This document shows, in pieces, positions 1 through 64,000 of a DNA stretch of 64,000 nucleotides; position 1 is the stretch's first letter, and each line of letters starts with the position of its first letter. The notes under the pieces are model-generated. The model was not told where the DNA came from. It made no database searches and was given only the letters and a program-made list of their open reading frames with translations. Both the position numbers and the translations under genes were made by a program. Origin of the DNA: Candidatus Mycolicibacterium alkanivorans (GTDB lineage Bacteria; Actinomycetota; Actinomycetes; Mycobacteriales; Mycobacteriaceae); contig NZ_JAIVFL010000001.1 of assembly GCF_022760805.1 (NCBI RefSeq), positions 124,001 through 188,000 on the forward strand. Reading direction: 5' to 3'.

Positions 1-177
1 CCGACGCTGGGCGACATCAGGGCGTATCTGGCGCAGTCGCTCGATTCGACAGCCGCCCCGCGGGAACTCCACCTCGTGGACGAACTGCCCCGCCGCGGCA
101 TCGGCAAACTGGACCGCAGAGCGCTTCGGCGGCGGTTCGAAAGCGGTGGTGACTTGCCCGGAGGCTACGGTTGGTGA
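1..177 (+). CDS. menE: MenE-type acyl-CoA synthetase, C-terminal end (partial)
   Basis: The frame is open from base 1 and ends at TGA 175-177, giving the last 58 residues of a protein that starts outside the window. The tail PRRGIGKLDRRAL is the C-terminal domain signature of ANL-family adenylating enzymes, where the lysine of the GK motif takes part in adenylate formation. The assignment to MenE (o-succinylbenzoate-CoA ligase, menaquinone pathway) rests on position: menA lies 9.5 kb away and the neighbours follow the Rv0542c region of M. tuberculosis. Other acyl-CoA ligases share this tail, so the substrate is inferred. The stop codon lies inside a 22-bp palindrome. Confidence 0.8.
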   Translation, partial: PTLGDIRAYLAQSLDSTAAPRELHLVDELPRRGIGKLDRRALRRRFESGGDLPGGYGW

Positions 178-192
178 ACAATTGTTCACCAA
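171..192. promoter_or_regulatory. 22-bp perfect palindrome, candidate operator
   Basis: TTGGTGAACAA is followed directly by its exact reverse complement TTGTTCACCAA. It covers the menE stop codon and lies 33 bp before the likely start of the alpha/beta hydrolase. A gap-free 11-bp inverted repeat of this kind is typical of TetR- or GntR-family operators. There is no U-run after it, so a terminator is less likely. The regulator is unknown. Confidence 0.55.
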
Positions 193-225
193 ATGACTGG
201 AGGACATTCGACTGGAGGACATTCG

Positions 226-1098
226 ATGGGTGACCTGAAATACCTCGACCTACACGGCGACCGGGTGGCCTACCTTGACGAAGGCCACGGCGAGGTGATC
301 CTGCTGCTGCACGGTATGGCCGGCAGCTCGCAGACCTGGCGCTCCGTGCTGGGGCCGCTGTCGCGCAAGTACCGCGTGATCGCCCCCGATCTACTTGGCC
401 ACGGCAACTCGGCCAAGCCGCGCAGCGACTACTCCCTGGGCGCGTTCGCGGTGTTCCTGCGCGATCTGCTCGACGAGCTGGGTGTGGCGCAGGCGACCAT
501 CGTCGGGCATTCACTCGGCGGCGGAGTGGCCATGCAGTTCACCTACCAGCATCCCGACTACTGCCAGCGGCTGATCCTGATGAACAGCGGCGGGCTTGGC
601 CCCGACGTGGGGTGGACGCTGCGGCTGCTATCGGCGCCGGGGGCCGAGCTGCTCATGCCGATCATCGCGCCACCGCCGGTGCTGACCGCCGGCGAGCTGG
701 TGCGGTCGTGGTTCGGCAAGCTCGGGATTCAGTCGCCGCGCGGAACGGAGATCTGGAATGCCTACCGTTCGTTCGCCGACGCCTCGACCCGGCAGGCGTT
801 CCTGCGCACTCTGCGGTCGGTGGTCGACTACCGCGGTCAGGCTGTCAGCGCGCTGAATCGGCTGCATCTGAGGACCGACATGCCCACGATGGCGATCTGG
901 GGTGAGCAGGACGCGACCATTCCCGTCCACCACGCCTATGCCGTCCAGAAGACCCGGCCCGATGTCCGGCTCGAGATCCTGCCCCGCGTCGGCCACTTCC
1001 CTCAGGTCGAACGACCGAAGGAGGTTGTCGACCTGATCGACGACTTCATCTCCAGCCGGGCCGCCGCGGACATCGAGCAGCCCGCCACCCCGATGTGA
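226..1098 (+). CDS. alpha/beta hydrolase
   Basis: This 290-residue alpha/beta hydrolase-fold protein has a clear catalytic triad: the nucleophile elbow GHSLGGG (Ser96), Asp229 in GEQDATIP and His257 in GHFPQVE. The oxyanion HGMAGS motif lies near residue 30. It resembles cytosolic esterase or C-C hydrolases; the substrate cannot be told. ATG 226 is preferred over an in-frame ATG at 193 because GGAGG at 214-218 is well spaced from it. The 15 bp ACTGGAGGACATTCG are duplicated in tandem (196-210, 211-225), so the Shine-Dalgarno is present twice. The stop overlaps the next gene's GTG (ATGTGA), indicating a two-gene operon downstream of the palindrome. Confidence 0.85.
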   Translation: MGDLKYLDLHGDRVAYLDEGHGEVILLLHGMAGSSQTWRSVLGPLSRKYRVIAPDLLGHGNSAKPRSDYSLGAFAVFLRDLLDELGVAQATIVGHSLGGGVAMQFTYQHPDYCQRLILMNSGGLGPDVGWTLRLLSAPGAELLMPIIAPPPVLTAGELVRSWFGKLGIQSPRGTEIWNAYRSFADASTRQAFLRTLRSVVDYRGQAVSALNRLHLRTDMPTMAIWGEQDATIPVHHAYAVQKTRPDVRLEILPRVGHFPQVERPKEVVDLIDDFISSRAAADIEQPATPM

Positions 1099-1502
1099 TT
1101 CCGCGGTTCGCGGCGGCACCTGTCGCCCGGCTGGCCACCGTGACTCCGGACGGCCGGCCGCACGTGGTGCCGATCGTGTTCGCGGTCGACGGTGACGTGG
1201 TCTACACCGCGGTGGACGGCAAGCCGAAGTCGTCGATGCGCGTGCGGCGGCTGGCCAACATCGAGGCCAACCCGCGGGTGAGCATCCTGGTCGACCATTA
1301 CGCCGACAACTGGTCGCAGCTGTGGTGGGTGCGGGCCGACGGCACGGCCGCGGTGTGGTCCAATGGGCCCCAGTGCGAGCGCGGACGTGCGCTGTTGCGC
1401 GCGAAATACCCTCAGTACCAGGATGTTTCGCTGGGCGGTCCGGTGATCGCGGTGGCGGTCGACAGGTGGTCATCCTGGCCGCGGGAGATGGGCCCGAACT
1501 GA
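1095..1502 (+). CDS. PPOX-class (F420/FMN-binding) small oxidoreductase
   Basis: A 135-residue protein beginning MIPRFAAAPVARLATVTPDG. The RVARLATVTPDGRPHVVPI-type N terminus, followed by the KPKSSMRVRRLANIEANPRVSILVD region, is typical of the pyridoxamine-5'-phosphate-oxidase-like split beta-barrel, especially the mycobacterial PPOX class that uses F420 or FMN. The GTG start overlaps the hydrolase stop, so the two are translationally coupled. Family members reduce varied substrates and the physiological one here is unknown. The length is normal for the family. Confidence 0.8.
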   Translation: MIPRFAAAPVARLATVTPDGRPHVVPIVFAVDGDVVYTAVDGKPKSSMRVRRLANIEANPRVSILVDHYADNWSQLWWVRADGTAAVWSNGPQCERGRALLRAKYPQYQDVSLGGPVIAVAVDRWSSWPREMGPN

Positions 1503-1553
1503 AACCAGTCGGTCACTCCCGTCACGGCAGCGTGGGTAATAGGCTGGGCGATT

Positions 1554-2909
1554 GTGAGCATCGGCCGCAAGGAAGCACTCGCGGTCGGCGTGGGTGTGCT
1601 CCTGCTGGTCGCGGCGTTCGTCGTGCCGGACCTGCACCTCGGCATCGTCACGCCACTGATCAAGATGAGCCCGGGCGAACTGAAGTCCTTCGCCGACGCC
1701 GCGCCGATCTTCGGCTGGTGGAATGCCCACGTCGGCTGGGGCACCGTGCCCGCCATCCTGATCGGCGCGGCGGCGGTGCTGTGGGGAAGCACGATCGCCC
1801 AGCGCCTCTCCTGGCGCGCGCTGACGCTCACGGCGTGGGCGACCTCGTTCGCGTGGGCCTTCGCACTGGCCATGATCGACGGCTGGCAGCGCGGCTTCGC
1901 AGGCCGGCTCACCTCCAAACACGAATACCTGCGCCAGGTTCGGACAATCACCGACATCCCCGAAGCTGTCCGTACCTTCGCCAGCAGAATCGTTGATTTC
2001 CAGCCGAATTCGTGGATCACCCACGTCTCCGGGCATCCGCCCGGCGCGCTGCTGACCTTCGTCTGGTTGGACCGAATCGGCCTGGGCGGCGGGGCGTGGG
2101 CCGCGCTGTGGTGTGTGCTGATCGGGTCGAGTGCGGCCGCTGCAGTACTCGTCGCCGTCCGCGCGCTCAGCGACGAGCCGACGGCGCGACTGGTCGCGCC
2201 GTTCGTCGCGGTGGCCCCGACGGCCATCTGGATCGCGGTGTCGGCTGACGGTTACTACGCCGGGGTGGCGGCCTGGGGTATCGCCCTGCTGGCGTTGGCT
2301 GTTCGCCAGCGGGTGCGCTGGCCGTGGCTGGCCGCAACGGGCGCCGGACTGCTGCTGGGCTGGGGCATCTTCCTCAACTACGGGCTGGCCCTGATGGCCC
2401 TACCCGCGGTGGCGGTGCTGCTGTGCGCGGTCGACTGGCGCACCGCGATCCGGGCGCTGATCCCGGCCGTACTGGCCGCGCTGGCGGTGGTCGCCGTGTT
2501 CGCCGTCGCCGGGTTCTGGTGGTTCGACGGCTACACCCTTGTCCAGCAACGCTATTGGCAGGGCATCGCGAACAACCGGCCGTTCCAGTACTGGAGCTGG
2601 GCGAACTTGGCCTCGACGGTGTGTGCCACCGGACTGGGCAGCGTCGCGGGCATCGGCCGGGTCTTCGACATCAAGGCGATCAAGGCCCGCAGCGGTCTGC
2701 ACCTGCTGGTGCTGGCCGCCCTGGCCGCCATTGTGTTCGCCGACCTGTCGATGTTGTCCAAGGCCGAGACCGAACGGATCTGGCTACCGTTCGAGGTGTG
2801 GCTCACCGCCGCCGGCGCCCTGCTGCCCGCCTTCACCCACCGATGGTGGCTGGCCGTCAACGTGATCGGCGCCCTTGCGCTCAACCATCTGATTTTGACC
2901 AACTGGTAG
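1554..2909 (+). CDS. polytopic membrane protein (Rv0541c-like)
   Basis: A 451-residue integral membrane protein with about ten hydrophobic helices, from an N-terminal segment at residues 10-25 to a final helix near 430-445. It has the size and place of MTB Rv0541c. The ISRIVDFQPNSWITHVSGHPPG stretch lies between helices in the N-terminal half, and the overall plan resembles GT-C glycosyltransferases, but no diagnostic catalytic motif can be assigned from reading alone. The start is GTG 1554. The 3' end overlaps the convergent gene at 2784-3302 by 126 bp. Function unknown; a polyprenyl-phosphate-sugar transferase is one possibility. Confidence 0.8.
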   Translation: MSIGRKEALAVGVGVLLLVAAFVVPDLHLGIVTPLIKMSPGELKSFADAAPIFGWWNAHVGWGTVPAILIGAAAVLWGSTIAQRLSWRALTLTAWATSFAWAFALAMIDGWQRGFAGRLTSKHEYLRQVRTITDIPEAVRTFASRIVDFQPNSWITHVSGHPPGALLTFVWLDRIGLGGGAWAALWCVLIGSSAAAAVLVAVRALSDEPTARLVAPFVAVAPTAIWIAVSADGYYAGVAAWGIALLALAVRQRVRWPWLAATGAGLLLGWGIFLNYGLALMALPAVAVLLCAVDWRTAIRALIPAVLAALAVVAVFAVAGFWWFDGYTLVQQRYWQGIANNRPFQYWSWANLASTVCATGLGSVAGIGRVFDIKAIKARSGLHLLVLAALAAIVFADLSMLSKAETERIWLPFEVWLTAAGALLPAFTHRWWLAVNVIGALALNHLILTNW

Positions 2910-3302
2910 CAGTCGGTCGCCCACCAGATAAAGCAGCGCGGCACCCCACACCACCGCCAGAGCGATCCAGAAGCCGGCCTGGTAGTCGCGGTCCAGGACT
3001 GTCAGGTTGTCCAGATGCTGGCCCGGCTTGCTGAACACCGGAATGGCCAGCAGCACAAGGACAACCGTGAGCAGTCCGGCCACCAGCACCGGCATCCACC
3101 AGCTGTGCGGCAGGATGCGTCGGCCGGCGAAGCCCAGCGCTAGGCACACCGGGGCGAACACCGCGTCGTGCAACAGCACGCCGATCAGTGCCCACGCCAC
3201 AATCCGGATGATCACCTGCGTCGAGTGGTCTGCCACCAACACCACGCCGTAGATCCCGACCGCCACACCGATCGCGATCAACGCAACCCGAACAGCCGTC
3301 AC
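2784..3302 (-). CDS. small polytopic membrane protein, last gene of five-gene operon
   Basis: A 172-residue protein with four apparent transmembrane segments (about 5-27, 31-55, 67-88 and 110-130) followed by a hydrophilic Gly/Glu-rich tail. It starts at GTG 3302, overlapping the stop of the molybdopterin oxidoreductase by 4 bp (GTGA), so it is translationally coupled to that gene. The last ~40 residues are encoded antisense to the end of the convergent membrane protein gene and look non-conserved, as if an original stop were lost. I do not recognise the family; the position suggests a partner or anchor for the oxidoreductase. Confidence 0.65.
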   Translation of the reverse strand: MTAVRVALIAIGVAVGIYGVVLVADHSTQVIIRIVAWALIGVLLHDAVFAPVCLALGFAGRRILPHSWWMPVLVAGLLTVVLVLLAIPVFSKPGQHLDNLTVLDRDYQAGFWIALAVVWGAALLYLVGDRLLPVGQNQMVERKGADHVDGQPPSVGEGGQQGAGGGEPHLER

Positions 3303-4435
3303 GCCACGACCTCGATCCTAGACAGCCATTTCGTCTGCAGCACACCGGGTCTGGTCGGCGCGATCAACCGGCACGGGTATCCGTGGTCCAGATCCAGGGT
3401 CTGCCCGTTGACCTTCAGCGCGATCAGAGTCATCGAGTCACGGGCATGCCGGGCCGGCAGCACCGTGCGAGAGTACGGCCCCGGCGGTTCCAGCGAGATC
3501 ATCCGAACATCAGAATCCGGTGATCCGCCGACGGCTTTGACCAGATCCGCCAGCACCACCCCGGTCCAGTCAGCCGTCGCGCTCCAGCCCTCCACGCAGG
3601 CGATGGGCAACCGGTGGGTGGTCTGCGGCATGGCCGCGAGCTCAGCGAGCGTGAACACCTTGGAGTTGCCGCCGTTGACAACGGTGAGCCGGTAGTCCGG
3701 CGAGCGGGCGCTGCGCAACACCCCCGCCGCCCAGGCCGTCCGATTGACCGGAACTCCTTGCGGGCCTTGGCCGGAGCGCGGCGCCAGCAGGGAGACGTGG
3801 CGTAGCCAGGGGATCGTCTGCCCGGCGGTGAGGATCGTCGCGACGCCCACTGCCAGCCAGGTGCCGCCCAGCACCGCGCGGCGGCTGGGACCGTGGTGGC
3901 CCGTCAGCTCGCCGGTGGGGATCTCCTCCAGCGGTTCGCCCAGCGCACGCCGGATCACCGGCAGTTTGACGCCGATGTGGACCAGCACCGCCCCGGCCGC
4001 AACATAGGCCATGGCGTAGTGACTGGTGGTGAAGAAGAACTTGAACGCGTACCACTGCGCAATGTTCATGATCCCGGTGGACAACTGGAAGATCATCGAG
4101 CCCACCAGCACCAGGATCGAGCCCCGCTCGATCTGGCGGGTCAGCCCGCCGATGACGGGGCGCTCGAACAGCTTCGGGTACACCGACCACAGCTTGACCA
4201 CCAGCAGCGGGATCGCCGCGATACCCGAGATCACATGCAGGCCCTGGGTGAACTGGTAGAGCCGTACCGGTCGGGTCGGCCAGAAGAACCACGGTTGCGG
4301 GTGCTGGATGAAATGACTGATCAGTCCGGTGACGAAGCAGATGGTCACGGCGATGCCCAGCGCGACCCCGACCCGGACCGTCACCGCGGTGCCGCGCAAG
4401 GTGTATTTGGCGGCGGTCTTCGCATCCCCGATCAT
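3299..4435 (-). CDS. membrane-anchored molybdopterin-dependent oxidoreductase
   Basis: A 378-residue protein. Residues 1-190 form a cytochrome-b-like membrane domain with several helices and suitably placed histidines (SHFIQH, LHVISG, SHYAMAY, VHIGVKL). The C-terminal half is an oxidoreductase molybdopterin-binding domain of the sulfite oxidase family, with the candidate Mo-ligand cysteine in ACVEGWSATADWTG and the DHGYPCRLIAPTRPG stretch. It probably oxidises or reduces a substrate outside the membrane and exchanges electrons through heme b. ATG 4435 overlaps the upstream methyltransferase stop by 4 bp (ATGA). A longer frame upstream runs antisense to no gene but overlaps the methyltransferase, so it is rejected. 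The substrate is unknown. Confidence 0.8.
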   Translation of the reverse strand: MIGDAKTAAKYTLRGTAVTVRVGVALGIAVTICFVTGLISHFIQHPQPWFFWPTRPVRLYQFTQGLHVISGIAAIPLLVVKLWSVYPKLFERPVIGGLTRQIERGSILVLVGSMIFQLSTGIMNIAQWYAFKFFFTTSHYAMAYVAAGAVLVHIGVKLPVIRRALGEPLEEIPTGELTGHHGPSRRAVLGGTWLAVGVATILTAGQTIPWLRHVSLLAPRSGQGPQGVPVNRTAWAAGVLRSARSPDYRLTVVNGGNSKVFTLAELAAMPQTTHRLPIACVEGWSATADWTGVVLADLVKAVGGSPDSDVRMISLEPPGPYSRTVLPARHARDSMTLIALKVNGQTLDLDHGYPCRLIAPTRPGVLQTKWLSRIEVVA

Positions 4436-5061
4436 GTCAGCGCGAGTGTAGCCACGACGCGATCTCGAATCGGGTGAATCGCCATCAACGCCAGACCGAC
4501 CTCTTCGGCCAGTGCGGCCGCGCAGTCGACCCCGACCGCGGCCCACCGAAACCACGGCCCGATGGTGTGCAAGGACTCCAGCCGCACCCAGCTGGTGCTT
4601 ACGCCCGCGACGGCGGGATCGAATTCGGCCACGCACCGTCCTCCGCGCATCAGTAGTTCCGCGGCCCGCCGCAGCACGCGCCGGGGGTCTCCGGCCAGGC
4701 CGACGTTGCCGTCGGCCAGCAGCACCGTCTGCCACCGGCCGGTGCCCGGCAGCGGTTCGAAGACGTCGCGCATCAGCGCCGGCGCGCCACTGCGGCGGGC
4801 CAGACGTACCGCCGTCGCCGACTGGTCCACACCCAGTGCCGGGATGCCCCGGCGCACCAGATGAGCCACCAAACGTCCAGGGCCGCACCCCAACTCGATC
4901 GTCGGACCTTCACACAGGCCCACCACCGCGGTGTCGAACTCGGTGTCGCAGCCGTGGCCGCCGAGCCAGCTGTGCACCGGCAGTCGGTGCCGACGGCCGT
5001 CGTCGTGGCGAAGCCAACAACACTCTCCGTCAAGTGCCCGGTCATAGAGCTGTCCCAGCAT
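4432..5061 (-). CDS. class I SAM-dependent methyltransferase
   Basis: A 209-residue Rossmann-fold methyltransferase. Motif I is IELGCGPGRLVAHLV (about residues 55-70), an acidic residue at the end of strand 2 is seen in GVDQSATAV, and the LLADGNVGLAGDP region matches motif IV. It lies in an operon: ATG 5061 is one base after the stop of the DUF2064 gene, and its own stop overlaps the next start. Together with the glycosyltransferase and nucleotidyltransferase-like genes this suggests modification of a lipid- or sugar-linked compound. The methyl acceptor is unknown. Confidence 0.8.
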   Translation of the reverse strand: MLGQLYDRALDGECCWLRHDDGRRHRLPVHSWLGGHGCDTEFDTAVVGLCEGPTIELGCGPGRLVAHLVRRGIPALGVDQSATAVRLARRSGAPALMRDVFEPLPGTGRWQTVLLADGNVGLAGDPRRVLRRAAELLMRGGRCVAEFDPAVAGVSTSWVRLESLHTIGPWFRWAAVGVDCAAALAEEVGLALMAIHPIRDRVVATLALT

Positions 5062-5062
5062 G

Positions 5063-5731
5063 TCAAACCTCTCGCGTGACGCGGGCGAACCGGCTCGCTG
5101 ACCGGCAGGCCTTGCGGACGGACGGGATGTCGTCGACGGTGTCGACGTCGTGCAGCTCTTCGACGAGCGTCACGTCGATACCTGTGTCGCGCAGGGCGGC
5201 AAGCGTTACAACGCCGGTGTCGGATTGCGACATCGGCACGTCGCGCAGGCAGTCGGCGCTCGCGGCATCGGCCACCCCGAGCACCCACCACCCGCCGTCA
5301 CGGGCCATCCCCAGCAGCGCCGGCGTCGTCAACAAGGTCCGCGCGCAGTCGGTGAGCAGCTCGGCGCTCACCTGCGGGGTGTCCATCCCGATCTGCAGCA
5401 CCGGCTGAGCGCTGCCGACGTCGGCATGGGCGTTGGCCAGCCGATCGGCGAAGTCCTCGCCGCGCTGCCCGATCACCGTGAACGCCTCGAGCCGCTCGCG
5501 GATCTCTGCGCCCCGGCAGGCGCGGTCCAGGTCGCCGGTCATCGCGACCACGCGCTCGGCGACCGGTGTCTGCACAACCGCATCAAGGGTGTCCAACAGC
5601 GCGGCGGCGGCGATGTCGGCGGCCGCCAGATCACCCAGCGTCGCGGCCAGCCGCGTCTTGGCCAGCCCGGGCACCGGCGCCTTGGCCACCACCAGCACGG
5701 TCACCGGCAGTGGCTCCGGGCGCAGCGTCAC
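5063..5731 (-). CDS. DUF2064 / CofC-like nucleotidyltransferase-fold protein (Rv0540-like)
   Basis: A 222-residue protein with the N-terminal KAPVPGLAKTRLA motif and later GMDTPQ and DGGWWVLGV, the conserved signature of the DUF2064 (TIGR04282) family. This is a GT-A fold related to guanylyltransferase CofC. MTB Rv0540 has similar size and the same upstream partner. GTG 5731 is chosen because it overlaps the glycosyltransferase stop by 4 bp (GTGA); the longer frame upstream only shadows that gene. The biochemical role is unproven; activating a phosphorylated acid or sugar with a nucleotide fits the fold. Confidence 0.8.
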   Translation of the reverse strand: MTLRPEPLPVTVLVVAKAPVPGLAKTRLAATLGDLAAADIAAAALLDTLDAVVQTPVAERVVAMTGDLDRACRGAEIRERLEAFTVIGQRGEDFADRLANAHADVGSAQPVLQIGMDTPQVSAELLTDCARTLLTTPALLGMARDGGWWVLGVADAASADCLRDVPMSQSDTGVVTLAALRDTGIDVTLVEELHDVDTVDDIPSVRKACRSASRFARVTREV

Positions 5732-6384
5732 GAGATGACCTTCCAGAAGTCGACAGCGGCGGTGAAGCTTCCTCGCACCGACCCGCTGACCTTGGACTGC
5801 CCGCCGGTGCGTGGGCCGTAGTCGACGTCGACCTCGACCACCCGCCATCCCGCGGCCGCGGCACGGACGAGTAGTTCGAGCGGATACCCCGATCGACGGT
5901 CGGTCACTCCGAGCGTCAGCAACGCGTCACGACGGACCACCCGCATCGGCGCGATGTCGTGGACCGGCAGCTTGTGCCGGGTCCGCAACCGCCAGCACAC
6001 CGCCGCGGTCCCCAGCCGCGCATGCCACGGCCACCGCAGTCCGCGGACCGGCCTACGCCGGCCCGTCACCATGTCGGCGCCGCGGTCGAGCTCGGCGACC
6101 AGGCGCGGCAGCTCGGCAGGATCCAGCGAACCGTCGCCGTCGAGCACCGCCACGACGGGCGTCTGCGCGGCCACCACCCCGGCGTGAACGGCCGACCCGT
6201 ACCCCGCCCGCGTCTCGTGAACGACCTCTGCGCCGTGGCTCCTGGCCACCTGGGCGGTACCGTCGGTACTGTTGTTGTCGACGACCAATGCGCGGTAACC
6301 AGCGGGTATGGCCGCCAGCACCGCGGGAAGGGACTCGGCCTCGTTGAGGCAAGGCAGCACCACCGTGACCGGTTCGACGGGCAT
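5728..6384 (-). CDS. family 2 glycosyltransferase (Rv0539-like, DPM1-type)
   Basis: A 218-residue soluble GT-A glycosyltransferase resembling polyprenyl-phosphate mannose/glucose synthases. Visible motifs are VVLPCLNEAESLPAVL at the N terminus, DNNSTDGT, the metal-binding VLDGDGSLDP, and the acceptor-side SGYPLELLVRA. There is no C-terminal membrane domain, so it acts at the inner membrane face or on a soluble acceptor. It is the first gene of the minus-strand operon that continues with DUF2064, methyltransferase, molybdopterin oxidoreductase and membrane protein. Donor and acceptor are unknown. Confidence 0.85.
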   Translation of the reverse strand: MPVEPVTVVLPCLNEAESLPAVLAAIPAGYRALVVDNNSTDGTAQVARSHGAEVVHETRAGYGSAVHAGVVAAQTPVVAVLDGDGSLDPAELPRLVAELDRGADMVTGRRRPVRGLRWPWHARLGTAAVCWRLRTRHKLPVHDIAPMRVVRRDALLTLGVTDRRSGYPLELLVRAAAAGWRVVEVDVDYGPRTGGQSKVSGSVRGSFTAAVDFWKVIS

Positions 6385-6461
6385 GCTGACAACCTATGCG
6401 AGCCGTCCGCTGTCGATGACGAAAAAGTGACGTTGCCGCCCTGGCGTTGACCGCGCTCGAC

Positions 6462-6995
6462 TCAGTCGGTGGTGAGGACCTGCGCGGTCAGCAGTGCCTG
6501 CGCGACGCCCGACACGATGGACGCCAACCGGATCGCCTCGAAGATCACCGTCCGCGACACCTCGACGTCGCGGAGTTCCTTCTCGTGCGCGGCCAGGCAC
6601 TGATCGCAGCCGTTGATCGCCGACACCGCCAGCGACCACAACTCGAAGTCCGCTTTGGCCACACCAGGGTTGGCGAGGATGTTCATCCGCAGGCCTGCCC
6701 GCAGGTCGTCGTAGCGACCCTCCAGCTGGTGCTTGGTGCGGTAGAAGACGTTGTTCATCCCCATGATCGAGGCCGCGCCGAGCGCTGCGTGATAAGCCTC
6801 CTCGGACAGCACGTCCAGTGCGTCCTCGGTGACCTCACGCAGCAGCCGCTCGGACTTGGTCGCCGCCGCGGTCGCCACCAGCGCACCCCACAGCTGCTGA
6901 TCGCCCAGCTCGGTGGAGCGCACGATGCTGCCGAGGTTGAGCTTGAGGTCCTTGGCGTACTCGGGCAGCGCCTCTTTGATGGCGTCGATGCTCAA
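6462..6995 (-). CDS. ahpD: alkyl hydroperoxide reductase AhpD
   Basis: A 177-residue AhpD, the same length as the MTB protein. The redox CxxC and relay histidine are in [11 protein letters not shown] (Cys130, Cys133, His137), with the conserved MGMNNVFYR region before them. AhpD reduces AhpC using electrons from dihydrolipoamide systems. The start is TTG 6995 ([16 protein letters not shown]), two bases after the ahpC stop; no ATG or GTG fits the conserved N terminus. The TTG and close spacing suggest coupling to ahpC at reduced level. Confidence 0.92.
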
Positions 6996-6997
6996 GG

Positions 6998-7585
6998 TCA
7001 GAGTGCGTCGGCGAGCAGCTCGCCGACGTTGATGGTCGGGTCGCCCTTCTTCCAGTTGCAGGCGCACAGCTCGTCGGACTGCAGAGCGTCGAGCACCCGC
7101 AGCACCTCCTCGACATTGCGGCCCACCGTACCGGCCGTCACCGAGACGAACTGAATCTCGTTGTCGGGGTCGACGATGAAGGTCGCGCGGTCGGCCACAC
7201 CGTCGGCGTTGAGCACGCCGGCGGCAGCAGTGAGCTCGCGCTTGAGGTCCGACGCCATCGGGAACGGCAGTTTCTTGAGCTCGTCGTGCTGCGCACGCCA
7301 CTGGAAGTGCACGAACTCGTTGTCGGTCGACACACCGATGACCTGGGTGTCGCGGTCCTCGAACTCGTCGTTGAGCTTGCCGAAGGTGGCGATCTCGGTC
7401 GGGCAGATGAACGTGAAGTCCTTGGGCCAGAAGAAGATCACCCGCCACTTGCCCGGGTGGTCGTCACTGGTCACCCGGGTGAAGTAGTCGTCAGGGTGCT
7501 CGGCGTCGACCTTGGACAAATCACCGCCGATGACTGCCTTCAGGTCGTACGCGGGAAACTGATCACCGATCGTCAAGAGCGCCAT
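6998..7585 (-). CDS. ahpC: alkyl hydroperoxide reductase AhpC (peroxiredoxin)
   Basis: A 195-residue 2-Cys peroxiredoxin of the mycobacterial AhpC type. Peroxidatic Cys61 is in DFTFICPTE and the resolving pair Cys174/Cys176 in ELCACNW. It reduces organic peroxides and peroxynitrite in the cytosol. The start is ATG 7585 ([13 protein letters not shown]); a GTG 12 bp upstream is possible. In MTB ahpCD lies beside oxyR, but here it follows an unrelated epimerase and no oxyR is in the window. The 198-bp upstream region holds two CRP-like sites and a strong hairpin. Confidence 0.93.
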
Positions 7586-7640
7586 GGCTGCCACCAATCC
7601 TCGAAGCTTGTTTGGAACAATTCAAGAATCTATCAGATCC

Positions 7641-7661
7641 GGGCGCCCAAGTGGGGCGCCC
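7641..7661. promoter_or_regulatory. hairpin in the ahpC 5' region
   Basis: GGGCGCCC at 7641-7648 pairs with GGGCGCCC at 7654-7661 around a 5-base loop. It lies 56 bp upstream of the ahpC start and about 120 bp after the epimerase stop. There is no U-run, so it could be a factor-independent end for the epimerase transcript, an operator or a leader structure. Confidence 0.45.
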
Positions 7662-7671
7662 CAGCCGGGAG

Positions 7672-7685
7672 GTGACCGGCGTCAC
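7672..7685. promoter_or_regulatory. CRP-like site upstream of ahpC
   Basis: GTGA-CCGGCG-TCAC has perfect 4-bp arms and the 6-bp spacer of the mycobacterial CRP/GlxR consensus TGTGANNNNNNTCACA; the outer bases are G and A. It is a candidate binding site only. Confidence 0.4.
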
Positions 7686-7747
7686 AAAAATCGGGGGGGA
7701 GTGTGGTCATCGGGCTCAAAAGCCGTGTGCGATAACCGCTTTCCCAT

Positions 7748-7763
7748 TGTGATCTACGCCACA
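7748..7763. promoter_or_regulatory. second CRP-like site upstream of ahpC
   Basis: TGTGA-TCTACG-CCACA matches the CRP consensus TGTGANNNNNNTCACA in nine of ten arm positions. It lies 163 bp before ahpC and only 21 bp beyond the epimerase stop. Confidence 0.4.
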
Positions 7764-7783
7764 AAACGTTGGTCTGTGGCGTG

Positions 7784-8815
7784 TCATCCCCGCAGCGGGG
7801 CGAACGCGAACTCCGTCAAGCCGTCCATCGGGTGAATCGTCGCCCGGAATCCCAACGCCTCCGCGGCCTTCGCCGGGTCCGCGACGATGTGGCGCACGTC
7901 GCCACTGCGGTACTGCCCGGTGACCACGGGAGCGGGCCCGCCGCGGGCCTCGCACAGCCGGGTGGCGACCTCCATGATCGAGATCGGCCGCCCCGAGCAG
8001 ACGTTGGCGGGCAGGAACCCACCGGCTGCCGACTCGACGGCGGCGACATTGGCAGCCGCGACGTCGTCGACGTGGACGAAGTCGCGCATCTGTCCGCCAT
8101 CCTCGAAAACCCTTGGCGGCTCACCTCTTTCGAGAGACGATCGGAAGATTGCCGCCACCCCGGAGTACGGGGTGTCGCGTGGCATGCCGGGTCCGTACAC
8201 ATTGTGATAGCGCAGCGCCACCGCCGAGCCACCGGTCGACTCCGACCACGCCAGCGCGTAGTGCTCCTGGGCTGTCTTGCTGGCCGCATAGAGACTTCGG
8301 GGCCGCAGCGGTGCATCCTCGTCGACCAACTGCCAGACCAGTTCCTCGCCGCCGATCGGGCAACGATGCTCGAACACCCCGGCGTCGAGGTCGGCACGGG
8401 CGCGCGGCAGCGGATCGACCACGCCGTGCACCGGGCACGCGTAACCGCCCTGCCCGTAGACCACCATCGAGGACGCGAGCACCAACCGCCGGACCCCGGC
8501 CCGGAACATCTGCGCCAGCAGTACCGCTGTGCCGCAGTCGTTGTGGCTGGCGTACGCCGGCGCGTCGGCGGCGTTGACACCCGCTCCCACCACCGCCGCC
8601 TGATGGCAGACCACGTCGACGCCGTCGAGTAACGGTGCGAGCGCGTCTTCATCGCGCACGTCGACCTGCCTACATCCGGCGGGCAGCCGTGCACCGGAGC
8701 CGTGCGCGGCGTCGAGCATCGCGTCGGCCGCCACCACCTCGTGCCCGCGGTCGAGCAGCGCCGCCCACACCCGACTGCCGATGAAACCGGCTGCGCCGGT
8801 GAGCAATACCTTCAC
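7784..8815 (-). CDS. NAD-dependent epimerase/dehydratase (Rv0536/GalE3-like)
   Basis: A 343-residue extended SDR. The NAD motif is TGAAGFIGSRV at the N terminus and the catalytic tyrosine/lysine are in SLYAASKTAQEHY, with SSMVVYG before them. NVYGPGMP and FVHVDDVA are typical of nucleotide-sugar epimerases. It corresponds to the MTB gene named galE3, but UDP-glucose specificity is not shown. GTG 8815 overlaps the MTA phosphorylase stop by 4 bp (GTGA); the longer frame upstream is a shadow of that gene. Confidence 0.85.
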   Translation of the reverse strand: MKVLLTGAAGFIGSRVWAALLDRGHEVVAADAMLDAAHGSGARLPAGCRQVDVRDEDALAPLLDGVDVVCHQAAVVGAGVNAADAPAYASHNDCGTAVLLAQMFRAGVRRLVLASSMVVYGQGGYACPVHGVVDPLPRARADLDAGVFEHRCPIGGEELVWQLVDEDAPLRPRSLYAASKTAQEHYALAWSESTGGSAVALRYHNVYGPGMPRDTPYSGVAAIFRSSLERGEPPRVFEDGGQMRDFVHVDDVAAANVAAVESAAGGFLPANVCSGRPISIMEVATRLCEARGGPAPVVTGQYRSGDVRHIVADPAKAAEALGFRATIHPMDGLTEFAFAPLRG

Positions 8816-9606
8816 GGCAGATCGAAGGGAAGTTCGACACCCTCGTGGGCCAGGCAGTGGTTGCACACCCGCTCGGAATCCAGTACGTCGATGGCCACGT
8901 GTACCAGTTCCTTGAACGGCACCAGGTTCTTCTCGAACTCGGCGAACACGTCGGCCGTGCGCACTCCGGTCCCGACGTCGATACCGGCATCCAGGTCCGT
9001 CACCAATGCAATTGTGGCGTAACACATCTCGAGTTCCCGGGCCAGCACCGCCTCGGGGTAGCCGGTCATGTTGATCAGTGTGAAGCCCTCGCGGGCGAAC
9101 CAGTTGCTCTCGGCCCGGGTGGAGAACCGCGGCCCCTGCACCACCACCATGGTTCCGCCGTCGACCACCCCGGGCAGGCTGGCGGCCGCTGCGCGCAGCG
9201 TCGGGCAATACGGGTCGGCGAACCCGACGTGGATGCCGCCGGAGTCGAAGTAGGTGTCGCCGCGGCCGCGGGTGCGGTCCACCAGCTGGTCGGGCACGAC
9301 GATCGAACCGGGGCCCAGCTCGTGGGTGAGGCTGCCGACCGCGCACGGGCCGAACACCCGTCGCACGCCGAGCGCGCGCAGCGCCCACATGTTGGCCCGG
9401 TACGGCACGGTGTGCGGCGAGAATTCGTGGCTCATGCCGTGGCGGGGCAGGAACGCCACATCGTGCAGTCCGACCCGGCCCACGGTGATCGGGGCGCTCG
9501 GCTCACCGTACGGGGTGTCCAGGGTGACGCTGCGGGCGTCGGAACCGAAGAAGGTGTAGAAGCCGCTGCCACCGATGACTCCAATCATCCGACCATTGTG
9601 GGCCAT
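8812..9606 (-). CDS. S-methyl-5'-thioadenosine phosphorylase (Rv0535-like)
   Basis: A 264-residue purine nucleoside phosphorylase of the MTAP type. It cleaves methylthioadenosine with phosphate for methionine and adenine salvage. Seen are [10 protein letters not shown] at the N terminus, [31 protein letters not shown] and [16 protein letters not shown] 9606 gives the MTB length; ATG 9588 (starting MIGVIGG) is a possible alternative and neither has a strong Shine-Dalgarno. It is divergent from menA with only 32 bp between starts, so the promoters must overlap or be leaderless. Confidence 0.88.
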
Positions 9607-9638
9607 CGGCCGGCCGGCCGGCGTGCGACGATTGCGGC

Positions 9639-10508
9639 ATGGCGAGCGTCGCGCAGTGGGTCGAGGGAGCGCGGCCGAGGACCCTGCCCAACGCGATCGC
9701 GCCGGTGATCGCCGGCACGGGTGCGGCGGGCTGGCTGCACGCGGCCGTGTGGTGGAAGGCCCTGCTGGCGTTGGCGGTCTCGACGGCACTGATCGTCGGC
9801 GTGAACTTCGCCAACGACTACTCCGATGGCATCCGCGGGACCGACGACGAGCGTGCCGGCCCGCTACGGCTGGTGGGCGCCAAGCTGGCGACCCCGAAAG
9901 CGGTGCTGGCCGCGGCGGTGGGGAGCCTGGCCGTCGGCGCGGTTGCCGGGCTGGCGCTGGCGATCGTCAGCGCGCCGTGGCTGATCGCGGTCGGCGTGGT
10001 GTGCATCGCCGGGGCGTGGCTCTACACCGGAGGTTCCCGCCCGTACGGCTACGCCGGTCTGGGCGAAGTCGCGGTGTTCGTGTTCTTCGGGCTGGTGGCG
10101 GTGCTGGGCACCCAGTACACCCAGGCGCTGCGAGTGGACTGGGTCGGTCTGGTGCTGGCCGTGGCGACCGGGGCGCTGTCGTCGGCCGTGCTGGTGGCCA
10201 ACAATCTGCGCGACATCCCGACCGACACGGCGGCGGGCAAGATGACGCTGGCCGTGCGCCTCGGTGATCACCGCACCCGGCTGCTCTTCGAGGGGCTGCT
10301 GGGATTGGCCGGGGTGCTCACCGTGGTTCTCGTGCTGGCCACCCCCTGGAGCCTGGTCGGTCTGGTGGCCGCGCCGCTGGGGCTGCGGGCAGCCGGGCCG
10401 GTTCGGCGCGGGCTGGGCGGTCGCGAACTCATCCCGGTGCTACGCGACACCGGTCTGACGATGCTGGTGTGGTCGATCCTCGTCGCCCTGGCGCTGGCGC
10501 TGGGTTAG
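9639..10508 (+). CDS. menA: 1,4-dihydroxy-2-naphthoate polyprenyltransferase
   Basis: A 289-residue UbiA-family membrane prenyltransferase that attaches a polyprenyl chain to DHNA in menaquinone synthesis. The first aspartate-rich motif is [14 protein letters not shown] and the second [14 protein letters not shown]; about eight transmembrane helices follow the [13 protein letters not shown] terminus. It starts at ATG 9639. It is a known drug target in mycobacteria. menE, an earlier step of the pathway, lies at the window start. Confidence 0.93.
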
Positions 10509-10514
10509 CGGGCG

Positions 10515-10826
10515 CTACTTGTCGGGCTTGTCGCCCCGCAGCCGGGCCCGGAGCTCGTCGCGGTCGGTGCGGCGACGCTCGTCGACTCGCGCGATGCTCG
10601 CGGTGGCGCGCTTGCGCAACGGGGCCAGCAGCCAGATGCCCAACGGCAATGCGATGACGATCGCGAACAACATCGCGATCACGAGCGGGAACTGGTGGAT
10701 GCCGAGAAGCTGCGCGATGTAGTAGATCGCCGCGGTCAGAGCGATCACCAAGACCAGCCGCGCAAGGGTGTATACGACCACGTCCCGGAACATGCCGCCG
10801 GTGGAGCCGCCCGATTTTTCTGCCAC
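10515..10826 (-). CDS. DUF4229 small membrane protein
   Basis: A 103-residue protein with two transmembrane segments (about residues 14-34 and 40-62) and a basic, highly charged C-terminal tail (RKRATASIARVDERRRTDRDELRARL), the plan of DUF4229 proteins such as Rv0531. GTG 10826 is chosen because it begins the conserved part (VAEKSGGSTGG); a longer frame to 10862 would run into the promoter region of the divergent small gene. It converges on menA. Function unknown. Confidence 0.75.
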   Translation of the reverse strand: MAEKSGGSTGGMFRDVVVYTLARLVLVIALTAAIYYIAQLLGIHQFPLVIAMLFAIVIALPLGIWLLAPLRKRATASIARVDERRRTDRDELRARLRGDKPDK

Positions 10827-10873
10827 CGCGCCGAGCCTACCGACGCGCGTATATTCAGACAAAGGAGGTTGTC

Positions 10874-11038
10874 GTGCTGTACCTGTTGCTCGTCCTGATC
10901 ATCGCTGCGATCGTCTATGTCGGTTGGCGCGCTGTGCGCGCTCAGGCCAACCGGCCCAAGACGCGCGTGATCGGTCCCGACGACGATCCCGAGTTCCTGT
11001 GGCGACTCAAGCACGGAGACAACAACAACCCGCGCTAG
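10874..11038 (+). CDS. 54-residue single-span membrane protein (Rv0530A-like)
   Basis: A short gene preceded by an excellent Shine-Dalgarno, AAAGGAGG at 10861-10868, five bases before GTG 10874. It encodes one N-terminal helix (VLYLLLVLIIAAIVYVGW) and a conserved-looking cytosolic tail with RVIGPDDDPEFLWRL. It ends at TAG 11036-11038, overlapping the convergent ParA-like gene by 4 bp. The position matches MTB Rv0530A. Function unknown. Confidence 0.8.
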   Translation: MLYLLLVLIIAAIVYVGWRAVRAQANRPKTRVIGPDDDPEFLWRLKHGDNNNPR

Positions 11039-12210
11039 CCGAACCGCTCGTCGGGCACCTCGGCCGGGAAGCCGTCGGACACCACCGCCGCCAGCTCGAC
11101 CAGCGCCGCCCGGGTCTTCGGTCGCAACCGCGCCAACTCGATCTCGGCGCCCTCTTCGAGGTGCGGGTCGAACGGCACCAACCGGACCGCGCGGCACCGC
11201 CGCGAGAAGTGGTCCACGACCTTCTGCAGGTCGACCTTGCCCGAGCGTGGCCGCACCGCGTTGATCACGCACACCGAGCTGCGCACCAGATCCTGGTGGC
11301 CGTGGGCGTCGAGCCAGTCCAGCGTCGCCGACGCGCTGCGCGCCCCGTCCACCGAACCCGAGCTGACCACGATCAGGGTGTCGGCCTTCGACAACACCGA
11401 TGACATCGCCGAGTGCAGCAGACCCGTGCCGCAGTCGGTGAGCACAAGGTTGTAGAACCGTTCGAGCACCGCCAGCGTGCGGTCGTAGTCCTCGGCGCTG
11501 AACGCCTGCGACACGGCGGGATCGCTCTCCGAGGCCAGCACCTCCAACCGGCTGGGACCCTGCGAGGTGTAGCCGCGGACGTCGGTGTATCGCTCGATGC
11601 CCTCGGCGCCGCGCAGCAGGTGGCGCACCGTGGCCGGCGTCTCCAACGGCACCTTCTGGTTCAGCGTGCCCCGGTCGGGGTTGGCGTCGACGGCGATGAC
11701 CCGGTCGCCCCGGATCGAGGCGAACGTCCCGCCCAGCGTGGCGGTGATAGTGGTCTTGCCAACCCCGCCCTTCAGCGACATCACAGCGATCCGGTAGCAG
11801 CCCTGCAGCGGCCGGTTCACCTGCGCGACGAGATTGTTGCGCTGGATGGCGCGCGGGCCCTCGCCGACGTTGATCAGCTTGCCCGACGCCAGGTAGAGCG
11901 CCCTGCGCCAGCCGGATGACGGCGGCGGCTTGAGCTGGCGCAGCAGCGCGCTGGTCGACAGATCCGGGTACGGAGTCTGCGGCACGCTGGGCCGATACGA
12001 CGGCGCCGGCACGTCGTTGACGTACTGGTCGGAGTAGGCCGACGCGGCCCGGATGGGATCGAGCGGGATGCCGATGGGCGGCGTTGCGGCCACCCAGTCA
12101 GGTTCCGGCTGCGGGGCCGAGATCGCCGGGTCGCTGAACCGCTGAGCGCGGAACACCGTCGTGGCGTCGGTCAGTTCGTGGTCCGGACGGGGACCGGGTT
12201 GGTCGGACAC
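11035..12210 (-). CDS. ParA/MinD-like ATPase (Rv0530-like)
   Basis: A 391-residue protein with a ~130-residue proline-rich, disordered N terminus and a C-terminal P-loop ATPase of the ParA/MinD type. The deviant Walker A is SLKGGVGKTTITA, followed by VIAVDANPDRGTL and LVLTDCGTGLLHSAM. Similar proteins are linked to ESX-type secretion or positioning (EspI-like architecture). GTG 12210 is preferred to GTG 12216 because AGGGGG is then 8 bases upstream. It is a single gene between ccsA and the small membrane gene. Partner unknown. Confidence 0.8.
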   Translation of the reverse strand: MSDQPGPRPDHELTDATTVFRAQRFSDPAISAPQPEPDWVAATPPIGIPLDPIRAASAYSDQYVNDVPAPSYRPSVPQTPYPDLSTSALLRQLKPPPSSGWRRALYLASGKLINVGEGPRAIQRNNLVAQVNRPLQGCYRIAVMSLKGGVGKTTITATLGGTFASIRGDRVIAVDANPDRGTLNQKVPLETPATVRHLLRGAEGIERYTDVRGYTSQGPSRLEVLASESDPAVSQAFSAEDYDRTLAVLERFYNLVLTDCGTGLLHSAMSSVLSKADTLIVVSSGSVDGARSASATLDWLDAHGHQDLVRSSVCVINAVRPRSGKVDLQKVVDHFSRRCRAVRLVPFDPHLEEGAEIELARLRPKTRAALVELAAVVSDGFPAEVPDERFG

Positions 12211-12277
12211 GTGCACTTCCCCCTGACATCCGCTTCGGGTCGAGTGGTCGTCGCGCGGTACTTCAAACCCTACCGGC

Positions 12278-13258
12278 TCAGCTGACGCCGGCGTACGAGT
12301 GCAGGCCGACGGTCACCAGGTTGATGAAGAACAGGTTGAACACCATCGCGACGAAGCCGACGACGTTGATCCAGGCAGCCTTCTTGTCCCGCCAGCCTGC
12401 GGTGGAGCGGGCGTGCAGGTAGGCGGCGTAGACCACCCACGCGATGAACGACACCGTCTCCTTGGGGTCCCAGCCCCAGTAGCGGCCCCACGCCTCCTCG
12501 GCCCAGATCGCGCCGAAGATCACACCGAAGCCGAAGATGGGGAACGCGAAGATCGAGGTGCGGTAGGCGATGCGGTCCAACGTCTGGGCATCGGGCAGCC
12601 GCTGGACGATGCGGGTCAACGCACCAGCCGGAGCGTCGGGCTGACCGAAGCGCGACATCTTCAGCAGGAACAGCATGCTGGCCACACCGGCGACCAGGAA
12701 CACCCCGGAGCCCAGGCTGACCACCGACACGTGGATGGGCAGCCAGTAGGACTGCAGCGCGGGCATCACCGGCGCGGCGTTGGTGTAGAGCCACTTGCCG
12801 GATACAGCCAGCAGGATGAGCACCGGCACCAGGACGAACACCCACAGCGCGCGGTACTGGGGCTTACGCAGCACCACCGCGGCAGCGACCAGGCCGCAGA
12901 AGCTGGTCAGGTTGATGAACTCGTACATGTTGCCCCACGGCACGCGGGCCGTGGCCAGGCCGCGCAGCACGATGCAGGCGAACAGCAGCGCGATGCCGAC
13001 GTACACCAGCGACAGGCCGGCCTTGCCGACCCGCTCGTCCAGCGAGCGTCCCGGTTCGTCGATGACGACGCCGGGGCGGTCGCTGTCGGCGGTCACCTTT
13101 CCGGCGGCGACGAGCTCGCGGGCGTCGACCGCCCGGCCGCGGCTGTAGGCCAGTTCCACGGCCAGCAGCAGCAGCGCGGCGACCAAAACGACGATCGACG
13201 AGGTGAACGCCCAGTCCGAGTAACGGGCCAGGCCGATGTCGATGTGCTCGGTATTCAC
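12278..13258 (-). CDS. ccsA: cytochrome c synthase subunit CcsA (ResC-type, WWD domain)
   Basis: A 326-residue polytopic protein with about eight helices. The heme-handling tryptophan-rich motif is WGRYWGWDPKETVSFIAW, with conserved histidines on flanking helices (PIHVSVVS, YLHARSTAGW). With ResB it forms the System II synthase that ligates heme to apocytochrome c outside the membrane. It starts at GTG 13258, 4 bp after the resB stop. It is the last gene of a five-gene run: histidine phosphatase, TlpA-like, ccdA, resB, ccsA. Confidence 0.93.
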   Translation of the reverse strand: MNTEHIDIGLARYSDWAFTSSIVVLVAALLLLAVELAYSRGRAVDARELVAAGKVTADSDRPGVVIDEPGRSLDERVGKAGLSLVYVGIALLFACIVLRGLATARVPWGNMYEFINLTSFCGLVAAAVVLRKPQYRALWVFVLVPVLILLAVSGKWLYTNAAPVMPALQSYWLPIHVSVVSLGSGVFLVAGVASMLFLLKMSRFGQPDAPAGALTRIVQRLPDAQTLDRIAYRTSIFAFPIFGFGVIFGAIWAEEAWGRYWGWDPKETVSFIAWVVYAAYLHARSTAGWRDKKAAWINVVGFVAMVFNLFFINLVTVGLHSYAGVS

Positions 13259-13262
13259 GCTT

Positions 13263-14897
13263 CTAGACCTTCTCCTTCGACGGCGCCGCGGCCGGCAGAT
13301 CCGTCAACAACCGCTCGGTGAGCTTCTCGAACTCGCTGCCCCACCCGGAGTTGTCGGTGCGGGCCAGTCCGCCCAGCTCGATGTTCACCGTACCGTCCGC
13401 CTGCGACGGAACAATCCTGGCCCAGACCCTGCGGCGGCGCACGATCAGCGACACCAGCAGGCCGGCCATCATCGCCATCGCGAACAGCAACACCCACAGC
13501 TGACCGGGGTCGTGGGAGACCTGGAGGTTGACGAACGGGGTGGCGCCGTCGAACGTGACGACCGTGCCGTCGTCGAGGCGCACCTGTTCGCCCTGGCGCA
13601 GGTTGACCCGCTTGACCTTGGTCAGCCGCTTCTGCTCGAGCAGCCGGTGGTCGAGGGTGAACAGCGACTGCGGGCGCCCGGAGTCCAGGCCGGCGTCCCC
13701 TCGGTAGACGTCGATGGCCACCGCCGGGTCCTTCAGGGTGGGATAGCTGGACGACAGCAGGGTGCCGTCGAGCTCCGCGGTCGGGGCGAACAGGCCCATG
13801 ATCGCGAGTTGGTGCTTGCGGCGCTCGTCGGCATCGGGGTACATGCCGCCGGGCGGATCGACGCGTACGACGCCGGAGGACAGCAGGGTGCGCGCGTCGT
13901 CGGGCCGCCACTGCACGGTCTGGGTGCGCTTCTGCCCGTCGGGGAAGGTGACGGTGAAGGTGGGCGCGTATCCGTGGCCCTGCAGGTACACCCGGTCACC
14001 GCCGATGCGCAGCGGATGGTTGACCTCGAGGCGGTAGGGCCGCCAGGTTCCGGAGGTCAGGTCGTCGCCGGCCTGGTATTCGATGTTCGACGCGAACGCG
14101 GTGGCCTGCCCGTTGGGCAGGTAGCGGGCCTGGAAATCGTTGATCTTGATGCACATCGGATACAGCGACGTGCCGTCGACGTTGTTGCCCGCCCGGAAGG
14201 AGTCGAACGCGGCCGGCGAGGCCGAGCAGAAGCCGGGACCGCCGTTGGCGATGACGATGACGTTGCCCTCGTAGCCGAAAAACTTGCCGACGGCGATGGC
14301 CACCAGCAGACCCAGCAGCGAGAAGTGGAAGACGATGTTGCCGAACTCGTGCAGGTAGCCCTTCTCGGCGGAGACCTCGATGCCCTCGTCGGTTTCGCGG
14401 GTCACCCGTCGCCAGCCGCGCAGCCGCTGCGAGATCGCGGCCGCGGCCGCATCCGGGCTGCCGGCGACCTCGGCCTCGGCGTACTTGGGCAGCCGGGAGA
14501 GGTTGCGCGGGGCGGGAACCGGGGTGGAGCGCAGAGTGCGGACGTGTTCGATCATCCGCGGGGTGAGGCAGCCCACCAGCGAGATGAACAGCAGCGCGTA
14601 GATGGCGGTGAACCAGAAGCTCGAGAACACCTCGAAGAACTGCAGCCGGTTCAGCCAGCGCCCGATGATGTTGTGGTCGGCGATGTACTGGTCGACCTTG
14701 GCCTCGTTGAGGCTGCGCTGCGGCAGCAGCGCGCCCGGCACGGCGGCCAGCGCGAGCAGGAACAGCAGCACCAGTGCGGTGCCCATGGAGGTCAGGGCGC
14801 GCCAGGTGTTGCGGGCCAGCCGCCCGAGCAGACGCAAAGGTCCCCCATGCCTCGGCGTGTCGGGGTCTTTTGCGTCTGCTCGCGGTGGGGACGTCAT
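13263..14897 (-). CDS. resB: cytochrome c biogenesis protein ResB (CcsB)
   Basis: A 544-residue ResB-family protein. Three N-terminal helices (around residues 35-55, 95-115 and 185-205) precede a large extracytoplasmic domain, and a fourth helix lies near residue 485. The motif PGALLPQRSLNE and the LVGCLTPRM region are typical. ATG 14897 overlaps the ccdA stop by one base (TGATG). Residues 6-25 (ADAKDPDTPRHGGP and flanks) are encoded by a 58-bp palindromic repeat also found at 61079-61136, so the N terminus carries a repeat-derived insertion. Confidence 0.92.
   Translation of the reverse strand: MTSPPRADAKDPDTPRHGGPLRLLGRLARNTWRALTSMGTALVLLFLLALAAVPGALLPQRSLNEAKVDQYIADHNIIGRWLNRLQFFEVFSSFWFTAIYALLFISLVGCLTPRMIEHVRTLRSTPVPAPRNLSRLPKYAEAEVAGSPDAAAAAISQRLRGWRRVTRETDEGIEVSAEKGYLHEFGNIVFHFSLLGLLVAIAVGKFFGYEGNVIVIANGGPGFCSASPAAFDSFRAGNNVDGTSLYPMCIKINDFQARYLPNGQATAFASNIEYQAGDDLTSGTWRPYRLEVNHPLRIGGDRVYLQGHGYAPTFTVTFPDGQKRTQTVQWRPDDARTLLSSGVVRVDPPGGMYPDADERRKHQLAIMGLFAPTAELDGTLLSSSYPTLKDPAVAIDVYRGDAGLDSGRPQSLFTLDHRLLEQKRLTKVKRVNLRQGEQVRLDDGTVVTFDGATPFVNLQVSHDPGQLWVLLFAMAMMAGLLVSLIVRRRRVWARIVPSQADGTVNIELGGLARTDNSGWGSEFEKLTERLLTDLPAAAPSKEKV
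14825..14882. repeat. 58-bp dispersed palindromic element, copy 1 (inside resB)
   Basis: The arms are CGAGCAGACGCAAAGGTCCCC-like (14825-14845) and its near reverse complement (14862-14882), with two mismatches and a 16-base loop. Copy 2 at 61079-61136 has the same length and, read on the other strand, nearly the same loop (CTCGGCGTGTC shared). The copy is read through in frame near the 5' end of resB. Confidence 0.85.
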
Positions 14898-15676
14898 CAG
14901 ATCGGCAGCCTCACGTCGGAGACGAACGCGTCACGCACCCAGGACACGAAGTCGTTCCACACCCCGGTGACCAGGGCCAGGCCGACGACGATCAGCAGCA
15001 CACCGCCGAACACCTGAATCGCGCGACTGTGTCGGCGCAACCACCCGAAACCGTTGACCGCCCAACCTGATCCGAGGGCGAGCAGCACAAACGGGATACC
15101 CAGGCCCAGGCAGTAGGCGATCACCAGGAGTACGCCGCGCGCGACGTTGGCGCCGTCGGTGGCCGAGGCGAGGGTGATCACCCCGGTCAGCGTGGGCCCC
15201 AGGCACGGCGTCCAGCCCAGCCCGAACACCGCACCCAGTACCGGCGCACCGGCGATCCCGGCGAACCGATGCGGGGTCAAGCGGGCCTGCCGCTGCAGCG
15301 CGGGAATGAACCCGATGAACACCAGGCCCATGACGATGGTCAGCACACCGCCCACGCGTTGCAGCAGAAGCTGATTGGTGATCAGCGTGGTCGTCATGCC
15401 CAGCACCGCGACGGTGCCGAGCACGAACACCGCGGTGAACCCGGCCACGAACAGCAGGGCCGATCCGGCCACCCGCCATCGCTGGGTCTTGATCGCGACC
15501 TGCCCGGTGGCGGCGTCGAGCTCGTCGACCCCGACCACGGCCGCCAGGTAGGACAGGTAGCCGGGTACCAACGGCACCACGCACGGCGAGGCGAACGACA
15601 CCAGTCCGGCCAGCACGCACACCCCCAGGGCCAGCAGCAGCGGCCCCGCGGCGGCGGTCTGGGCGAATCCGGTCAC
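14897..15676 (-). CDS. ccdA: thiol-disulfide transport protein CcdA
   Basis: A 259-residue membrane protein with six predicted helices. The first conserved cysteine is in SFASPCVVPLVPGYLSYL and the second in GWTPCLGPTL, the pair that carries reducing equivalents across the membrane to keep apocytochrome thiols reduced. GTG 15676 overlaps the upstream TlpA-like gene by 4 bp, and its stop overlaps resB. It corresponds to Rv0527. Confidence 0.93.
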   Translation of the reverse strand: MTGFAQTAAAGPLLLALGVCVLAGLVSFASPCVVPLVPGYLSYLAAVVGVDELDAATGQVAIKTQRWRVAGSALLFVAGFTAVFVLGTVAVLGMTTTLITNQLLLQRVGGVLTIVMGLVFIGFIPALQRQARLTPHRFAGIAGAPVLGAVFGLGWTPCLGPTLTGVITLASATDGANVARGVLLVIAYCLGLGIPFVLLALGSGWAVNGFGWLRRHSRAIQVFGGVLLIVVGLALVTGVWNDFVSWVRDAFVSDVRLPI

Positions 15677-16287
15677 GGGCCAGCCGGTTTCGGGGCCTGG
15701 CTCGGGCCTGCTTCGGCGGCCAGCCGCTGCACCACCGGCAGCAGATCCTCGGCCAGCAGCTCACGCAGGAACACCGCGGCCACCCGATGCTCACGATCGA
15801 GCACGACAGTCGACGGGATGACGGTGGTCGGATACTTGCCGCCGAAGGCGATCATCGTGCGCATCGCCGGGTCGTAGATCGACGGGAACGTGACCTTGCG
15901 GTCGACGACGAAATCCTGCGGCGCGGCGATGTCGTTGTCGCGCACGTCGATACCGAGGAACGCCACGCCGAGGTCGCGGGTCTGGTTGTAGACCTTCTCC
16001 AGCTGGGTGATCTCCGAGCGGCACGGGCCGCACCACTGGCCCCAGACGTTGATCACCACGACCTTGCCGTCGAAGTCCTCGAGCGAGACCGTTTTCGACG
16101 GGTCCATCAGAAGCGGGCCGGACAACGGCCCCGGGGTGCCGCGGCTGGCCGGCGGGTCATAGAAGATGTCGGTCTTGCCGCCGGGTGCGACGAACTCGAA
16201 CGTCCCGCCCTGCGCGACCGCATCGTCACCGGTGGAGCAGCCGGCCAACAGGGCCGCCGCCATCAGGAAGACCGCCAGCCGCTTCAC
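15673..16287 (-). CDS. TlpA/ResA-like thioredoxin lipoprotein
   Basis: A 204-residue exported thiol-disulfide reductase. It has a lipoprotein signal with lipobox LLAGC (Cys17) and a thioredoxin fold with WCGPC (Cys86, Cys89) and cis-proline in VIPSTVVLD. It likely reduces apocytochrome c cysteines using electrons from CcdA, encoded next. GTG 16287 overlaps the histidine phosphatase stop by 4 bp; longer frames lack a signal peptide and are rejected. It corresponds to Rv0526. Confidence 0.9.
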   Translation of the reverse strand: MKRLAVFLMAAALLAGCSTGDDAVAQGGTFEFVAPGGKTDIFYDPPASRGTPGPLSGPLLMDPSKTVSLEDFDGKVVVINVWGQWCGPCRSEITQLEKVYNQTRDLGVAFLGIDVRDNDIAAPQDFVVDRKVTFPSIYDPAMRTMIAFGGKYPTTVIPSTVVLDREHRVAAVFLRELLAEDLLPVVQRLAAEAGPSQAPKPAGP

Positions 16288-16892
16288 CGCCCGCCGAGCT
16301 CCGCGTAGCCCCAGCCGACGTACTCGTCGCCGTCGAAATAGAACGACGTCAGCGACGCAAGGTTGCACAGCCGCCTGGTCGGAAAGTGGTGCAGGGGTTG
16401 GTCGTTCATCGCCCGGCGCAGCGTCTCGACTGGCAGCTGATGACTGACGCACACCGCTTCGTGACCGGTGGCCTTGATCCGCGCCCGGCCCAGCGCCGCC
16501 TTCATCCGCGCGGCGACCTCGTGGTAGGGCTCACCCCACGACGGCGAGCGCGGGTTGCGCAGATGCCACCAGTTGCGCGGGTTGCGCAGCGCGCCGTCAC
16601 CCGGGGAGACCTTCTCACCCTGAAAGACGTTGTGCGACTCGATGAGTTCATCGTCGACGTCGACGGTAAGACCGTGGTGGGCGGCGATGGCCGCGGCGGT
16701 CTCCTGCGCGCGTTCCAGCGGGGAGGCCACCACGTACACGATGTCACGGCTGGCCAACCAGCTGGCCACCGCCTGGGCCTGGGCGCGGCCGCGGTCGGAG
16801 AGGTGGTAGTCGGGCAGGCGCCCGTAGAGGATTCCCTCCGGGTTGTGCACCTCGCCGTGGCGCATCACGTGCACCGTCGTGCGTTCGCTCAC
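16284..16892 (-). CDS. histidine phosphatase family protein (Rv0525-like)
   Basis: A 202-residue phosphoglycerate-mutase-like enzyme. The catalytic His12 is in MRHGEV, with SDRGRAQAQA, SPLERAQETA and the second histidine in CVSHQLPVE. It lies between hemL and the cytochrome c assembly genes in MTB as here, but its substrate is unknown. GTG 16892 lies at the edge of the first 71-bp repeat unit; the start GTGAGCGA is the same sequence as the repeat boundary. Confidence 0.87.
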   Translation of the reverse strand: MSERTTVHVMRHGEVHNPEGILYGRLPDYHLSDRGRAQAQAVASWLASRDIVYVVASPLERAQETAAAIAAHHGLTVDVDDELIESHNVFQGEKVSPGDGALRNPRNWWHLRNPRSPSWGEPYHEVAARMKAALGRARIKATGHEAVCVSHQLPVETLRRAMNDQPLHHFPTRRLCNLASLTSFYFDGDEYVGWGYAELGGR

Positions 16893-17119
16893 TGCTCGGC
16901 TCCCGCTCGCTCCGGTCCTCGCTGCGCTGTGATCCTCGCTCGCCCTCGCCTTCGGTCGCTCACTGCTCGGCTCCCGCTCGCTCCGGTCCTCGCTGCGCTG
17001 CGATCCTCACTCGCCCTCGCCTTCGGTCGCTCACTGCTCGGCTCCCGCTCGCTCCGGTCCTCGCTGCGCTGCGATCCTCGCTCGCCCTCGCCTTCGGTCG
17101 CTCACTGCACGGCTCCCGC
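16887..17119. repeat. 71-bp tandem repeat (3 copies plus 20 bp) at the hemL/phosphatase junction
   Basis: Copies begin at 16887, 16958 and 17029, and a partial fourth at 17100 enters the hemL coding end. Copies differ at single positions. On the minus strand every boundary reads GCAGTGAGCGA, which holds an overlapping TGA stop and GTG start: the hemL stop is at one end and the phosphatase start at the other. It fills the whole 209-bp gap between the genes. Confidence 0.92.
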
Positions 17120-18418
17120 GGCGGCTCGCGCCGCGGCCGGAAGGGCGACGGCGATCCGGTCGAACGCGGCGTCATCCAAAGCGGCTGAGACGAACCAGGT
17201 TTCGAACGCGCTGGGCGGCGCGTACACACCGGCGTCGAGCAGAGCATGGAAGAAGGCCGGGAAGCGCCAGGTCGCACTGGCCCGCGCCGAGGCGAAGTCG
17301 GTGACCGGATCCTCGGCGAAGAACACCGACAGGAAGTTGCCGGCACGCGGAACCTGATGTGCCACACCGACTTCGGTGAGGGCATCGGCGAGCAGGCCGG
17401 CCAGCCGCTCGGCGTTGGCGTTCAGCTTCGCATAGACCGCGTCGTCGGCGTTGCGCAGCGTGGCAAGGCCGGCGGCCACCGCCACCGGGTTACCCGAGAG
17501 CGTGCCGGCCTGATACACCGGGCCCAGCGGCGCCAGGCGTTCCATCACATCGCGGCGGCCACCGAACGCCGCGGCGGGCAGTCCGCCGCTCATCACCTTG
17601 CCGAACGTGAACAGGTCGGCGTCAACCGGATCGACCCCGTACCACCCACTTCGGCTGATCCGGAAGCCGGTCATCACCTCGTCGATGATCAGCAGCGCGC
17701 CGTGCTCGGCGGTGATGCGGCGCAGCGCGGCGTTGTAGCCGGGCAGCGGGGCGACCGCGCCCATGTTGCCCGGGCAGGCCTCGGTAATGACCGCGGCGAT
17801 CGTGTCACCGAACCTGGCGAACGACTCCTCCACCGCGGCGACGTCGTTGTAGGGCAACACGATAGTGTCGGCGGCGGTCGCGCCGGTGACACCCGGCGAG
17901 GACGGCAGGCCCAGCGTCGCGACACCCGAGCCCGCGTCGGCCAGCAGCGCATCGACGTGGCCGTGATAGCAGCCGGAGAACTTGATGACCTTCGAACGGC
18001 CGGTGAACCCGCGGGCCAGGCGCACCGCGCTCATGGTGGCCTCGGTGCCCGAGTTCACCAGCCGCACCCGCTCCACCGGTTCCACCCGGGCGACGATCTC
18101 GGCGGCCAGCTCCGTCTCCCCCGGCGTCGGGGCGCCGAACGACAACCCGTCGGCCGCCGCCCGCTGCACCGCCTCCACGACGGCGGGGTGGGCATGCCCG
18201 AGGATCATCGGGCCCCATGAGCACACCAAGTCGACGAAGCGGTTGCCGTCGGCGTCGGTCAGCCAGTACCCCTGCCCCGACGTGATGTAGCGGGGGGTGC
18301 CGCCGACGGAGTTGAAGGCCCGCACCGGCGAGTTCACCCCGCCGGGAATTACCGCGCAGGCCTCGGCGAACATCCTCGCCGAGACGGCGGTCGAGGCGGC
18401 CTGATCCGCACTGCTCAT
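17102..18418 (-). CDS. hemL: glutamate-1-semialdehyde 2,1-aminomutase
   Basis: A 438-residue PLP enzyme that makes 5-aminolevulinate in the C5 heme pathway. Seen are the N-terminal [11 protein letters not shown], the cofactor region IDEVMTGFR and the PLP lysine in [21 protein letters not shown] 18418 (MSSADQAAS) is chosen; the frame is open far upstream but without homology. It is the first gene before the cytochrome c run and is divergent from feoA with 112 bp between starts. The last codons and stop lie in the 71-bp repeat. Confidence 0.94.
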
Positions 18419-18518
18419 GGCCACCAGTGTCCCAGCCAGGACGGGATAGCCGACGACAGGGTGTAGGAGATCACTTTCCGGTGGTAGACACCGCGGGACG
18501 CTCGTATGCAGTAAGCCT

Positions 18519-18530
18519 ATTCTTTTAGCC
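18519..18530 (+). promoter_or_regulatory. candidate -10 box for a leaderless feoA transcript
   Basis: TATTCT at 18519-18524 fits a SigA-type -10 hexamer, and the GTG start of feoA at 18531 is 7 bases after it, the usual distance to a transcription start. No Shine-Dalgarno is visible before this GTG, so translation from a leaderless mRNA is plausible. Confidence 0.35.
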
Positions 18531-18836
18531 GTGTCCTCCGTATCCGACCGCATGAGCCGGCGCCGCCTGGCGTCCGGCGCTGAGGTGGACACCCCCGCCA
18601 CAGTCACCCTCGCCGACCTCGAACGCGGCCAACGGGCCCGGGTTGTCGGCTACGGCGACGAGGTCGCCGGCAGCACCGCCCGCCGCTTCTTCGACCTGGG
18701 CATCGTGCCCGGCATCGAGGTCACCATGGTGCGCCGGGCACCGCTGCGCGACCCCGTGGTCTTCCGCGTCGGCGATTACGAGATCGCGCTGCGCGCCGCC
18801 CAGTCCCGCTGTATCCACGTGGAACCCGCAAGTTGA
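18531..18836 (+). CDS. feoA: ferrous iron transport accessory protein FeoA
   Basis: A 101-residue SH3-like FeoA-domain protein. The core from about residue 27 contains [51 protein letters not shown], the family pattern. It supports FeoB in Fe(II) uptake at the inner membrane. GTG 18531 is the start; MSRRRL ten residues later is possible. The feoAB pair is not found at this place in MTB as I remember it, so it appears to be an addition next to heme genes. Confidence 0.9.
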
Positions 18837-20788
18837 GCGGGCACCATCACCACGGCGGCGGCACCGCCGAGGCCAACGTCGGCCTGACCCGGTTCGCCGT
18901 GGTCGGCAGCCCCAACTCGGGCAAGACCACCCTGTTCAACGCCATGACCGGGCTGCACGCCAAGACCGGCAACTACCCCGGTGTGACCGTCGCCCGCTTC
19001 GAGGGCCGGATGCGACTGGGCGAGCACGACACCGTTGTCGTCGAGGACCTGCCCGGCACCTACAGCCTGGACCCGATCAGCCCGGACGAGCAGATCGTCG
19101 TCGACGTCCTCGACACTGACCACCACAACACCCGCGTCGACGTCCCCGACGCCCTGCTGGTCCTGCTCAACGCCACCACGCTGCGCCGCTCGCTGGGCCT
19201 GCTGGCCCAGCTGCTGCAGACCGGGCTGCCGGTGTGCGTGGTGCTGACTTTCGCCGACGACCTGGCCCGCCGCCGCGGACGCCTCGACGTCGAGGCACTG
19301 TCGAGAGCGCTGGGGGTTCCGGTGGTCGCGGTGGTGGCCGGGCACCGCGACGGTGTCGAGGCGCTGCGCGCGGTGATGGCCGACCACCGGTCGTGGACCA
19401 CCCCGGTGGTGCTGCCGCCGACCGACACCGCCGAGGTCACCGCGTGGGTGGACTCGGTGCTGGCCGCCGCCGACTACAGCGTGCCCGACCTCGACCACCG
19501 CACCCGGCGAATCGACGCGGTGTTGCTGCACCCGGTGGCCGGCACCGTGGTGTTCCTGCTGACGATGTTCGTCTTCTTCCAGACGATCTTCACCGTCGCC
19601 GCCCCGCTGCAGGATTTGGTCGGGCGGTTCTTCGGCTGGCTGGGCGAGCTCGTCGCCGAGCACATCCACATCTCGTGGCTCTCGGCGTTTTTGTCCGAGG
19701 CGGTCATCGGCGGTGTGGGCAGCGTGTTGGTGTTCGTGCCGCAGATCGCGCTGTTGTTCATCCTGATCGCATTGCTCGAAGGCACCGGCTACCTGGCCCG
19801 CGCGGCGTTCCTGATGGATCGCGTGATGGCGCGGGCCGGGCTGGAGGGCCGCGCATTCGTGGCGCTGCTGTCCTCGGTGGCGTGCGCGATCCCGGGGATC
19901 ATGGCGACCCGGTCGCTGCCGTCGGCCAAGGACCGGCTGGCCACGATGATGGGCGCGCCGCTGATGACCTGCTCGGCGCGGCTGCCGGTGTACATCCTGC
20001 TGATCAGCATGCTGTTGAGCGCCGACGCGCGGGTCGGCCCGTTCAGCGCGCGCGGCGTGGTGATGTTCGTGCTCTACCTGCTGGGCGCGGTGGCCGCGAT
20101 GACGGTCGCCGCGGTCTTCAAGCGGCTGACATCGCGGGGTGTTCCGCTGCTGCCGTTCTACATGGAGATGCCGCCGTACCAGATTCCGCGGCTGCGGACG
20201 GTGGCCGCCGAGGTGTGGACCGCCGCCTCGGCGTTCCTGCGCAAAGTCACCTCGATCATCCTGGCCACCACCGTGGTGTTGTGGGTGCTGCTCAACCTGC
20301 CGCTGCGCCCTGACGCCGAGATCGCCGCTGCCGGCGTGGACACCTCCGACCGTGCGGCGGTGTCGGCCTACGTGCTGGACCACTCGTATGCAGCGTCGGT
20401 GGGACGCGCGATCGAGCCGGTCTTCGAGCCGCTGGGCTTCGACTGGCGGATCAACATCGGCATCCTGTCCTCGCTGGCGGCGCGGGAGACGTTCGTCGCC
20501 ACCCTCGGTCAGGTCGCTGCCGCGCAGACGCCCGACGACCCGGCGTCCTCGCTGCGCGCGATGCGCGTCGAGGACGGGCCGTCGGCCGGCCGGGTGCTGT
20601 TCGACGCGCCGACCATCGCGGCGCTGCTGGTGTTCTTCATGTTCGCGCTGCAGTGCATGTCGACGGTGGGTGTGCTGCGCCGCGAGACCGGCTCGTGGAG
20701 GTGGCCGGCGATCGCGTGGGCCTACATGTTCGCGCTGGCGTGGGTGCTGGCGTTCCTGACCCGTAGTGTCGTCGCGGCCGGGTGGTGA
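18833..20788 (+). CDS. feoB: ferrous iron transporter FeoB
   Basis: A 651-residue GTPase-transporter. A His-rich start (SGHHHHGGG) precedes the G domain: P-loop GSPNSGKTT, switch region NYPGVTVARFEG and G3 DLPGTYSLDPISPDEQI. The usual G4 NxxD is replaced by LTFADD. After a linker come about ten helices with the Gate motif ACAIPG and LMTCSARLPVY. TTG 18833 overlaps the feoA stop (TTGA). Its stop overlaps the NifU-type gene. It imports Fe(II), supplying the adjacent heme and Fe-S genes. Confidence 0.93.
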   Translation: MSGHHHHGGGTAEANVGLTRFAVVGSPNSGKTTLFNAMTGLHAKTGNYPGVTVARFEGRMRLGEHDTVVVEDLPGTYSLDPISPDEQIVVDVLDTDHHNTRVDVPDALLVLLNATTLRRSLGLLAQLLQTGLPVCVVLTFADDLARRRGRLDVEALSRALGVPVVAVVAGHRDGVEALRAVMADHRSWTTPVVLPPTDTAEVTAWVDSVLAAADYSVPDLDHRTRRIDAVLLHPVAGTVVFLLTMFVFFQTIFTVAAPLQDLVGRFFGWLGELVAEHIHISWLSAFLSEAVIGGVGSVLVFVPQIALLFILIALLEGTGYLARAAFLMDRVMARAGLEGRAFVALLSSVACAIPGIMATRSLPSAKDRLATMMGAPLMTCSARLPVYILLISMLLSADARVGPFSARGVVMFVLYLLGAVAAMTVAAVFKRLTSRGVPLLPFYMEMPPYQIPRLRTVAAEVWTAASAFLRKVTSIILATTVVLWVLLNLPLRPDAEIAAAGVDTSDRAAVSAYVLDHSYAASVGRAIEPVFEPLGFDWRINIGILSSLAARETFVATLGQVAAAQTPDDPASSLRAMRVEDGPSAGRVLFDAPTIAALLVFFMFALQCMSTVGVLRRETGSWRWPAIAWAYMFALAWVLAFLTRSVVAAGW

Positions 20789-21324
20789 TCGGTCTGCACG
20801 CCGAACGGGTGACCGGCGAACCGCAGGCGGTGCGCTGGGTGGTAGCGACCGAGGGTGTTGCGCTCGGGCGGGTGGTGAGCGCGCCCGGCGATCTGGGGCG
20901 GCTGCTGGCCGACGGCACGCTGACCGCAGGCCTGGTGGAGCGCACGGCGGTGTGGCTGTGGCTGCGCGGGGGACTGTCCTGGCGCGACGAAGGAGCGCCG
21001 GTCTCCGCGGCGCTGCGGGCGGCGCTCGCCGAGCCGCGCGCCTGGGTGATCGAACCCGCTGCCGGGGAGATTCTGGAACGGGTGACCGCGGATCTTCTCG
21101 ACGGATCGGTGGGCGACTTCGTGCGCTCGCATGGCGGATCGGTGACGGCCGAACGCGACGGCGAGGTCGTGACGGTGAAGCTGGGCGGGGCGTGCGAGCA
21201 TTGCCCGGCCGCCGAGCACACGCTGTATCAGCGCCTCATCGGCGAGCTTCGCCGCCGGTGTCCGAATCTCGTCGAACTGGACTCCGGCGGTGGGCGGCCG
21301 GGCCTGACCTTGGCGGACAGCTGA
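20785..21324 (+). CDS. NifU C-terminal-domain protein
   Basis: A 179-residue protein whose C-terminal ~80 residues match the NifU/Nfu scaffold domain: GDFVRSHGGSVTAERDGEVVTVKLGGACEHCPAAEHTL split here as the GGSV region and the CEHC (CxxC) cluster-binding motif. The N-terminal half is an Nfu-type extension. GTG 20785 overlaps the feoB stop (GTGA); GTG 20782 is equally possible. Its place after feoAB suggests delivery of imported iron to Fe-S clusters, which is inference. Confidence 0.8.
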   Translation: MIGLHAERVTGEPQAVRWVVATEGVALGRVVSAPGDLGRLLADGTLTAGLVERTAVWLWLRGGLSWRDEGAPVSAALRAALAEPRAWVIEPAAGEILERVTADLLDGSVGDFVRSHGGSVTAERDGEVVTVKLGGACEHCPAAEHTLYQRLIGELRRRCPNLVELDSGGGRPGLTLADS

Positions 21325-21423
21325 ACGTGCGCTGCTGACCGCGGCATCGAGTCTGCGTCGGGCCGGGGTCCGATGAGGAACATTCGGTTGTCCCCGAAGG
21401 AGCGCCACACCACGGATGTGACG

Positions 21424-23514
21424 TCAGCGAAACCGCTTGAGCCGCAGGCTGTTCGTGACCACCAGCACCGAGGAGAACGCCATCGCCGCGCCCGCGATCA
21501 TCGGGTTGAGCAGGCCCAGCGCCGCCAGCGGGATGGCCGCCACGTTGTAGCCGAACGCCCAGAACAGGTTCTGCTTGATGATCCGCAGCGTGCGCGCCGA
21601 GAGCCGCAGCGCGGTCGGCACCGTGCGCAGGTCACCGCGGACCAGCGTGATGTCACCGGCCTCGATGGCGGCGTCGGTTCCGGTACCCATGGCCATACCG
21701 ACGTCGGCGGTGGCCAGCGCGACGGAGTCGTTGACACCATCGCCGACCATCGCGACCTTGCGCCCCTGATCCTGCAGACGCTTGATGGCGTCGGCCTTTT
21801 CCGAGGGCAGCACGCCGGCGATCACGTCACCGGGGGCGATACCGACCTCGGTGGCCACCCGCGCGGCCACGGCCGCGTTGTCACCGGTGAGCAGCACCGG
21901 GGTGATGCCCATCGACTTCAATTCGGCGATCGCGTCGGCACTGGTCGGCTTCACGGCGTCGACCAACCGGATCACGCCGCGCTCCGAACCGTCCCAACTG
22001 ACCCCGACGCTGGTGCGCCCGTCGTCGTCGGACGCCCGCGCCACCCGGACCGTCAGCCCGTCGACCACACCGTGCACTCCCGTGCCGGGCTCGTTGACGA
22101 AGTCGCTGACCGCCGCAACGGCGAGCCCGCGCTCACGGGCGGCGGCCACGACTGCCACGGCCACCGGATGCTCGGAGGCCGACTCGACGGCAGCCGCACG
22201 AGCCAGCACTGTGTCGGGCTCGGCGCCCTCGACCGCAGCGACGGCCATGGTGCCGGTGGTGACCGTTCCGGTCTTGTCCAGCACGACGGTGTCGATGCCG
22301 GTGACGGTCTCGAGCACCTGCGGCTCCTTGATGAGCACGCCGAGTTGCGCGCCGCGGCCGGTGCCCACCAGAATCGCCGTCGGAGTGGCCAGACCAAGAG
22401 CGCACGGGCAGGCGATGATCAGCACCGCGACCGCGGCGGTGAACGCCGCCGTGACGGGCTGCCCGGAGAGCAGCCACGCCGCCAGCGTGACGGCCGCGAT
22501 GGCGAGCACCACGGGCACGAACACCGCCGAGACGCGGTCTGCCAAGCGCTGGATCGAGGCCTTGCCGCTCTGCGCGTCGGCGACCATCCGCGCCATCCGG
22601 GACAGCTGGGTGTCAGCGCCAACCCGGCTGGCGCGCACCAGGATTCGCCCGTAGGTGTTGACCGCGCCGCCGAGCACCTCGGCGCCGGCACGAACGTCCA
22701 CCGGCACCGACTCACCCGTCATCGCCGAGGTGTCCAGCGCCGAGGCCCCGTCGACGACGACGCCGTCGGTGGCCACCCGCTCACCGGGACGCACCACGAT
22801 CACGTCACCCACCCGCAACTCCTCGGCAGGTATGCGGACCTCGGCGTCCTCGCGCAGCACCACGGCCTCCTTGGCCCCCAGCGACAGCAACGCGCGCAGG
22901 GCCGCTCCGGCCGACCGCTTGGCCTTTGCCTCGGCGTAGCGGCCGGCCAGCAGGAACACCGTGACGGCCGCGGCCACCTCGAGGTACACGTGGCCATGGC
23001 CGGTGACGACCGCGACCACCGACCACAGATAGGCCGCCAGCGTGCCGATCGACACCAGGGTGTCCATGGTCGACGAGCCGTGCCGCGCGCTGTTGAGCGC
23101 GGCCTTGTGGAACGGGTAGCCGCCCCAGAACACGATCGGCGTGGCCAGCGCCAACACCAGCCACTGCCAGCCCGGGAACTGCCACGGCATCACCATCGAC
23201 AGCGCTAGCACTGGGACCGCCAGCACGGCCGATCCGATCAGCCGCGGTCGCAGCTGATCGGTGGGCACGTCGTGATTCATGTGGTCGTGACCCATGTGGC
23301 CGGAATGGTCGATCACCGAGGCGTGGTAGCCGGTGTCCTCCACGGCATGGATCAGATCGTGCTGCGAGACCTGCGGCCCGTGTTCGACGTGCGCGCGCTC
23401 GACGGCGAAGTTCACCGTCGCCTGCACACCGTCGAGGTCGTTGAGGCTGCGCTCGATCTTGGCCGCGCACGATGCGCAGCTCATGCCGCTCAACTGCAGA
23501 TCGGTCGTCGCCAT
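21424..23514 (-). CDS. copper-translocating P1B-type ATPase
   Basis: A 696-residue heavy-metal ATPase. Residues 1-70 form an HMA domain with GMSCASCAAK; a His/Met-rich stretch (DHSGHMGHDHMNHD) follows. The transport motif CPC is in IIACPCALGLATPTA, the phosphorylation motif is DKTGTVTTG, the SEHP motif and GDGVNDSVALATAD are present, with eight helices. The features indicate Cu(I) export. ATG 23514 is chosen over an upstream frame because the CsoR-like operator lies just before it. Subtype (CtpV or CopA) is not decided. Confidence 0.92.
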   Translation of the reverse strand: MATTDLQLSGMSCASCAAKIERSLNDLDGVQATVNFAVERAHVEHGPQVSQHDLIHAVEDTGYHASVIDHSGHMGHDHMNHDVPTDQLRPRLIGSAVLAVPVLALSMVMPWQFPGWQWLVLALATPIVFWGGYPFHKAALNSARHGSSTMDTLVSIGTLAAYLWSVVAVVTGHGHVYLEVAAAVTVFLLAGRYAEAKAKRSAGAALRALLSLGAKEAVVLREDAEVRIPAEELRVGDVIVVRPGERVATDGVVVDGASALDTSAMTGESVPVDVRAGAEVLGGAVNTYGRILVRASRVGADTQLSRMARMVADAQSGKASIQRLADRVSAVFVPVVLAIAAVTLAAWLLSGQPVTAAFTAAVAVLIIACPCALGLATPTAILVGTGRGAQLGVLIKEPQVLETVTGIDTVVLDKTGTVTTGTMAVAAVEGAEPDTVLARAAAVESASEHPVAVAVVAAARERGLAVAAVSDFVNEPGTGVHGVVDGLTVRVARASDDDGRTSVGVSWDGSERGVIRLVDAVKPTSADAIAELKSMGITPVLLTGDNAAVAARVATEVGIAPGDVIAGVLPSEKADAIKRLQDQGRKVAMVGDGVNDSVALATADVGMAMGTGTDAAIEAGDITLVRGDLRTVPTALRLSARTLRIIKQNLFWAFGYNVAAIPLAALGLLNPMIAGAAMAFSSVLVVTNSLRLKRFR

Positions 23515-23524
23515 ACTGGTGACT

Positions 23525-23541
23525 ATACCCCTAGGGGGTAT
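23525..23541. promoter_or_regulatory. CsoR-type copper operator
   Basis: ATACCCC-TAG-GGGGTAT is a perfect 7-bp inverted repeat with a 3-bp centre, 11 bp upstream of the copper ATPase start. It fits the GC-tract palindrome bound by Cu-responsive CsoR/RicR repressors in actinobacteria. No csoR gene is in the window. Confidence 0.75.
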
Positions 23542-23600
23542 CTCGTCAAGGGGGGTGTGCGCGACGTGACGCAACGGCGTCGAGGTCTACAAGCTGCCGA

Positions 23601-23873
23601 CTACGGTGCAGGTGCTGAAAGGCCAGACTCGGGTGTTCTGAGCCGGCGTCTGCCGCGAACCAGCCCGGCCACACCGAGGACCAGCAGCACGCCGGCGGCG
23701 GTGGCCAGCAGCATGGTCAGCAGCATCATCGGCGGACTGTAGGCCACCGACGTAGTGGCGGGCTGGCCGTCGGCGATCGGCGCCACCTCGACGATGGTGC
23801 GTACCCGCAGCCAGCTGAGCACCGCGCCGATCAGGGCGAGAGCGGCCAGCACGAGCTGGACGACGTGCCTCAC
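23601..23873 (-). CDS. small membrane protein with two helices
   Basis: A 90-residue protein with helices at about residues 3-22 and 45-72 and a basic tail (RGRRRLRTPE). It starts at GTG 23873, overlapping the DUF3093 stop by 4 bp, so it is the last gene of the run 24818-23601. I do not recognise a named family. The longer open frame upstream only shadows the DUF3093 gene. Confidence 0.65.
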   Translation of the reverse strand: MRHVVQLVLAALALIGAVLSWLRVRTIVEVAPIADGQPATTSVAYSPPMMLLTMLLATAAGVLLVLGVAGLVRGRRRLRTPESGLSAPAP

Positions 23874-24376
23874 GGTGTGCGTTCCTCGACCAGGTGGGTC
23901 AGCGCTTCCCGAAGCTCGCGATGCTTGCGCGCCCAGGCCTGGGCCGTGCGATCGCCGGTCAGCTCGATGCCGACGCCCTTCCGTCCGCGGGGCACGCCAC
24001 TGAGCTCGCCCAGCGCCCGAGACGTCTGCCACGTCTCCAACAGCGCGCCGGGCTTCGTAGATTTCGCCGTGTGCTTGGCTTCGGGAAACACCGCGACGAT
24101 GGTCCGGACCGGGATGACCTCGATACCCTGCCGCAACGAATCGGCGGTGAGCTCGACGCTGGCGTGGATCCGCGCGGCGTGAACCTGCAGCCACAGGAAG
24201 CCGGTGACCAGCACCAGGAAGATCAGCGGTATCGCCGGCTGAAAGCCCACCCCACCCTTGAACTGGATGAGCAGCATCGCCAGGCCCGACGCGGGCCCGG
24301 CGAGCAGCCAGTTCCAGCTGGCTCCCTGTTCGTAGAACAGGGGCGCCTCATGCTCGACGAGCTGCTCCTCAGGCAT
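23870..24376 (-). CDS. DUF3093 family membrane protein
   Basis: A 168-residue protein with two N-terminal helices (about residues 22-38 and 46-64) and a cytosolic C-terminal domain containing LRQGIEVIPVRTIVAVFPE and the conserved GVGIELTGDRTAQAWARKHRELREAL end typical of DUF3093. ATG 24376 overlaps the preceding gene's stop by 8 bp. Function unknown; it is coupled to membrane proteins on both sides. Confidence 0.75.
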   Translation of the reverse strand: MPEEQLVEHEAPLFYEQGASWNWLLAGPASGLAMLLIQFKGGVGFQPAIPLIFLVLVTGFLWLQVHAARIHASVELTADSLRQGIEVIPVRTIVAVFPEAKHTAKSTKPGALLETWQTSRALGELSGVPRGRKGVGIELTGDRTAQAWARKHRELREALTHLVEERTP

Positions 24377-24818
24377 CGGGCCGTGATTCCGGGTCGGGGT
24401 TGAACCACTTGGCCACCGGCGGACGGCTCAGCAGCAGCGTGCCGACGATGATCGGCACCAGACTCAGCAGGGCGAAGATGTGCGTGCCGAAGAACACCGC
24501 GATCAGACCGACGAGGACGACGATCGCCAGGCCCAGACCCATGGTGGCCCGGCGGAACCGGGGATCACCCGCGCGGGTGCGCACCGCGAGGGCGGCCAGG
24601 GCGACGGCGGCCAGCGCGCACACCACCCCGGAGCCGCGGTGGAAACGCAGGTAGTCGCGGATGGTCTGGTCCGACACCGACGGGCCGGCCGCCTTCCGCA
24701 GGGTGTCGAAACCCAGCGCGGCGGCCAGCAGTCCGTCGGCGAGCAACAGCACGGCGCCGACGACCAGGAGCCAGAAGGCGGCTTCGACCGCGCGGGGCCG
24801 GGGTTCGGTTGGGGTCAT
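24369..24818 (-). CDS. polytopic membrane protein
   Basis: A 149-residue protein with four hydrophobic helices (about 14-36, 60-80, 92-112 and 114-132) and a short acidic end. MTB has small membrane proteins in the same place after hemB (Rv0513/Rv0514), and this may be one of them. ATG 24818 lies 14 bp after the six-copy repeat array, so its promoter or leader includes the repeats unless it is transcribed from hemB. Function unknown. Confidence 0.7.
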   Translation of the reverse strand: MTPTEPRPRAVEAAFWLLVVGAVLLLADGLLAAALGFDTLRKAAGPSVSDQTIRDYLRFHRGSGVVCALAAVALAALAVRTRAGDPRFRRATMGLGLAIVVLVGLIAVFFGTHIFALLSLVPIIVGTLLLSRPPVAKWFNPDPESRPDA

Positions 24819-24831
24819 CGTCGGGCAGCCT

Positions 24832-25173
24832 AGTCGCCGACGATGCGGGCCGGTCCGCGGCCCGAGGAGGAGGCGGCCGTTGGGCCTGAGTCGCCGACGA
24901 TGCGGGCCGGTCCGCGGCCCGAGGAGGAGGCGGCCGTTGGGCCTGAGTCGCCGACGATGCGGGCCGGTCCGCGGCCCGAGGAGGAGGCGGCCGTTGGGCC
25001 TGAGTCGCCGACGATGCGGGCCGGTCCGCGGCCCGAGGAGGAGGCGGCCGTTGGGCCTGAGTCGCCGACGATGCGGGCCGGTCCGCGGCCCGAGGAGGAG
25101 GCGGCCGTTGGGCCTGAGTCGCCGACGATGCGGGCCGGTCCGCGGCCCGAGGAGGAGGCGGCCGTTGGGCCTG
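24832..25173. repeat. MIRU-like 57-bp tandem array, six copies
   Basis: Six copies start at 24832, 24889, 24946, 25003, 25060 and 25117 and look identical. Each has GACGATG, a perfect stem CGGGCCG-GTCCG-CGGCCCG and then AGGAGGAGG, followed by a ~20-base linker. The array fills the 360-bp gap between two minus-strand membrane protein genes. A 57-bp unit keeps one reading frame open on the plus strand, but codon use gives no sign that it is translated. Confidence 0.95.
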
Positions 25174-25178
25174 AGTGG

Positions 25179-25595
25179 TCACTTGGTGAAGAACCCGTGC
25201 GCGTCCTGGCGGTGCAGCAGATAGGTGCCGCCCACGATCAGCACCGACCCGATGATTCCGGTGACCGCGAACGTCACCGCAGCCACCGGCTCGCGGGGTA
25301 CGGAGAACAAGCTGGCCGCGGTGTAGATGACGGTGGCCACCCCGCCACCGGTCAGCAGGGTACGGGTCCAGCGGTAGCCCGAGCGCATCAGCAGCAGGAA
25401 GGTCAGCACCACCGCCCCCAGCGTCAGCGCGAAGAGCGTGGTGATCGCGACGGCGAGGGAGGAGGCGTGCTTGACCGTGAACGCGTCGACCAGGTAGCCG
25501 GTCAGCAGCAGCGGCAGCGCGACGAGCCACAGCCAGAAGCCGGTGTCGACGTCGTCCGGGCGGGCCGGTGCGCCCGTCGGTTGGGGTGGTGTCAC
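25179..25595 (-). CDS. polytopic membrane protein coupled to hemB
   Basis: A 138-residue protein with four helices (about 20-40, 46-70, 80-98 and 103-125). It starts at GTG 25595, overlapping the hemB stop by 4 bp, so it belongs to the hem operon transcript. The position suits MTB Rv0513/Rv0514. I see no motif that gives a function; the N terminus ([14 protein letters not shown]) is proline-rich and cytosolic. Confidence 0.7.
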
Positions 25596-26572
25596 GCCAG
25601 CCAGCCCGCGACGTCGGCCGCCCAGTAGGTGAGCACGATGTCGGCACCCGCGCGGCGGATGCTGGTCAGCGACTCCACCGCGGCGGCGCGGCCGTCGACC
25701 CAGCCGTTGGCCGCGGCGGCGCTGATCATCGCGTACTCACCGGAGACCTGGTAGGCGGCCACCGGCACCGGTGACACCTCGGCCGCCGCGCGCACGATGT
25801 CGAGGTAGGCCATCGCGGGCTTGACCATCACGATGTCGGCGCCCTCGTCGAGGTCGAGCTCGATCTCGCGCAACGCCTCCCGCGCATTGCCGCTGTCCTG
25901 CTGATAGGTGCGGCGATCACCCTGCAGGCTGGAGGCCACCGCCTCGCGGAACGGACCATAGAACGCCGAGGCGAACTTCGCGGCGTAGGCCAGGATGATC
26001 ACGTCGGTGAAACCCGCCGCATCCAGGCCGTCCCGGATGGCGGCCACCTGACCGTCCATCATGCCGCTGGGGCCCACCACGTGGGCGCCGGATTCCGCTT
26101 GTGCCACAGCCAGTTTCGTGTACTGCGCGTTGGTGGCGTCGTTGTCCACCCGACCGCGAGCGTCGAGCACCCCGCAGTGGCCGTGGTCGGTGAACTCATC
26201 AAGGCAGGTGTCGGCCATCAGGACGGTGTGATCGCCGAAGTCCTTGGCAAGATCGCGCAGAGCGACGTTGAGGATCCCGTCGGGGTCGACACCGCACGAC
26301 CCGACGGCGTCCTTGTCCTCGTCGCGCGGCACCCCGAACAGCATCAGCCCGCCGACGCCGGCCTCGACCGCCTCGGCGGCCGCGCGGCGCAGCGAGTCGC
26401 GGGTGTGCTGCACAACCCCGGGCATCGACGCGATCGGCCGGGGCTCGTCGATGCCGTCGGCGACGAACATCGGCAGCACCAGATGCCGTGGCTCCAGCGA
26501 GGTCTGGGCGACCAGCCGGCGCAGCGCCGGCGTCGAGCGCAACCGGCGTGGGCGGTGCCTCGGGAAGGACAT
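25592..26572 (-). CDS. hemB: delta-aminolevulinic acid dehydratase (porphobilinogen synthase)
   Basis: A 326-residue enzyme that condenses two ALA molecules to porphobilinogen. The two Schiff-base lysines are in [15 protein letters not shown] and [11 protein letters not shown]. The metal region is [16 protein letters not shown]: two of the three cysteines of the zinc type are kept and the middle one is Asp, as I recall for MTB. ATG 26572 is 12 bp after the hemD stop. It is the fourth gene of hemA-hemC-hemD-hemB. Confidence 0.95.
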
Positions 26573-26584
26573 GCGGCCCCTCTC

Positions 26585-28276
26585 TTAGCGGCGGCGGCTC
26601 TTCTTGCGGGGCGGGGGCAGCGCGCCCTCGGCACGCAGCCGGGCCGCATGCTCGGCCAGCGCGTCGACCAGCGGGCCCACCGCGGCGGTCTCCGGCTGCA
26701 CATCGACCCGCAACCCGAACTCGGCCGCCGTCTCGGCCGTCTTCGGCCCGATGCAGGCCACGATGGTCCGGGCGTGCGGCTTGCCGGCGATGCCGACCAG
26801 GTTGCGCACCGTCGAACTCGACGTGAAGCACACCGCGTCAAACCCACCGGTCTTGATCATCTCGCGGGTCTCGGCCGGCGGCGGGGCCGCACGCACGGTG
26901 CGGTAGGCGGTGACGTCCTCGATCTCCCAGCCCCGTTCGCGCAGACCCTCGGCCAGCGTCTCGGTGGCGATGTCGGCGCGCGGCAGCAACACCCGGTTGA
27001 CCGGGTCGAAAATGCCGTCGTACTCCGGGAATTCGTCGAGCAGGCCCAGCGAGGACTGCTCACCGGAGGGCACCAGCTCGGGGCTGACACCGAAGGCGCG
27101 CACACGATCGGCGGTGGACTCACCGACACAGGCGATCTTCACACCGGAGAACGCCCGGGCGTCCAGACCGAACTCGCCGAACTTCTCCCAGACTGCGCGC
27201 ACCGCGTTGGTGGAGGTGAACACCACCCACTGGTAGCGGCCGTCGACCAAACCCTTGACGGCCCTTTCCATCTGGGCCGGGCTGCGCGGCGGCTCGACGG
27301 CGATGGTCGGCACCTCGATGGGCAGTGCGCCGTGGGCGACCAGCCGATCGCTCATCTCGCCGGCCTGGTCCTTGGTGCGCGGCACCAGCACGGTCCAGCC
27401 GTACAGGGCGCGGCTCTCCCACCAGTTCAGCTTCGCGCGGTGCGCCACGGTCTTGCCGATGGTGACCACCAGCGTGCCGGTCAGCGAGCCCGCCGGGTCG
27501 TTGCCGCCGGCCAGGGTGGCACGGTCGGTCAGACCCGCCAGTGTCGTCTCCACCGAGCGCTGACCGCAGGTGGTGCCGTTGCAGGTCACCACGCTCGGGG
27601 TGCTCGCGGCCAGGCCGTACTCGATCAAAGTGCGCGCGGCGTCCGGTAGATGCGAGGCCGCCGCGGTCAGGATCAGCGGGCCGGGCGCGGCGGCCAGGGC
27701 CGCCCAGTCCACCTCACCGCGGACGTCGGCCACGGTGTGCGCCGAGCCCAGCGGCAGGCCCGCGTAGGTCGGCACCGCGCTGGTGGCGGGCAGTCCGGGA
27801 ACGATCTCGAACTCCATGTGCGTCTTGGCCACGGCGTTGACCTCGGCGATCACCGAGTCCACCGACAGCGGGTCACCGGCGACCAAGCGCACGACGTCGA
27901 AGCCTGCCTTGGACTCGGCCACCAGGATCTCGGCCACTTCGGCTGGGTCGCCGAGCGCGGGCCGGATGTCCGGGCCCACCGACACCACCGGCGGGGCGAT
28001 CTCGTCGGCGATCGGCCCGTCGGAGTCCTGGCCGAGGGTCTGCTCGCGCGGCGCGCCCTTCTCCGGCGCGGGGGCGGGGCCGACCGCGGGCGGCAGATCG
28101 GTGCCGACGACGTTGAGGACGGCCTGGGGCACGTCGGGGTCGGTGAGGACCAGGGCGGCATTGGCGAGAACCGCGCGGGCACGCGTCGTCAGCAGATTTG
28201 GGTCACCGGGACCCGAGCCGACGAACGTGATGTGTCCCGGCTTCGCCTTGCGCCGCCCGCTACCGTGGCCAGTCAT
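26585..28276 (-). CDS. hemD: fused uroporphyrinogen-III methyltransferase / uroporphyrinogen-III synthase
   Basis: A 563-residue two-domain protein. Residues ~15-250 form the SUMT (CobA/CysG-type) methyltransferase, with TFVGSGPGDPNLLTTRA and EIVPGLPATSAVPTYAGLPLG; residues ~275-535 form HemD, with VVFTSTNAVRAVWEKF and CFTSSSTVRNLV. The first domain leads toward siroheme/B12, the second closes the heme ring. The central SUMT region has an extra Pro/Ala/Gly stretch (GPAPAPEKGAPRE) and may be degenerate. It corresponds to Rv0511. Confidence 0.92.
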   Translation of the reverse strand: MTGHGSGRRKAKPGHITFVGSGPGDPNLLTTRARAVLANAALVLTDPDVPQAVLNVVGTDLPPAVGPAPAPEKGAPREQTLGQDSDGPIADEIAPPVVSVGPDIRPALGDPAEVAEILVAESKAGFDVVRLVAGDPLSVDSVIAEVNAVAKTHMEFEIVPGLPATSAVPTYAGLPLGSAHTVADVRGEVDWAALAAAPGPLILTAAASHLPDAARTLIEYGLAASTPSVVTCNGTTCGQRSVETTLAGLTDRATLAGGNDPAGSLTGTLVVTIGKTVAHRAKLNWWESRALYGWTVLVPRTKDQAGEMSDRLVAHGALPIEVPTIAVEPPRSPAQMERAVKGLVDGRYQWVVFTSTNAVRAVWEKFGEFGLDARAFSGVKIACVGESTADRVRAFGVSPELVPSGEQSSLGLLDEFPEYDGIFDPVNRVLLPRADIATETLAEGLRERGWEIEDVTAYRTVRAAPPPAETREMIKTGGFDAVCFTSSSTVRNLVGIAGKPHARTIVACIGPKTAETAAEFGLRVDVQPETAAVGPLVDALAEHAARLRAEGALPPPRKKSRRR

Positions 28277-28311
28277 CGCTTCACTCCCGCTCTACTCCGC
28301 CATCTCGTTCG

Positions 28312-29262
28312 TCACGGAGCTCGTGTCGACATGACCTCGCGTGCACCGAGTTCGAACAACTCCCCGGCCACCGAGAGCCCCAGCTCTGCGGACCGGCCGG
28401 GCGTGCCGACACCGGACGCGCGGATCACGTCGGATCCGTCTGCCGCCGCCACGCAGGCGCGCAGTGACAGCTCCTCGAAGACGCGGCCGTCGTCATCGAT
28501 GGACTCGACCACCTCGGCGATCGCTCCCACCGGTGCCGAACAACCGGCCTCCAGTTCGGCCAGCAGGACTCGCTCCGCAGTGACCGCGGCGCGGGTGTCG
28601 GGGTCGTCCAACTCCGCCAACAGCGCCGCGAGCTCGGCGTCGCCTGCGCGGCACTCCACCGCGAGCGCACCTTGAGCCGGCGCCGGCAACATCTGCACCG
28701 GCTCCAGCGTCTCGGTGACATCGCCGAGTCGTCCAAGACGGGCCAACCCCGCCCGGGCCACCACGATGGCGTCGAGATCACCACTGCTTACCCTGTTCAA
28801 CCTGGTGTCTAGGTTGCCTCTTAGGGGGCGGATTTCCAAACCGAGACCCAGTGCTTTAAGCTGCGCGGCCCTGCGCACGGACGACGTGCCGATCACCGAG
28901 CCCGCCGGCAACTCTCCCAGGACGAGCCCGTCGCGGGCCACCAGGGCGTCGCGCGGGTCCTCACGGCGCGGTATCGCGGCGATGACGAACCGGTCGTCGG
29001 CGGCGGTCGGCAAATCCTTGTACGAGTGCACGGCCATGTCGACCCGGCCGTCGGCGATGGCCTCGCGCAGCGCCGCGGTGAACACACCCACCCCGATCTC
29101 GGCAACCGGCAGCTGCGAGCGGTCACCCTCGGTGCTGATGACGACCAGTTCGGCGCGATGCCCGCGCCCAATGAGTTCGTCCCTGATGGTCCCGGCCTGG
29201 GTCGTCGCCAGCAGGCTGCCCCGGGTGCCGATCCTGATGACCGCGTTGTCGCTGTCGGTCAA
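28312..29262 (-). CDS. hemC: hydroxymethylbilane synthase (porphobilinogen deaminase)
   Basis: A 316-residue enzyme that polymerises four porphobilinogens. Seen are [14 protein letters not shown] at the N terminus, [25 protein letters not shown] and the dipyrromethane-cofactor cysteine in [11 protein letters not shown]. The start is TTG 29262 (TTGACCGAC), five bases after the hemA stop; no ATG or GTG lies before the conserved VIRIGTRGS. The TTG may lower expression relative to hemA. Confidence 0.93.
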
Positions 29263-29267
29263 TCGTC

Positions 29268-30635
29268 CTACTCGGTGTGGTCGGGCAGGCTGGCGTCGAA
29301 TTCCGGTGCCACGAGCGGTAGTTCGCCTGCCGCCACGGCGTCGACGGCCTGCGGATCGAGTTCGAAGAGTTCACGCAACGCTTCGGCGTAGCTGTTGCCG
29401 CCAGGTGCGCTGGCCAGCTGCTTGACCCGCACCGTGGGGGCATGCAGCAGCTTGTCGACCACCCGGCGCACGGTGCGTGCCACCTCGTCGCGCTGGGTGT
29501 CGTCCAGCCCCGGCAACCGGTTCTCCAGCCGCAGCAGCTCGCCCTCGACGACGTCGGCGGCGCGTTGCCGAAGGGCGGTGACGGTCGGGGTGACCTCGGC
29601 CATCCGCTGCCCGGCCAGGTAGGCAGCAACCTCTACTGCAACGATCCGGCGGGCGGCCTCGGCGTCGGTGGCGGCGGCACGGGCCGACGGTTCGCGCTGC
29701 ACCCGGTCCATGTCGACGACCGAGACGCCGGGCAGACCGGCAACGGCGGGGTCGACGTCGCGGGGCATACCCAGGTCGCACAACACCAGCGGCTGGGTGG
29801 CCTCGTCGCGCCGGCTAGCGGCCAGCGCGTGGTACACATCGGCCAGCGACACCACCGGCCGGACCGCGCCGGTGCAGCTGACCACCACGTCGGCGGCGGC
29901 CAGCGCGGTGGACAGGTGCTCGAGCGAGAGGGCCTCGGCGCCGATGCCCTGCTCCCGGATGTTCTCGACCAACCGCTGGGCGCGCGGCAGCGAACGGTTG
30001 ACGACGTGGATGTGGGTGACGCCGGCGCGTACCAGGTGCGCAACCGACAGTCCGCCCATCGAACCGGCGCCGACCACCGCGGCCGTGCGACCCGTGAGCC
30101 CGTCAAGACGGGAGCCGGCGATGTCCAGGGCAACCGACACCACGCTGGCGCCTGCGGCGTCGATGGCGGTCTCGGAATGCACCCGCTTGCCGACCGACAG
30201 GGCACGCTGGGCCAGGTCGTGCAGGATCTTGCCGACGGTGCGATTGGCCTCGGCGGTGGCGTAGGCGCGGCGAACCTGGCCCAGCACCTGCTGTTCGCCG
30301 ATGACCGCACTGTCCAGACCGCTGGCCACCGCGAAGAGGTGCTCGACAGCGGCCTCGCTGTAGCGAACGTAGGCGTACTTGGTCAGATCGCTCATCGACA
30401 TGCCGGAGTGCTCGGCGAGCACTTGGCCGATCGCCGACAGACCGCCGTGGAAGGCGTCGACCACGGCGTAGACCTCGACCCGGTTGCAGGTCGACAGCAC
30501 CATGGCTTCGGTCACCAACGGAGATTGGAGCACCTGGTCGATGATCTTGACCTGGTCAGACTCGTCGGTAGACAGCTGCTCGAGGACGGAGACCGGAGCG
30601 CTGCGATGCGACACCCCAAACAGCAGGACGCTCAC
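29268..30635 (-). CDS. hemA: glutamyl-tRNA reductase
   Basis: A 455-residue first enzyme of the C5 heme pathway, reducing Glu-tRNA to glutamate-1-semialdehyde. The catalytic cysteine is in [14 protein letters not shown] (Cys50); the NADPH domain has [17 protein letters not shown]; and the C-terminal dimerisation domain follows from about residue 330. It starts at GTG 30635 and heads the hemACDB operon. The 106-bp upstream gap to the glutaredoxin-like gene contains no clear hairpin. Confidence 0.94.
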
Positions 30636-30741
30636 GGCACGATCACCTGGCCTGCTCCCTCGCTGTCGCGCAGTTGTCCGTTAGTGAAACTTACTTCCAC
30701 GGTAATCCCGGCGCAGCCGGCTCACCAAATTCTCGTGGTGT

Positions 30742-31002
30742 TCACCCGAGCGCTAAATCGGCCCGCAGCCGCGCCTCGTCGATATCCCAGTAGCTGTGCT
30801 CACGGCCGTCGAGCAGAACGACGGGCAACCGGTCGCCGAATTCGGCCCGCAGTGCCGAGTTCCCAGCGGCCGCAGCGGCGTCGACATCGGTGCTGGACAG
30901 GTCGAAATCCAGCTCGGCGGACAGCTCGGTCAGCCGGTCGTATACCCGGTGGCAAAGGGTGCACCCGGCGCGGGTCAGCAGTTCGACATGTCGGCGGCTC
31001 AC
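30742..31002 (-). CDS. glutaredoxin-like protein (Rv0508-like)
   Basis: An 86-residue thioredoxin-fold protein of the DUF836/glutaredoxin-2-like group. The redox motif is [12 protein letters not shown] near the N terminus and the substrate-side cis-proline is in [10 protein letters not shown]. It lies upstream of hemA on the same strand, as in MTB. GTG 31002 begins the conserved part. It is divergent from the HAD gene with only 31 bp between starts. The thiol partner is unknown. Confidence 0.82.
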
Positions 31003-31033
31003 CCGAGCCAGTATCCCAGTTAGGGTGAGAGCC

Positions 31034-31984
31034 ATGGGTTCCGGGGACCATGACGAGGAGCTCGCGGACTCCGAAGCCGGACGGGCCAGCGCGCAGCGTG
31101 CCGTCGATGACCTGATCAGCGAGCAGGCCAGCGCGGTCGCGCGCGAGGCCAGCATCGCGGCCAACCGTGAACCGGGCCCCGAAGCGATCCACCAGCCCAC
31201 TCCGCCGCCCACCGACCTGACCGCGGCAGCGTTCTTCGACGTCGACAACACCCTGGTCCACGGCTCGTCGCTGGTGCACTTCGGCCGCGGCCTGGCCGCG
31301 CGGAAGTACTTCACCTACTCCGACATGTGGAAGTTCCTCTACGCACAGGCCAAGTTCCAGCTGACCGGCCGGGAGAACAGCGACGACGTGGCCGAAGGCC
31401 GGCGCAAAGCACTGGCCTTCATCGAGGGTCGCTCGACCGCGGAGCTGGTGGCCCTCGGCGAGGAGATCTATGACGACATCATCGCCGATAAGATCTGGCC
31501 TGGCACCAGGGCGCTGGCGCAGATGCATCTCGAAGCCGGCCAGCAGGTGTGGCTGGTCACCGCGACGCCCTACGAGCTGGCGGAGACCATCGCCAAGCGG
31601 CTGGGCTTCACCGGCGCGCTGGGCACCGTCGCGGAGTCGCAGAACGGGGTGTTCACCGGACGGCTGGTGGGCGATATCCTGCACGGTGTCGGCAAGGCGC
31701 ACGCGGTGCGGCAGCTGGCCATCCGCGAGGGACTCAACCTCAAGCGCTGTACGGCCTACTCCGACAGCTACAACGACGTGCCGATGCTGTCGCTGGTCGG
31801 CACCGCGGTCGCCATCAACCCCGACGCCGACCTGCGTGAGCTGGCCCGCGAACGCGGCTGGGAGATCCGCGATTTCCGGACCGCGCGCAAGGCGGCCCGC
31901 ATCGGGGTGCCCTCGGCGCTGGCGCTCGGCGCGGTCGGCGGTGCGCTGGCCGCGGCGGTGTCCCGTCGGCACGAGCACCGCTGA
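31034..31984 (+). CDS. HAD-IB family phosphatase (SerB1-like)
   Basis: A 316-residue haloacid dehalogenase-type hydrolase. Motif I is [13 protein letters not shown] (about residue 70), motif [12 protein letters not shown], motif III in [10 protein letters not shown] and motif IV in [16 protein letters not shown] ~60-residue charged N-terminal extension precedes the domain, and a C-terminal hydrophobic stretch ([14 protein letters not shown]) may be a membrane helix. It matches the MTB gene named serB1, but the family includes other phosphatases, so phosphoserine activity is not certain. ATG 31034 is chosen. Confidence 0.83.
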
Positions 31985-32086
31985 CTTTCTTCCGAGGTCG
32001 AGTGTGGGCCCCGTGCAGGCCAGAGCGCGATTTCGCGTGCATCAGCCGCACAGTGGCCGCGAACGACGCTGATAGGCTCAGACGTC

Positions 32087-32587
32087 ATGTCCATCGCCAG
32101 CGAGATCATCGGAACTCACTTCCGCTACCCGGACTACTATCTGGTCGGACGCGAGAAGATTCGCGAATTCGCCAAGGTGATCCAGAGCGAAGACCCGCTG
32201 CACTTCAGCGAGGAGGCGGCCGCAGCCGCCGGCTACCCCGACCTGGTGGCTCCGCTGACGTTCATCGCGATCGCGGGCCGTCAGGTGCAGCTGGAGATCT
32301 TCCGCAATTTCGACGTCGGCATCAATTTGGCCCGTGTCATTCACCGCGACCAGAAGATCCAATTCCACCGGCCGATCATCGCCGGCGACAAATTGTTCTT
32401 CGACTCCTGGCTGGATTCGGTGATCGAATCGCATGGCACCGTCATCAGTGAATTGCGCAGCGAAGTCACCGACGCCGAGGGCAAACCGGTGATGACGACA
32501 GTGGTGACCATGATCGGCGAGGCCAACAGCGACGAGGAGACCAACGCTCAGGTCGCCGCGATCGCCGCGGCGGCGATGCGTCGCTGA
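32087..32587 (+). CDS. MaoC/FAS1-like hot-dog dehydratase (Rv0504c-like)
   Basis: A 166-residue hot-dog-fold protein closely resembling the HadA/HadC subunits of the mycolic-acid FAS-II dehydratase. It has [47 protein letters not shown] and the [16 protein letters not shown] segment. No hadB-type catalytic partner is adjacent, so it may pair with a subunit elsewhere. ATG 32087 follows a 102-bp gap after the HAD gene that contains the small palindrome CGCGA-TT-TCGCG. Confidence 0.83.
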
Positions 32588-32594
32588 TCGACGC

Positions 32595-33647
32595 TCAGCC
32601 GAAGAACATGTTGCGACGCTGAGCCAACAGCTGATACAGCGTCTGCTGAATGGTCTCGCGCACCTGGTCGGTGAGTTCGAAGGTGACCATCGGATCGTCG
32701 GCCGCCGACTCGTCGTAATCGGCAGTCTCGATCGGTGTGCCGAATGCGATGTGCCACTTGGACGGAAGCGGCACCAGCCCGGCCGGACCGGCCAGCGGGA
32801 ACAACGGCGTGATCGGAAAGTACGGCAGCCCCAGCACACGCGCCAGCAGCTTCACGTCGGCCAGCATCGGGTAGATCTCCTCCGAGCCGACGATCGAGCA
32901 CGGGATGATCGGCGCCCCGGTGTGCAGGGCCGCCGAGACGAACCCGCCGCGGCCGAACCGCTGCAGCTTGTAGCGGTCCCGGAAGTGCTTGCCCAGCCCC
33001 TTGTAGCCCTCCGGGAACACCGCGGTGAGCTCGCCGCCGGCCAGCAACCGGTGCGCGTCAATGGTGCACGCCATAGTGTGCCCGGCCTTGCGCGCGATCG
33101 GGCCGAGCATCGGCATGTCGAAGACCACGTCCGCGGCCAGCAGGCGCAGGTCGCGACGCTGGGGGTGGTGGTCGTGTACCGCGACCGAGAGCATCAGGCC
33201 GTCGAACGGCAGCGTCCCGGCGTGGTTGGCGACCAAGAGGCCGGCGCCGTTCGCCGGCAAATTCTCGATGCCGCTGACCTCGGCGCGGAACCAATTGTCG
33301 AAAAAGAAACGCAGCAAAGGCAGCACGATTGCGTTGTTGAACTGCGGGTCGAAGCCGAATTCGTCAACGGTGTAATCACCGGTGAGGCGCTTCCGGAAGA
33401 AATCGGCGACCGCCGAAATTCGTTGCGCGAGTTCATTCGGCTCGTCGTCGTCGCGGCCCACACCGGCGGCGCCGCGGCGCCCGTCGATTTCGCGGACTAC
33501 GGCTGCGATGTCGTCGGCCGAGGCGCGGGAACCGGACTCGGAGGCCAACGAGGGATGTCGGCGCGCAGCCTCGGCGCGCCGAGCCGCCGCCGCTCGACTC
33601 GAATTCGAATGCAGCGGAATCACTTTCGCCTTTGATTCACCCGCCAC
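32595..33647 (-). CDS. PlsC-type lysophospholipid acyltransferase (Rv0502-like)
   Basis: A 350-residue acyltransferase. Residues ~1-110 are a basic, disordered region; the PlsC domain follows with VANHAGTLPFDG (the HX4D-like motif, here H-AGTLP-FD), VFPEGYKGLGK and PIIPCSIVGSEEIYP. It likely acylates a glycerol or sugar lipid on the membrane. GTG 33647 is the start. It is adjacent to the galE2-like gene on the same strand with a 28-bp gap, as in MTB. The acceptor is unknown. Confidence 0.85.
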   Translation of the reverse strand: MAGESKAKVIPLHSNSSRAAAARRAEAARRHPSLASESGSRASADDIAAVVREIDGRRGAAGVGRDDDEPNELAQRISAVADFFRKRLTGDYTVDEFGFDPQFNNAIVLPLLRFFFDNWFRAEVSGIENLPANGAGLLVANHAGTLPFDGLMLSVAVHDHHPQRRDLRLLAADVVFDMPMLGPIARKAGHTMACTIDAHRLLAGGELTAVFPEGYKGLGKHFRDRYKLQRFGRGGFVSAALHTGAPIIPCSIVGSEEIYPMLADVKLLARVLGLPYFPITPLFPLAGPAGLVPLPSKWHIAFGTPIETADYDESAADDPMVTFELTDQVRETIQQTLYQLLAQRRNMFFG

Positions 33648-33675
33648 TTCAGTACCTTCTCCCCAGCACGAACTT

Positions 33676-34749
33676 TCAGCCGCCCCAGCGCTGCGCGACG
33701 GCTACCGCGCGACGTTCCACCGAGCGTACCCATTTCGGGTCGATGATCGGGGTCAAACCCCGGCCGCGCACATAGTCGTCGAATGCCTCCACGGTGGTCC
33801 ATTTCGGAGCGAAGGCCAACTCGGTTCGCATCCGTGTCGTATCCATCACCCGGCCATAACTCAGCCATTGCATCGCGTCGCGGTTGAGTTCGGAGTTCCC
33901 GGTCGCCTTCCGCAACGAATCCAGTACCCCGACGGCCAAACTCGGCACGGGAAGCGAAATGCGCCCGGAACGGCGGATCGCCTGCGACATCATGATGATT
34001 CCGTCTGCGCCGATGTTGAACGTGCCGGACCTGCCGGCCATCGTCGCGCGCTCGAGCGCCCCGAGTGCGTCCTGTTCGTGCAGCAGTTGCAGGCGGGCGT
34101 CGTGGCCGAGCACGGTGGGCACCAGTGGGCCGGCCAGGTAGCGCGAGAGCGCGGTGTCCATCGCCGGGCCGATCATGTTGGCCAGCCGCAGGATGGTCAC
34201 CGTGATATCGGGCCGGCGCCGGCCCAGGCCGCGGGCGTAGCCCTCGATGTCGATGCTGTCGCGCGCGAAGCCCTCGGCCAGCGGGCGACGGCTGCTGCTG
34301 TCCTCGGTGTAGACCACCGGGTCGTGTGGGTGTGACCCGTAGACCTCAGAGGTGGACTTCAGGATCACCCGGCGCACCGAGGGCGCCTTCTGGCAGGCCG
34401 CGAACAGCTGCATGGCGCCCATCACGTTGATCTCTTTCAACGTGGCGCGACCGCCGGAGCGCGGGGCGTAGGACGCCGCGGCGGCGTGCACCACGGTATC
34501 GACGTCCCCATTACGAATCACCTTGGAGATGAATGGGTTCCGGACGTCGGCTCGGACGAACTCGGCCCGACCCATCCGGCGCAGCAGATCCTTGCTGGGC
34601 GCGATGGCGTCGATGGCGATGACCTTGTTGATCATCGGGTTCTGCGCCAGGCGCGCGGTCAGGTAGCCCCCGAGAAACCGGCCGGCACCGGTGACCAGCA
34701 CGACCTTGGGGTAGTGCGGCGCATCGGTGTCGGTGCCGCCGGAGTCCAT
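33676..34749 (-). CDS. SDR-family NAD-dependent epimerase/dehydratase (Rv0501/GalE2-like)
   Basis: A 357-residue extended SDR. The NAD motif is VLVTGAGRFLGGYLTARL and SSTSEVYG-like residues appear as KSTSEVYGSHP. The usual YxxxK is poorly kept: the matching region reads IEGYARGLGRR with Arg where Lys is expected. It shares its position with MTB galE2, but classical UDP-galactose epimerisation is doubtful. ATG 34749 is used. It lies 65 bp after bS22 on the same strand. Confidence 0.8.
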   Translation of the reverse strand: MDSGGTDTDAPHYPKVVLVTGAGRFLGGYLTARLAQNPMINKVIAIDAIAPSKDLLRRMGRAEFVRADVRNPFISKVIRNGDVDTVVHAAAASYAPRSGGRATLKEINVMGAMQLFAACQKAPSVRRVILKSTSEVYGSHPHDPVVYTEDSSSRRPLAEGFARDSIDIEGYARGLGRRRPDITVTILRLANMIGPAMDTALSRYLAGPLVPTVLGHDARLQLLHEQDALGALERATMAGRSGTFNIGADGIIMMSQAIRRSGRISLPVPSLAVGVLDSLRKATGNSELNRDAMQWLSYGRVMDTTRMRTELAFAPKWTTVEAFDDYVRGRGLTPIIDPKWVRSVERRAVAVAQRWGG

Positions 34750-34814
34750 CTGGACAGCCTATCGGGCCGCGCGTGGCCCGGCAGGACTCGGCGACGCCGG
34801 GCGGCAGCGGACGG

Positions 34815-34916
34815 CTACTTGCCCAGTTTTCTGCGCTGGACCCGGGTACGACGCAGCAGCTTGCGGTGCTTCTTCTTCGACATGCGCTTACGCCGCTTCT
34901 TGATGACTGAACCCAT
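34815..34916 (-). CDS. small ribosomal protein bS22 (Rv0500B-like)
   Basis: A 33-residue, extremely basic peptide ([18 protein letters not shown] then [15 protein letters not shown]). This is the AURKAIP1/COX24-type protein found as an extra 30S subunit protein in mycobacterial ribosomes. It is too short for standard ORF cut-offs. The start is ATG 34916 and the stop TAG 34815-34817. It lies between galE2 and the HTH gene, as in MTB. Confidence 0.92.
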
Positions 34917-35035
34917 GAATTCCGCTACCTAATTCCTAATTCCTCGCAGTGCCCGCACTGCGGCGGGTGTCCTTGTGTCCCGGACACCTTACCCAAACCA
35001 GCAGGGAGAACGGAAAACGGCCGGGGAGTGCGGAC

Positions 35036-35302
35036 TCATCCCGCGTCGAAGTACGACGTCTCCAGCAGGTCGTGGACAGCCTTGGCGTGCACCCGGAACG
35101 AACGGCCGACCCGGACGGCGGGCAGCTCCCCGTTGTGCACGAGCCGGTAGACCGTCATCTTGCTGACGCGCATCAGCGCGGCCACTTCGGCGACGGTGAG
35201 AAATTGAGCTGCGGCGACCGGCTGACCGTCAGCGCCACCGGCATCACGCGCCGATTTTCCGCCAGCCGCGTCCCGCGCCGATGGCCCGTTGGTAGACGTC
35301 AT
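35036..35302 (-). CDS. helix-turn-helix DNA-binding protein (Rv0500A-like, BldC/excisionase type)
   Basis: An 88-residue protein. After a ~30-residue Ala/Gly-rich leader it has a MerR-type winged HTH: LTVAEVAALMRVSKMTVYRLVHNGELPAVRVGRSFRVHAKAV. This architecture is shared with BldC and phage excisionases; no prophage surrounds it, so a chromosomal regulator or nucleoid-associated role is more likely. ATG 35302 is the start. Upstream, 139 bp separates it from proC. Confidence 0.85.
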   Translation of the reverse strand: MTSTNGPSARDAAGGKSARDAGGADGQPVAAAQFLTVAEVAALMRVSKMTVYRLVHNGELPAVRVGRSFRVHAKAVHDLLETSYFDAG

Positions 35303-35441
35303 CGCAACCCAATCCGTCAGGCACGGGCAGTTCCAGCGGCTTCCCCACCGCTGGCACCCACACGTGCATACACGAGGAGAATAGCGTGGCCAGTGAGGTT
35401 ACTGCGACGGGTGTGGGTCAATCCATCAGAATATTCTTGAA

Positions 35442-36305
35442 CTACTCTGATGTAATTCCTAGCTGCTCAGAGCGGGTTTTTGCGGCGTCGATGGCCGCGG
35501 TGACAGCGGCACGCAACCCTCCCCGCTCCAATTCGCGCAGGCCAGCGGCGGTGGTGCCACCCGGCGAGGTCACGACGGCCCGCAGCCGGGCCGGGGTGGT
35601 GTCCAGTCCGGCGTCGGCCCCCGCAGTTCGCTCGCTGTCGATGCGGTCGAGCAGCATCGCCGCCGAACCTGCCATCGTCTGCACCGCCAGGTCCGTCGCA
35701 GCCGCCCTGTTGAGCCCGTTGGCGACCGCGGCGTCGACCAGTGCCTCGACGAAAAGGAAGAAGTACGCCGGCCCCGATCCGGACACCGCCGTGACCGCGT
35801 CGAGCTGACTTTCCGGGACCGTCAGGACCTCGCCCACGCACTCGAGCAACGCCGAGACGTCGGCAAGGTGCTCGGGGGTGGCGAAGCGGCCCGCGGTCAG
35901 CGCGCTGACGCCGGCACCGACCAGTGCCGGGGCATTGGGCATCACCCGGACCACCGGGGAGCCCGCGGGCAGGCGCGACTCGTAGAAGCCGATCGTCACC
36001 CCGGCCACCACCGAGACGAAGACCTGCTCGACGCTGTTGCTCTCGGCCTGGGCGACCACATCGGCGATCTTGCCGACGACGGCCTCCGCGTCGGCCGGTT
36101 TGACGGCGACGATCACGAAGCCAGCGGTCTCGACCGCCTCGGCCACGCTGGCCACCCGCACCGAGTACATGTCAGCCAAGTAGCGGGCGCGCTCGGGCGA
36201 CCGCTCGACGACAACGAGGTCCTTGACCTGACGACCCGCCCGGAGCAACCCCGCAAGGAGCGCCTCGCCCATACTGCCGCCACCGATGATCGCGATTCTG
36301 GCCAT
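35442..36305 (-). CDS. proC: pyrroline-5-carboxylate reductase
   Basis: A 287-residue NAD(P)H-dependent enzyme that makes proline. The Rossmann motif is IAIIGGGSMGEALLAGLL; VRVMPNAPALVGAG and the C-terminal signature SGSGPAYFFLFVEALVDAAVANGL with later SPGGTT mark the family (the quoted stretch is about residues 178-200). ATG 36305. It is the first gene of its strand after a single MIRU-like element. Confidence 0.94.
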   Translation of the reverse strand: MARIAIIGGGSMGEALLAGLLRAGRQVKDLVVVERSPERARYLADMYSVRVASVAEAVETAGFVIVAVKPADAEAVVGKIADVVAQAESNSVEQVFVSVVAGVTIGFYESRLPAGSPVVRVMPNAPALVGAGVSALTAGRFATPEHLADVSALLECVGEVLTVPESQLDAVTAVSGSGPAYFFLFVEALVDAAVANGLNRAAATDLAVQTMAGSAAMLLDRIDSERTAGADAGLDTTPARLRAVVTSPGGTTAAGLRELERGGLRAAVTAAIDAAKTRSEQLGITSE

Positions 36306-36324
36306 GGTGGGAAACCCTAGCGGC

Positions 36325-36364
36325 CGACCGATGCGTGCCGTTTACCGCACGAGGAGGAGGCCGC
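36325..36364. repeat. MIRU-like element, single copy
   Basis: GACCGATG, stem CGTGC/GCACG with an 8-base loop, then GAGGAGGAGGCCGC. It lies between proC (start 36305) and the TIM-barrel gene (stop 36368). It has the same order of parts as the arrays at 24832, 39230 and 43078 but is not tandemly repeated. Confidence 0.7.
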
Positions 36365-36367
36365 AAA

Positions 36368-37213
36368 TCAGCGCAACAGGTGGGTGCGCGCGAACTGCAA
36401 CGACTCCGTCAGCAGCGCCTCACGTTCGGCTTTGGTGCGCGCCCCGGAGGTTGTCACCTCGAGGATCACGTGGCCGGCGAAGTCGCTGCCGGCCAGCATC
36501 TGGCACACCCCGACGGTGGGCTGGTTGCCGCGGCCGGGCACCAGGTGCTCGTCGGTGGACGCGCCGCTGCCGTCGCACAGATGCAGGTGCACCAGCCCTG
36601 CGCCCATCCTGTCGGCCATCTCGAGCGCGTCGGTGCCCGCCGTAGCGGTGTGGGAGAGGTCCAGCGTGTAGTGCGCGTGGTTGCCGTCCAGGGGGTCGTA
36701 GGACGGCGCGAAGGCCGAGACCCCCACACCGGGGTGGCCGCCGCGTTTGCGCATCCGCTCGATCGAGGGCTGACCCGAGCCGAAGAAGCGGTCGGCGCGG
36801 AACGGGAACATGTTCTCCACCGCGACCATCACCTCGCTGCGCGTCTCGAGTTCGGCGACCTGCTCGCTGAATCCCTCCGCGTAGCGGCGCTGCCAGCGGA
36901 ACGGCGGATGCACCACGACGGTCAGCGCGCCGAGCCGCTCGGCGGCCTGCACGCTGCGGGTCAGCTTCGAGATCGGGTTGGCGCCCCACACTCGCTGCGA
37001 GATCAGCAGACACGGCGCGTGCACCGACAGAACCGGCATGTTGTAGCGCCGGGAGAGCTTGGCGATCGCGCCGATGTCCTGGCTGACCGCTTCGGCCCAC
37101 ACCATCAGCTCGACGCCGTCGTAACCGAGTTCGGCGGCGTACTCGAAAGCGGCCTCGGTCCTCAGCGGATAGACCGAGGCCGTCGAGAGGCCGACCTTGA
37201 TAGCTGGGCGCAC
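36368..37213 (-). CDS. sugar phosphate isomerase/epimerase-like TIM barrel (Rv0498-like)
   Basis: A 281-residue AP-endonuclease-2/xylose-isomerase-like barrel. Metal ligands are suggested by ELMVWAE, LSVHAP, VVHPPF, VENMFPF, DLSHTATAG and the terminal VILEVTTSG. GTG 37213 is chosen because the conserved part begins RPAIKVGLSTASVYP. It is 7 bp after the stop of the membrane protein gene, in the ppx1 operon. The reaction is unknown. Confidence 0.82.
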   Translation of the reverse strand: MRPAIKVGLSTASVYPLRTEAAFEYAAELGYDGVELMVWAEAVSQDIGAIAKLSRRYNMPVLSVHAPCLLISQRVWGANPISKLTRSVQAAERLGALTVVVHPPFRWQRRYAEGFSEQVAELETRSEVMVAVENMFPFRADRFFGSGQPSIERMRKRGGHPGVGVSAFAPSYDPLDGNHAHYTLDLSHTATAGTDALEMADRMGAGLVHLHLCDGSGASTDEHLVPGRGNQPTVGVCQMLAGSDFAGHVILEVTTSGARTKAEREALLTESLQFARTHLLR

Positions 37214-37220
37214 GAACGAA

Positions 37221-38204
37221 TCAGGTCGACTGTAACAACGCCAGGGGCCCAAGAGTCACCAGCGCACCGACCGCGACGGCGATCAGCGTGCTGGCGATAT
37301 CTTCGGTCTTGCGGACGACACGAACGGCAACGACGAGGCCGAGGATGACCAGCACCGAGAGCACCAGGGCCACGATGTTGTTCCACTGCCACAGCTGATC
37401 GAACGCAATGAAGAGCCCGGCCCCGAAAGCGACCGCGAGGATCGACTGGAGGACCACCAGGGTGCCGCGCCGCAGGACGGTGAGTTTGCTCTCGCGGGGG
37501 CGTTGCTCCTGCTCGGTGTCCACCGCGGTGGCCGCTGCCACCGAACCCGTCTCGTCGTCGTTCTCCTGAGCCAGGCCACGGCGTGCCCTATCGTCGGCCA
37601 CCGTCTCGCCGCCGAACAGCGTGCCGCCCGAGGACCGCAGATACGACTGCAGCTCGGTGGCCTCCTCGACGTGCTCATCGGAGGTCAGGTCGAGTTCCGG
37701 GGCGGACTCGTCGACCGGGTCGAAGGTCATCTGCTCGGCATCGGAGCTGTCCGAGGCCACGGCGGGCGCGGAGGCCGGGCGGCGAAGCGGGCGGGGGTCG
37801 TGGCTGCGCTCGGGCCCGCGTTCACGACGCGGAGTGGGGGCCTCCGAGCGCTGGGGCGGAACATCGAAGGGCTGTGGTGCAGGTGCCGGTTCGGCGGGCG
37901 TTTCGGGGGCCGCGGTCGCCGACCCGTTGGTGGCGCGGGATTCGATGGTGGGCCGGGCCGCCGTGGTCTCCTCGGCGGCCTCCTGCTCGCTCTGCTGGTC
38001 CTCGGTGGCCTCGGTGCGCACGACGGGGAGTTCGCCGGTGCGGATGATCGGAATCTCGCCGGTGAGCTCGGCGACGGTCACGGCATCGCTGTTGCTGCGG
38101 CGGCGGCGCCGGCGGCCACCGACCGGCGGCGAGCCGATCGTACCGTTCTTCGCCAGCAGCTCGGCGACCGAGATCGGCCGGCTGGGAGTTTCGTCTGCAG
38201 TCAT
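37221..38204 (-). CDS. large-N-terminus membrane protein (Rv0497-like)
   Basis: A 327-residue protein. Residues 1-235 are low-complexity and acidic/proline-rich, with an Arg cluster ([10 protein letters not shown]) near residue 30 and the repeated phrases VAELLAKNG and [21 protein letters not shown], which suggest a binding segment. Three to four helices make up the last ~90 residues. ATG 38204 overlaps the ppx1 stop by 4 bp. The plan fits a membrane-anchored scaffold; function unknown. Confidence 0.8.
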
Positions 38205-39217
38205 CGTGTGCCTCTCGATCGGGCGGCAGTCGACCGATCAGAATCGTGGCTTCCAGCATCCCCCACGGACGTTTCCACCAAGGCGGTTCCATCGGCTTCA
38301 CTGTCGAGTCGGCGCAGGATGATGCCCTCCCGCAGCGCCCACGGGCAGATGTCGACGTATTCCAACGACAGTGCTCGCATACTCGCCTCCGCCACCAGAG
38401 CACCCGCCACGATCTGTGGCGCCCGCTCGGCGCTGACTCCTTCCAACTCGGCACGATCTGCCGTGGTCATCCTAGAGATGAAAGATATGAGTTGCCTCAA
38501 ACCGTTGGCCGTCAGCGTCCGCTTGACCCGTGGCCCGGCACCCGACGGGGCCGCTCCGGTGAGCCTGGCCAGCGATCGGAACGTCTTGGAGGTCGCCACG
38601 GCCAGATCGGGCGCACCGGCAGCGAGCACGGCGGCGCTGGCCTCGGCGACCTCGTTGTCCAGCCAGTCGCGCAGCATGGCCACCCGGCGCCGGCCCGGCG
38701 GATCGTCGGGCAGCCACTCGCGGGTCAGCCGGCCCGCGCCCAGCGGCAGCGAGAGGGCGACCTCGGGGGCCTCGTCGACGCCGTTGGACAGCTCCAGGGA
38801 GCCGCCACCGATATCGACGTTGATGATGCGCCCGGCACTCCAGCCGTACCAGCGGCGCACCGCCAGGAACGTCAGCCGCGACTCGTTGGCACCGGAGAGC
38901 ACCTGCAGGTTCACCCCGGTCTCGGCCTGTACCCGGGCGAGTACCTCTTCAGAATTCTTGGCGTCGCGGACCGCCGAGGTGGCGAACGCCATCAGGTCTG
39001 CGCAGCCGGAGCTGGCGGCGATCTTGGCGAATTCGGCGACGGTGTCGATCAGCTTGTGGGCGCCTCGGCGGGTGAGCCTGCCGGAGTCGTCGATCGCCTC
39101 AGCGAGACGCAGGCTGGCCTTGGTGGAACTCATCGGGGTGGGGTGACCGCCGCGATGCGCATCCACCACGAGCAGATGAACCGTATTGCTGCCCACGTCG
39201 AGCACGCCTAATCGCAC
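38201..39217 (-). CDS. ppx1: exopolyphosphatase, short type
   Basis: A 338-residue Ppx/GppA-family enzyme that releases phosphate from short polyphosphate. The ASKHA nucleotide-binding motifs are [17 protein letters not shown] and [13 protein letters not shown]. It lacks the C-terminal HD domain of long Ppx proteins, as MTB Ppx1 does. GTG 39217. Its upstream side faces the MIRU-like array at 39230, so promoter sequence must lie in or beyond the repeats. Confidence 0.92.
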
Positions 39218-39229
39218 CGGATAAACCTA

Positions 39230-39440
39230 GCGTGGCGACGATGCGGTCCGGTACGGACCGAGGAGGAGCCGCGCAATCGGGCGCCGCGTGGCGACGATGC
39301 GGTCCGGTACGGACCGAGGAGGAGCCGCGCAATCGGGCGCCGCGTGGCGACGATGCGGTCCGGTACGGACCGAGGAGGAGCCGCGCAATCGGGCGCCGCG
39401 TGGCGACGATGCGGTCCGGTACGGACCGAGGAGGAGCCGC
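39230..39440. repeat. MIRU-like 56-bp tandem array, 3.8 copies
   Basis: Copies start at 39230, 39286, 39342 and 39398; the last stops after 43 bp. Each has GACGATG, stem CGGTCCG-GTA-CGGACCG, then AGGAGGAGCCGC and a linker. It lies between the divergent starts of ppx1 (39217) and the cysteine-rich gene (39483) and fills 211 of 265 bp. The 56-bp length is not a multiple of three. Confidence 0.95.
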
Positions 39441-39482
39441 ACCAAGATTCGACTGCGGGCCGCTTCGACTAGCGTTGGCGCT

Positions 39483-40259
39483 GTGACGCATGAGCACCCC
39501 GGCGAGGTCGAACTGGACTTCCCCCGTGAGTGGTTGGAGTTCTACGACCCGGACAATCCCGAGCACCTGATCGCAGCGGATCTGACCTGGCTGCTGTCGA
39601 ACTGGACGTGCGTCTTCGGTACTCCGGCCTGCCAGGGCACCGTCGAAGGCCGCCCGGACGACGGCTGTTGTTCGCACGGGGCGTTCCTTTCCGACGACGA
39701 CGACCGCGCCAAGCTCGACGACGCCGTCAAGCAGCTCACCGACGCCGATTGGCAGTTCCGCGACAAAGGGTTGGGCCGCAAGGGCTATCTGGAGATGGAC
39801 GAGTACGACGACAAGCCCAACCTGCGCACCCGCAAGTACAAGGGCGCGTGCATCTTTCTCAACCGCCCCGGCTTCCCCGCCGGCATCGGGTGTGCGCTGC
39901 ACACCAAGGCGCTCAAGCTCGGTGAGGAGCCGCTGACCATGAAGCCCGAGGTGTGCTGGCAGCTGCCGATCCGCCGCGTCCAGGAGTGGGTCACCCGGCC
40001 CGACGGCACCGAGATCCTCAAGACCACCATCACCGAGTACGACCGCAGGGGCTGGGGCGAGGGCGGTGCGGACCTGCGCTGGTACTGCACCGGCGACCCC
40101 GCCGCACACGTCGGCAAGAAGCAGGTCTGGCAGTCCTATGCGCCCGAACTCACCGAGCTGCTCGGCGAAAAGACGTACGCCGAACTGGCCGCGATGTGCA
40201 AACGGCGCAGCGGCATCCCGCTGATCGCCGTACATCCGGCCACTCGCGCCGCCCGCTGA
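39483..40259 (+). CDS. conserved cysteine-rich protein (Rv0495c-like)
   Basis: A 258-residue protein with clustered cysteines: [56 protein letters not shown] and RWYCTGD. The spacing suggests an Fe-S or zinc site like that of YkgJ/DUF3109 proteins. GTG 39483 starts after the repeat array; the frame is open through the repeats but has no homology there. Conserved in MTB beside ppx1. Function unknown. Confidence 0.78.
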
Positions 40260-40278
40260 CGGGCAGCTGCGAGGGCGG

Positions 40279-40965
40279 TCAGCCCTCGAGCTTGTAGCCC
40301 AGCCCGCGCACCGTCACCAGGTGCACCGGGTTGGCCGGATCGGCCTCGATCTTCGAACGCAGCCGCTTGACGTGCACGTCGAGGGTCTTGGTATCGCCGA
40401 CGTAGTCCGCGCCCCAGACCCGGTCGATCAGCTGACCGCGGGTGAGTACCCGGCCGCTGTTGCGCATCAGATACTCCAACAGATCAAATTCCTTGAGCGG
40501 CAACGTGATCGGCTCGCCGTTGACGGTGACCACGTGGCGTTCGACGTCCATGCGGACCGGGCCTGCCTCCAGGACGGCATCACCGACTCCGGAGTCGTCG
40601 GCCTCACTGCCGCGGCGCAACACCGCCCGGATACGGGCGATCAGCTCCCGCGCCGAGTACGGCTTGGTGACGTAGTCGTCGGCGCCGAGTTCGAGGCCGA
40701 CGACCTTGTCGATTTCGCTGTCACGTGCAGTCACCATGATCACCGGCACGCTGGAGCGGGCCCGCAACTGCTTGCAGACGTCGGTCCCCGTCATGCCGGG
40801 CAGCATCAGGTCGAGCAGGACGATGTCGGCACCCGCCCGGTCGAATTCGGCCAGGGCGGAGGGTCCGTCGCCCACTACCGTGGCCTCGAAACCCTCCTTG
40901 CGGAGCAGGAAGGCCAGCGGGTCGGCCAGCGATTCCTCGTCCTCCACGATCAGCACATTGGTCAT
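40279..40965 (-). CDS. regX3: phosphate-responsive response regulator RegX3
   Basis: A 228-residue OmpR/PhoB-type regulator. The receiver domain has acidic pocket residues VEDEES, phosphoacceptor Asp in [13 protein letters not shown], and the conserved Lys in [12 protein letters not shown]. The winged-HTH domain has [20 protein letters not shown] and [14 protein letters not shown]. It activates phosphate-starvation genes in mycobacteria. ATG 40965 overlaps the senX3 stop by 4 bp. Confidence 0.95.
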
Positions 40966-42161
40966 CTGGCTACTGCCTCCTCGTCACGGGCCTCTCGGTT
41001 GGCCTCGTCGTCGGTATCTGGATAGGCGGGTATGGACAGGGTGAACGTCGAGCCGGTGCCCGGCTGGCTCCACAGCCGGATACTGCCGTTGTGGTTGGCC
41101 GCCACGTGTTTGACGATGGCCAGCCCGAGGCCGGTGCCGCCGGTCGCGCGCGAGCGCGCCTTGTCGACCCGGAAGAAGCGCTCGAAGACCCGCTCCTGAT
41201 CGGCGCGGGCGATGCCGATGCCGCGGTCGGTGACCGCGATCTCGATGTTGTCACCGCGGCGGCGCCTGCTGATCGAGACATTGGAACCGTCGGGCGAGTA
41301 GGCGATGGCGTTGGAGATCAGGTTGGCCAGCGCCATCACGAGCAGCGCCTCGTCGCCGAGCACCCGGAAACCGCTCGGGGCGTCGGTGGTGACCGTGATG
41401 TCAGCGCTGTCAGCCGCCACCTTGTGACGCGAAATCGCTTCGCTGACAACGGTATCCACGTCAACCGATTCGAGATCCGGTAGCGGCTCGGCGCCTTGGA
41501 GGCGGGACAGCTCGATCAGCTCTCCAACCATGCTGGCCAGCCGCTGGGATTCGGTGAGAATCTTCTCGCCGAAGCGTTGCGCAGTCTCGGGGTCGTCGGC
41601 GGACTCCAGCAGCGCCTCGGCCAGCACACCCATCGCGGCCACCGGGGTCTTCAGTTCGTGGCTGACGTTGGCCACGAAGTCGCGGCGGCTGGCCTCCATG
41701 CGAGCCTGCTCGGATTGGTCGTCGAGGTACACCACGGCGAACCGCGGGGCCTGGTCGCTGAGCAGCCGGACGTGGCCGCGCACCGACAGCCCGGAACGTC
41801 CCGCAGCCGCCCGCCGCGGTGGGGACAGGTCGACTTCGACGTCCTCGCCGGTGGCCAGGGTGCGCTGGGCCGCTTTCCACGCCCGTTCGTCGAGTAGCCG
41901 GTCACGCACCAGACCGAGCTCCACGGCTCGGTCATTGATGAGCACCACGTCGCGCAGGCCGTCGACCACCACCATGCCGATCGGCGCCAGCGAGACGACG
42001 TACTGCAGCATCTGCGACACCGTGATGCCCGCGTCGCTGACCGCGCGTCGCTGCTGGTGCTCGCGACGGCGTGGGCTGAGTGCGACCCCGATACCGAGGC
42101 CGAGGGCGAGCGCCACCAGCGCCGCGACGGTGACCAGTAGTGCCACCGAAACAACACTCAC
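40962..42161 (-). CDS. senX3: sensor histidine kinase SenX3
   Basis: A 399-residue kinase with an N-terminal helix (about residues 3-25), a PAS-like region, the phosphoacceptor His in [17 protein letters not shown], and ATPase boxes [31 protein letters not shown] and [12 protein letters not shown]. It partners RegX3 in phosphate sensing. GTG 42161. In MTB the senX3-regX3 junction holds MIRU repeats; here the genes overlap directly by ATGA. Confidence 0.95.
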
Positions 42162-42180
42162 GCGAAAATCGTACGCACCG

Positions 42181-42271
42181 GGTGAACGCCATCCCAGCAG
42201 CGTGCGGCCAATTCGGGATAAGTCACACCCGCGGGCGCAGGTATTCCGCCGCTGTTCACCCGGCGTTTGCT
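42181..42271. promoter_or_regulatory. candidate PHO/RegX3-type boxes upstream of senX3
   Basis: GTTCACCCGG occurs twice in opposite orientations in the senX3 upstream region: on the minus strand ending near 42181-42187 and on the plus strand at 42254-42263. The plus copy is followed 11 bp later by a weaker GTTTGCT. GTTCACC with 11-bp spacing resembles the actinobacterial PHO box, which suggests autoregulation. Confidence 0.35.
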
Positions 42272-42291
42272 CCCCGGGACCTGATGCAGGG

Positions 42292-43047
42292 CTACTTTGC
42301 GCCCTGGCTGGCCACCGCCGCCGCCCCGGCGGCGGCCGCCTCCGGATCCAGGTAGGTGCCGCCTGCGATGAGGGGCTTGAGTTCGGCGTCCAGGTCGTAC
42401 CGCAGCGGGATGCCGGTCGGGATGTTCAGGCCGACGATGTCCTCGTCAGACATTCTGTCGAGGTACTTGACCAGCGCGCGAAGCGAGTTGCCGTGCGCGG
42501 CGATGAGCACCGTCTTGCCGGCCCGCAGGTCGGGAACGATCGTCTGCTCGAAGTACGGCACGAACCGCGCGACCACGTCGGCCAGGCACTCGGTGAGCGG
42601 GCCCCCGCCGATGTCGGCGTAACGCGGGTCAGCGTCCTGGCTGTACTTGCTTCCCCTCTCGATGGGCGGCGGCGGGGTATCATAGCTTCGCCGCCACTTC
42701 ATGAACTGCTCTTCGCCGTATTTGGCCTTGGTCTCGGCCTTGTCTAGGCCCTGCAGTGCGCCGTAGTGGCGCTCGTTGAGGCGCCAGTTGCGCAGGACCG
42801 GAATCCACAGCCGATCGGCGGCATCCAGCGCCAGGTGTGCGGTAGTGATAGCACGCCGCAGCAGCGAGGTGTACAGCACGTCGGGCAGCAAGCCCTGCTC
42901 GGCCATCAGCTTGCCGCCGCGTACCGCCTCCGCGCGGCCCTTGTCGGTCAGGTCGACATCGACCCAGCCGGTGAACAGGTTCAGCGCATTCCATTCGCTT
43001 TCGCCGTGCCGGAGCAGGATCAGCGTCGCCGAAGTATCCGAAGCCAT
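42292..43047 (-). CDS. gpmA: 2,3-bisphosphoglycerate-dependent phosphoglycerate mutase
   Basis: A 251-residue glycolytic mutase interconverting 3- and 2-phosphoglycerate. Seen are [20 protein letters not shown] with the catalytic His, [14 protein letters not shown] and [17 protein letters not shown] 43047 is chosen ([11 protein letters not shown]). The frame is open upstream through two repeat units but that part has no similarity. It corresponds to gpm1 (Rv0489), placed before senX3 as in MTB. Confidence 0.94.
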
Positions 43048-43077
43048 GACCGAAAGTCTCTCACGGCCGGGCTCAGT

Positions 43078-43204
43078 CGTCGTCTTCGACGACCCGACCC
43101 TCGACTCCTCCTCAGGCCTCTCCGAGGCCTGCATCGTCGTCTTCGACGACCCGACCCTCGACTCCTCCTCAGGCCTCTCCGAGGCCTGCATCGTCGTCTT
43201 CGAT
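43078..43204. repeat. MIRU-like 57-bp tandem array, two copies plus 13 bp
   Basis: On the minus strand each unit has GACGATG, stem CAGGCCTC-GGA-GAGGCCTG and GAGGAGTCGAGG. Copies start at 43078 and 43135, with a remnant from 43192. The array lies between gpmA and ybjN, and the ybjN stop codon (43169-43171) is inside the second copy. Confidence 0.93.
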
Positions 43205-43696
43205 CAAGTGTTGGAACGCCTGCAGGTTCTTCAGCGACTCACCACGGGCCACCCGCCACGCCCACTCCTTCTGGATCGACGACTTGAAGCCGAGCTCCAG
43301 CAGGGTGTTGAAGTCGGTGTCGACGGCCTCGAGCACCTGCCCCAGGATGCGGTCCAACTCATCGGCGCTGACCGCGTCCAGCGCGATACGCCCGATCAGG
43401 TAGATGTCGCCGATGTTGTCCAGGGTGTACGCCACCCCGTAGAGCCGACGGTTGCGCTTGAGTAGGAAGCGGTAGACACCCTCGTGGTTCTCGTCGGGCT
43501 GGCGGCACACGAAGGCCTCGACGCGCACCGAATGCTCGCCGATGCTCAGCAACGTGTTGGTCTTCAGCTTGCGCTCGCCGGGCAGTTCGACGATGAGGCC
43601 GGGCCGGCCGCCGCGCGCGCCTTCGAAGCGCGAGTACGCCACGTCGTTGTCGATCAGCGTCTTCTCGATGATCTGTTGCACGTCCGCCTGATTCAC
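43169..43696 (-). CDS. YbjN-domain protein (Rv0487-like)
   Basis: A 175-residue protein of the YbjN/type III secretion chaperone-like fold. It has [21 protein letters not shown], the [15 protein letters not shown] region and [20 protein letters not shown] 43696 overlaps the mshA stop by 4 bp, so it is coupled to mycothiol synthesis. The last residues ([11 protein letters not shown] and stop) are encoded by the MIRU-like repeat, so the native C terminus has been replaced or extended. Function unknown. Confidence 0.85.
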
Positions 43697-45030
43697 ACCC
43701 GCACTCCCCTGCGCATGGTCCAGCGCCTGCCGCTCCGGCGGGCCAGCAGATCACGGGCAGCGCTGCGGTGGTGGGTGCTCGCGTAGTCGGTGATCGCCCG
43801 GCCATAGCTTGCCAGCAGACCGTCAACGGTGTTGTCCCAGGAGAACTTTCGCGCATGTTCGACGGCAGCGCGGCTGAGCTCGCCGGCGTCGCGCCGCACT
43901 ACCGTCGCGATCGCGTCGGCCCACTGCTGCGGTTCGTGACCGGGCACCAGCAATCCGCTGACACCGTCGTCCACCGCCACCGGCAGCCCGCCCACCGCCG
44001 CGGCCACAACCGGTGTCCCACACGACTGCGCCTCGACCGCGACGAGCCCGAACGACTCCGAATAGCTCGGCACCGCAACCAGATCCGCGGCACGGTAGAC
44101 GTTGACCAGGTCTTCGCGCGACTGCGGCGGCAGGAATGTCACCCGATCGGAGATGCCCAGTTCGGCCGCCAGCCCCACCAGGGCATCGGGCTCAGCCACA
44201 CCGCTTCCCGACGGACCGCCCGCCACCAGAACTCGCCCGTCGGGCAGTAGAGCCGCGGCACGCAACAACACATCTGGCGCCTTCAACGGCTGGATGCGTC
44301 CGATGAACGCGACCACCGTCTGGTCGGCGGCCAGTCCGAGCGCGGCGCGCGCTGCGCGCCGGTCACCTGGTGTGAACGTCTCGAGGTCCACCCCTGGATG
44401 CACGACGTCGATCCGAGCGGGATCGGCGTTATGCAGCGAAACCAATTGGCGCAGTTCGTCTTCGGTGTTGACGATCAACCGGTCGGCTTCGTCGACCACC
44501 TGCTGTTCGCCGACAGCGCGCAGCGGCGGCTCCGGTGAGTCACCGTCGGCCAGCGCCGCGTTCTTGACCGCGGCCAGGGTGTGCGACGTGTGCGCCAGTG
44601 GGACGGCCCAGCGATCCCGCGCCAGCCAACCCACCTGGCCGGACAGCCAGTAGTGCGAGTGCACGATGTCGTAGTAGCCCGCCTCGTGGTTGGCCTCGGC
44701 ACGCAGCACGCCGGCGGTGAAGGCACACAACTGCGTGGGCAGGTCGTATTTGTCGAGACCCTCGAAGGGCCCGGCCACCACGTTGCGAACCAGCACACCG
44801 GGTGCCGCCCGAACCACCGGTTCGTCGGCCGAGGAGGTGGCCCTGGTGAAGATCTCGACCTCGACTCCGCGCCGAGCCAAGTGCAGTGCGGTCTGCAGGA
44901 CGTAGACGTTCATCCCGCCGGCATCACCGGTGCCGGGCTGGGCCAGCGGGGAGGTGTGCACCGAAAGAACCGCGACGCGCCGGGGCAGCACATCGGACGA
45001 GACTTCGCTCAGATCCCGGGCCTGCCGCAC
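43693..45030 (-). CDS. mshA: D-inositol-3-phosphate glycosyltransferase
   Basis: A 445-residue GT4 enzyme that joins GlcNAc from UDP-GlcNAc to inositol-3-phosphate, the first step of mycothiol. Seen are [46 protein letters not shown] and [24 protein letters not shown] 45030 (MRQARDLSE) is the start used. It is conserved in mycobacteria with YbjN, Gpm1 and SenX3-RegX3 downstream. Confidence 0.95.
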
Positions 45031-45079
45031 GCCTCCATCTTTGCACCCGCCCTGTTCGGGGCTTGTTCAGCCCGTCGTC

Positions 45080-45116
45080 GACGATGCAGATCGGCAGCGA
45101 TGAGGATGAGCCGCGG
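45080..45116. repeat. MIRU-like element, single degenerate copy
   Basis: GACGATGCAGATCGGCAGC followed by GATGAGGATGAGCCGCGG. The order matches the other elements and, from memory, the core of MTB MIRU sequences more closely than they do (GACGATGCAGA...AGCGATGAGGAGGAG). Stem pairing is poor. It lies between mshA and the ROK regulator. Confidence 0.6.
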
Positions 45117-45128
45117 TTCCGGGCCCCG

Positions 45129-46418
45129 TCAGGCGGACACATCCGGGCGGCGGTTCTGCGCGCGACGCAGTGCACCGATCGGGTCGGCGTAGAGGCCGCC
45201 GAGCGAGACGATGCCGGCACCGGCTTCTTGCACCCGATTGCCGAAGGCAGTGACCCGGATGTCGCGGGGCGGCAACACCGTGCGTTCGGCGAAGGCTGCC
45301 TCGACGAGTTGCATGCCCTCCGGGTACTCGGTGAAGGCCTGGCCGCCGACGATCACCTCGTCGGGGTTGAGCATGTCGCGCAACAGTGCCACCGCTCCGC
45401 CCAGCGCACGGGCCCGCTCGCCGAGCAGATCGCGGGCCGCGACCGCCGCGGGCTGGTCACCCTGCCGTGCGACACGCAACAGTGCGGCCGGCGAGGCGCC
45501 GGGGCCGGCGGCCGCGATGATCCCGCGCTTGCGGGCAGCCGCCAGCACGGCCTCGTCGCTGACGGTCGACTCGAGCTGACCGGTGCCACCGAGGATTTCC
45601 GATTGCACCGGCAGCGCGGCAATGGTTCCCGGACCACTGGTCGGGCTGTGTACGCGTCCGCCGATCACCAGCGCGAAACCCACTGTCTCACGGGCATATA
45701 CGTAGAGACTGCTCGACGAGGGCTGCGGCGGCCGGCGCATTCCCAACAGCAACTCGGCGCCGGCCATCGCGTCGACGTGGGAGGCCACCGACACCGGCAG
45801 ACCGAGCGTTTCGGCCAGCACCGGACCGACCGGAGCCTGCGACCAGCCGAGCCGGGGATGGTCGACGTGGCCGGTGGTGCTGTCGACCACGCCGCCGGTC
45901 GCCACGCCGATCCACAGCGGACGACGGCGATGCCAGCGGCTCAGATAGCGGCGCGCGCTGGCGGCCAGTGAAGCCAGCGCCTGGGCCTGCCCGGCGCGGG
46001 GGGTGGGGGTTTCGACGGCGTCGAGGGTGCGGCCGAACAGGTCGGTGGCCACGATGCTCGTGGTGCGCGCACCGATGTGGATGCCGAGGGTCAGAAACGG
46101 CTCGTGGTTGACCTCGACCGGAACGCGGGGCCGGCCGATGGCGCCGGAGACGGCCAGGTCGGCCCGCTCGCGCAGGACTCCGGCGTCCAGCAGGGCGGTG
46201 ACCTGGCGGTTGACCGTCGCAATCGACAGCTTGGTGACCTGGGCGATCACGTCGCGGGCGATCGCCCCGCGCTGGCGCACCGCGGCGAAGACTGCGGCGG
46301 TCGCCGCGTCGGGGATGCGCAGCGACGGCGCGATGATGTGGTGGCGGGTCCGCAGCGGATGCGGTCGGCCAGCAGTGGTGCGAGCCGGGCTGTGGGAGGA
46401 AAGGGCGGTGGTACGCAC
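45129..46418 (-). CDS. ROK-family transcriptional regulator (Rv0485-like)
   Basis: A 429-residue regulator. The N-terminal winged helix is AAVFAAVRQRGAIARDVIAQ and the following VTKLSIATVNRQVTAL; the ROK domain has LGIHIGARTTSIVATDLFG and LGGAVALLRDMLNPDEVIVGG. The CXCGXXGCXE zinc motif of sugar-kinase ROK proteins is not seen, so it is probably not a kinase. GTG 46418 is chosen because AAGGA lies 8 bp before it; GTG 46460 is the longer alternative without one. Confidence 0.83.
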   Translation of the reverse strand: MRTTALSSHSPARTTAGRPHPLRTRHHIIAPSLRIPDAATAAVFAAVRQRGAIARDVIAQVTKLSIATVNRQVTALLDAGVLRERADLAVSGAIGRPRVPVEVNHEPFLTLGIHIGARTTSIVATDLFGRTLDAVETPTPRAGQAQALASLAASARRYLSRWHRRRPLWIGVATGGVVDSTTGHVDHPRLGWSQAPVGPVLAETLGLPVSVASHVDAMAGAELLLGMRRPPQPSSSSLYVYARETVGFALVIGGRVHSPTSGPGTIAALPVQSEILGGTGQLESTVSDEAVLAAARKRGIIAAAGPGASPAALLRVARQGDQPAAVAARDLLGERARALGGAVALLRDMLNPDEVIVGGQAFTEYPEGMQLVEAAFAERTVLPPRDIRVTAFGNRVQEAGAGIVSLGGLYADPIGALRRAQNRRPDVSA

Positions 46419-46768
46419 TGGGAGGGTCCTTCTCGAGTCGGGGGTGGGCTTGAGGGCCACGCCTGGCGACTTGAGCGGGACGGGAAGAAGAGTCCGGTCT
46501 GGTCAGGCGCAGCGAATCGCGCGACAACAACACGCGGTGTGCGCGACCAGACAGCTGGTCAGCCCGAGACGGATCACGGGAAGGAATTTAACACAGTTAC
46601 CATTCGCCGCCGACCAGCCCCAAGCGCCCACCCGAGCTCCGCGCCGCCCTACCCGCCCTCGACCAACACATCGATCAGCGGCTCGCCCACGCCAGACTTC
46701 CCACCGCAGCATGAAACTCGGCTCAACTGCCAAAGCCCTAGCGACAAAGGGTCGCTAAAGTTGGACCG
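46419..46768. promoter_or_regulatory. 350-bp divergent intergenic region with one palindrome
   Basis: No gene is supported here. It separates the ROK gene from the divergent SDR gene. The palindrome TAGCGAC-AAAGG-GTCGCTA at 46739-46757 ends 11 bp before the SDR start, a place where a bound repressor would block initiation. The lower-GC stretch around 46577-46600 (AATTTAACACAG) could hold a promoter. Confidence 0.45.
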
Positions 46769-47518
46769 ATGACTTCTCCAGATGCCCATTCCCGCGTGGC
46801 CGTTGTCACCGGCGCGAGCGCCGGCATTGGAGAGGCAACCGCCAGAACGCTTGCCGCGCAAGGCTTTCACGTTGTCGCCGTGGCTCGTCGCGGTGACCGG
46901 ATCCAGCGCCTGGCCGATGAGATCGGCGGCACCGCCGTCGTGGCGGACGTCACAGACGGCGCCGCGGTGGAAGCGCTGGCAGCCGGGCTGACCCGGGTGG
47001 ATGCGCTGATCAACAACGCCGGCGGGGCCAAGGGCCTGGAACCCATCGCCGAGGCGGACCTGGAGAACTGGCGCTGGATGTGGGAGACCAACGTCATGGG
47101 CACGCTGCGCATCACCCGCGCGCTGCTGCCCAAGCTGATCGCATCCGGCGACGGCCTGATCGTCACCGTCACCTCGATCGCCGCCCTGGAGGTCTACGAC
47201 AACGGCGGCGGCTACACCTCGGCCAAGCACGCCCAGGGCGCGCTGCACCGGACCCTGCGCGGTGAACTGCTCGGAAAACCGGTGCGGCTCACCGAGATTG
47301 CGCCCGGCGCGGTGCGGACTGAGTTCTCGCTGGTGCGTTTCGCCGGCGACGAGCAGCGCGCCGAGGCGGTCTACAACGGCATCGAGCCGTTGGTGGCCGA
47401 GGACGTCGCCGAGGCGATCGGCTTCGTCGCGTCACGCCCGTCGCACGTCAACATCGACCAGATGATCATCCGGCCGCGGGATCAGGCCAGCGCCAGCCGG
47501 TTCAACCGCCGGGGGTAA
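46769..47518 (+). CDS. short-chain dehydrogenase/reductase (Rv0484c-like)
   Basis: A 249-residue classical SDR. The NAD(P) motif is [17 protein letters not shown], followed by [10 protein letters not shown], the Ser in [10 protein letters not shown] and the catalytic YTSAKHAQ. The YdfG-type C terminus ([12 protein letters not shown]) resembles serine/3-hydroxy acid dehydrogenases. ATG 46769 has no clear Shine-Dalgarno. Its stop overlaps the convergent L,D-transpeptidase gene by 17 bp. Substrate unknown. Confidence 0.87.
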
Positions 47519-48845
47519 CCGAGCTCGACGAGGGGAATGTCGTCGAGGGCGTCGTCGCGGTCGTGGTGGGCGTGCCGGACAGCGTCGGTGCATCGGTCGG
47601 GGTGGCCGGTGCGCTACTGGGGATGTTCGACGCCGCCCTGGTGTCTCCCAGCGCGGACATCGTTTTCCACTCGTTCCAGTCCACCGCCCAGTCCCAGATG
47701 TCGCCGTCGGCGTAGGACAGCTGGATGGAGGTGCCGGTGACTTCGACCGGGTCACCGTAGACGGCGCTGTAGTAGTACTGCTCGGCGTCACCGGAGGACA
47801 GGTTGATGCAGCCGTTGGTGACGTTGGTGTTGCCCTGCGCGCCAGACGAGGCCGGGTTGGCGTGGATGAACTCGCCGTTGTTGGAGATCCGCACCGCCCA
47901 GCGCTCGTGGATGTTGCTGTAGCCGGCCGCCGGGTTGGACATGTAGAAGTCGGAGTACTTCTCGGTGACGACGTGGATGCCGCTGCGGGTGACGTTGCGG
48001 GGCAGGTCGGCTTCACCGTAGCTGCACGGGAAGTCCATGAGGACGCCCGCGTCGGTGATCACCTGAATGCGGTGCGAAGCGGCGTCGGCCTTGACCACCT
48101 GGCGGCGGCCGATCTCGAAGTCCAGGGTCGAATCGGCCGCGCCGTAGGCGTCGTCGCCGAACTTCACCCCGTACAGGCGGGCATCGACGTGCACCTTGGT
48201 GCCGGGCTGGTAGTACTCCCGGGTCCGCCAGTGCACCCGCGAGCCCTGGGCCTCGTCGGGCAGCCAGGCCCAGCTGCCCTCGGTCGGCGGGTCGGTGACC
48301 ACGGTCAGCGCACGTTCCACGTCGGGGCGGTGCGCGTCGTCGATCGAGGCGTCGAACTGCATGATGATCGGCGCCGCGACGCCGACGGTCTGGCCGTCGG
48401 AAAGCTGGAACTGCCCGTTGACCTGTGTGGTCGGGTTGATCGTGGCGAACGTGGCGGCGACCGGCACGGCCTTGCCGTCCCGACCGACCACCGAACCCAC
48501 CCAGGTGTACACCGCGCCGTAGCCCAGCGGCTCGGTGGCGGTGAACGCCGCGCGGTCGCGGTCGAGCGTGCCGGCCACCGGCTTGCCCTCGGCGTTGGTC
48601 AGCGTGACCTGCTGCAGCCAGCCGTCCTTGACCTGCAGGCTGACCGGGCTGGTCGGCAGGACGTCTTTGGCGGCGTCAGCCGGGGTGAAGGTCAGCGAGG
48701 GTTTGGGCGGCGGCGCCGAGGACTCGGAGCGTTTGTCGGGGCCGCCGATGCAGGCGGCCAGCGCGCCGGGTGCGACCACACCGAGCCCCAGCGCCGTCAA
48801 CACGCGCCGGCGGTTCACCGGCGGCAGTCTGTCGGCGGGACTCAC
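47502..48845 (-). CDS. lprQ: L,D-transpeptidase lipoprotein (LdtMt5/LprQ-like)
   Basis: A 447-residue exported peptidoglycan cross-linking enzyme. A basic N terminus ([12 protein letters not shown]) and lipobox ALAAC indicate a lipoprotein; two Ig-like domains follow (about residues 45-250). The YkuD domain has [21 protein letters not shown] with the catalytic Cys in TNGCINLS. The last ~55 residues are Ser/Thr/Pro-rich. GTG 48845 (MSPADRLPP) is used; TTG 48854 is possible. It corresponds to Rv0483. Confidence 0.92.
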
Positions 48846-48892
48846 GTCAATCAAAGATACGGAATCACTCGACAGACAGCGAAAACGTGTCG

Positions 48893-49963
48893 CTACAGCA
48901 CGCAGCCGACCAGCACAGGTTCAGGTAGCAGGGTGATGCCGAACACGTCGCGCACGCCGTCGCGCACGGTTCGTGCCAGGGCGAGCACATCGGCGGTGCT
49001 GGCCCGTCCCCGGTTGGTCAGCGCCAGCGCATGCTTGGTCGACAGCCGGCAGACGGCGTCGGGCCCCGGATAGCCCTTGCCGAACCCGGCGTGCTCCACC
49101 AGCCAGCCCGCCGCCAGCTTCACCCCGTCGGGGGCCGGGTATTGCGGGACCGGACCGTCGTGGCGGGCCTGCAGCGCCTCGTACTGTTCGGCGGGCACCA
49201 CCGGATTGGTGAAGAACGAGCCGACGCTCCAGGTGTCGTGGTCGGCGGCGTCGAGCACCATGCCCTTGCGGGCGCGCAGGCCCAATACGGCCGTGCGGAC
49301 GTCGGCCGGGTCGCAGCGCTCCCCCGCCGCCACCTCGAGCGCGGCGGCGAGCTCGGCGTAGCGCAGCGGCGCCGACCGTCCGGACGGGTCGAGGGTGAAC
49401 TCCACCTCGAGCACCACCGCGTCCGTGGAATTCTTCAGCACACTGTGGCGGTAGCCGAACCCGAGTTCCTGCGCCGCCGCCCAGCGGACCTGGCCGGTGC
49501 GGCGGTGCAGCAGCCGGACCCGGGTCAGGGTGTCGGCCACCTCGACCCCGTAGGCGCCGACGTTCTGCACCGGCGTCGCCCCGGCCGTGCCGGGGATGCC
49601 GGACAGGCACTCCAGTCCGCCCAGTCCGTTCTCGACGGCGGCCACCACGACGTCGTCCCACACCGCCCCGGCCTCGGCGCGCAGCAGGCCACCGTCCACC
49701 GTGATCGCCGGGTTGGCCAGCCGCACGACAGTCAGCCCGGCCAGGTCGTCGGCGATCACGACGTTGGAGCCGCCGGCCAGCACCAGGATGTCTTCGGCGG
49801 ACTCCCGGTCGAGGGCGCGCAGGGTCGCCACGATCTGGTCGGCGGTGGTGCAGGTGATGACGCGGGGGGCGACGGGGCCGACACGCAGCGTGGTCAGCGA
49901 CGCCAGCGGCACACCCTCGGCGATCGCCGCGCCGCCGAAATCCACGTGCCCGCCGCTGCCCAC
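48893..49963 (-). CDS. murB: UDP-N-acetylenolpyruvoylglucosamine reductase
   Basis: A 356-residue flavoenzyme of peptidoglycan precursor synthesis. Seen are the FAD-binding [39 protein letters not shown], the [10 protein letters not shown] catalytic serine region and [19 protein letters not shown] 49963 (MGSGGHVDF) gives a family-like length; GTG 49984 adds seven residues. It is divergent from the DUF2505 pair with only 26 bp between starts. Confidence 0.93.
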
Positions 49964-49989
49964 GGCCCGTAACGGTAGCCTCACCAGCT

Positions 49990-50496
49990 ATGCCGCGTTC
50001 GTTCGACATGGCCGCCGACTACGAGGGCAGCGTCGAACAGGTCCATGAGGCATTGCGCGACGAGCAGTACTGGCTGGCCCGGCTGGCCGACTCCGGTGCC
50101 GACGACGCCAGCCTGGACTCGATCCGGCTCGACGACGACGGCGGCGTCGCCGTCACGACGACCCAGATCCTGAGGGCCGACCGGCTGCCCGGGATCGTCA
50201 CCCAGTTCCATCGCGGCGATCTGGAGATCCAGCGGATGGAGTGCTGGACCGGGCTGGTCGACGGTAAAGCCAAGGCGACCGTCGCCGGCGCGGTCTCCCG
50301 CGCGCCAGTCTCACTGAGCGGCGACGCGCAGCTCGGCCCCTCAGACGCTCACACCCGCTTGGCTTTTCGCGCCACCGTCGAGGTGCGCATCCCGTTGGTC
50401 GGCGGCAAGGTGGAGAACTTCATCGGAAACCAGCTGGTGGAGCTGCTCATCGCCGAGCAGCGCTTCACCACCATGTGGATCGCCGAGAACCGCTGA
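49990..50496 (+). CDS. DUF2505 family protein (Rv0481c-like)
   Basis: A 168-residue SRPBCC-like (START-fold) protein of DUF2505. It begins PRSFDMAADYEGSVEQVHEALRDEQYW and ends with VEVRIPLVGGKVENFIGNQLVELLIAEQ, the family signature (quoted parts at about residues 2-27 and 128-155). It could bind a lipid or other hydrophobic ligand. A paralogue follows 21 bp later. Function unknown. Confidence 0.82.
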   Translation: MPRSFDMAADYEGSVEQVHEALRDEQYWLARLADSGADDASLDSIRLDDDGGVAVTTTQILRADRLPGIVTQFHRGDLEIQRMECWTGLVDGKAKATVAGAVSRAPVSLSGDAQLGPSDAHTRLAFRATVEVRIPLVGGKVENFIGNQLVELLIAEQRFTTMWIAENR

Positions 50497-50517
50497 GCCC
50501 GCAGGTACCGTTGCCTC

Positions 50518-51027
50518 ATGTCCCGCCACATGGACTACGTCATCACGCTGAACAAGCCCGCCGTCGACCTCTATGAGAGCTTCACCAGCCGCGAGTACTG
50601 GGAATATCTGGTCGCCGAGCACGGCCGCCTCTACGAGTCGACGCTGACCCGCTTCAGCCACGACGCCGATGGCACCGACATCGTGTTCAGCCACACCCTG
50701 TCCAGCAACGACCTGCCGCCGGTCGCGGCCGCCGTCGTGCCATTGAACATCACCGTGACCCGCGAGCAGCACTTCGACTTGTTCGACTCGGCCAGCAACT
50801 CCGCACGCGGGCACTACCAGGCTCGGGTACCTGCGCCGATGGACGTCGGCGGAACCTACGTGCTCTCCGAGTCGGCCGCCGGAAGCGCGCTACACCTCAA
50901 CAGCGTCTGCACGGTGAAAGTGCCGCTGGTGGGCGGCAAGATCGAGCAGTGGGTGCTCGGCGGGTTGCGCGGATTGTTCGACGCCGAGCGCGATTTCACC
51001 CGGGACTGGATCGCCAGCCATTACTAG
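50518..51027 (+). CDS. DUF2505 family protein, second paralogue
   Basis: A 169-residue protein with the same plan as its upstream neighbour: YVITLNKPAVDLYESFTSREYW at the N terminus and VKVPLVGGKIEQWVLGGLRGLFDAE near the C terminus. The shared VPLVGGKIE/IPLVGGKVE block shows a tandem duplication, although the middle has diverged strongly. ATG 50518. Function unknown. Confidence 0.8.
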   Translation: MSRHMDYVITLNKPAVDLYESFTSREYWEYLVAEHGRLYESTLTRFSHDADGTDIVFSHTLSSNDLPPVAAAVVPLNITVTREQHFDLFDSASNSARGHYQARVPAPMDVGGTYVLSESAAGSALHLNSVCTVKVPLVGGKIEQWVLGGLRGLFDAERDFTRDWIASHY

Positions 51028-51100
51028 GCCACGACGGCCCGTCGGTATCCCGACGCGCGGCACTACCAACGCAAACCGGCTCCGACGCGCCGACCGCTGG

Positions 51101-51814
51101 ATGCTGAACTCACCCCGGGTGCACACGGCGCTGGAGTCCGCGACCGATCCGGTGATCGTGGATCTGGGCTACGGCCGATTGCCGGTCACCACACTGGAAT
51201 TGGCGTCGCGGCTTCGCACGGTGCGTCCCGACATCCGGGTGGTGGGTCTGGAGATCGACCCCGAGCGGGTGGTGCCCGGCGTCGCCGGGGTCGAGTTCGG
51301 TGTGGGTGGATTCGAGCTCGCCGGGCTGCACCCGATTCTGGTGCGGGCGTTCAACGTGTTGCGCCAGTATCCGGAAGAAGCTGTCGCCGACGCCTGGGAC
51401 ACGATGCGCGCCCGGCTGGCACCGGGTGGGTTGATTCTGGACGGCACCTGCGACGAGCTCGGCCGACTGTGCTGCTGGGTGTTGCTCGACGGCGACGGAC
51501 CGGTGAGCCTGACGCTGGCCTGCGACCCCCGGTACATCGAACGACCCTCGGATCTGGCCGAGCGGCTGCCGAAAATCCTTATCCACCACAATGTTCCAGG
51601 CCAGCCGATCCACCAGCTGCTCAGCAGGGCGGATCGCGCCTGGGCGGCTGCCGCCGGGCATTCGGTGTTCGGCCCACGCGATCGGTGGCGGGCGATGCTG
51701 GCGCACCTTCGCGGTACGGGGCAGGACATCGAGGCGCAGCGGCGCAAAGTGCGCGATGCGGTGCTCACCGTGCAGTGGGCAACGGTCGCCCCGTCCGGTA
51801 GCTGCTCGGCCTAG
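51101..51814 (+). CDS. SAM-dependent methyltransferase-like protein, start uncertain
   Basis: A 237-residue protein (from ATG 51101) with motif I VIVDLGYGRLPVTTLELASRL and GLEIDPERV after strand 2, as in class I methyltransferases. The frame stays open upstream and encodes RRPVGIPTRGTTNANRLRRADRW (51032-51100), which looks like a conserved N terminus. No ATG, GTG or TTG lies before it in frame; the first unusual codon is ATT 51020, overlapping the DUF2505 stop. The true start is unresolved. Substrate unknown. Confidence 0.7.
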   Translation: MLNSPRVHTALESATDPVIVDLGYGRLPVTTLELASRLRTVRPDIRVVGLEIDPERVVPGVAGVEFGVGGFELAGLHPILVRAFNVLRQYPEEAVADAWDTMRARLAPGGLILDGTCDELGRLCCWVLLDGDGPVSLTLACDPRYIERPSDLAERLPKILIHHNVPGQPIHQLLSRADRAWAAAAGHSVFGPRDRWRAMLAHLRGTGQDIEAQRRKVRDAVLTVQWATVAPSGSCSA

Positions 51815-51823
51815 GCTTGAAGC

Positions 51824-52645
51824 ATGCGGATTGCCCTGGCCCAGATTCTCGCGGGCACCGATCCCGTCGCCAACCTGACGCTGGTCGACGACTACACCCG
51901 CCGCGCCGCCGAAGCCGGTGCCCGCCTCGTGGTGTTTCCCGAGGGCACGATGTCGCGGTTCGGCGTGCCACTGGCCCCGGTCGCCGAGCCCCTCGACGGG
52001 CCGTGGGCCGACGCGGTGCGCGACATCGCCCGGCACGCCGGGATCACCGTGGTGGCCGGCATGTTCACGCCGTCGCCCGACGGACGCGTGACCAACACCC
52101 TGCTGGCCACCGGGCCCGACGTCGACGCCCACTACGACAAGATCCACCTCTACGACGCGTTCGGGTTCGCCGAGTCCGATGGGGTGGTGCCGGGCCGGCA
52201 GCCGGTGGTGATCACCGTCGACGGAGTCGGTGTCGGATTGACACTTTGCTACGACATCCGATTCCCGAACCTCTACCTCGAACTGGCCGACCGCGGCGCG
52301 CAGGTGATCACCGTCAGCGCGTCGTGGGGCGCCGGGCCGGGCAAGCTGGAGCAGTGGACGCTGCTGGCCCGGGCGCGGGCACTGGATTCCACCTGTTTCG
52401 TCGCCGCCGCGGGCCAGGGTTACCCGGGAGACGAGCTGGCCAGAGCGACGAAGGCGCCGGCCGGAGTCGGGGGCAGCCTGGTGGCATCCCCGCTCGGGGA
52501 GGTGCTGGCCTCGGCGGGTCCCGATCCCGAACTGGTGGTCGCCGACATCGACATCGACTGCCTGCCGTCGGTCCGCGAGACCCTCGGTGTACTGCGTAAC
52601 CGCTCAGAGTTCGCTCAGATTGATAGGGCAGAATCGCGCGGGTGA
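51824..52645 (+). CDS. carbon-nitrogen hydrolase (Rv0480c-like, nitrilase superfamily)
   Basis: A 273-residue amidase of the nitrilase superfamily with its Glu-Lys-Cys triad visible: VVFPEGTMS, YDKIHLYDAFG and LTLCYDIRFPNLY. The closest type is the Nit/omega-amidase branch that repairs metabolites such as deaminated glutathione. ATG 51824. Its stop overlaps the DUF2993 start by 4 bp (GTGA). Substrate inferred only. Confidence 0.86.
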   Translation: MRIALAQILAGTDPVANLTLVDDYTRRAAEAGARLVVFPEGTMSRFGVPLAPVAEPLDGPWADAVRDIARHAGITVVAGMFTPSPDGRVTNTLLATGPDVDAHYDKIHLYDAFGFAESDGVVPGRQPVVITVDGVGVGLTLCYDIRFPNLYLELADRGAQVITVSASWGAGPGKLEQWTLLARARALDSTCFVAAAGQGYPGDELARATKAPAGVGGSLVASPLGEVLASAGPDPELVVADIDIDCLPSVRETLGVLRNRSEFAQIDRAESRG

Positions 52646-53529
52646 CGTATCCGCCACGGGGCCCCAACCATCCCTTCGGCCCCGGCGACCGCACCGCCCC
52701 GGCCTGGCCCGCGGTCGCTCAGGATCAGCCCACCCAGTTCATCCCGCAACCCGGCCCGCCAAGCGCACCCCCGCCGCAGGAGCCCGAGGAACCAAAGTCG
52801 GGGTTCCTGCGCGACCCGCTGTCGATCGTCCTGGCGCTCGTCATCGTCGTGGCGCTGGTGATCGCCGGCCTGCTGGGCGTCGAACTCTATGTCCGGCACA
52901 AGGCCGACACGGTGGTGGCCCAGGCCGTCGAGTGCGTGGTCAAGGACGGGGCGAGCGTCTCGTTCGGGATGCGGCCCCTCGTGCTGCAGCACTTGAGCGG
53001 TCACTACAGCGACATCAACGTGGAGACCGCAGGCAACCAGATCCGGGAAGCCAAGGGCATGAAGCTCAACCTGGTGCTCGACGACATCAAGATCCAGAAG
53101 ACCGCCGACTCGGCGGGCACGCTCGGCTCGCTGGACGCCACGATCACGTGGTCCAGCGATGGGATCAAGCAGACGCTGCAGAACATCATCCCGATCGTAG
53201 GTGGTCTGGTCACCGGGGTCAGCACGTCGCCGTCGGACGGCACCATCGAACTGCGGGGCGGCGTCGGCACCATCAAGGCCAGGCCCGAGGTGTCCAACGG
53301 CAGCCTGAACCTGCAGGTCGTCAGCCTCAGCGGATTGGGGTTCCTGCTGCCTCGGGAAACCGTCCAGCCGGCGTTCGACGCGTTCACCACCACGCTGACC
53401 AAGAACCTGCCGATGGGCATCCACGCCGACAGCGTGGCGGTGACCGACACCGGGGTGACCGCCAAGTTCGTCACCCGCGATGCGACCATCCCCAACGGGC
53501 AGCAGGATCCCTGCTTCGCAGGCATCTAA
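52642..53529 (+). CDS. DUF2993 (LmeA-type) membrane-anchored protein (Rv0479c-like)
   Basis: A 295-residue protein. A proline-rich cytosolic start of ~55 residues is followed by one helix (LSIVLALVIVVALVIAGLLG) and an extracytoplasmic DUF2993 domain with VSFGMRPLVLQHLSGHYSDINV and an end FVTRDATIPNGQQDPCFAGI (about residues 108-295). LmeA-type proteins bind phospholipids and act in mannan or lipid metabolism. GTG 52642. Role unknown. Confidence 0.82.
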   Translation: MTYPPRGPNHPFGPGDRTAPAWPAVAQDQPTQFIPQPGPPSAPPPQEPEEPKSGFLRDPLSIVLALVIVVALVIAGLLGVELYVRHKADTVVAQAVECVVKDGASVSFGMRPLVLQHLSGHYSDINVETAGNQIREAKGMKLNLVLDDIKIQKTADSAGTLGSLDATITWSSDGIKQTLQNIIPIVGGLVTGVSTSPSDGTIELRGGVGTIKARPEVSNGSLNLQVVSLSGLGFLLPRETVQPAFDAFTTTLTKNLPMGIHADSVAVTDTGVTAKFVTRDATIPNGQQDPCFAGI

Positions 53530-53559
53530 TCCGCCCGGCCTGTCGGCTCTCGATGCGCG

Positions 53560-54242
<683 letters not shown>

Positions 54243-54243
<1 letters not shown>

Positions 54244-54662
54244 CAGAACGGCTCTTCGGAGCCGCCGGGGTTGCAGCCGGCGGCGGTCATCGCGTTGTCG
54301 TCGACCACGGGCCGCCAGGGCTCGAGATTCCAACTGGCCTTGCCCGGCTCGGCGAACTCGGCGAACCGGAAATGGCAGACGAACTGGTCCCGCATTCCCG
54401 GGGTGTTGACGTCGGGGGCCTGTGCAAGCACCTCGCCCCAGGCTTCGTCGATCTCCCAGGACGGCTTGAAAAGCTGGCCGGCGGCCTCACGGCCCGCCGC
54501 GGTGGGATAGACCCGCAGACTGACGAGGTCACCCCAGTGCTGCCATTGGGTGTGGTCGATGAACGGCGGCGACGGGTTGGTGTCGGCCGAGGCCGGTGCG
54601 GCCAGGATCAGCGCCGCCGGCACCGCGGCCAGTGCCACGAGCAGGCGACGTCGACCGGTCAG
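54243..54662 (-). CDS. secreted DUF2599 protein (Rv0477-like), probable CTG start
   Basis: A 139-residue exported protein if started at CTG 54662: a signal peptide [20 protein letters not shown] ends at APASA. The mature part has [31 protein letters not shown] and two cysteines, the DUF2599 pattern. The first standard codon is GTG 54638, which would remove the basic n-region of the signal peptide and has no Shine-Dalgarno. CTG 54662 has AGGGGA 8 bp upstream and overlaps the DUF2516 stop (CTGA). Confidence 0.78.
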
Positions 54663-54934
54663 CGCGACTTCCCCTGGATCTCGAGCAGCTTGGGGCGGAC
54701 ATCGACGATGTAGACGCCGGCGGCTACCGCGGCGATCGCGACGCCGGTGACCCCCAGCACCAGGGCCAGCAGACCAGCGACGCCCAGGATCACCAGCCAG
54801 ACCGGCTTGGTGAGCTTCTCGGCCGCAGTGTAGGCGTCGGGCCGCTGCATGGCGGCGTGGACGAACGCGTACAGCGTGGCGCCGACTACGGCGAGCTGCA
54901 AAACGAAAAGGACGGTACCCACAAGCTGGCTCAC
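54659..54934 (-). CDS. DUF2516 membrane protein (Rv0476-like)
   Basis: A 91-residue protein with two or three helices: residues 4-28, 45-63 and 64-78. The segment [21 protein letters not shown] between helices is the conserved part of DUF2516. GTG 54934 lies 39 bp after the hbhA stop, so it is probably cotranscribed. Its stop overlaps the next gene. Function unknown. Confidence 0.83.
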
Positions 54935-54973
54935 AATGAACCAGCCTAGGCGGATACCGTCCCGATCGTCGAT

Positions 54974-55594
54974 TTACTTCTGGGTAACCTTCTTGGCCGG
55001 GGCCTTCTTGGCCGGGGCGTCGTTGGCCGGGGCCTCGTTGGCGGCGGCGTTGGCCGGAGCCTTCTTGGCGGCAGCAGCCTTGGCCGGAGCCTTCTCGGCC
55101 GGAGCCTCGCCGGCGGGCAGCTCGACGCCGACCAGCTTGGCGGCGCGCTCGCCGACGGCGCGGGTCTGCGACGACACGCTGCCCAGGGCTTCCTGCGTCA
55201 GCTCGACGGCCTGGTCGACGTAGCCCTCGACCTGCGCGGCGGCTTCCTTGAAGTCAGGCTGACTGCGCAGCCGCTCCAGCGCGGCCTCGCCACGCTCGAC
55301 GAGACTGTTGTAGGTCGCGGTGGCGTCCTCGAAGAAGCTGTCGGCAGCCTTGCGAAGCTCCTCGCTGGACAACCGGCCACGCAGCTCCTCGGCGCGCTGC
55401 GGCAGGTCGTCCTGCAGCTTGGTCAGCGCGGCACGACGCTCTTCGACCCGCTCGGCGGCCTCGGTGCGGACCTCTCCGGCGCGCTCGCGCAGGCCGGCCA
55501 GGATCTCGTTGACCGTGGCCAAGGCCAGGTCGGCAGCGCCGACCGCGGCGAGCAGAGGGGCCTTCAGATCCTCGATGGTGGGGTTCTCGGCCAT
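54974..55594 (-). CDS. hbhA: heparin-binding hemagglutinin HbhA
   Basis: A 206-residue surface/lipid-associated adhesin. Residues ~1-150 are a long amphipathic coiled coil starting [22 protein letters not shown]. The C-terminal ~45 residues are the Lys/Ala/Pro-rich heparin-binding tail, but here KKAPA units alternate with [14 protein letters not shown], so it has fewer lysines and added acidic/Asn residues than the MTB tail as I remember it. ATG 55594 has a strong AAAGGAG site. Confidence 0.93.
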
Positions 55595-55664
55595 GTGAAT
55601 GGCTCCTTTCGAATTATTGAAATCAGTTGTGATTGTTGGGTTTTCAGTGGGCAGCGGAGCGCGG

Positions 55665-56057
55665 CTACTCAGACGTCAACTCCTCACGGGCAGCTTCGTT
55701 CTGCTGACAGAACGACGTGTAGATGTCGAGCAGAACTTGCTTTTGGCGCTCCGTGATCGCGGTGTCCCCGATGATCGCGTCGTGCACCTGGCTGCCTTCA
55801 CTCGGCTCCAGGATTCCGGCGCGGATGTAGAGGACCTCCGCGGATACCCGCAACGCCTTGGCGATCTGGCTCAGCACCTCCGCAGAAGGTTTGCGTAGCC
55901 CCCTTTCAACCTGACTGAGGTAGGGATTGCTGACGCCGGCCTTCTCGGCCAACTGCCGCACCGATACCTGCGCGGCTTCACGCTGCGCCCTGATGAAGCC
56001 CCCGATGTCATGCGCCGCGTGGGTCACCACGGTCTGAATGTCGGCATCCTGAGCCAT
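55665..56057 (-). CDS. XRE-family regulator (Rv0474-like)
   Basis: A 130-residue regulator. The HTH is in [33 protein letters not shown], with the C-terminal ~60 residues forming a short ligand/dimer domain containing one cysteine (SFCQQN). MTB Rv0474 is reported as copper-responsive. ATG 56057 is followed upstream by a palindrome that may be its own operator. hbhA lies 70 bp downstream, so co-regulation is possible. Confidence 0.85.
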
Positions 56058-56116
56058 GGTTCACCACCTTGCGCGTGGGTTGTCCGGTGCGTGCGAGAGC
56101 CACGTTACGCGGGGGT

Positions 56117-56142
56117 GCTAACTTTTGCAAGCACTAGTTAGC
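56117..56142. promoter_or_regulatory. inverted repeat between the XRE regulator and DUF445 gene
   Basis: GCTAACT at 56117-56123 pairs with AGTTAGC at 56136-56142 around a 12-bp spacer that itself contains TTGCAA. It lies 60-85 bp upstream of the XRE start and right after the DUF445 stop (56148). It is a likely operator for the regulator; it could also end the DUF445 transcript. Confidence 0.5.
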
Positions 56143-56147
56143 GCAGG

Positions 56148-57482
56148 TCAGAACATGAATTGCGCCACTGTGTAGATCACCAGGCCGGCCAGGGCACCCA
56201 CCACGGTGCCGTTGATCCGGATGAACTGCAGGTCGCGGCCAACATGCAGCTCGATGCGGCGGCTGGCCTCTTCGGCGTCCCAGCGCTCGATGGTGTCGGT
56301 GATGATCGTGGTGATCTCGCCGCCGTACTGACCGACCAGGTGCTGGGCGCCGCGCACGATCCAGTTGTCGACCTTGTCGCGCAATTCGGCGTCGTCGCGC
56401 AGCGACTCGCCGATGCGCACGACAGAGTCTGCGATGCGAGTGCGCAGTGCGCTCGACGGATCGTCCACACCGTCAAGCACCAAGCGCTTCAACGTCTTCC
56501 ACGCGGTCTCGGCGGCGCGAGTCACTTCGTCGCGGACCATCAGCTGCTCCTTGACAGCTTCCGCACGCGCGATGGTGACGTCGTCGTTCTGCAGATCGTT
56601 GGCGAACTCGAACAGGAACCGGGTGGCCGACAACCTCAGTTCGTGGTTGGGGTTGCGGCGCACCTTGTCGGTGAAGTCCATCAGCTCGCGGTGAATCCGG
56701 TCCCCCACCAACTGGTCGACGAACCGCGGCGACCAACTCGGCGAATCGCGGGTGACGACCCGCTCGATCGTGTCGCCGGCATTCAACGCCCACTCGAAGG
56801 CCCGGTCACACAGCAACTGGATGAGGGCCTCTTGACGGTTCTCGGCGAGCAACTGCGCCAGCACCCGGCCCACCGGCGGCCCCCACTGCGGCTCGGCCAA
56901 CCGTTTGACGATGGTGCGGTCGATGACGTGCTGGATGTCCTCATCGTTGAGCAGCTCCACCACGACCTGCAACACGGTCGCGGCCTCACCGGCGACCCGG
57001 TAGGCGTGGGCCGGCTCGGAGAGCCACTTGCCGAGCCGGCCGGCGATCTCGGCGTCGCGCAACTTGGTCTCCACCACCGGCGCAGACAGGAAGTTCTCCC
57101 GCACGAAGGTGCCCAAACCCTCGCCGAGCTGGTCCTTCTTGCGTTTGATGATCGCCGTGTGCGGGATCTTCAGGCCGAGCGGATGACGGAACAGCGCCGT
57201 GACGGCGAACCAGTCGGCGAGTGCACCGACCATGCCGGCCTCGGCGGCCGCCCCGACGTACCCGATCCACGCCGGTCCACCCTGGGCCTGTACCCAACGA
57301 CAGACCAGGAAGATCACGGTGGCGCCGATGAGGAAGCTCAGCGCCACCGCTTTCATCCTGCGTAGGGCGCGACGCCGTTCGGCGTCGGCTTCCGGGTCGG
57401 CACCGGCGAACGACTCCGCGAGGGACGTACCCGCGCCGGCTACCTCCGTCGGCAACGCCGGGAGGCGATGTTTTGCTGCCAC
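56148..57482 (-). CDS. DUF445 membrane protein (Rv0473-like)
   Basis: A 444-residue protein. Two helices (about residues 45-65 and 72-95) and one at the C terminus (GALAGLVIYTVAQFMF) flank a large helical cytosolic region. ADWFAVTALFRHPLGLKIPHTAIIKRKKDQLGE is the DUF445 signature (about residues 90-122). GTG 57482. It is divergent from madR and shares the 98-bp promoter region with it. Function unknown. Confidence 0.86.
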   Translation of the reverse strand: MAAKHRLPALPTEVAGAGTSLAESFAGADPEADAERRRALRRMKAVALSFLIGATVIFLVCRWVQAQGGPAWIGYVGAAAEAGMVGALADWFAVTALFRHPLGLKIPHTAIIKRKKDQLGEGLGTFVRENFLSAPVVETKLRDAEIAGRLGKWLSEPAHAYRVAGEAATVLQVVVELLNDEDIQHVIDRTIVKRLAEPQWGPPVGRVLAQLLAENRQEALIQLLCDRAFEWALNAGDTIERVVTRDSPSWSPRFVDQLVGDRIHRELMDFTDKVRRNPNHELRLSATRFLFEFANDLQNDDVTIARAEAVKEQLMVRDEVTRAAETAWKTLKRLVLDGVDDPSSALRTRIADSVVRIGESLRDDAELRDKVDNWIVRGAQHLVGQYGGEITTIITDTIERWDAEEASRRIELHVGRDLQFIRINGTVVGALAGLVIYTVAQFMF

Positions 57483-57516
57483 TCCACCATCATCCGCTAG
57501 GTGCGGCCCCAGTTAA

Positions 57517-57534
57517 TGTGACCTTGCGATCACA
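57517..57534. promoter_or_regulatory. inverted repeat in the madR/DUF445 divergent promoter
   Basis: TGTGA-CCTTGCGA-TCACA has perfect 5-bp arms. The 8-bp spacer is too long for a CRP site. It lies just upstream of a -10-like TAGAAT (57543-57548), suitable for TetR autoregulation. Confidence 0.4.
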
Positions 57535-57580
57535 CCAGCCCGTAGAATCGGTCAGGAACAGGGGAACGGACTCCGCGATA

Positions 57581-58297
57581 GTGGCACAACAAGTGGGCCA
57601 TGGCTTGGAAAAGACCCAGGCCAAGACCGATGGTCGCAAGCGACGCTGGCACCAGCACAAGGTCGAACGCCGCACCGAGTTGGTGGACGGTGCGCTGGAG
57701 GCCGTCCGCCGACGGGGCCGCGACGTCAGCATGGACGAGATAGCTGCCGAAATCGGTGTCTCGAAGACGGTTCTTTACCGCTACTTCGTCGACAAGAACG
57801 ACCTCACGACCGCGGTGATGATGCGGTTCGCACAGACCACCCTGATCCCCAACATGGCCGGTGCGCTGTCGTCGAACCTGGACGGCTTCGACCTTACCCG
57901 CGAGATCATCCGGGTGTACGTCGAGACCGTCGCCGCCGAGCCCGAGCCGTACCGATTCGTGATGGCAAACAGTTCGGCCAGCAAAAACAAAGTCATCGCC
58001 GATTCGGAGCAGATCATCGCGCGGATGCTTGCGGTGGTGCTGCGCCGGCGCATGCAACAGGCCGGGATGGACACCCGCGGTGTCGAGCCGTGGGCCTATC
58101 TGATCGTCGGCGGGGTGCAGCTGGCAACCCACTCGTGGATGTCGCACCCGCGGATGAGTAGCGACGACCTGATCGACTACCTGACCATGCTGTGCTGGAA
58201 CGCGTTGTGCGGCATCGTCGAGGCCGGCGGATCGCTGGAACGGTTCAATTCCGAGTCCCACCCGTCTCCGCTGCTGCCGCCGGCGCTCACGCCCTAG
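57581..58297 (+). CDS. madR: TetR-family regulator (MadR, Rv0472c-like)
   Basis: A 238-residue repressor. A basic start (GRKRRWHQHKVERR) leads into the TetR HTH: LVDGALEAVRRRGRDVSMDE and IAAEIGVSKTVLYRYFVDKNDL; the rest is the ligand-binding domain. MTB Rv0472c is described as MadR, an acyl-CoA-responsive regulator of mycolate desaturases, which I assign by position and similarity from memory. GTG 57581. The desaturase targets are not in this window. Confidence 0.8.
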   Translation: MAQQVGHGLEKTQAKTDGRKRRWHQHKVERRTELVDGALEAVRRRGRDVSMDEIAAEIGVSKTVLYRYFVDKNDLTTAVMMRFAQTTLIPNMAGALSSNLDGFDLTREIIRVYVETVAAEPEPYRFVMANSSASKNKVIADSEQIIARMLAVVLRRRMQQAGMDTRGVEPWAYLIVGGVQLATHSWMSHPRMSSDDLIDYLTMLCWNALCGIVEAGGSLERFNSESHPSPLLPPALTP

Positions 58298-58308
58298 GCT
58301 TGCCGGCC

Positions 58309-59166
58309 ATGGCCGACTTGCCGTCGCAGTGGACGCACGAACCGCACCACATCCTCCAGTTCCGCGCCGGCGACAAGATCGCCGACATCGACACCGACTC
58401 CAGTCCCGGCTATACCGGCGACAAGGACGGCTCCGCCGAGGTCCAGGCCGAACGCAACGAGCGCTTCGCCGGCCTGCAGGAGATGCTCTACGCCAACGGC
58501 AAGGCTGGCGACAGCCGCTCGCTGCTGCTGGTGCTGCAGGGCATGGACACCGCGGGCAAGGGCAGCATCGTCAAGCACGTCGTGGGTGCCGGCAACCCGC
58601 AGGGCATCCAGTACACCAGCTTCGGGGTGCCCACCGAGGAGGAGCGGGCTCACCATTACCTGTGGCGCATCCGCAAGGCCTTGCCCGCGGCGGGCCACAT
58701 CGGGGTGTTCGACCGCTCGCACTACGAGGACGTGCTGGTGGTCCGGGTGCACGAACTGGTGCCGCGGGAGGTCTGGGAGCCCCGCTACGACGAGATCAAC
58801 GCCTTCGAGGAGGAACTCGTCGATTCCGGCACCATCGTGGTCAAATGCGCGATGTTCGTCTCCCTCGACGAGCAGAAGCGCCGGCTGGCCGAGCGCCTGG
58901 ACCGCCCGGACCGGTACTGGAAGTACAACCCGGGTGACCTCGACGAGCGCAAGCTGTGGCCGGCTTACCAGGAGGCCTACCAGGCCGTGCTGGACCGCAC
59001 CTCGACTGACCATGCACCCTGGTTCGTGATCCCGTGCGACAAGAAGTGGTACACCCGGCTGGCGATCAACGAACTGCTCATCGAGGCGCTCAAGAGCATG
59101 AAGCTGGCGTGGCCGCCCCCCGGCTTCGACGTCGAAGCGGAGAAGAAGAAGCTGGCGCAGTCCTGA
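58309..59166 (+). CDS. PPK2-family polyphosphate kinase
   Basis: A 285-residue polyphosphate:nucleotide phosphotransferase. Walker A is LQGMDTAGKGSIVKH, Walker B FDRSHYEDVLVVRVH, and the lid region is RLDRPDRYWKYNPGD. It transfers phosphate between polyP and AMP, ADP or GDP; the subclass cannot be told by reading. ATG 58309 is 11 bp after madR. This gene is not in the MTB block I remember. It joins ppx1 as the second polyphosphate gene in the window. Confidence 0.88.
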   Translation: MADLPSQWTHEPHHILQFRAGDKIADIDTDSSPGYTGDKDGSAEVQAERNERFAGLQEMLYANGKAGDSRSLLLVLQGMDTAGKGSIVKHVVGAGNPQGIQYTSFGVPTEEERAHHYLWRIRKALPAAGHIGVFDRSHYEDVLVVRVHELVPREVWEPRYDEINAFEEELVDSGTIVVKCAMFVSLDEQKRRLAERLDRPDRYWKYNPGDLDERKLWPAYQEAYQAVLDRTSTDHAPWFVIPCDKKWYTRLAINELLIEALKSMKLAWPPPGFDVEAEKKKLAQS

Positions 59167-59175
59167 GCGGCGGGC

Positions 59176-60057
<882 letters not shown>

Positions 60058-60200
60058 CTACCCTTCAGCGTTCGCTCGCGTGGTCGGGTAGCCGGTGAGA
60101 GGGAGATGTCCACCAACACGGTCCCCGGACCAAGACCCGTAGGTCTACCGGCATGCAGCTTAGTCAATCGAGCCTGTGAATGCACAAAGCGCAGGTGCGC

Positions 60201-61055
60201 TCAGTAGGTGTAAAAACCTTTGCCGGACTTCTTGCCCAACAGCCCCGCTTCGACCATGCGCAGCAGCAGCGGTGGCGGGGCGTAATGCGGGTCCTTGTAC
60301 TCGTCATACATCGAGTCCGCGATCAGCTTCATGGTGTCCAGCCCGATCAGGTCGGACAGCCGCAGCGGTCCCATCGGATGCGACAGACCCGCGACGACTG
60401 CGGTGTCGATGTCCTCCACGGTGGCCACACCGGCCTCGGCCATCCGGATCGCCGCCAGCAGGTAGGGCACCAGCAAAGCGTTGACGACGAAGCCCGAACG
60501 GTCGCCGCAGCGGATCACCTGCTTGCCCAGCACGTCACTTGCGAAGCGTTCGACCCGGGCGGCGGCCTCCTCGGAGGTGACCAGGGTGCTGACCAGTTCG
60601 ACCAGCGGCAGAACCGGCACCGGGTTGAAAAAGTGCAGACCGAGCACCCGACTCGGATTCTTCGTTGCCGCAGCGATTTTCATGATCGGGATGCTGGAGG
60701 TGTTCGACGCCAGCACCGCGTCGGGATCGGTGATGAGCTCATCGAGCTGGGCGAAGATGTTGCCCTTGACCGCCTCGTCCTCCACGACCGCCTCGATGAC
60801 GAGCTGCCGGTCGGACAGACCGGCGAGGTCGGTGGTGAACGTGAAGCGGGCCAGCGTGGCGTCGCGGTCGGACTCGGAGAGCTTGCCTCTGCTGGCCGCG
60901 CGCTCCAGCGACCCGGTGATGCGGCCACGTCCGGCGTTGAGCAGCTCGTCAGTGGGCTCGAAGACCACGACATCGGCCCCGGCCTTGGCGGCTACCTCGG
61001 CGATGCCAGAGCCCATCTGCCCTGCACCGACCACACCTACTCGTTGAATGCTCAC
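60201..61055 (-). CDS. fadB2: 3-hydroxybutyryl-CoA dehydrogenase
   Basis: A 284-residue NAD(P)-dependent dehydrogenase of short hydroxyacyl-CoA. The Rossmann motif is VGVVGAGQMGSGIAEV; the catalytic histidine is in LGLHFFNPVPVLPLVE; SGFVVNALLVPYL and MGPLRLSDLIGLD follow. GTG 61055 (SIQRVGV) is the start. It is separated from the isocitrate lyase gene by the 58-bp palindromic element. Confidence 0.93.
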   Translation of the reverse strand: MSIQRVGVVGAGQMGSGIAEVAAKAGADVVVFEPTDELLNAGRGRITGSLERAASRGKLSESDRDATLARFTFTTDLAGLSDRQLVIEAVVEDEAVKGNIFAQLDELITDPDAVLASNTSSIPIMKIAAATKNPSRVLGLHFFNPVPVLPLVELVSTLVTSEEAAARVERFASDVLGKQVIRCGDRSGFVVNALLVPYLLAAIRMAEAGVATVEDIDTAVVAGLSHPMGPLRLSDLIGLDTMKLIADSMYDEYKDPHYAPPPLLLRMVEAGLLGKKSGKGFYTY

Positions 61056-61078
61056 GCTGACACTTTCTACTCCCCCGG

Positions 61079-61136
61079 CGAGCAGACGCAAAAATCCCCG
61101 ACACGCCGAGACGTTGGGGACCTTTGCGTCTGCTCG
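61079..61136. repeat. 58-bp dispersed palindromic element, copy 2
   Basis: Arms CGAGCAGACGCAAAAATCCCC-like (61079-61099) and 61116-61136 pair almost fully around a 16-base loop. It lies between fadB2 and isocitrate lyase, 9 bp after the latter's stop, so on RNA it could end transcription. See copy 1 at 14825-14882. Confidence 0.85.
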
Positions 61137-61145
61137 CGCAGAGAT

Positions 61146-62432
61146 CTAGTGGAACTGACCCTCTTCGGTCGAGCCCGCCAGCGCGGTGGTCGAGCTGGTT
61201 GGGTCCACGGTCGTGGCGATCCGGTCGAAGTAGCCGGCGCCGACCTCGCGCTGGTGCTTGGTCGCGGTGTAGCCACGCTCCTCGGCGGCGAACTCGCGCT
61301 CCTGCAGCTCGACGTAGGCGGCCATCTGGTTGCGGGCGTAGCCGTAGGCCAGATCGAACATCGAGTAGTTGAGCGCGTGGAAGCCGGCCAGCGTGATGAA
61401 CTGGAACTTGAAGCCCATCGCGCCGAGCTCCTTCTGGAAGCGGGCGATGGTCGAGTCGTCCAGGTGCTTGCGCCAGTTGAACGACGGCGAGCAGTTGTAG
61501 GCCAGCATCTGGTCGGGGAACTCGGACTTGACGCCCTCGGCGAAGCGGCGAGCCAGGTCGAGATCCGGGGTGCCGGTCTCCATCCAGATCAGGTCGGAGT
61601 ACGGCGCGTAGGACTTGGCGCGGGCGATGCACGGCTCCAGGCCGTTCTTGACGCGGTAGAAGCCCTCGGCGGTGCGCTCACCGGTGATGAACGGGCGGTC
61701 GCGCTCATCGACATCGGAGGTGATCAGGGTGGCGGCCTCGGCGTCGGTACGGGCGATGACGACGGTGGGGACGTCGGCGACGTCGGCCGCCAGGCGAGCC
61801 GAGGTGAGGGTCCGGATGTGCTGCTGAGTCGGGATCAGCACCTTGCCGCCCAGGTGGCCGCACTTCTTCTCCGAAGCCAGCTGGTCCTCCCAGTGCGAGC
61901 CGGCGACACCGGCGGCGATCATGGCCTTCTGCAGCTCGTAGACGTTGAGCGCGCCACCGAAACCGGCCTCGCCGTCGGCGACGATCGGGGCCAGCCAGTT
62001 CTCCACCGAGGTGTCGCCCTCGACCATGGCGATCTCGTCGGCGCGCAGCAGCGCGTTGTTGATGCGGCGCACGACCTGCGGCACCGAGTTGGCCGGGTAG
62101 AGGCTCTGGTCGGGGTAGGTGTGGCCGGACAGGTTCGCGTCGCCGGCGACCTGCCAACCCGACAGGTAGATGGCCTTCAGGCCGGCGCGGACCTGCTGGA
62201 CGGCCATGTTGCCGGTCAGCGCGCCCAGGGCGTTGACGAACTCCATGTCGTGCAGCTGGTTCCACAGGACCTCCGCACCGCGACGGGCCAGGGTGGCCTC
62301 CTCGACGACGGAGCCCTGCAGCGCGACGACGTCGGCCGGGGTGTAGGTACGGGTGACACCCTTCCAGCGGGGATTGGTGTCCCAGTCGCGCTGGATCTCT
62401 TCTGCGGTCTTCGGCTTGCCGACGTTGGACAT
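61146..62432 (-). CDS. aceA: isocitrate lyase
   Basis: A 428-residue glyoxylate-shunt enzyme splitting isocitrate into glyoxylate and succinate. The catalytic loop is [39 protein letters not shown] and [10 protein letters not shown] are also typical (icl1 type). ATG 62432 has AAGGAG 7 bp upstream. It is needed for growth on acetate or fatty acids. A RamB-like site lies 161 bp upstream. Confidence 0.95.
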
Positions 62433-62592
62433 TGCCTGCTCCTTAACTTGTCTTCGACGCTACTTTGACGACAAGTGGCTTGTTAACGTCAACGCAGCTT
62501 CAGCGGTGTGCTGACTTGAGCATGCCTCGCACCATCAGTGCAGTTCAAGGCGCTGCGCATGCCAATTTTCGCCAACCGAACCCCGATGATCT

Positions 62593-62603
62593 GCAAAGTT
62601 TGC
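62593..62603. promoter_or_regulatory. RamB-type site upstream of isocitrate lyase
   Basis: GCAAAGTTTGC is a perfect 5-bp inverted repeat around one G and continues to GAA. It fits the A/C-AAAGTTTGCAAA-type motif reported for RamB, whose gene lies 1 kb away. A looser AATTTTCGCCAA lies at 62566-62577. Confidence 0.6.
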
Positions 62604-62694
62604 GAAGGCGGTTAATAGCTGAACCGGTTCAGAAGTTACCGCCCGACAACGGCTTTTCGCAGGTCAGTACGCTCGTACTGCTAAACGGTTCGGT

Positions 62695-63516
62695 TCAGAG
62701 CGGGAAGATCGATGCGACGGCCTTGACCTCGTCGCCGACGACATATGTGAGCGTTCTAACAGGGCGGTCCGACAGCTCTTCACCGAACTTGTCGGTCGAC
62801 CCGGGCCGGTACACGTGCAACAGGATCTCCAGCTTGTCGCCGAAGGCGACGGGCGCATCGTGCTCGATGGTCACCCGCAGCGGCGCTTCCAACAACTCCG
62901 GGAAGGGCGCGAGGAACTCCTCGACCACCTTCCAGTACACGGAGTTGTTGACGTGGTCGAACAGGTCGATGTCACTGACCCGGATCGGGAAGTCGCGGAT
63001 CTCGTCGGCGCTTTCGCGCGCCCCGGCGGTCAGGTAGGACTTCCAGCGCAGCCGGTTGACGTCCGTGGTGCGCTGCAGGTCCGCCATGAAGTCGTCGGCG
63101 ATGCGGGCCGGCCCCTGCGTCTCACGATTGATGTTGATCCAGAACGCCTCGGACTCGATCAGGCCGCCCGCGCGGCCGTCGATGCGAACCCGCATCTCGC
63201 ACCAGCGGTTCGACGTTCCCGAACACCAGCGGCGCAGCCGCAGCATGTCCTGGAACTCGATCGGACGGATCAGGTCGACCATCGTGCGCCGGACAATCCA
63301 CAACGGGTGGGTCTCCTCATGACCCATTTCGCGGAGCTGGTCCTGGCCGATGTCCTGGATATGGCGGCAGGCTGCGTCCAGACGCAGCCGCCCGACGCGG
63401 TCGATGTCACCGACCCGCAGCGGCCATTCCCGGTCGAACACGTCGGGGTTCGGATCCGGTACAGGCATCAGCACCTTCGCCAGGCCGGTCGCCGTCGGCT
63501 TATCGCTGGTCGTCAT
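62695..63516 (-). CDS. FatA/FatB-type acyl-ACP thioesterase (Rv0466-like)
   Basis: A 273-residue double hot-dog thioesterase. Hot-dog 1 has WPLRVGDIDRVGRLRLDAACRHIQDIG and hot-dog 2 FPIRVSDIDLFDHVNNSVYWKVVEE, with the Asn/His catalytic-type residues in HVNNSVYW. It releases fatty acids from acyl-ACP or acyl-CoA. ATG 63516 (MTTSDKPTA) has a GAGGA site 6 bp upstream. It is divergent from ramB. Confidence 0.87.
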   Translation of the reverse strand: MTTSDKPTATGLAKVLMPVPDPNPDVFDREWPLRVGDIDRVGRLRLDAACRHIQDIGQDQLREMGHEETHPLWIVRRTMVDLIRPIEFQDMLRLRRWCSGTSNRWCEMRVRIDGRAGGLIESEAFWININRETQGPARIADDFMADLQRTTDVNRLRWKSYLTAGARESADEIRDFPIRVSDIDLFDHVNNSVYWKVVEEFLAPFPELLEAPLRVTIEHDAPVAFGDKLEILLHVYRPGSTDKFGEELSDRPVRTLTYVVGDEVKAVASIFPL

Positions 63517-63595
63517 GATTTCCTCTTCCGGTCCTCCCCCAGCGCGATCATGCCAAAGGCCCTGGGGAATGCCAACCGGCCGGCTATGCCAACGA

Positions 63596-63614
63596 TGCGA
63601 AGCCGCAATTCGCA
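63596..63614. promoter_or_regulatory. candidate RamB autoregulatory operator
   Basis: TGCGAA-GCCGCAA-TTCGCA is a perfect 6-bp inverted repeat that shares the TTTGC/TTCGC character of the RamB motif. It lies 21 bp before the ramB GTG, between ramB and the thioesterase. Confidence 0.4.
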
Positions 63615-63634
63615 ACCCTCGGTAGCCTGGCACA

Positions 63635-64000
63635 GTGTCCAAGACGTACGTCGGCTCCCGGGTGCGCCAGCTGCGCAGCGAACGCGGCTTCAGCCAGGCG
63701 GCACTTGCACAGATGCTGGAGATCTCGCCCAGCTACCTCAACCAGATCGAGCACGACGTCCGGCCCCTGACGGTCGCGGTCCTGCTACGGATCACCGAAG
63801 CGTTCGGGGTTGACGCGACCTTCTTCGCCTCCCAGGACGACACCCGGCTGATCGCCGAACTCAGGGAAATAACGCTGGATCGCGACCTGGGTGTGGAGAT
63901 CGACCCGGCCGAGGTCGCCGACGTGGTCAACGCCCACCCCAACGTGGCCAAGGCGATGGTGAACCTGCACCGACGCTACCGGACGACCACCACACAGCTG
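63635..64000 (+). CDS. ramB: acetate metabolism regulator RamB, N-terminal part (partial)
   Basis: The first 122 residues; the gene continues outside the window (full length in MTB is about 470). The XRE-type HTH is [22 protein letters not shown] and [22 protein letters not shown]. RamB represses isocitrate lyase during growth on sugars. GTG 63635 is the start. It is divergent from the thioesterase and close to its likely target aceA. Confidence 0.9.

Follow-up and report, generated by a model that had tools for sequence, protein, structure and literature searches.

MIRU-related repeat arrays with covarying hairpin stems in Candidatus Mycolicibacterium alkanivorans and across Mycobacterium

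The window, meaning the whole 64,000-nucleotide stretch of Candidatus Mycolicibacterium alkanivorans DNA under analysis, holds 14 copies of a short repeat at five sites, as counted with a covariance model. Three of these sites are tandem arrays of what is below termed class II. The first, at 24828..25176 on the plus strand, consists of 6.1 copies of a 57-bp unit with inner stem CGGGCCG/CGGCCCG (six cores, at 24839, 24896, 24953, 25010, 25067 and 25124) and lies antisense to two flanking minus-strand ORFs. Abutting it, at 24827..24832 on the minus strand, is TAGGCT (TANNNT), which from its letters is a putative -10 hexamer of the ORF at 24369-24818 (-). The same arrangement, i.e., of array and putative -10 hexamer, is seen at locus L001. 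The second array, at 39230..39440 (+), has 3.8 copies of a 56-bp unit, with inner stem CGGTCCG/CGGACCG and loop GTA (four cores, at 39237, 39293, 39349 and 39405). It is flanked by divergent genes, namely a Ppx/GppA phosphatase family gene (PF02541) at 38201..39217 (-), for which TAGGTT (TANNNT) at 39224..39229 (-) may be the -10 hexamer, and a conserved ORF without a Pfam match at 39483..40259 (+), which 292 of 297 genomes of the genus carry and which serves here as anchor for ortholog comparison. The CTA(G) at 39224..39229 is present also in orthologous sites without the element. The third array, at 43077..43203 (-), has 2.2 copies of a 57-bp unit with inner stem CAGGCCTC/GAGGCCTG (two cores, 43105-43138 and 43162-43195) and is oriented with the genes, upstream of a gpm-like ORF of the histidine-phosphatase kind.

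The remaining sites are single diverged copies, both on the plus strand, one at 36314..36369 (GACCGATG; outer arms GCGGCC/GGCCGC; covariance model E 1.7e-6) and the other at 45068..45120, with a class I-like core and with GAGGATGAG replacing GAGGAGGAG (E 3.8e-6). The preliminary description had named three tandem arrays along with their stems, and direct reading finds these as quoted. It had also given five sites as sharing constant words, which is so for the arrays but not strictly so for the single copies, whose words are imperfect even as the covariance model still matches them. Its placing of the sites between genes needs correcting at the third array, inside of which a YbjN-family ORF (PF10722; 43169..43696, -) has its stop codon. 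The pattern GACGATGN{5,35}GAGGAGGAG, in which by construction GAGGAGGAG follows the inner stem, matches 12 times in the window versus not at all in each of 100 dinucleotide shuffles, and 28 times in the whole genome versus not at all when reversed; covariance-model matches at E <= 0.01 number 36 genome-wide. In the window arrays no T run follows the outer arm, as it would in an intrinsic terminator.

Each unit folds in the order outer stem, internal loop, inner stem and short loop, with GACGATG and GAGGAGGAG flanking stems that covary. The internal loop is nearly invariant, CGACGATG facing AGGAGGAG, and would, on base identities, form two tandem G·A motifs split by a C-G pair. Of the 630 column pairs scanned across 103 arrays, stem pairs take all nine top ranks, and two of the six outer pairs covary little (u-3/d2 ranks 30th and u-7/d6 falls outside the top 30). 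At six inner positions, in a set of class II cores reaching 103 distinct sequences, 73-96% of pairings are Watson-Crick versus 46-70% with arms swapped between copies. In other copies, too, the stems are for the most part paired. The compensatory stem changes originally proposed indeed exceed shuffled, slid and arm-swap controls, with the unguided column scan recovering the stems, and these covariation tests support also the proposal of selection for an RNA or DNA hairpin. Going beyond that proposal are the covarying outer stem, the internal loop that can be drawn with G·A pairs, and a preferred GNA loop. RNAalifold, supplied with no structure, returns the drawn fold from an alignment (A3) of 17 rows of similar length taken from the 103 arrays, rows whose small number and similar length make A3's 92.5% optimistic. 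Where either mismatch is possible, inner and outer pairs together show 57 G·T versus 24 A·C, a tally that omits two positions because a fixed-G partner cannot give A·C, and this excess implies that one strand folds.

Three-base loops are GNA in 50 of 68 cases versus 26 of 429 background hairpins. Nine loci that on inspection look like coding matches (L029-L032, L042, L047 and L049-L051) are excluded from the column scan and from the arm-swap, mismatch, loop, orientation, site and core-identity counts, and are retained in the background hairpins. GNRA is the usual RNA tetraloop type, and one of 20 four-base loops is of that type (GTGA). GNA loops on G-C stems are described as very stable in DNA in the available portion of PMC4686876, where the d(GCGAAGC)-type mini-hairpins are synthetic or aptamer DNA. 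The repeats resemble these in having a C-GNA-G loop, and GCGAAGC itself stands within the class I core that occurs most often; they differ in that here the loop belongs to a natural repeat family. A genus-wide GNA preference would be an uncommon evolutionary pointer to a hairpin of DNA, not RNA.

Covariance-model matches occur in 127 of 198 sampled Mycobacterium genomes; one alignment (A1) combines 11 loci of the present genome with 18 of 28 from relatives. Outside of the genus, single weak matches in seven genomes (E 2.9e-4 to 0.0096) are attributed to chance. The raw pattern also matches in five genomes of other genera, at what by eye look like coding sequences. Many Mycobacterium species carry short intergenic repeats whose sequence differs from place to place yet whose hairpin shape is mostly kept, which suggests that the shape has been preserved by evolution.

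An ad hoc rule on core sequence divides these repeats into two classes, with intermediates at L057, L059, L077, L153-L156 and L190. Class I, with 53-bp tandem units, behaves like MIRU: it sits at ATGA sites (ATGA beside 25 of 48 arrays versus 1.7% of background) and in gene direction (sense in 38 of 48), with GAGGAGGAG some 8 nt ahead of the following start, and 46 of 78 copies contain a coupled mini-ORF, mostly reading ..GDDAERSDEEERR.. Of 148 copies of class II, the window's type, only eight have an ORF of that kind, and core length in this class falls on all three residues modulo 3 (68, 51 and 29). Its 97 arrays are sense (30), antisense (18), divergent (15), convergent (12), at an edge (3), or inside predicted ORFs (19, versus six of 48 for class I, as judged with a simple gene caller whose starts are approximate). 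YTAG lies beside 35 of the 97 versus 0.4% of background windows.

MIRUs are, reportedly, the mycobacterial interspersed repetitive units of Supply (1997 and 2000). They run in the same direction as neighbouring genes and are reported to lack dyad symmetry. The available text of PMC12548453 has them inserting into start codons, such that an internal ORF is coupled to the next start at -4 nt (overlap NTGA), and that of PMC2734929 puts MIRU-type tandem units at 40-100 bp between genes. Class I fits this start-codon and coupled-ORF picture, as compared by published description, and the 56-57 bp window units fall within the size range. Class II shares the constant words and the fold, but its arrays mostly lack the ORF and ATGA context, are free in orientation, and carry stems particular to each locus. 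The window arrays are not strict MIRUs. A contig scan with a MIRU-04 primer gave 12 unrelated stretches and no M. tuberculosis record, and none of three candidate genomes matched the primer. A systematic search of M. tuberculosis yielded stem-loop families Myt-1 to Myt-11, with Myt-11 containing MIRU repeats (PMC2267715); the accessible part of that paper reports no covariation in them. The only open-access match to the core words is PMC10117815, in which a rep-PCR primer for M. intracellulare has the class I core sequence. The open-access titles and passages searched contain no report of covarying stems in these repeats, and the portion of PMC3635867 at hand has nothing on repeat structure. 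In my view class II is a structured MIRU relative, in which a hairpin specific to one strand is selected in place, and the MIRU repeats may be one offshoot of a wider structural family.

Orthologous sites are found in filled, decayed and empty states, and as many are without the element, it is not essential. Copies at these sites differ on both sides of pairs, with 11 Watson-Crick double changes versus six single breaks, and at the thyX site the changes include wobble steps. Occupied sites common to distant species could be insertion hot spots. A further idea, that the outer arm is copied from the target site, came from the ppx-site arm GCGTGG, which is present also in one distant empty site (L231); it was dropped since thyX copies of two lineages share an arm and the empty sites differ.

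The best explanation is that the arrays belong to a family of structured repeats of approximately 50-60 bp, found across Mycobacterium and including MIRU-type class I. Its members would have dispersed anciently by insertion beside YTA(G), i.e., at stop codons or -10 hexamers, would have multiplied locally via tandem duplication, and would now be held by in-place selection for the hairpin. Least certain is the selected form, which may be a single-stranded DNA hairpin exposed with replication, transcription or cruciform extrusion and recognized by a putative protein. In favor are covariation relative to controls, the unaided RNAalifold result, the G·T excess, the GNA loops, between-locus cores that within one genome are identical in just one of 272 pairs, double changes outnumbering breaks, orientation free of genes and replication, and the filled, decayed and empty sites. 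Against it are the weak z-scores of four class II units under DNA parameters (-0.66 to -2.55), class I folding about like shuffles in either parameter set (RNA -1.32 and -0.07, DNA +0.32), a different outer pairing preferred by fold prediction at L011, the two weak outer pairs, outer-stem wobbles (40 of 618 cells) that are expected of RNA as well, the many empty sites, and the chance that shared occupied sites mark insertion hot spots. Neither folding program, so far as I know, rewards GNA loops. That this is a real family with a selected, strand-specific structure I hold with high confidence; that DNA rather than RNA is the selected molecule is somewhat favored; and the account taken whole, putative protein included, is tentative, i.e., falling just short of evenly balanced.

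Should RNA instead be what is selected, then transcripts would carry the hairpins, with the purine-rich internal loop binding protein or ribosome and so tuning translation or stability of neighbours. RNA parameters do give better z-scores than DNA parameters for the same units (-4.09 for one unit of the 39230..39440 array), outer-stem wobbles are common, and class I lies in gene direction with GAGGAGGAG close ahead of starts. In M. tuberculosis, moreover, repeat length upstream of fpg1 correlated with expression, in a repeat not shown to be of the same family (PMC2734929, in the portion available). The antisense, divergent and convergent class II arrays nevertheless are awkward for such a role, as is a loop preference for GNA with GNRA nearly absent. 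Rfam adds no match on an element: it has none in the window at curated thresholds, and at E <= 1 with loci L014, L026, L061 and L155 its two sub-threshold matches are both off the element. This possibility is one I consider rather unlikely, if the strongest of the rivals.

Clearly less probable is active mobile DNA, i.e., that a transposase or recombinase needs the single-stranded hairpin, in REP/RAYT or IS200/IS605 style, with resident copies being functionless. REP elements are short hairpins between genes, scattered over one genome and with constant words next to the stem, and the conserved word and dispersed copies here are alike in this; stems that differ at almost every locus are not. 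Filled, decayed and empty sites, along with preferred YTAG or ATGA sites, suit mobility, and MIRUs are described as apparently mobile (PMC12548453, available text). In one genome, G191, the cores of four loci closely resemble one another, which would suit it too, but identical cores are as rare as noted. Nor is there association with the Y1 transposase (RAYT) family PF01797, the sole enzyme family tested: 22 of the 37 genomes that have it carry repeats, as do 105 of the 161 that lack it (assuming that both draws are the same 198 genomes). No bias relative to replication is seen either, 44 running with the fork and 42 against it (taking dnaA as origin and half-way round as terminus, several genome lengths being rounded). 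IS200/IS605-type mobility, tested as the Y1 family, is rejected on these two grounds.

Template switching in quasi-palindromes is a known bacterial process and, by copying arm to arm, would yield paired changes without selection. Near-perfect stems with locus-specific arms are what it would leave and are what is seen. It would not, however, account for a non-complementary internal loop that is nearly fixed across loci, for an excess of G·T over A·C, which arm copying does not predict, for GNA loops far above background, or for the thyX wobble steps, and it seems quite improbable. That the constant words are kept as the peptide GDDAERSDEEERR, as the class I mini-ORF might suggest, is scarcely credible, as class II keeps the same words mostly without the ORF and with core length free modulo 3, which refutes coding for class II and thus for the window arrays.

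Returning to the selected hairpin, its boldest form is that MIRUs and their relatives are functional single-stranded DNA hairpins across Mycobacterium, whose strand-specific order of stem, tandem G·A internal loop, stem and GNA loop would be maintained locus by locus through compensatory evolution, whatever the orientation to genes and replication, and would be served by a putative dedicated mycobacterial protein that reads shape rather than sequence, a suggestion which is speculative and on balance doubtful. MIRU loci serve as a standard tool for strain typing in tuberculosis. If MIRUs and relatives share one selected structure, then changes in copy number and in stems need not be neutral. 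MIRU function, described as not well understood in the available text of PMC2734929, would in that case become testable using broken and restored stems.

The element folds as an outer stem of six or seven pairs, an internal loop (CGACGATG opposite AGGAGGAG), an inner stem, commonly of four to seven pairs, and a short loop. Its structure is conserved, strand-specific and covarying, with stems that are locus-specific. Five sites, three of them arrays, had been described for the window, and that count holds: arrays lie at 24828-25176, 39230-39440 and 43077-43203, with the other two sites, 36314-36369 and 45068-45120, being single diverged copies. Gene content around ppx, where there are also a gpm-like ORF and a two-component pair, fits mycobacterial gene order and marks the genome as probably that of a Mycobacterium. 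The element's two constant words, in order, match 12 times in the window versus 0 in 100 shuffles; the 4.05 Mb genome as a whole yields 28 pattern matches, 0 with the pattern reversed, and the covariance model picks out 36 matches in it at E <= 0.01. The third array supplies (43169-43203) the stop codon and final residues of a YbjN-family ORF, i.e., insertion there altered a protein end. Two further window repeats may be mentioned. A tandem array at 16885-17119 (71-bp unit, 3.3 copies, 97% matches) is unrelated in sequence to the element, and a 15/30-bp tandem repeat at 54988-55107, within ORF 54974-55594 (-), has as its predicted product a Pro-Ala-Lys-Lys-rich tail, one which presumably resembles that of a histone-like protein.

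That pairing is kept while stems drift was suggested by the preliminary description and is borne out, with compensatory changes in excess of controls, by shuffling, sliding, arm swapping and a blind scan. Over 29 rows, representing both MIRU-like class I copies and the window's own type, class II (an ad hoc split on core sequence), 71.2% of cells are paired versus 59.0% upon shuffling, and the covariation score is 0.285 versus 0.114, the former reached by 0 of 500 shuffles, with slid versions at or below 0.103. For 17 class II rows, picked for similar length, 92.5% are paired versus 77.2% (score 0.408 versus 0.133), and RNAalifold gives back from these rows the 15 pairs drawn beforehand. Watson-Crick pairing at inner positions 1-6 is seen in 87, 91, 96, 93, 90 and 73%, respectively, of 103 distinct class II cores, versus 46-70% when arms are swapped between copies. 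The blind scan, in which 36 columns from flanks and arms of 103 arrays were each paired with every other (630 pairs), controls for relatedness better than does shuffling, as unpaired columns have the same history. Its ranks 1-9 are all inner or outer stem pairs, rank 10 is two adjacent flank columns (the TA of TAG), and rank 11 is a further stem pair; of the remaining two outer pairs, one ranks 30 and the other falls outside the top 30.

The two classes differ in context. Class I cores resemble CAGAGCGNAGCGAT, and 38 of 48 class I arrays lie between two genes in gene direction; the distance from GAGGAGGAG to the next predicted start is typically 8 nt. An ORF that begins upstream and crosses the element, with a stop that overlaps the following start codon (NTGA), is present in 46 of 78 class I copies. 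A published account presents MIRUs as apparently mobile repeats that were inserted at start codons and have an ORF with -4 nt coupling (PMC12548453), and class I, compared by description, agrees in both start-codon position and coupled ORF. Class II arrays (n=97) are instead sense (30), antisense (18), divergent (15), convergent (12), inside predicted ORFs (19) or at an edge (3), with a coupled ORF of the class I kind in 8 of 148 copies. Immediately 5' of the element, [CT]TAG is seen in 35 of the 97, versus 0.4% of background windows. An opposite-strand gene beginning on the TAG side often has its start about 20 nt off, with the TAG within a TANNNT hexamer, and a same-strand gene ending there typically has its stop 6-14 nt off. 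Intermediates exist in both directions, i.e., class I cores within class II flanks (loci L057, L059, L077) and ATGA-type sites that hold class II cores (L153-L156, L190). The ‘MIRU-like’ arrays of the window have words and structure in common with MIRU-type class I, to which they are joined by intermediates, but by the features tested are not strict MIRUs, as the coupled ORF is missing and orientation is free. No Rfam family matches an element.

Orthologous sites speak to history. At the site beside ppx (the window's 39230-39440 array), intact copies are found, among 30 regions, in this genome only; L211 holds a decayed copy with outer arms still complementary, L227 half an element, and L217 (genome G172) a perfect hairpin, GTGCACTCCG/CGGAGTGCAC, at the element's position without the constant words, while L224 and L231 look empty with CTAG retained. 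Among 31 regions at the thyX site, L248, L250, L277 and L161 are filled, L263 and L265 have decayed copies, and a few more have possible remnants; most others look empty, including L249 and L251, two of L248's three closest relatives. Comparison of L277 with L268 places insertion directly after CTTA. Equal-length orthologous comparisons, of both classes, give 11 Watson-Crick double changes versus 6 single breaks, along with 4 single changes that made or undid a wobble, 1 double change that left the bases unpaired and 90 pairs with no change. Quite different stems at common sites across genomes (L011/L149, the window's gpm-side array, and L014/L180, another array of this genome) imply either ancient occupants or insertion hot spots. 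Recent class II spread looks rare, as cores are identical in just 1 of 272 between-locus pairs within 13 genomes, that one in G191. More recent spread is possibly represented by a subfamily of G191 (L152-L156), whose cores, CGGGGCGAGGNACGAG, are much alike at several ATGA-type sites and whose stem and outer arms have CGAG/CGAG steps. Association with Y1 transposases was considered and rejected: repeats occur in 22 of 37 genomes with Y1 versus 105 of 161 without, taking two genome draws as the same 198 genomes. This genome has, outside the window, two full-length Y1 (IS200-like) matches, at 62060-62425 and 1845032-1845397 of the window's contig. Class II shows no orientation bias relative to the replication fork (44 with it versus 42 against it, in 13 genomes).

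Mismatches at inner and outer pairs are G·T in 57 cases versus A·C in 24 (17 + 40 versus 10 + 14), making the element strand the folding strand, whether as RNA or as single-stranded DNA. The main rival to a DNA reading is an RNA role. Unguided RNAfold recovers the fold for L001 (z -1.92), the ppx-side array (-4.09), L014 (-2.50) and L026 (-3.15), favours a different outer pairing for the gpm-side array, and for two class I copies barely beats shuffles (-1.32, -0.07). DNA parameters give z -0.66 to -2.55 for the four class II units and +0.32 for one class I copy, and these weak scores, as well as outer-stem wobbles (40 of 618 cells), count against DNA. The loops point the other way. Three-base loops close 68 of 123 distinct cores, 50 of these being GNA (middle base C 16, A 15, G 11, T 8), versus 26 of 429 GNA and 30 of 429 TNC in background perfect hairpins with three-base loops from the same loci outside elements. 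GNA accounts for 30 of 47 such loops in class II cores only, with the tandem-GA rule left off, and 39 of 50 in a second, partly overlapping set (86 arrays, 13 genomes). It is mainly because GNA/GNNA loops on G-C stems are reported to be extraordinarily stable DNA mini-hairpins (PMC4686876) that DNA is preferred. The internal loop can be drawn, between Watson-Crick stems, as C-G, G·A, A·G, C-G, G·A, A·G, T·G, G·A, its G·A pairs being putative, from the letters, and its middle C-G pair also predicted by RNAfold and RNAalifold; of the 123 distinct cores, which span both classes, 27 have a tandem GA/GA step within the inner stem. Template switching as the source of the complementary arms is disfavoured because the internal loop is fixed though non-complementary, G·T is in excess and loops are biased to GNA.

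The family is widespread in the genus but not universal: the covariance model matches 127 of 198 sampled genomes at E <= 0.01 and lacks a match at that threshold in 71, with copy counts per genome being lower bounds as only about 28 candidates were scored in each. A stricter class II pattern matches in 114 of 248 genomes (reversed, 0 among the matches listed), and the reversed control of a broader pattern gives one match among 41 genomes. Among 150 sampled genomes of the order, those from outside the genus yield seven single weak matches (E 2.9e-4 to 0.0096). These repeats may have dispersed long ago via insertion beside short T-rich words and multiplied locally by tandem duplication, with the hairpin then held by in-place selection. 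DNA, as read by a protein, would be the selected molecule, which is the most uncertain step.
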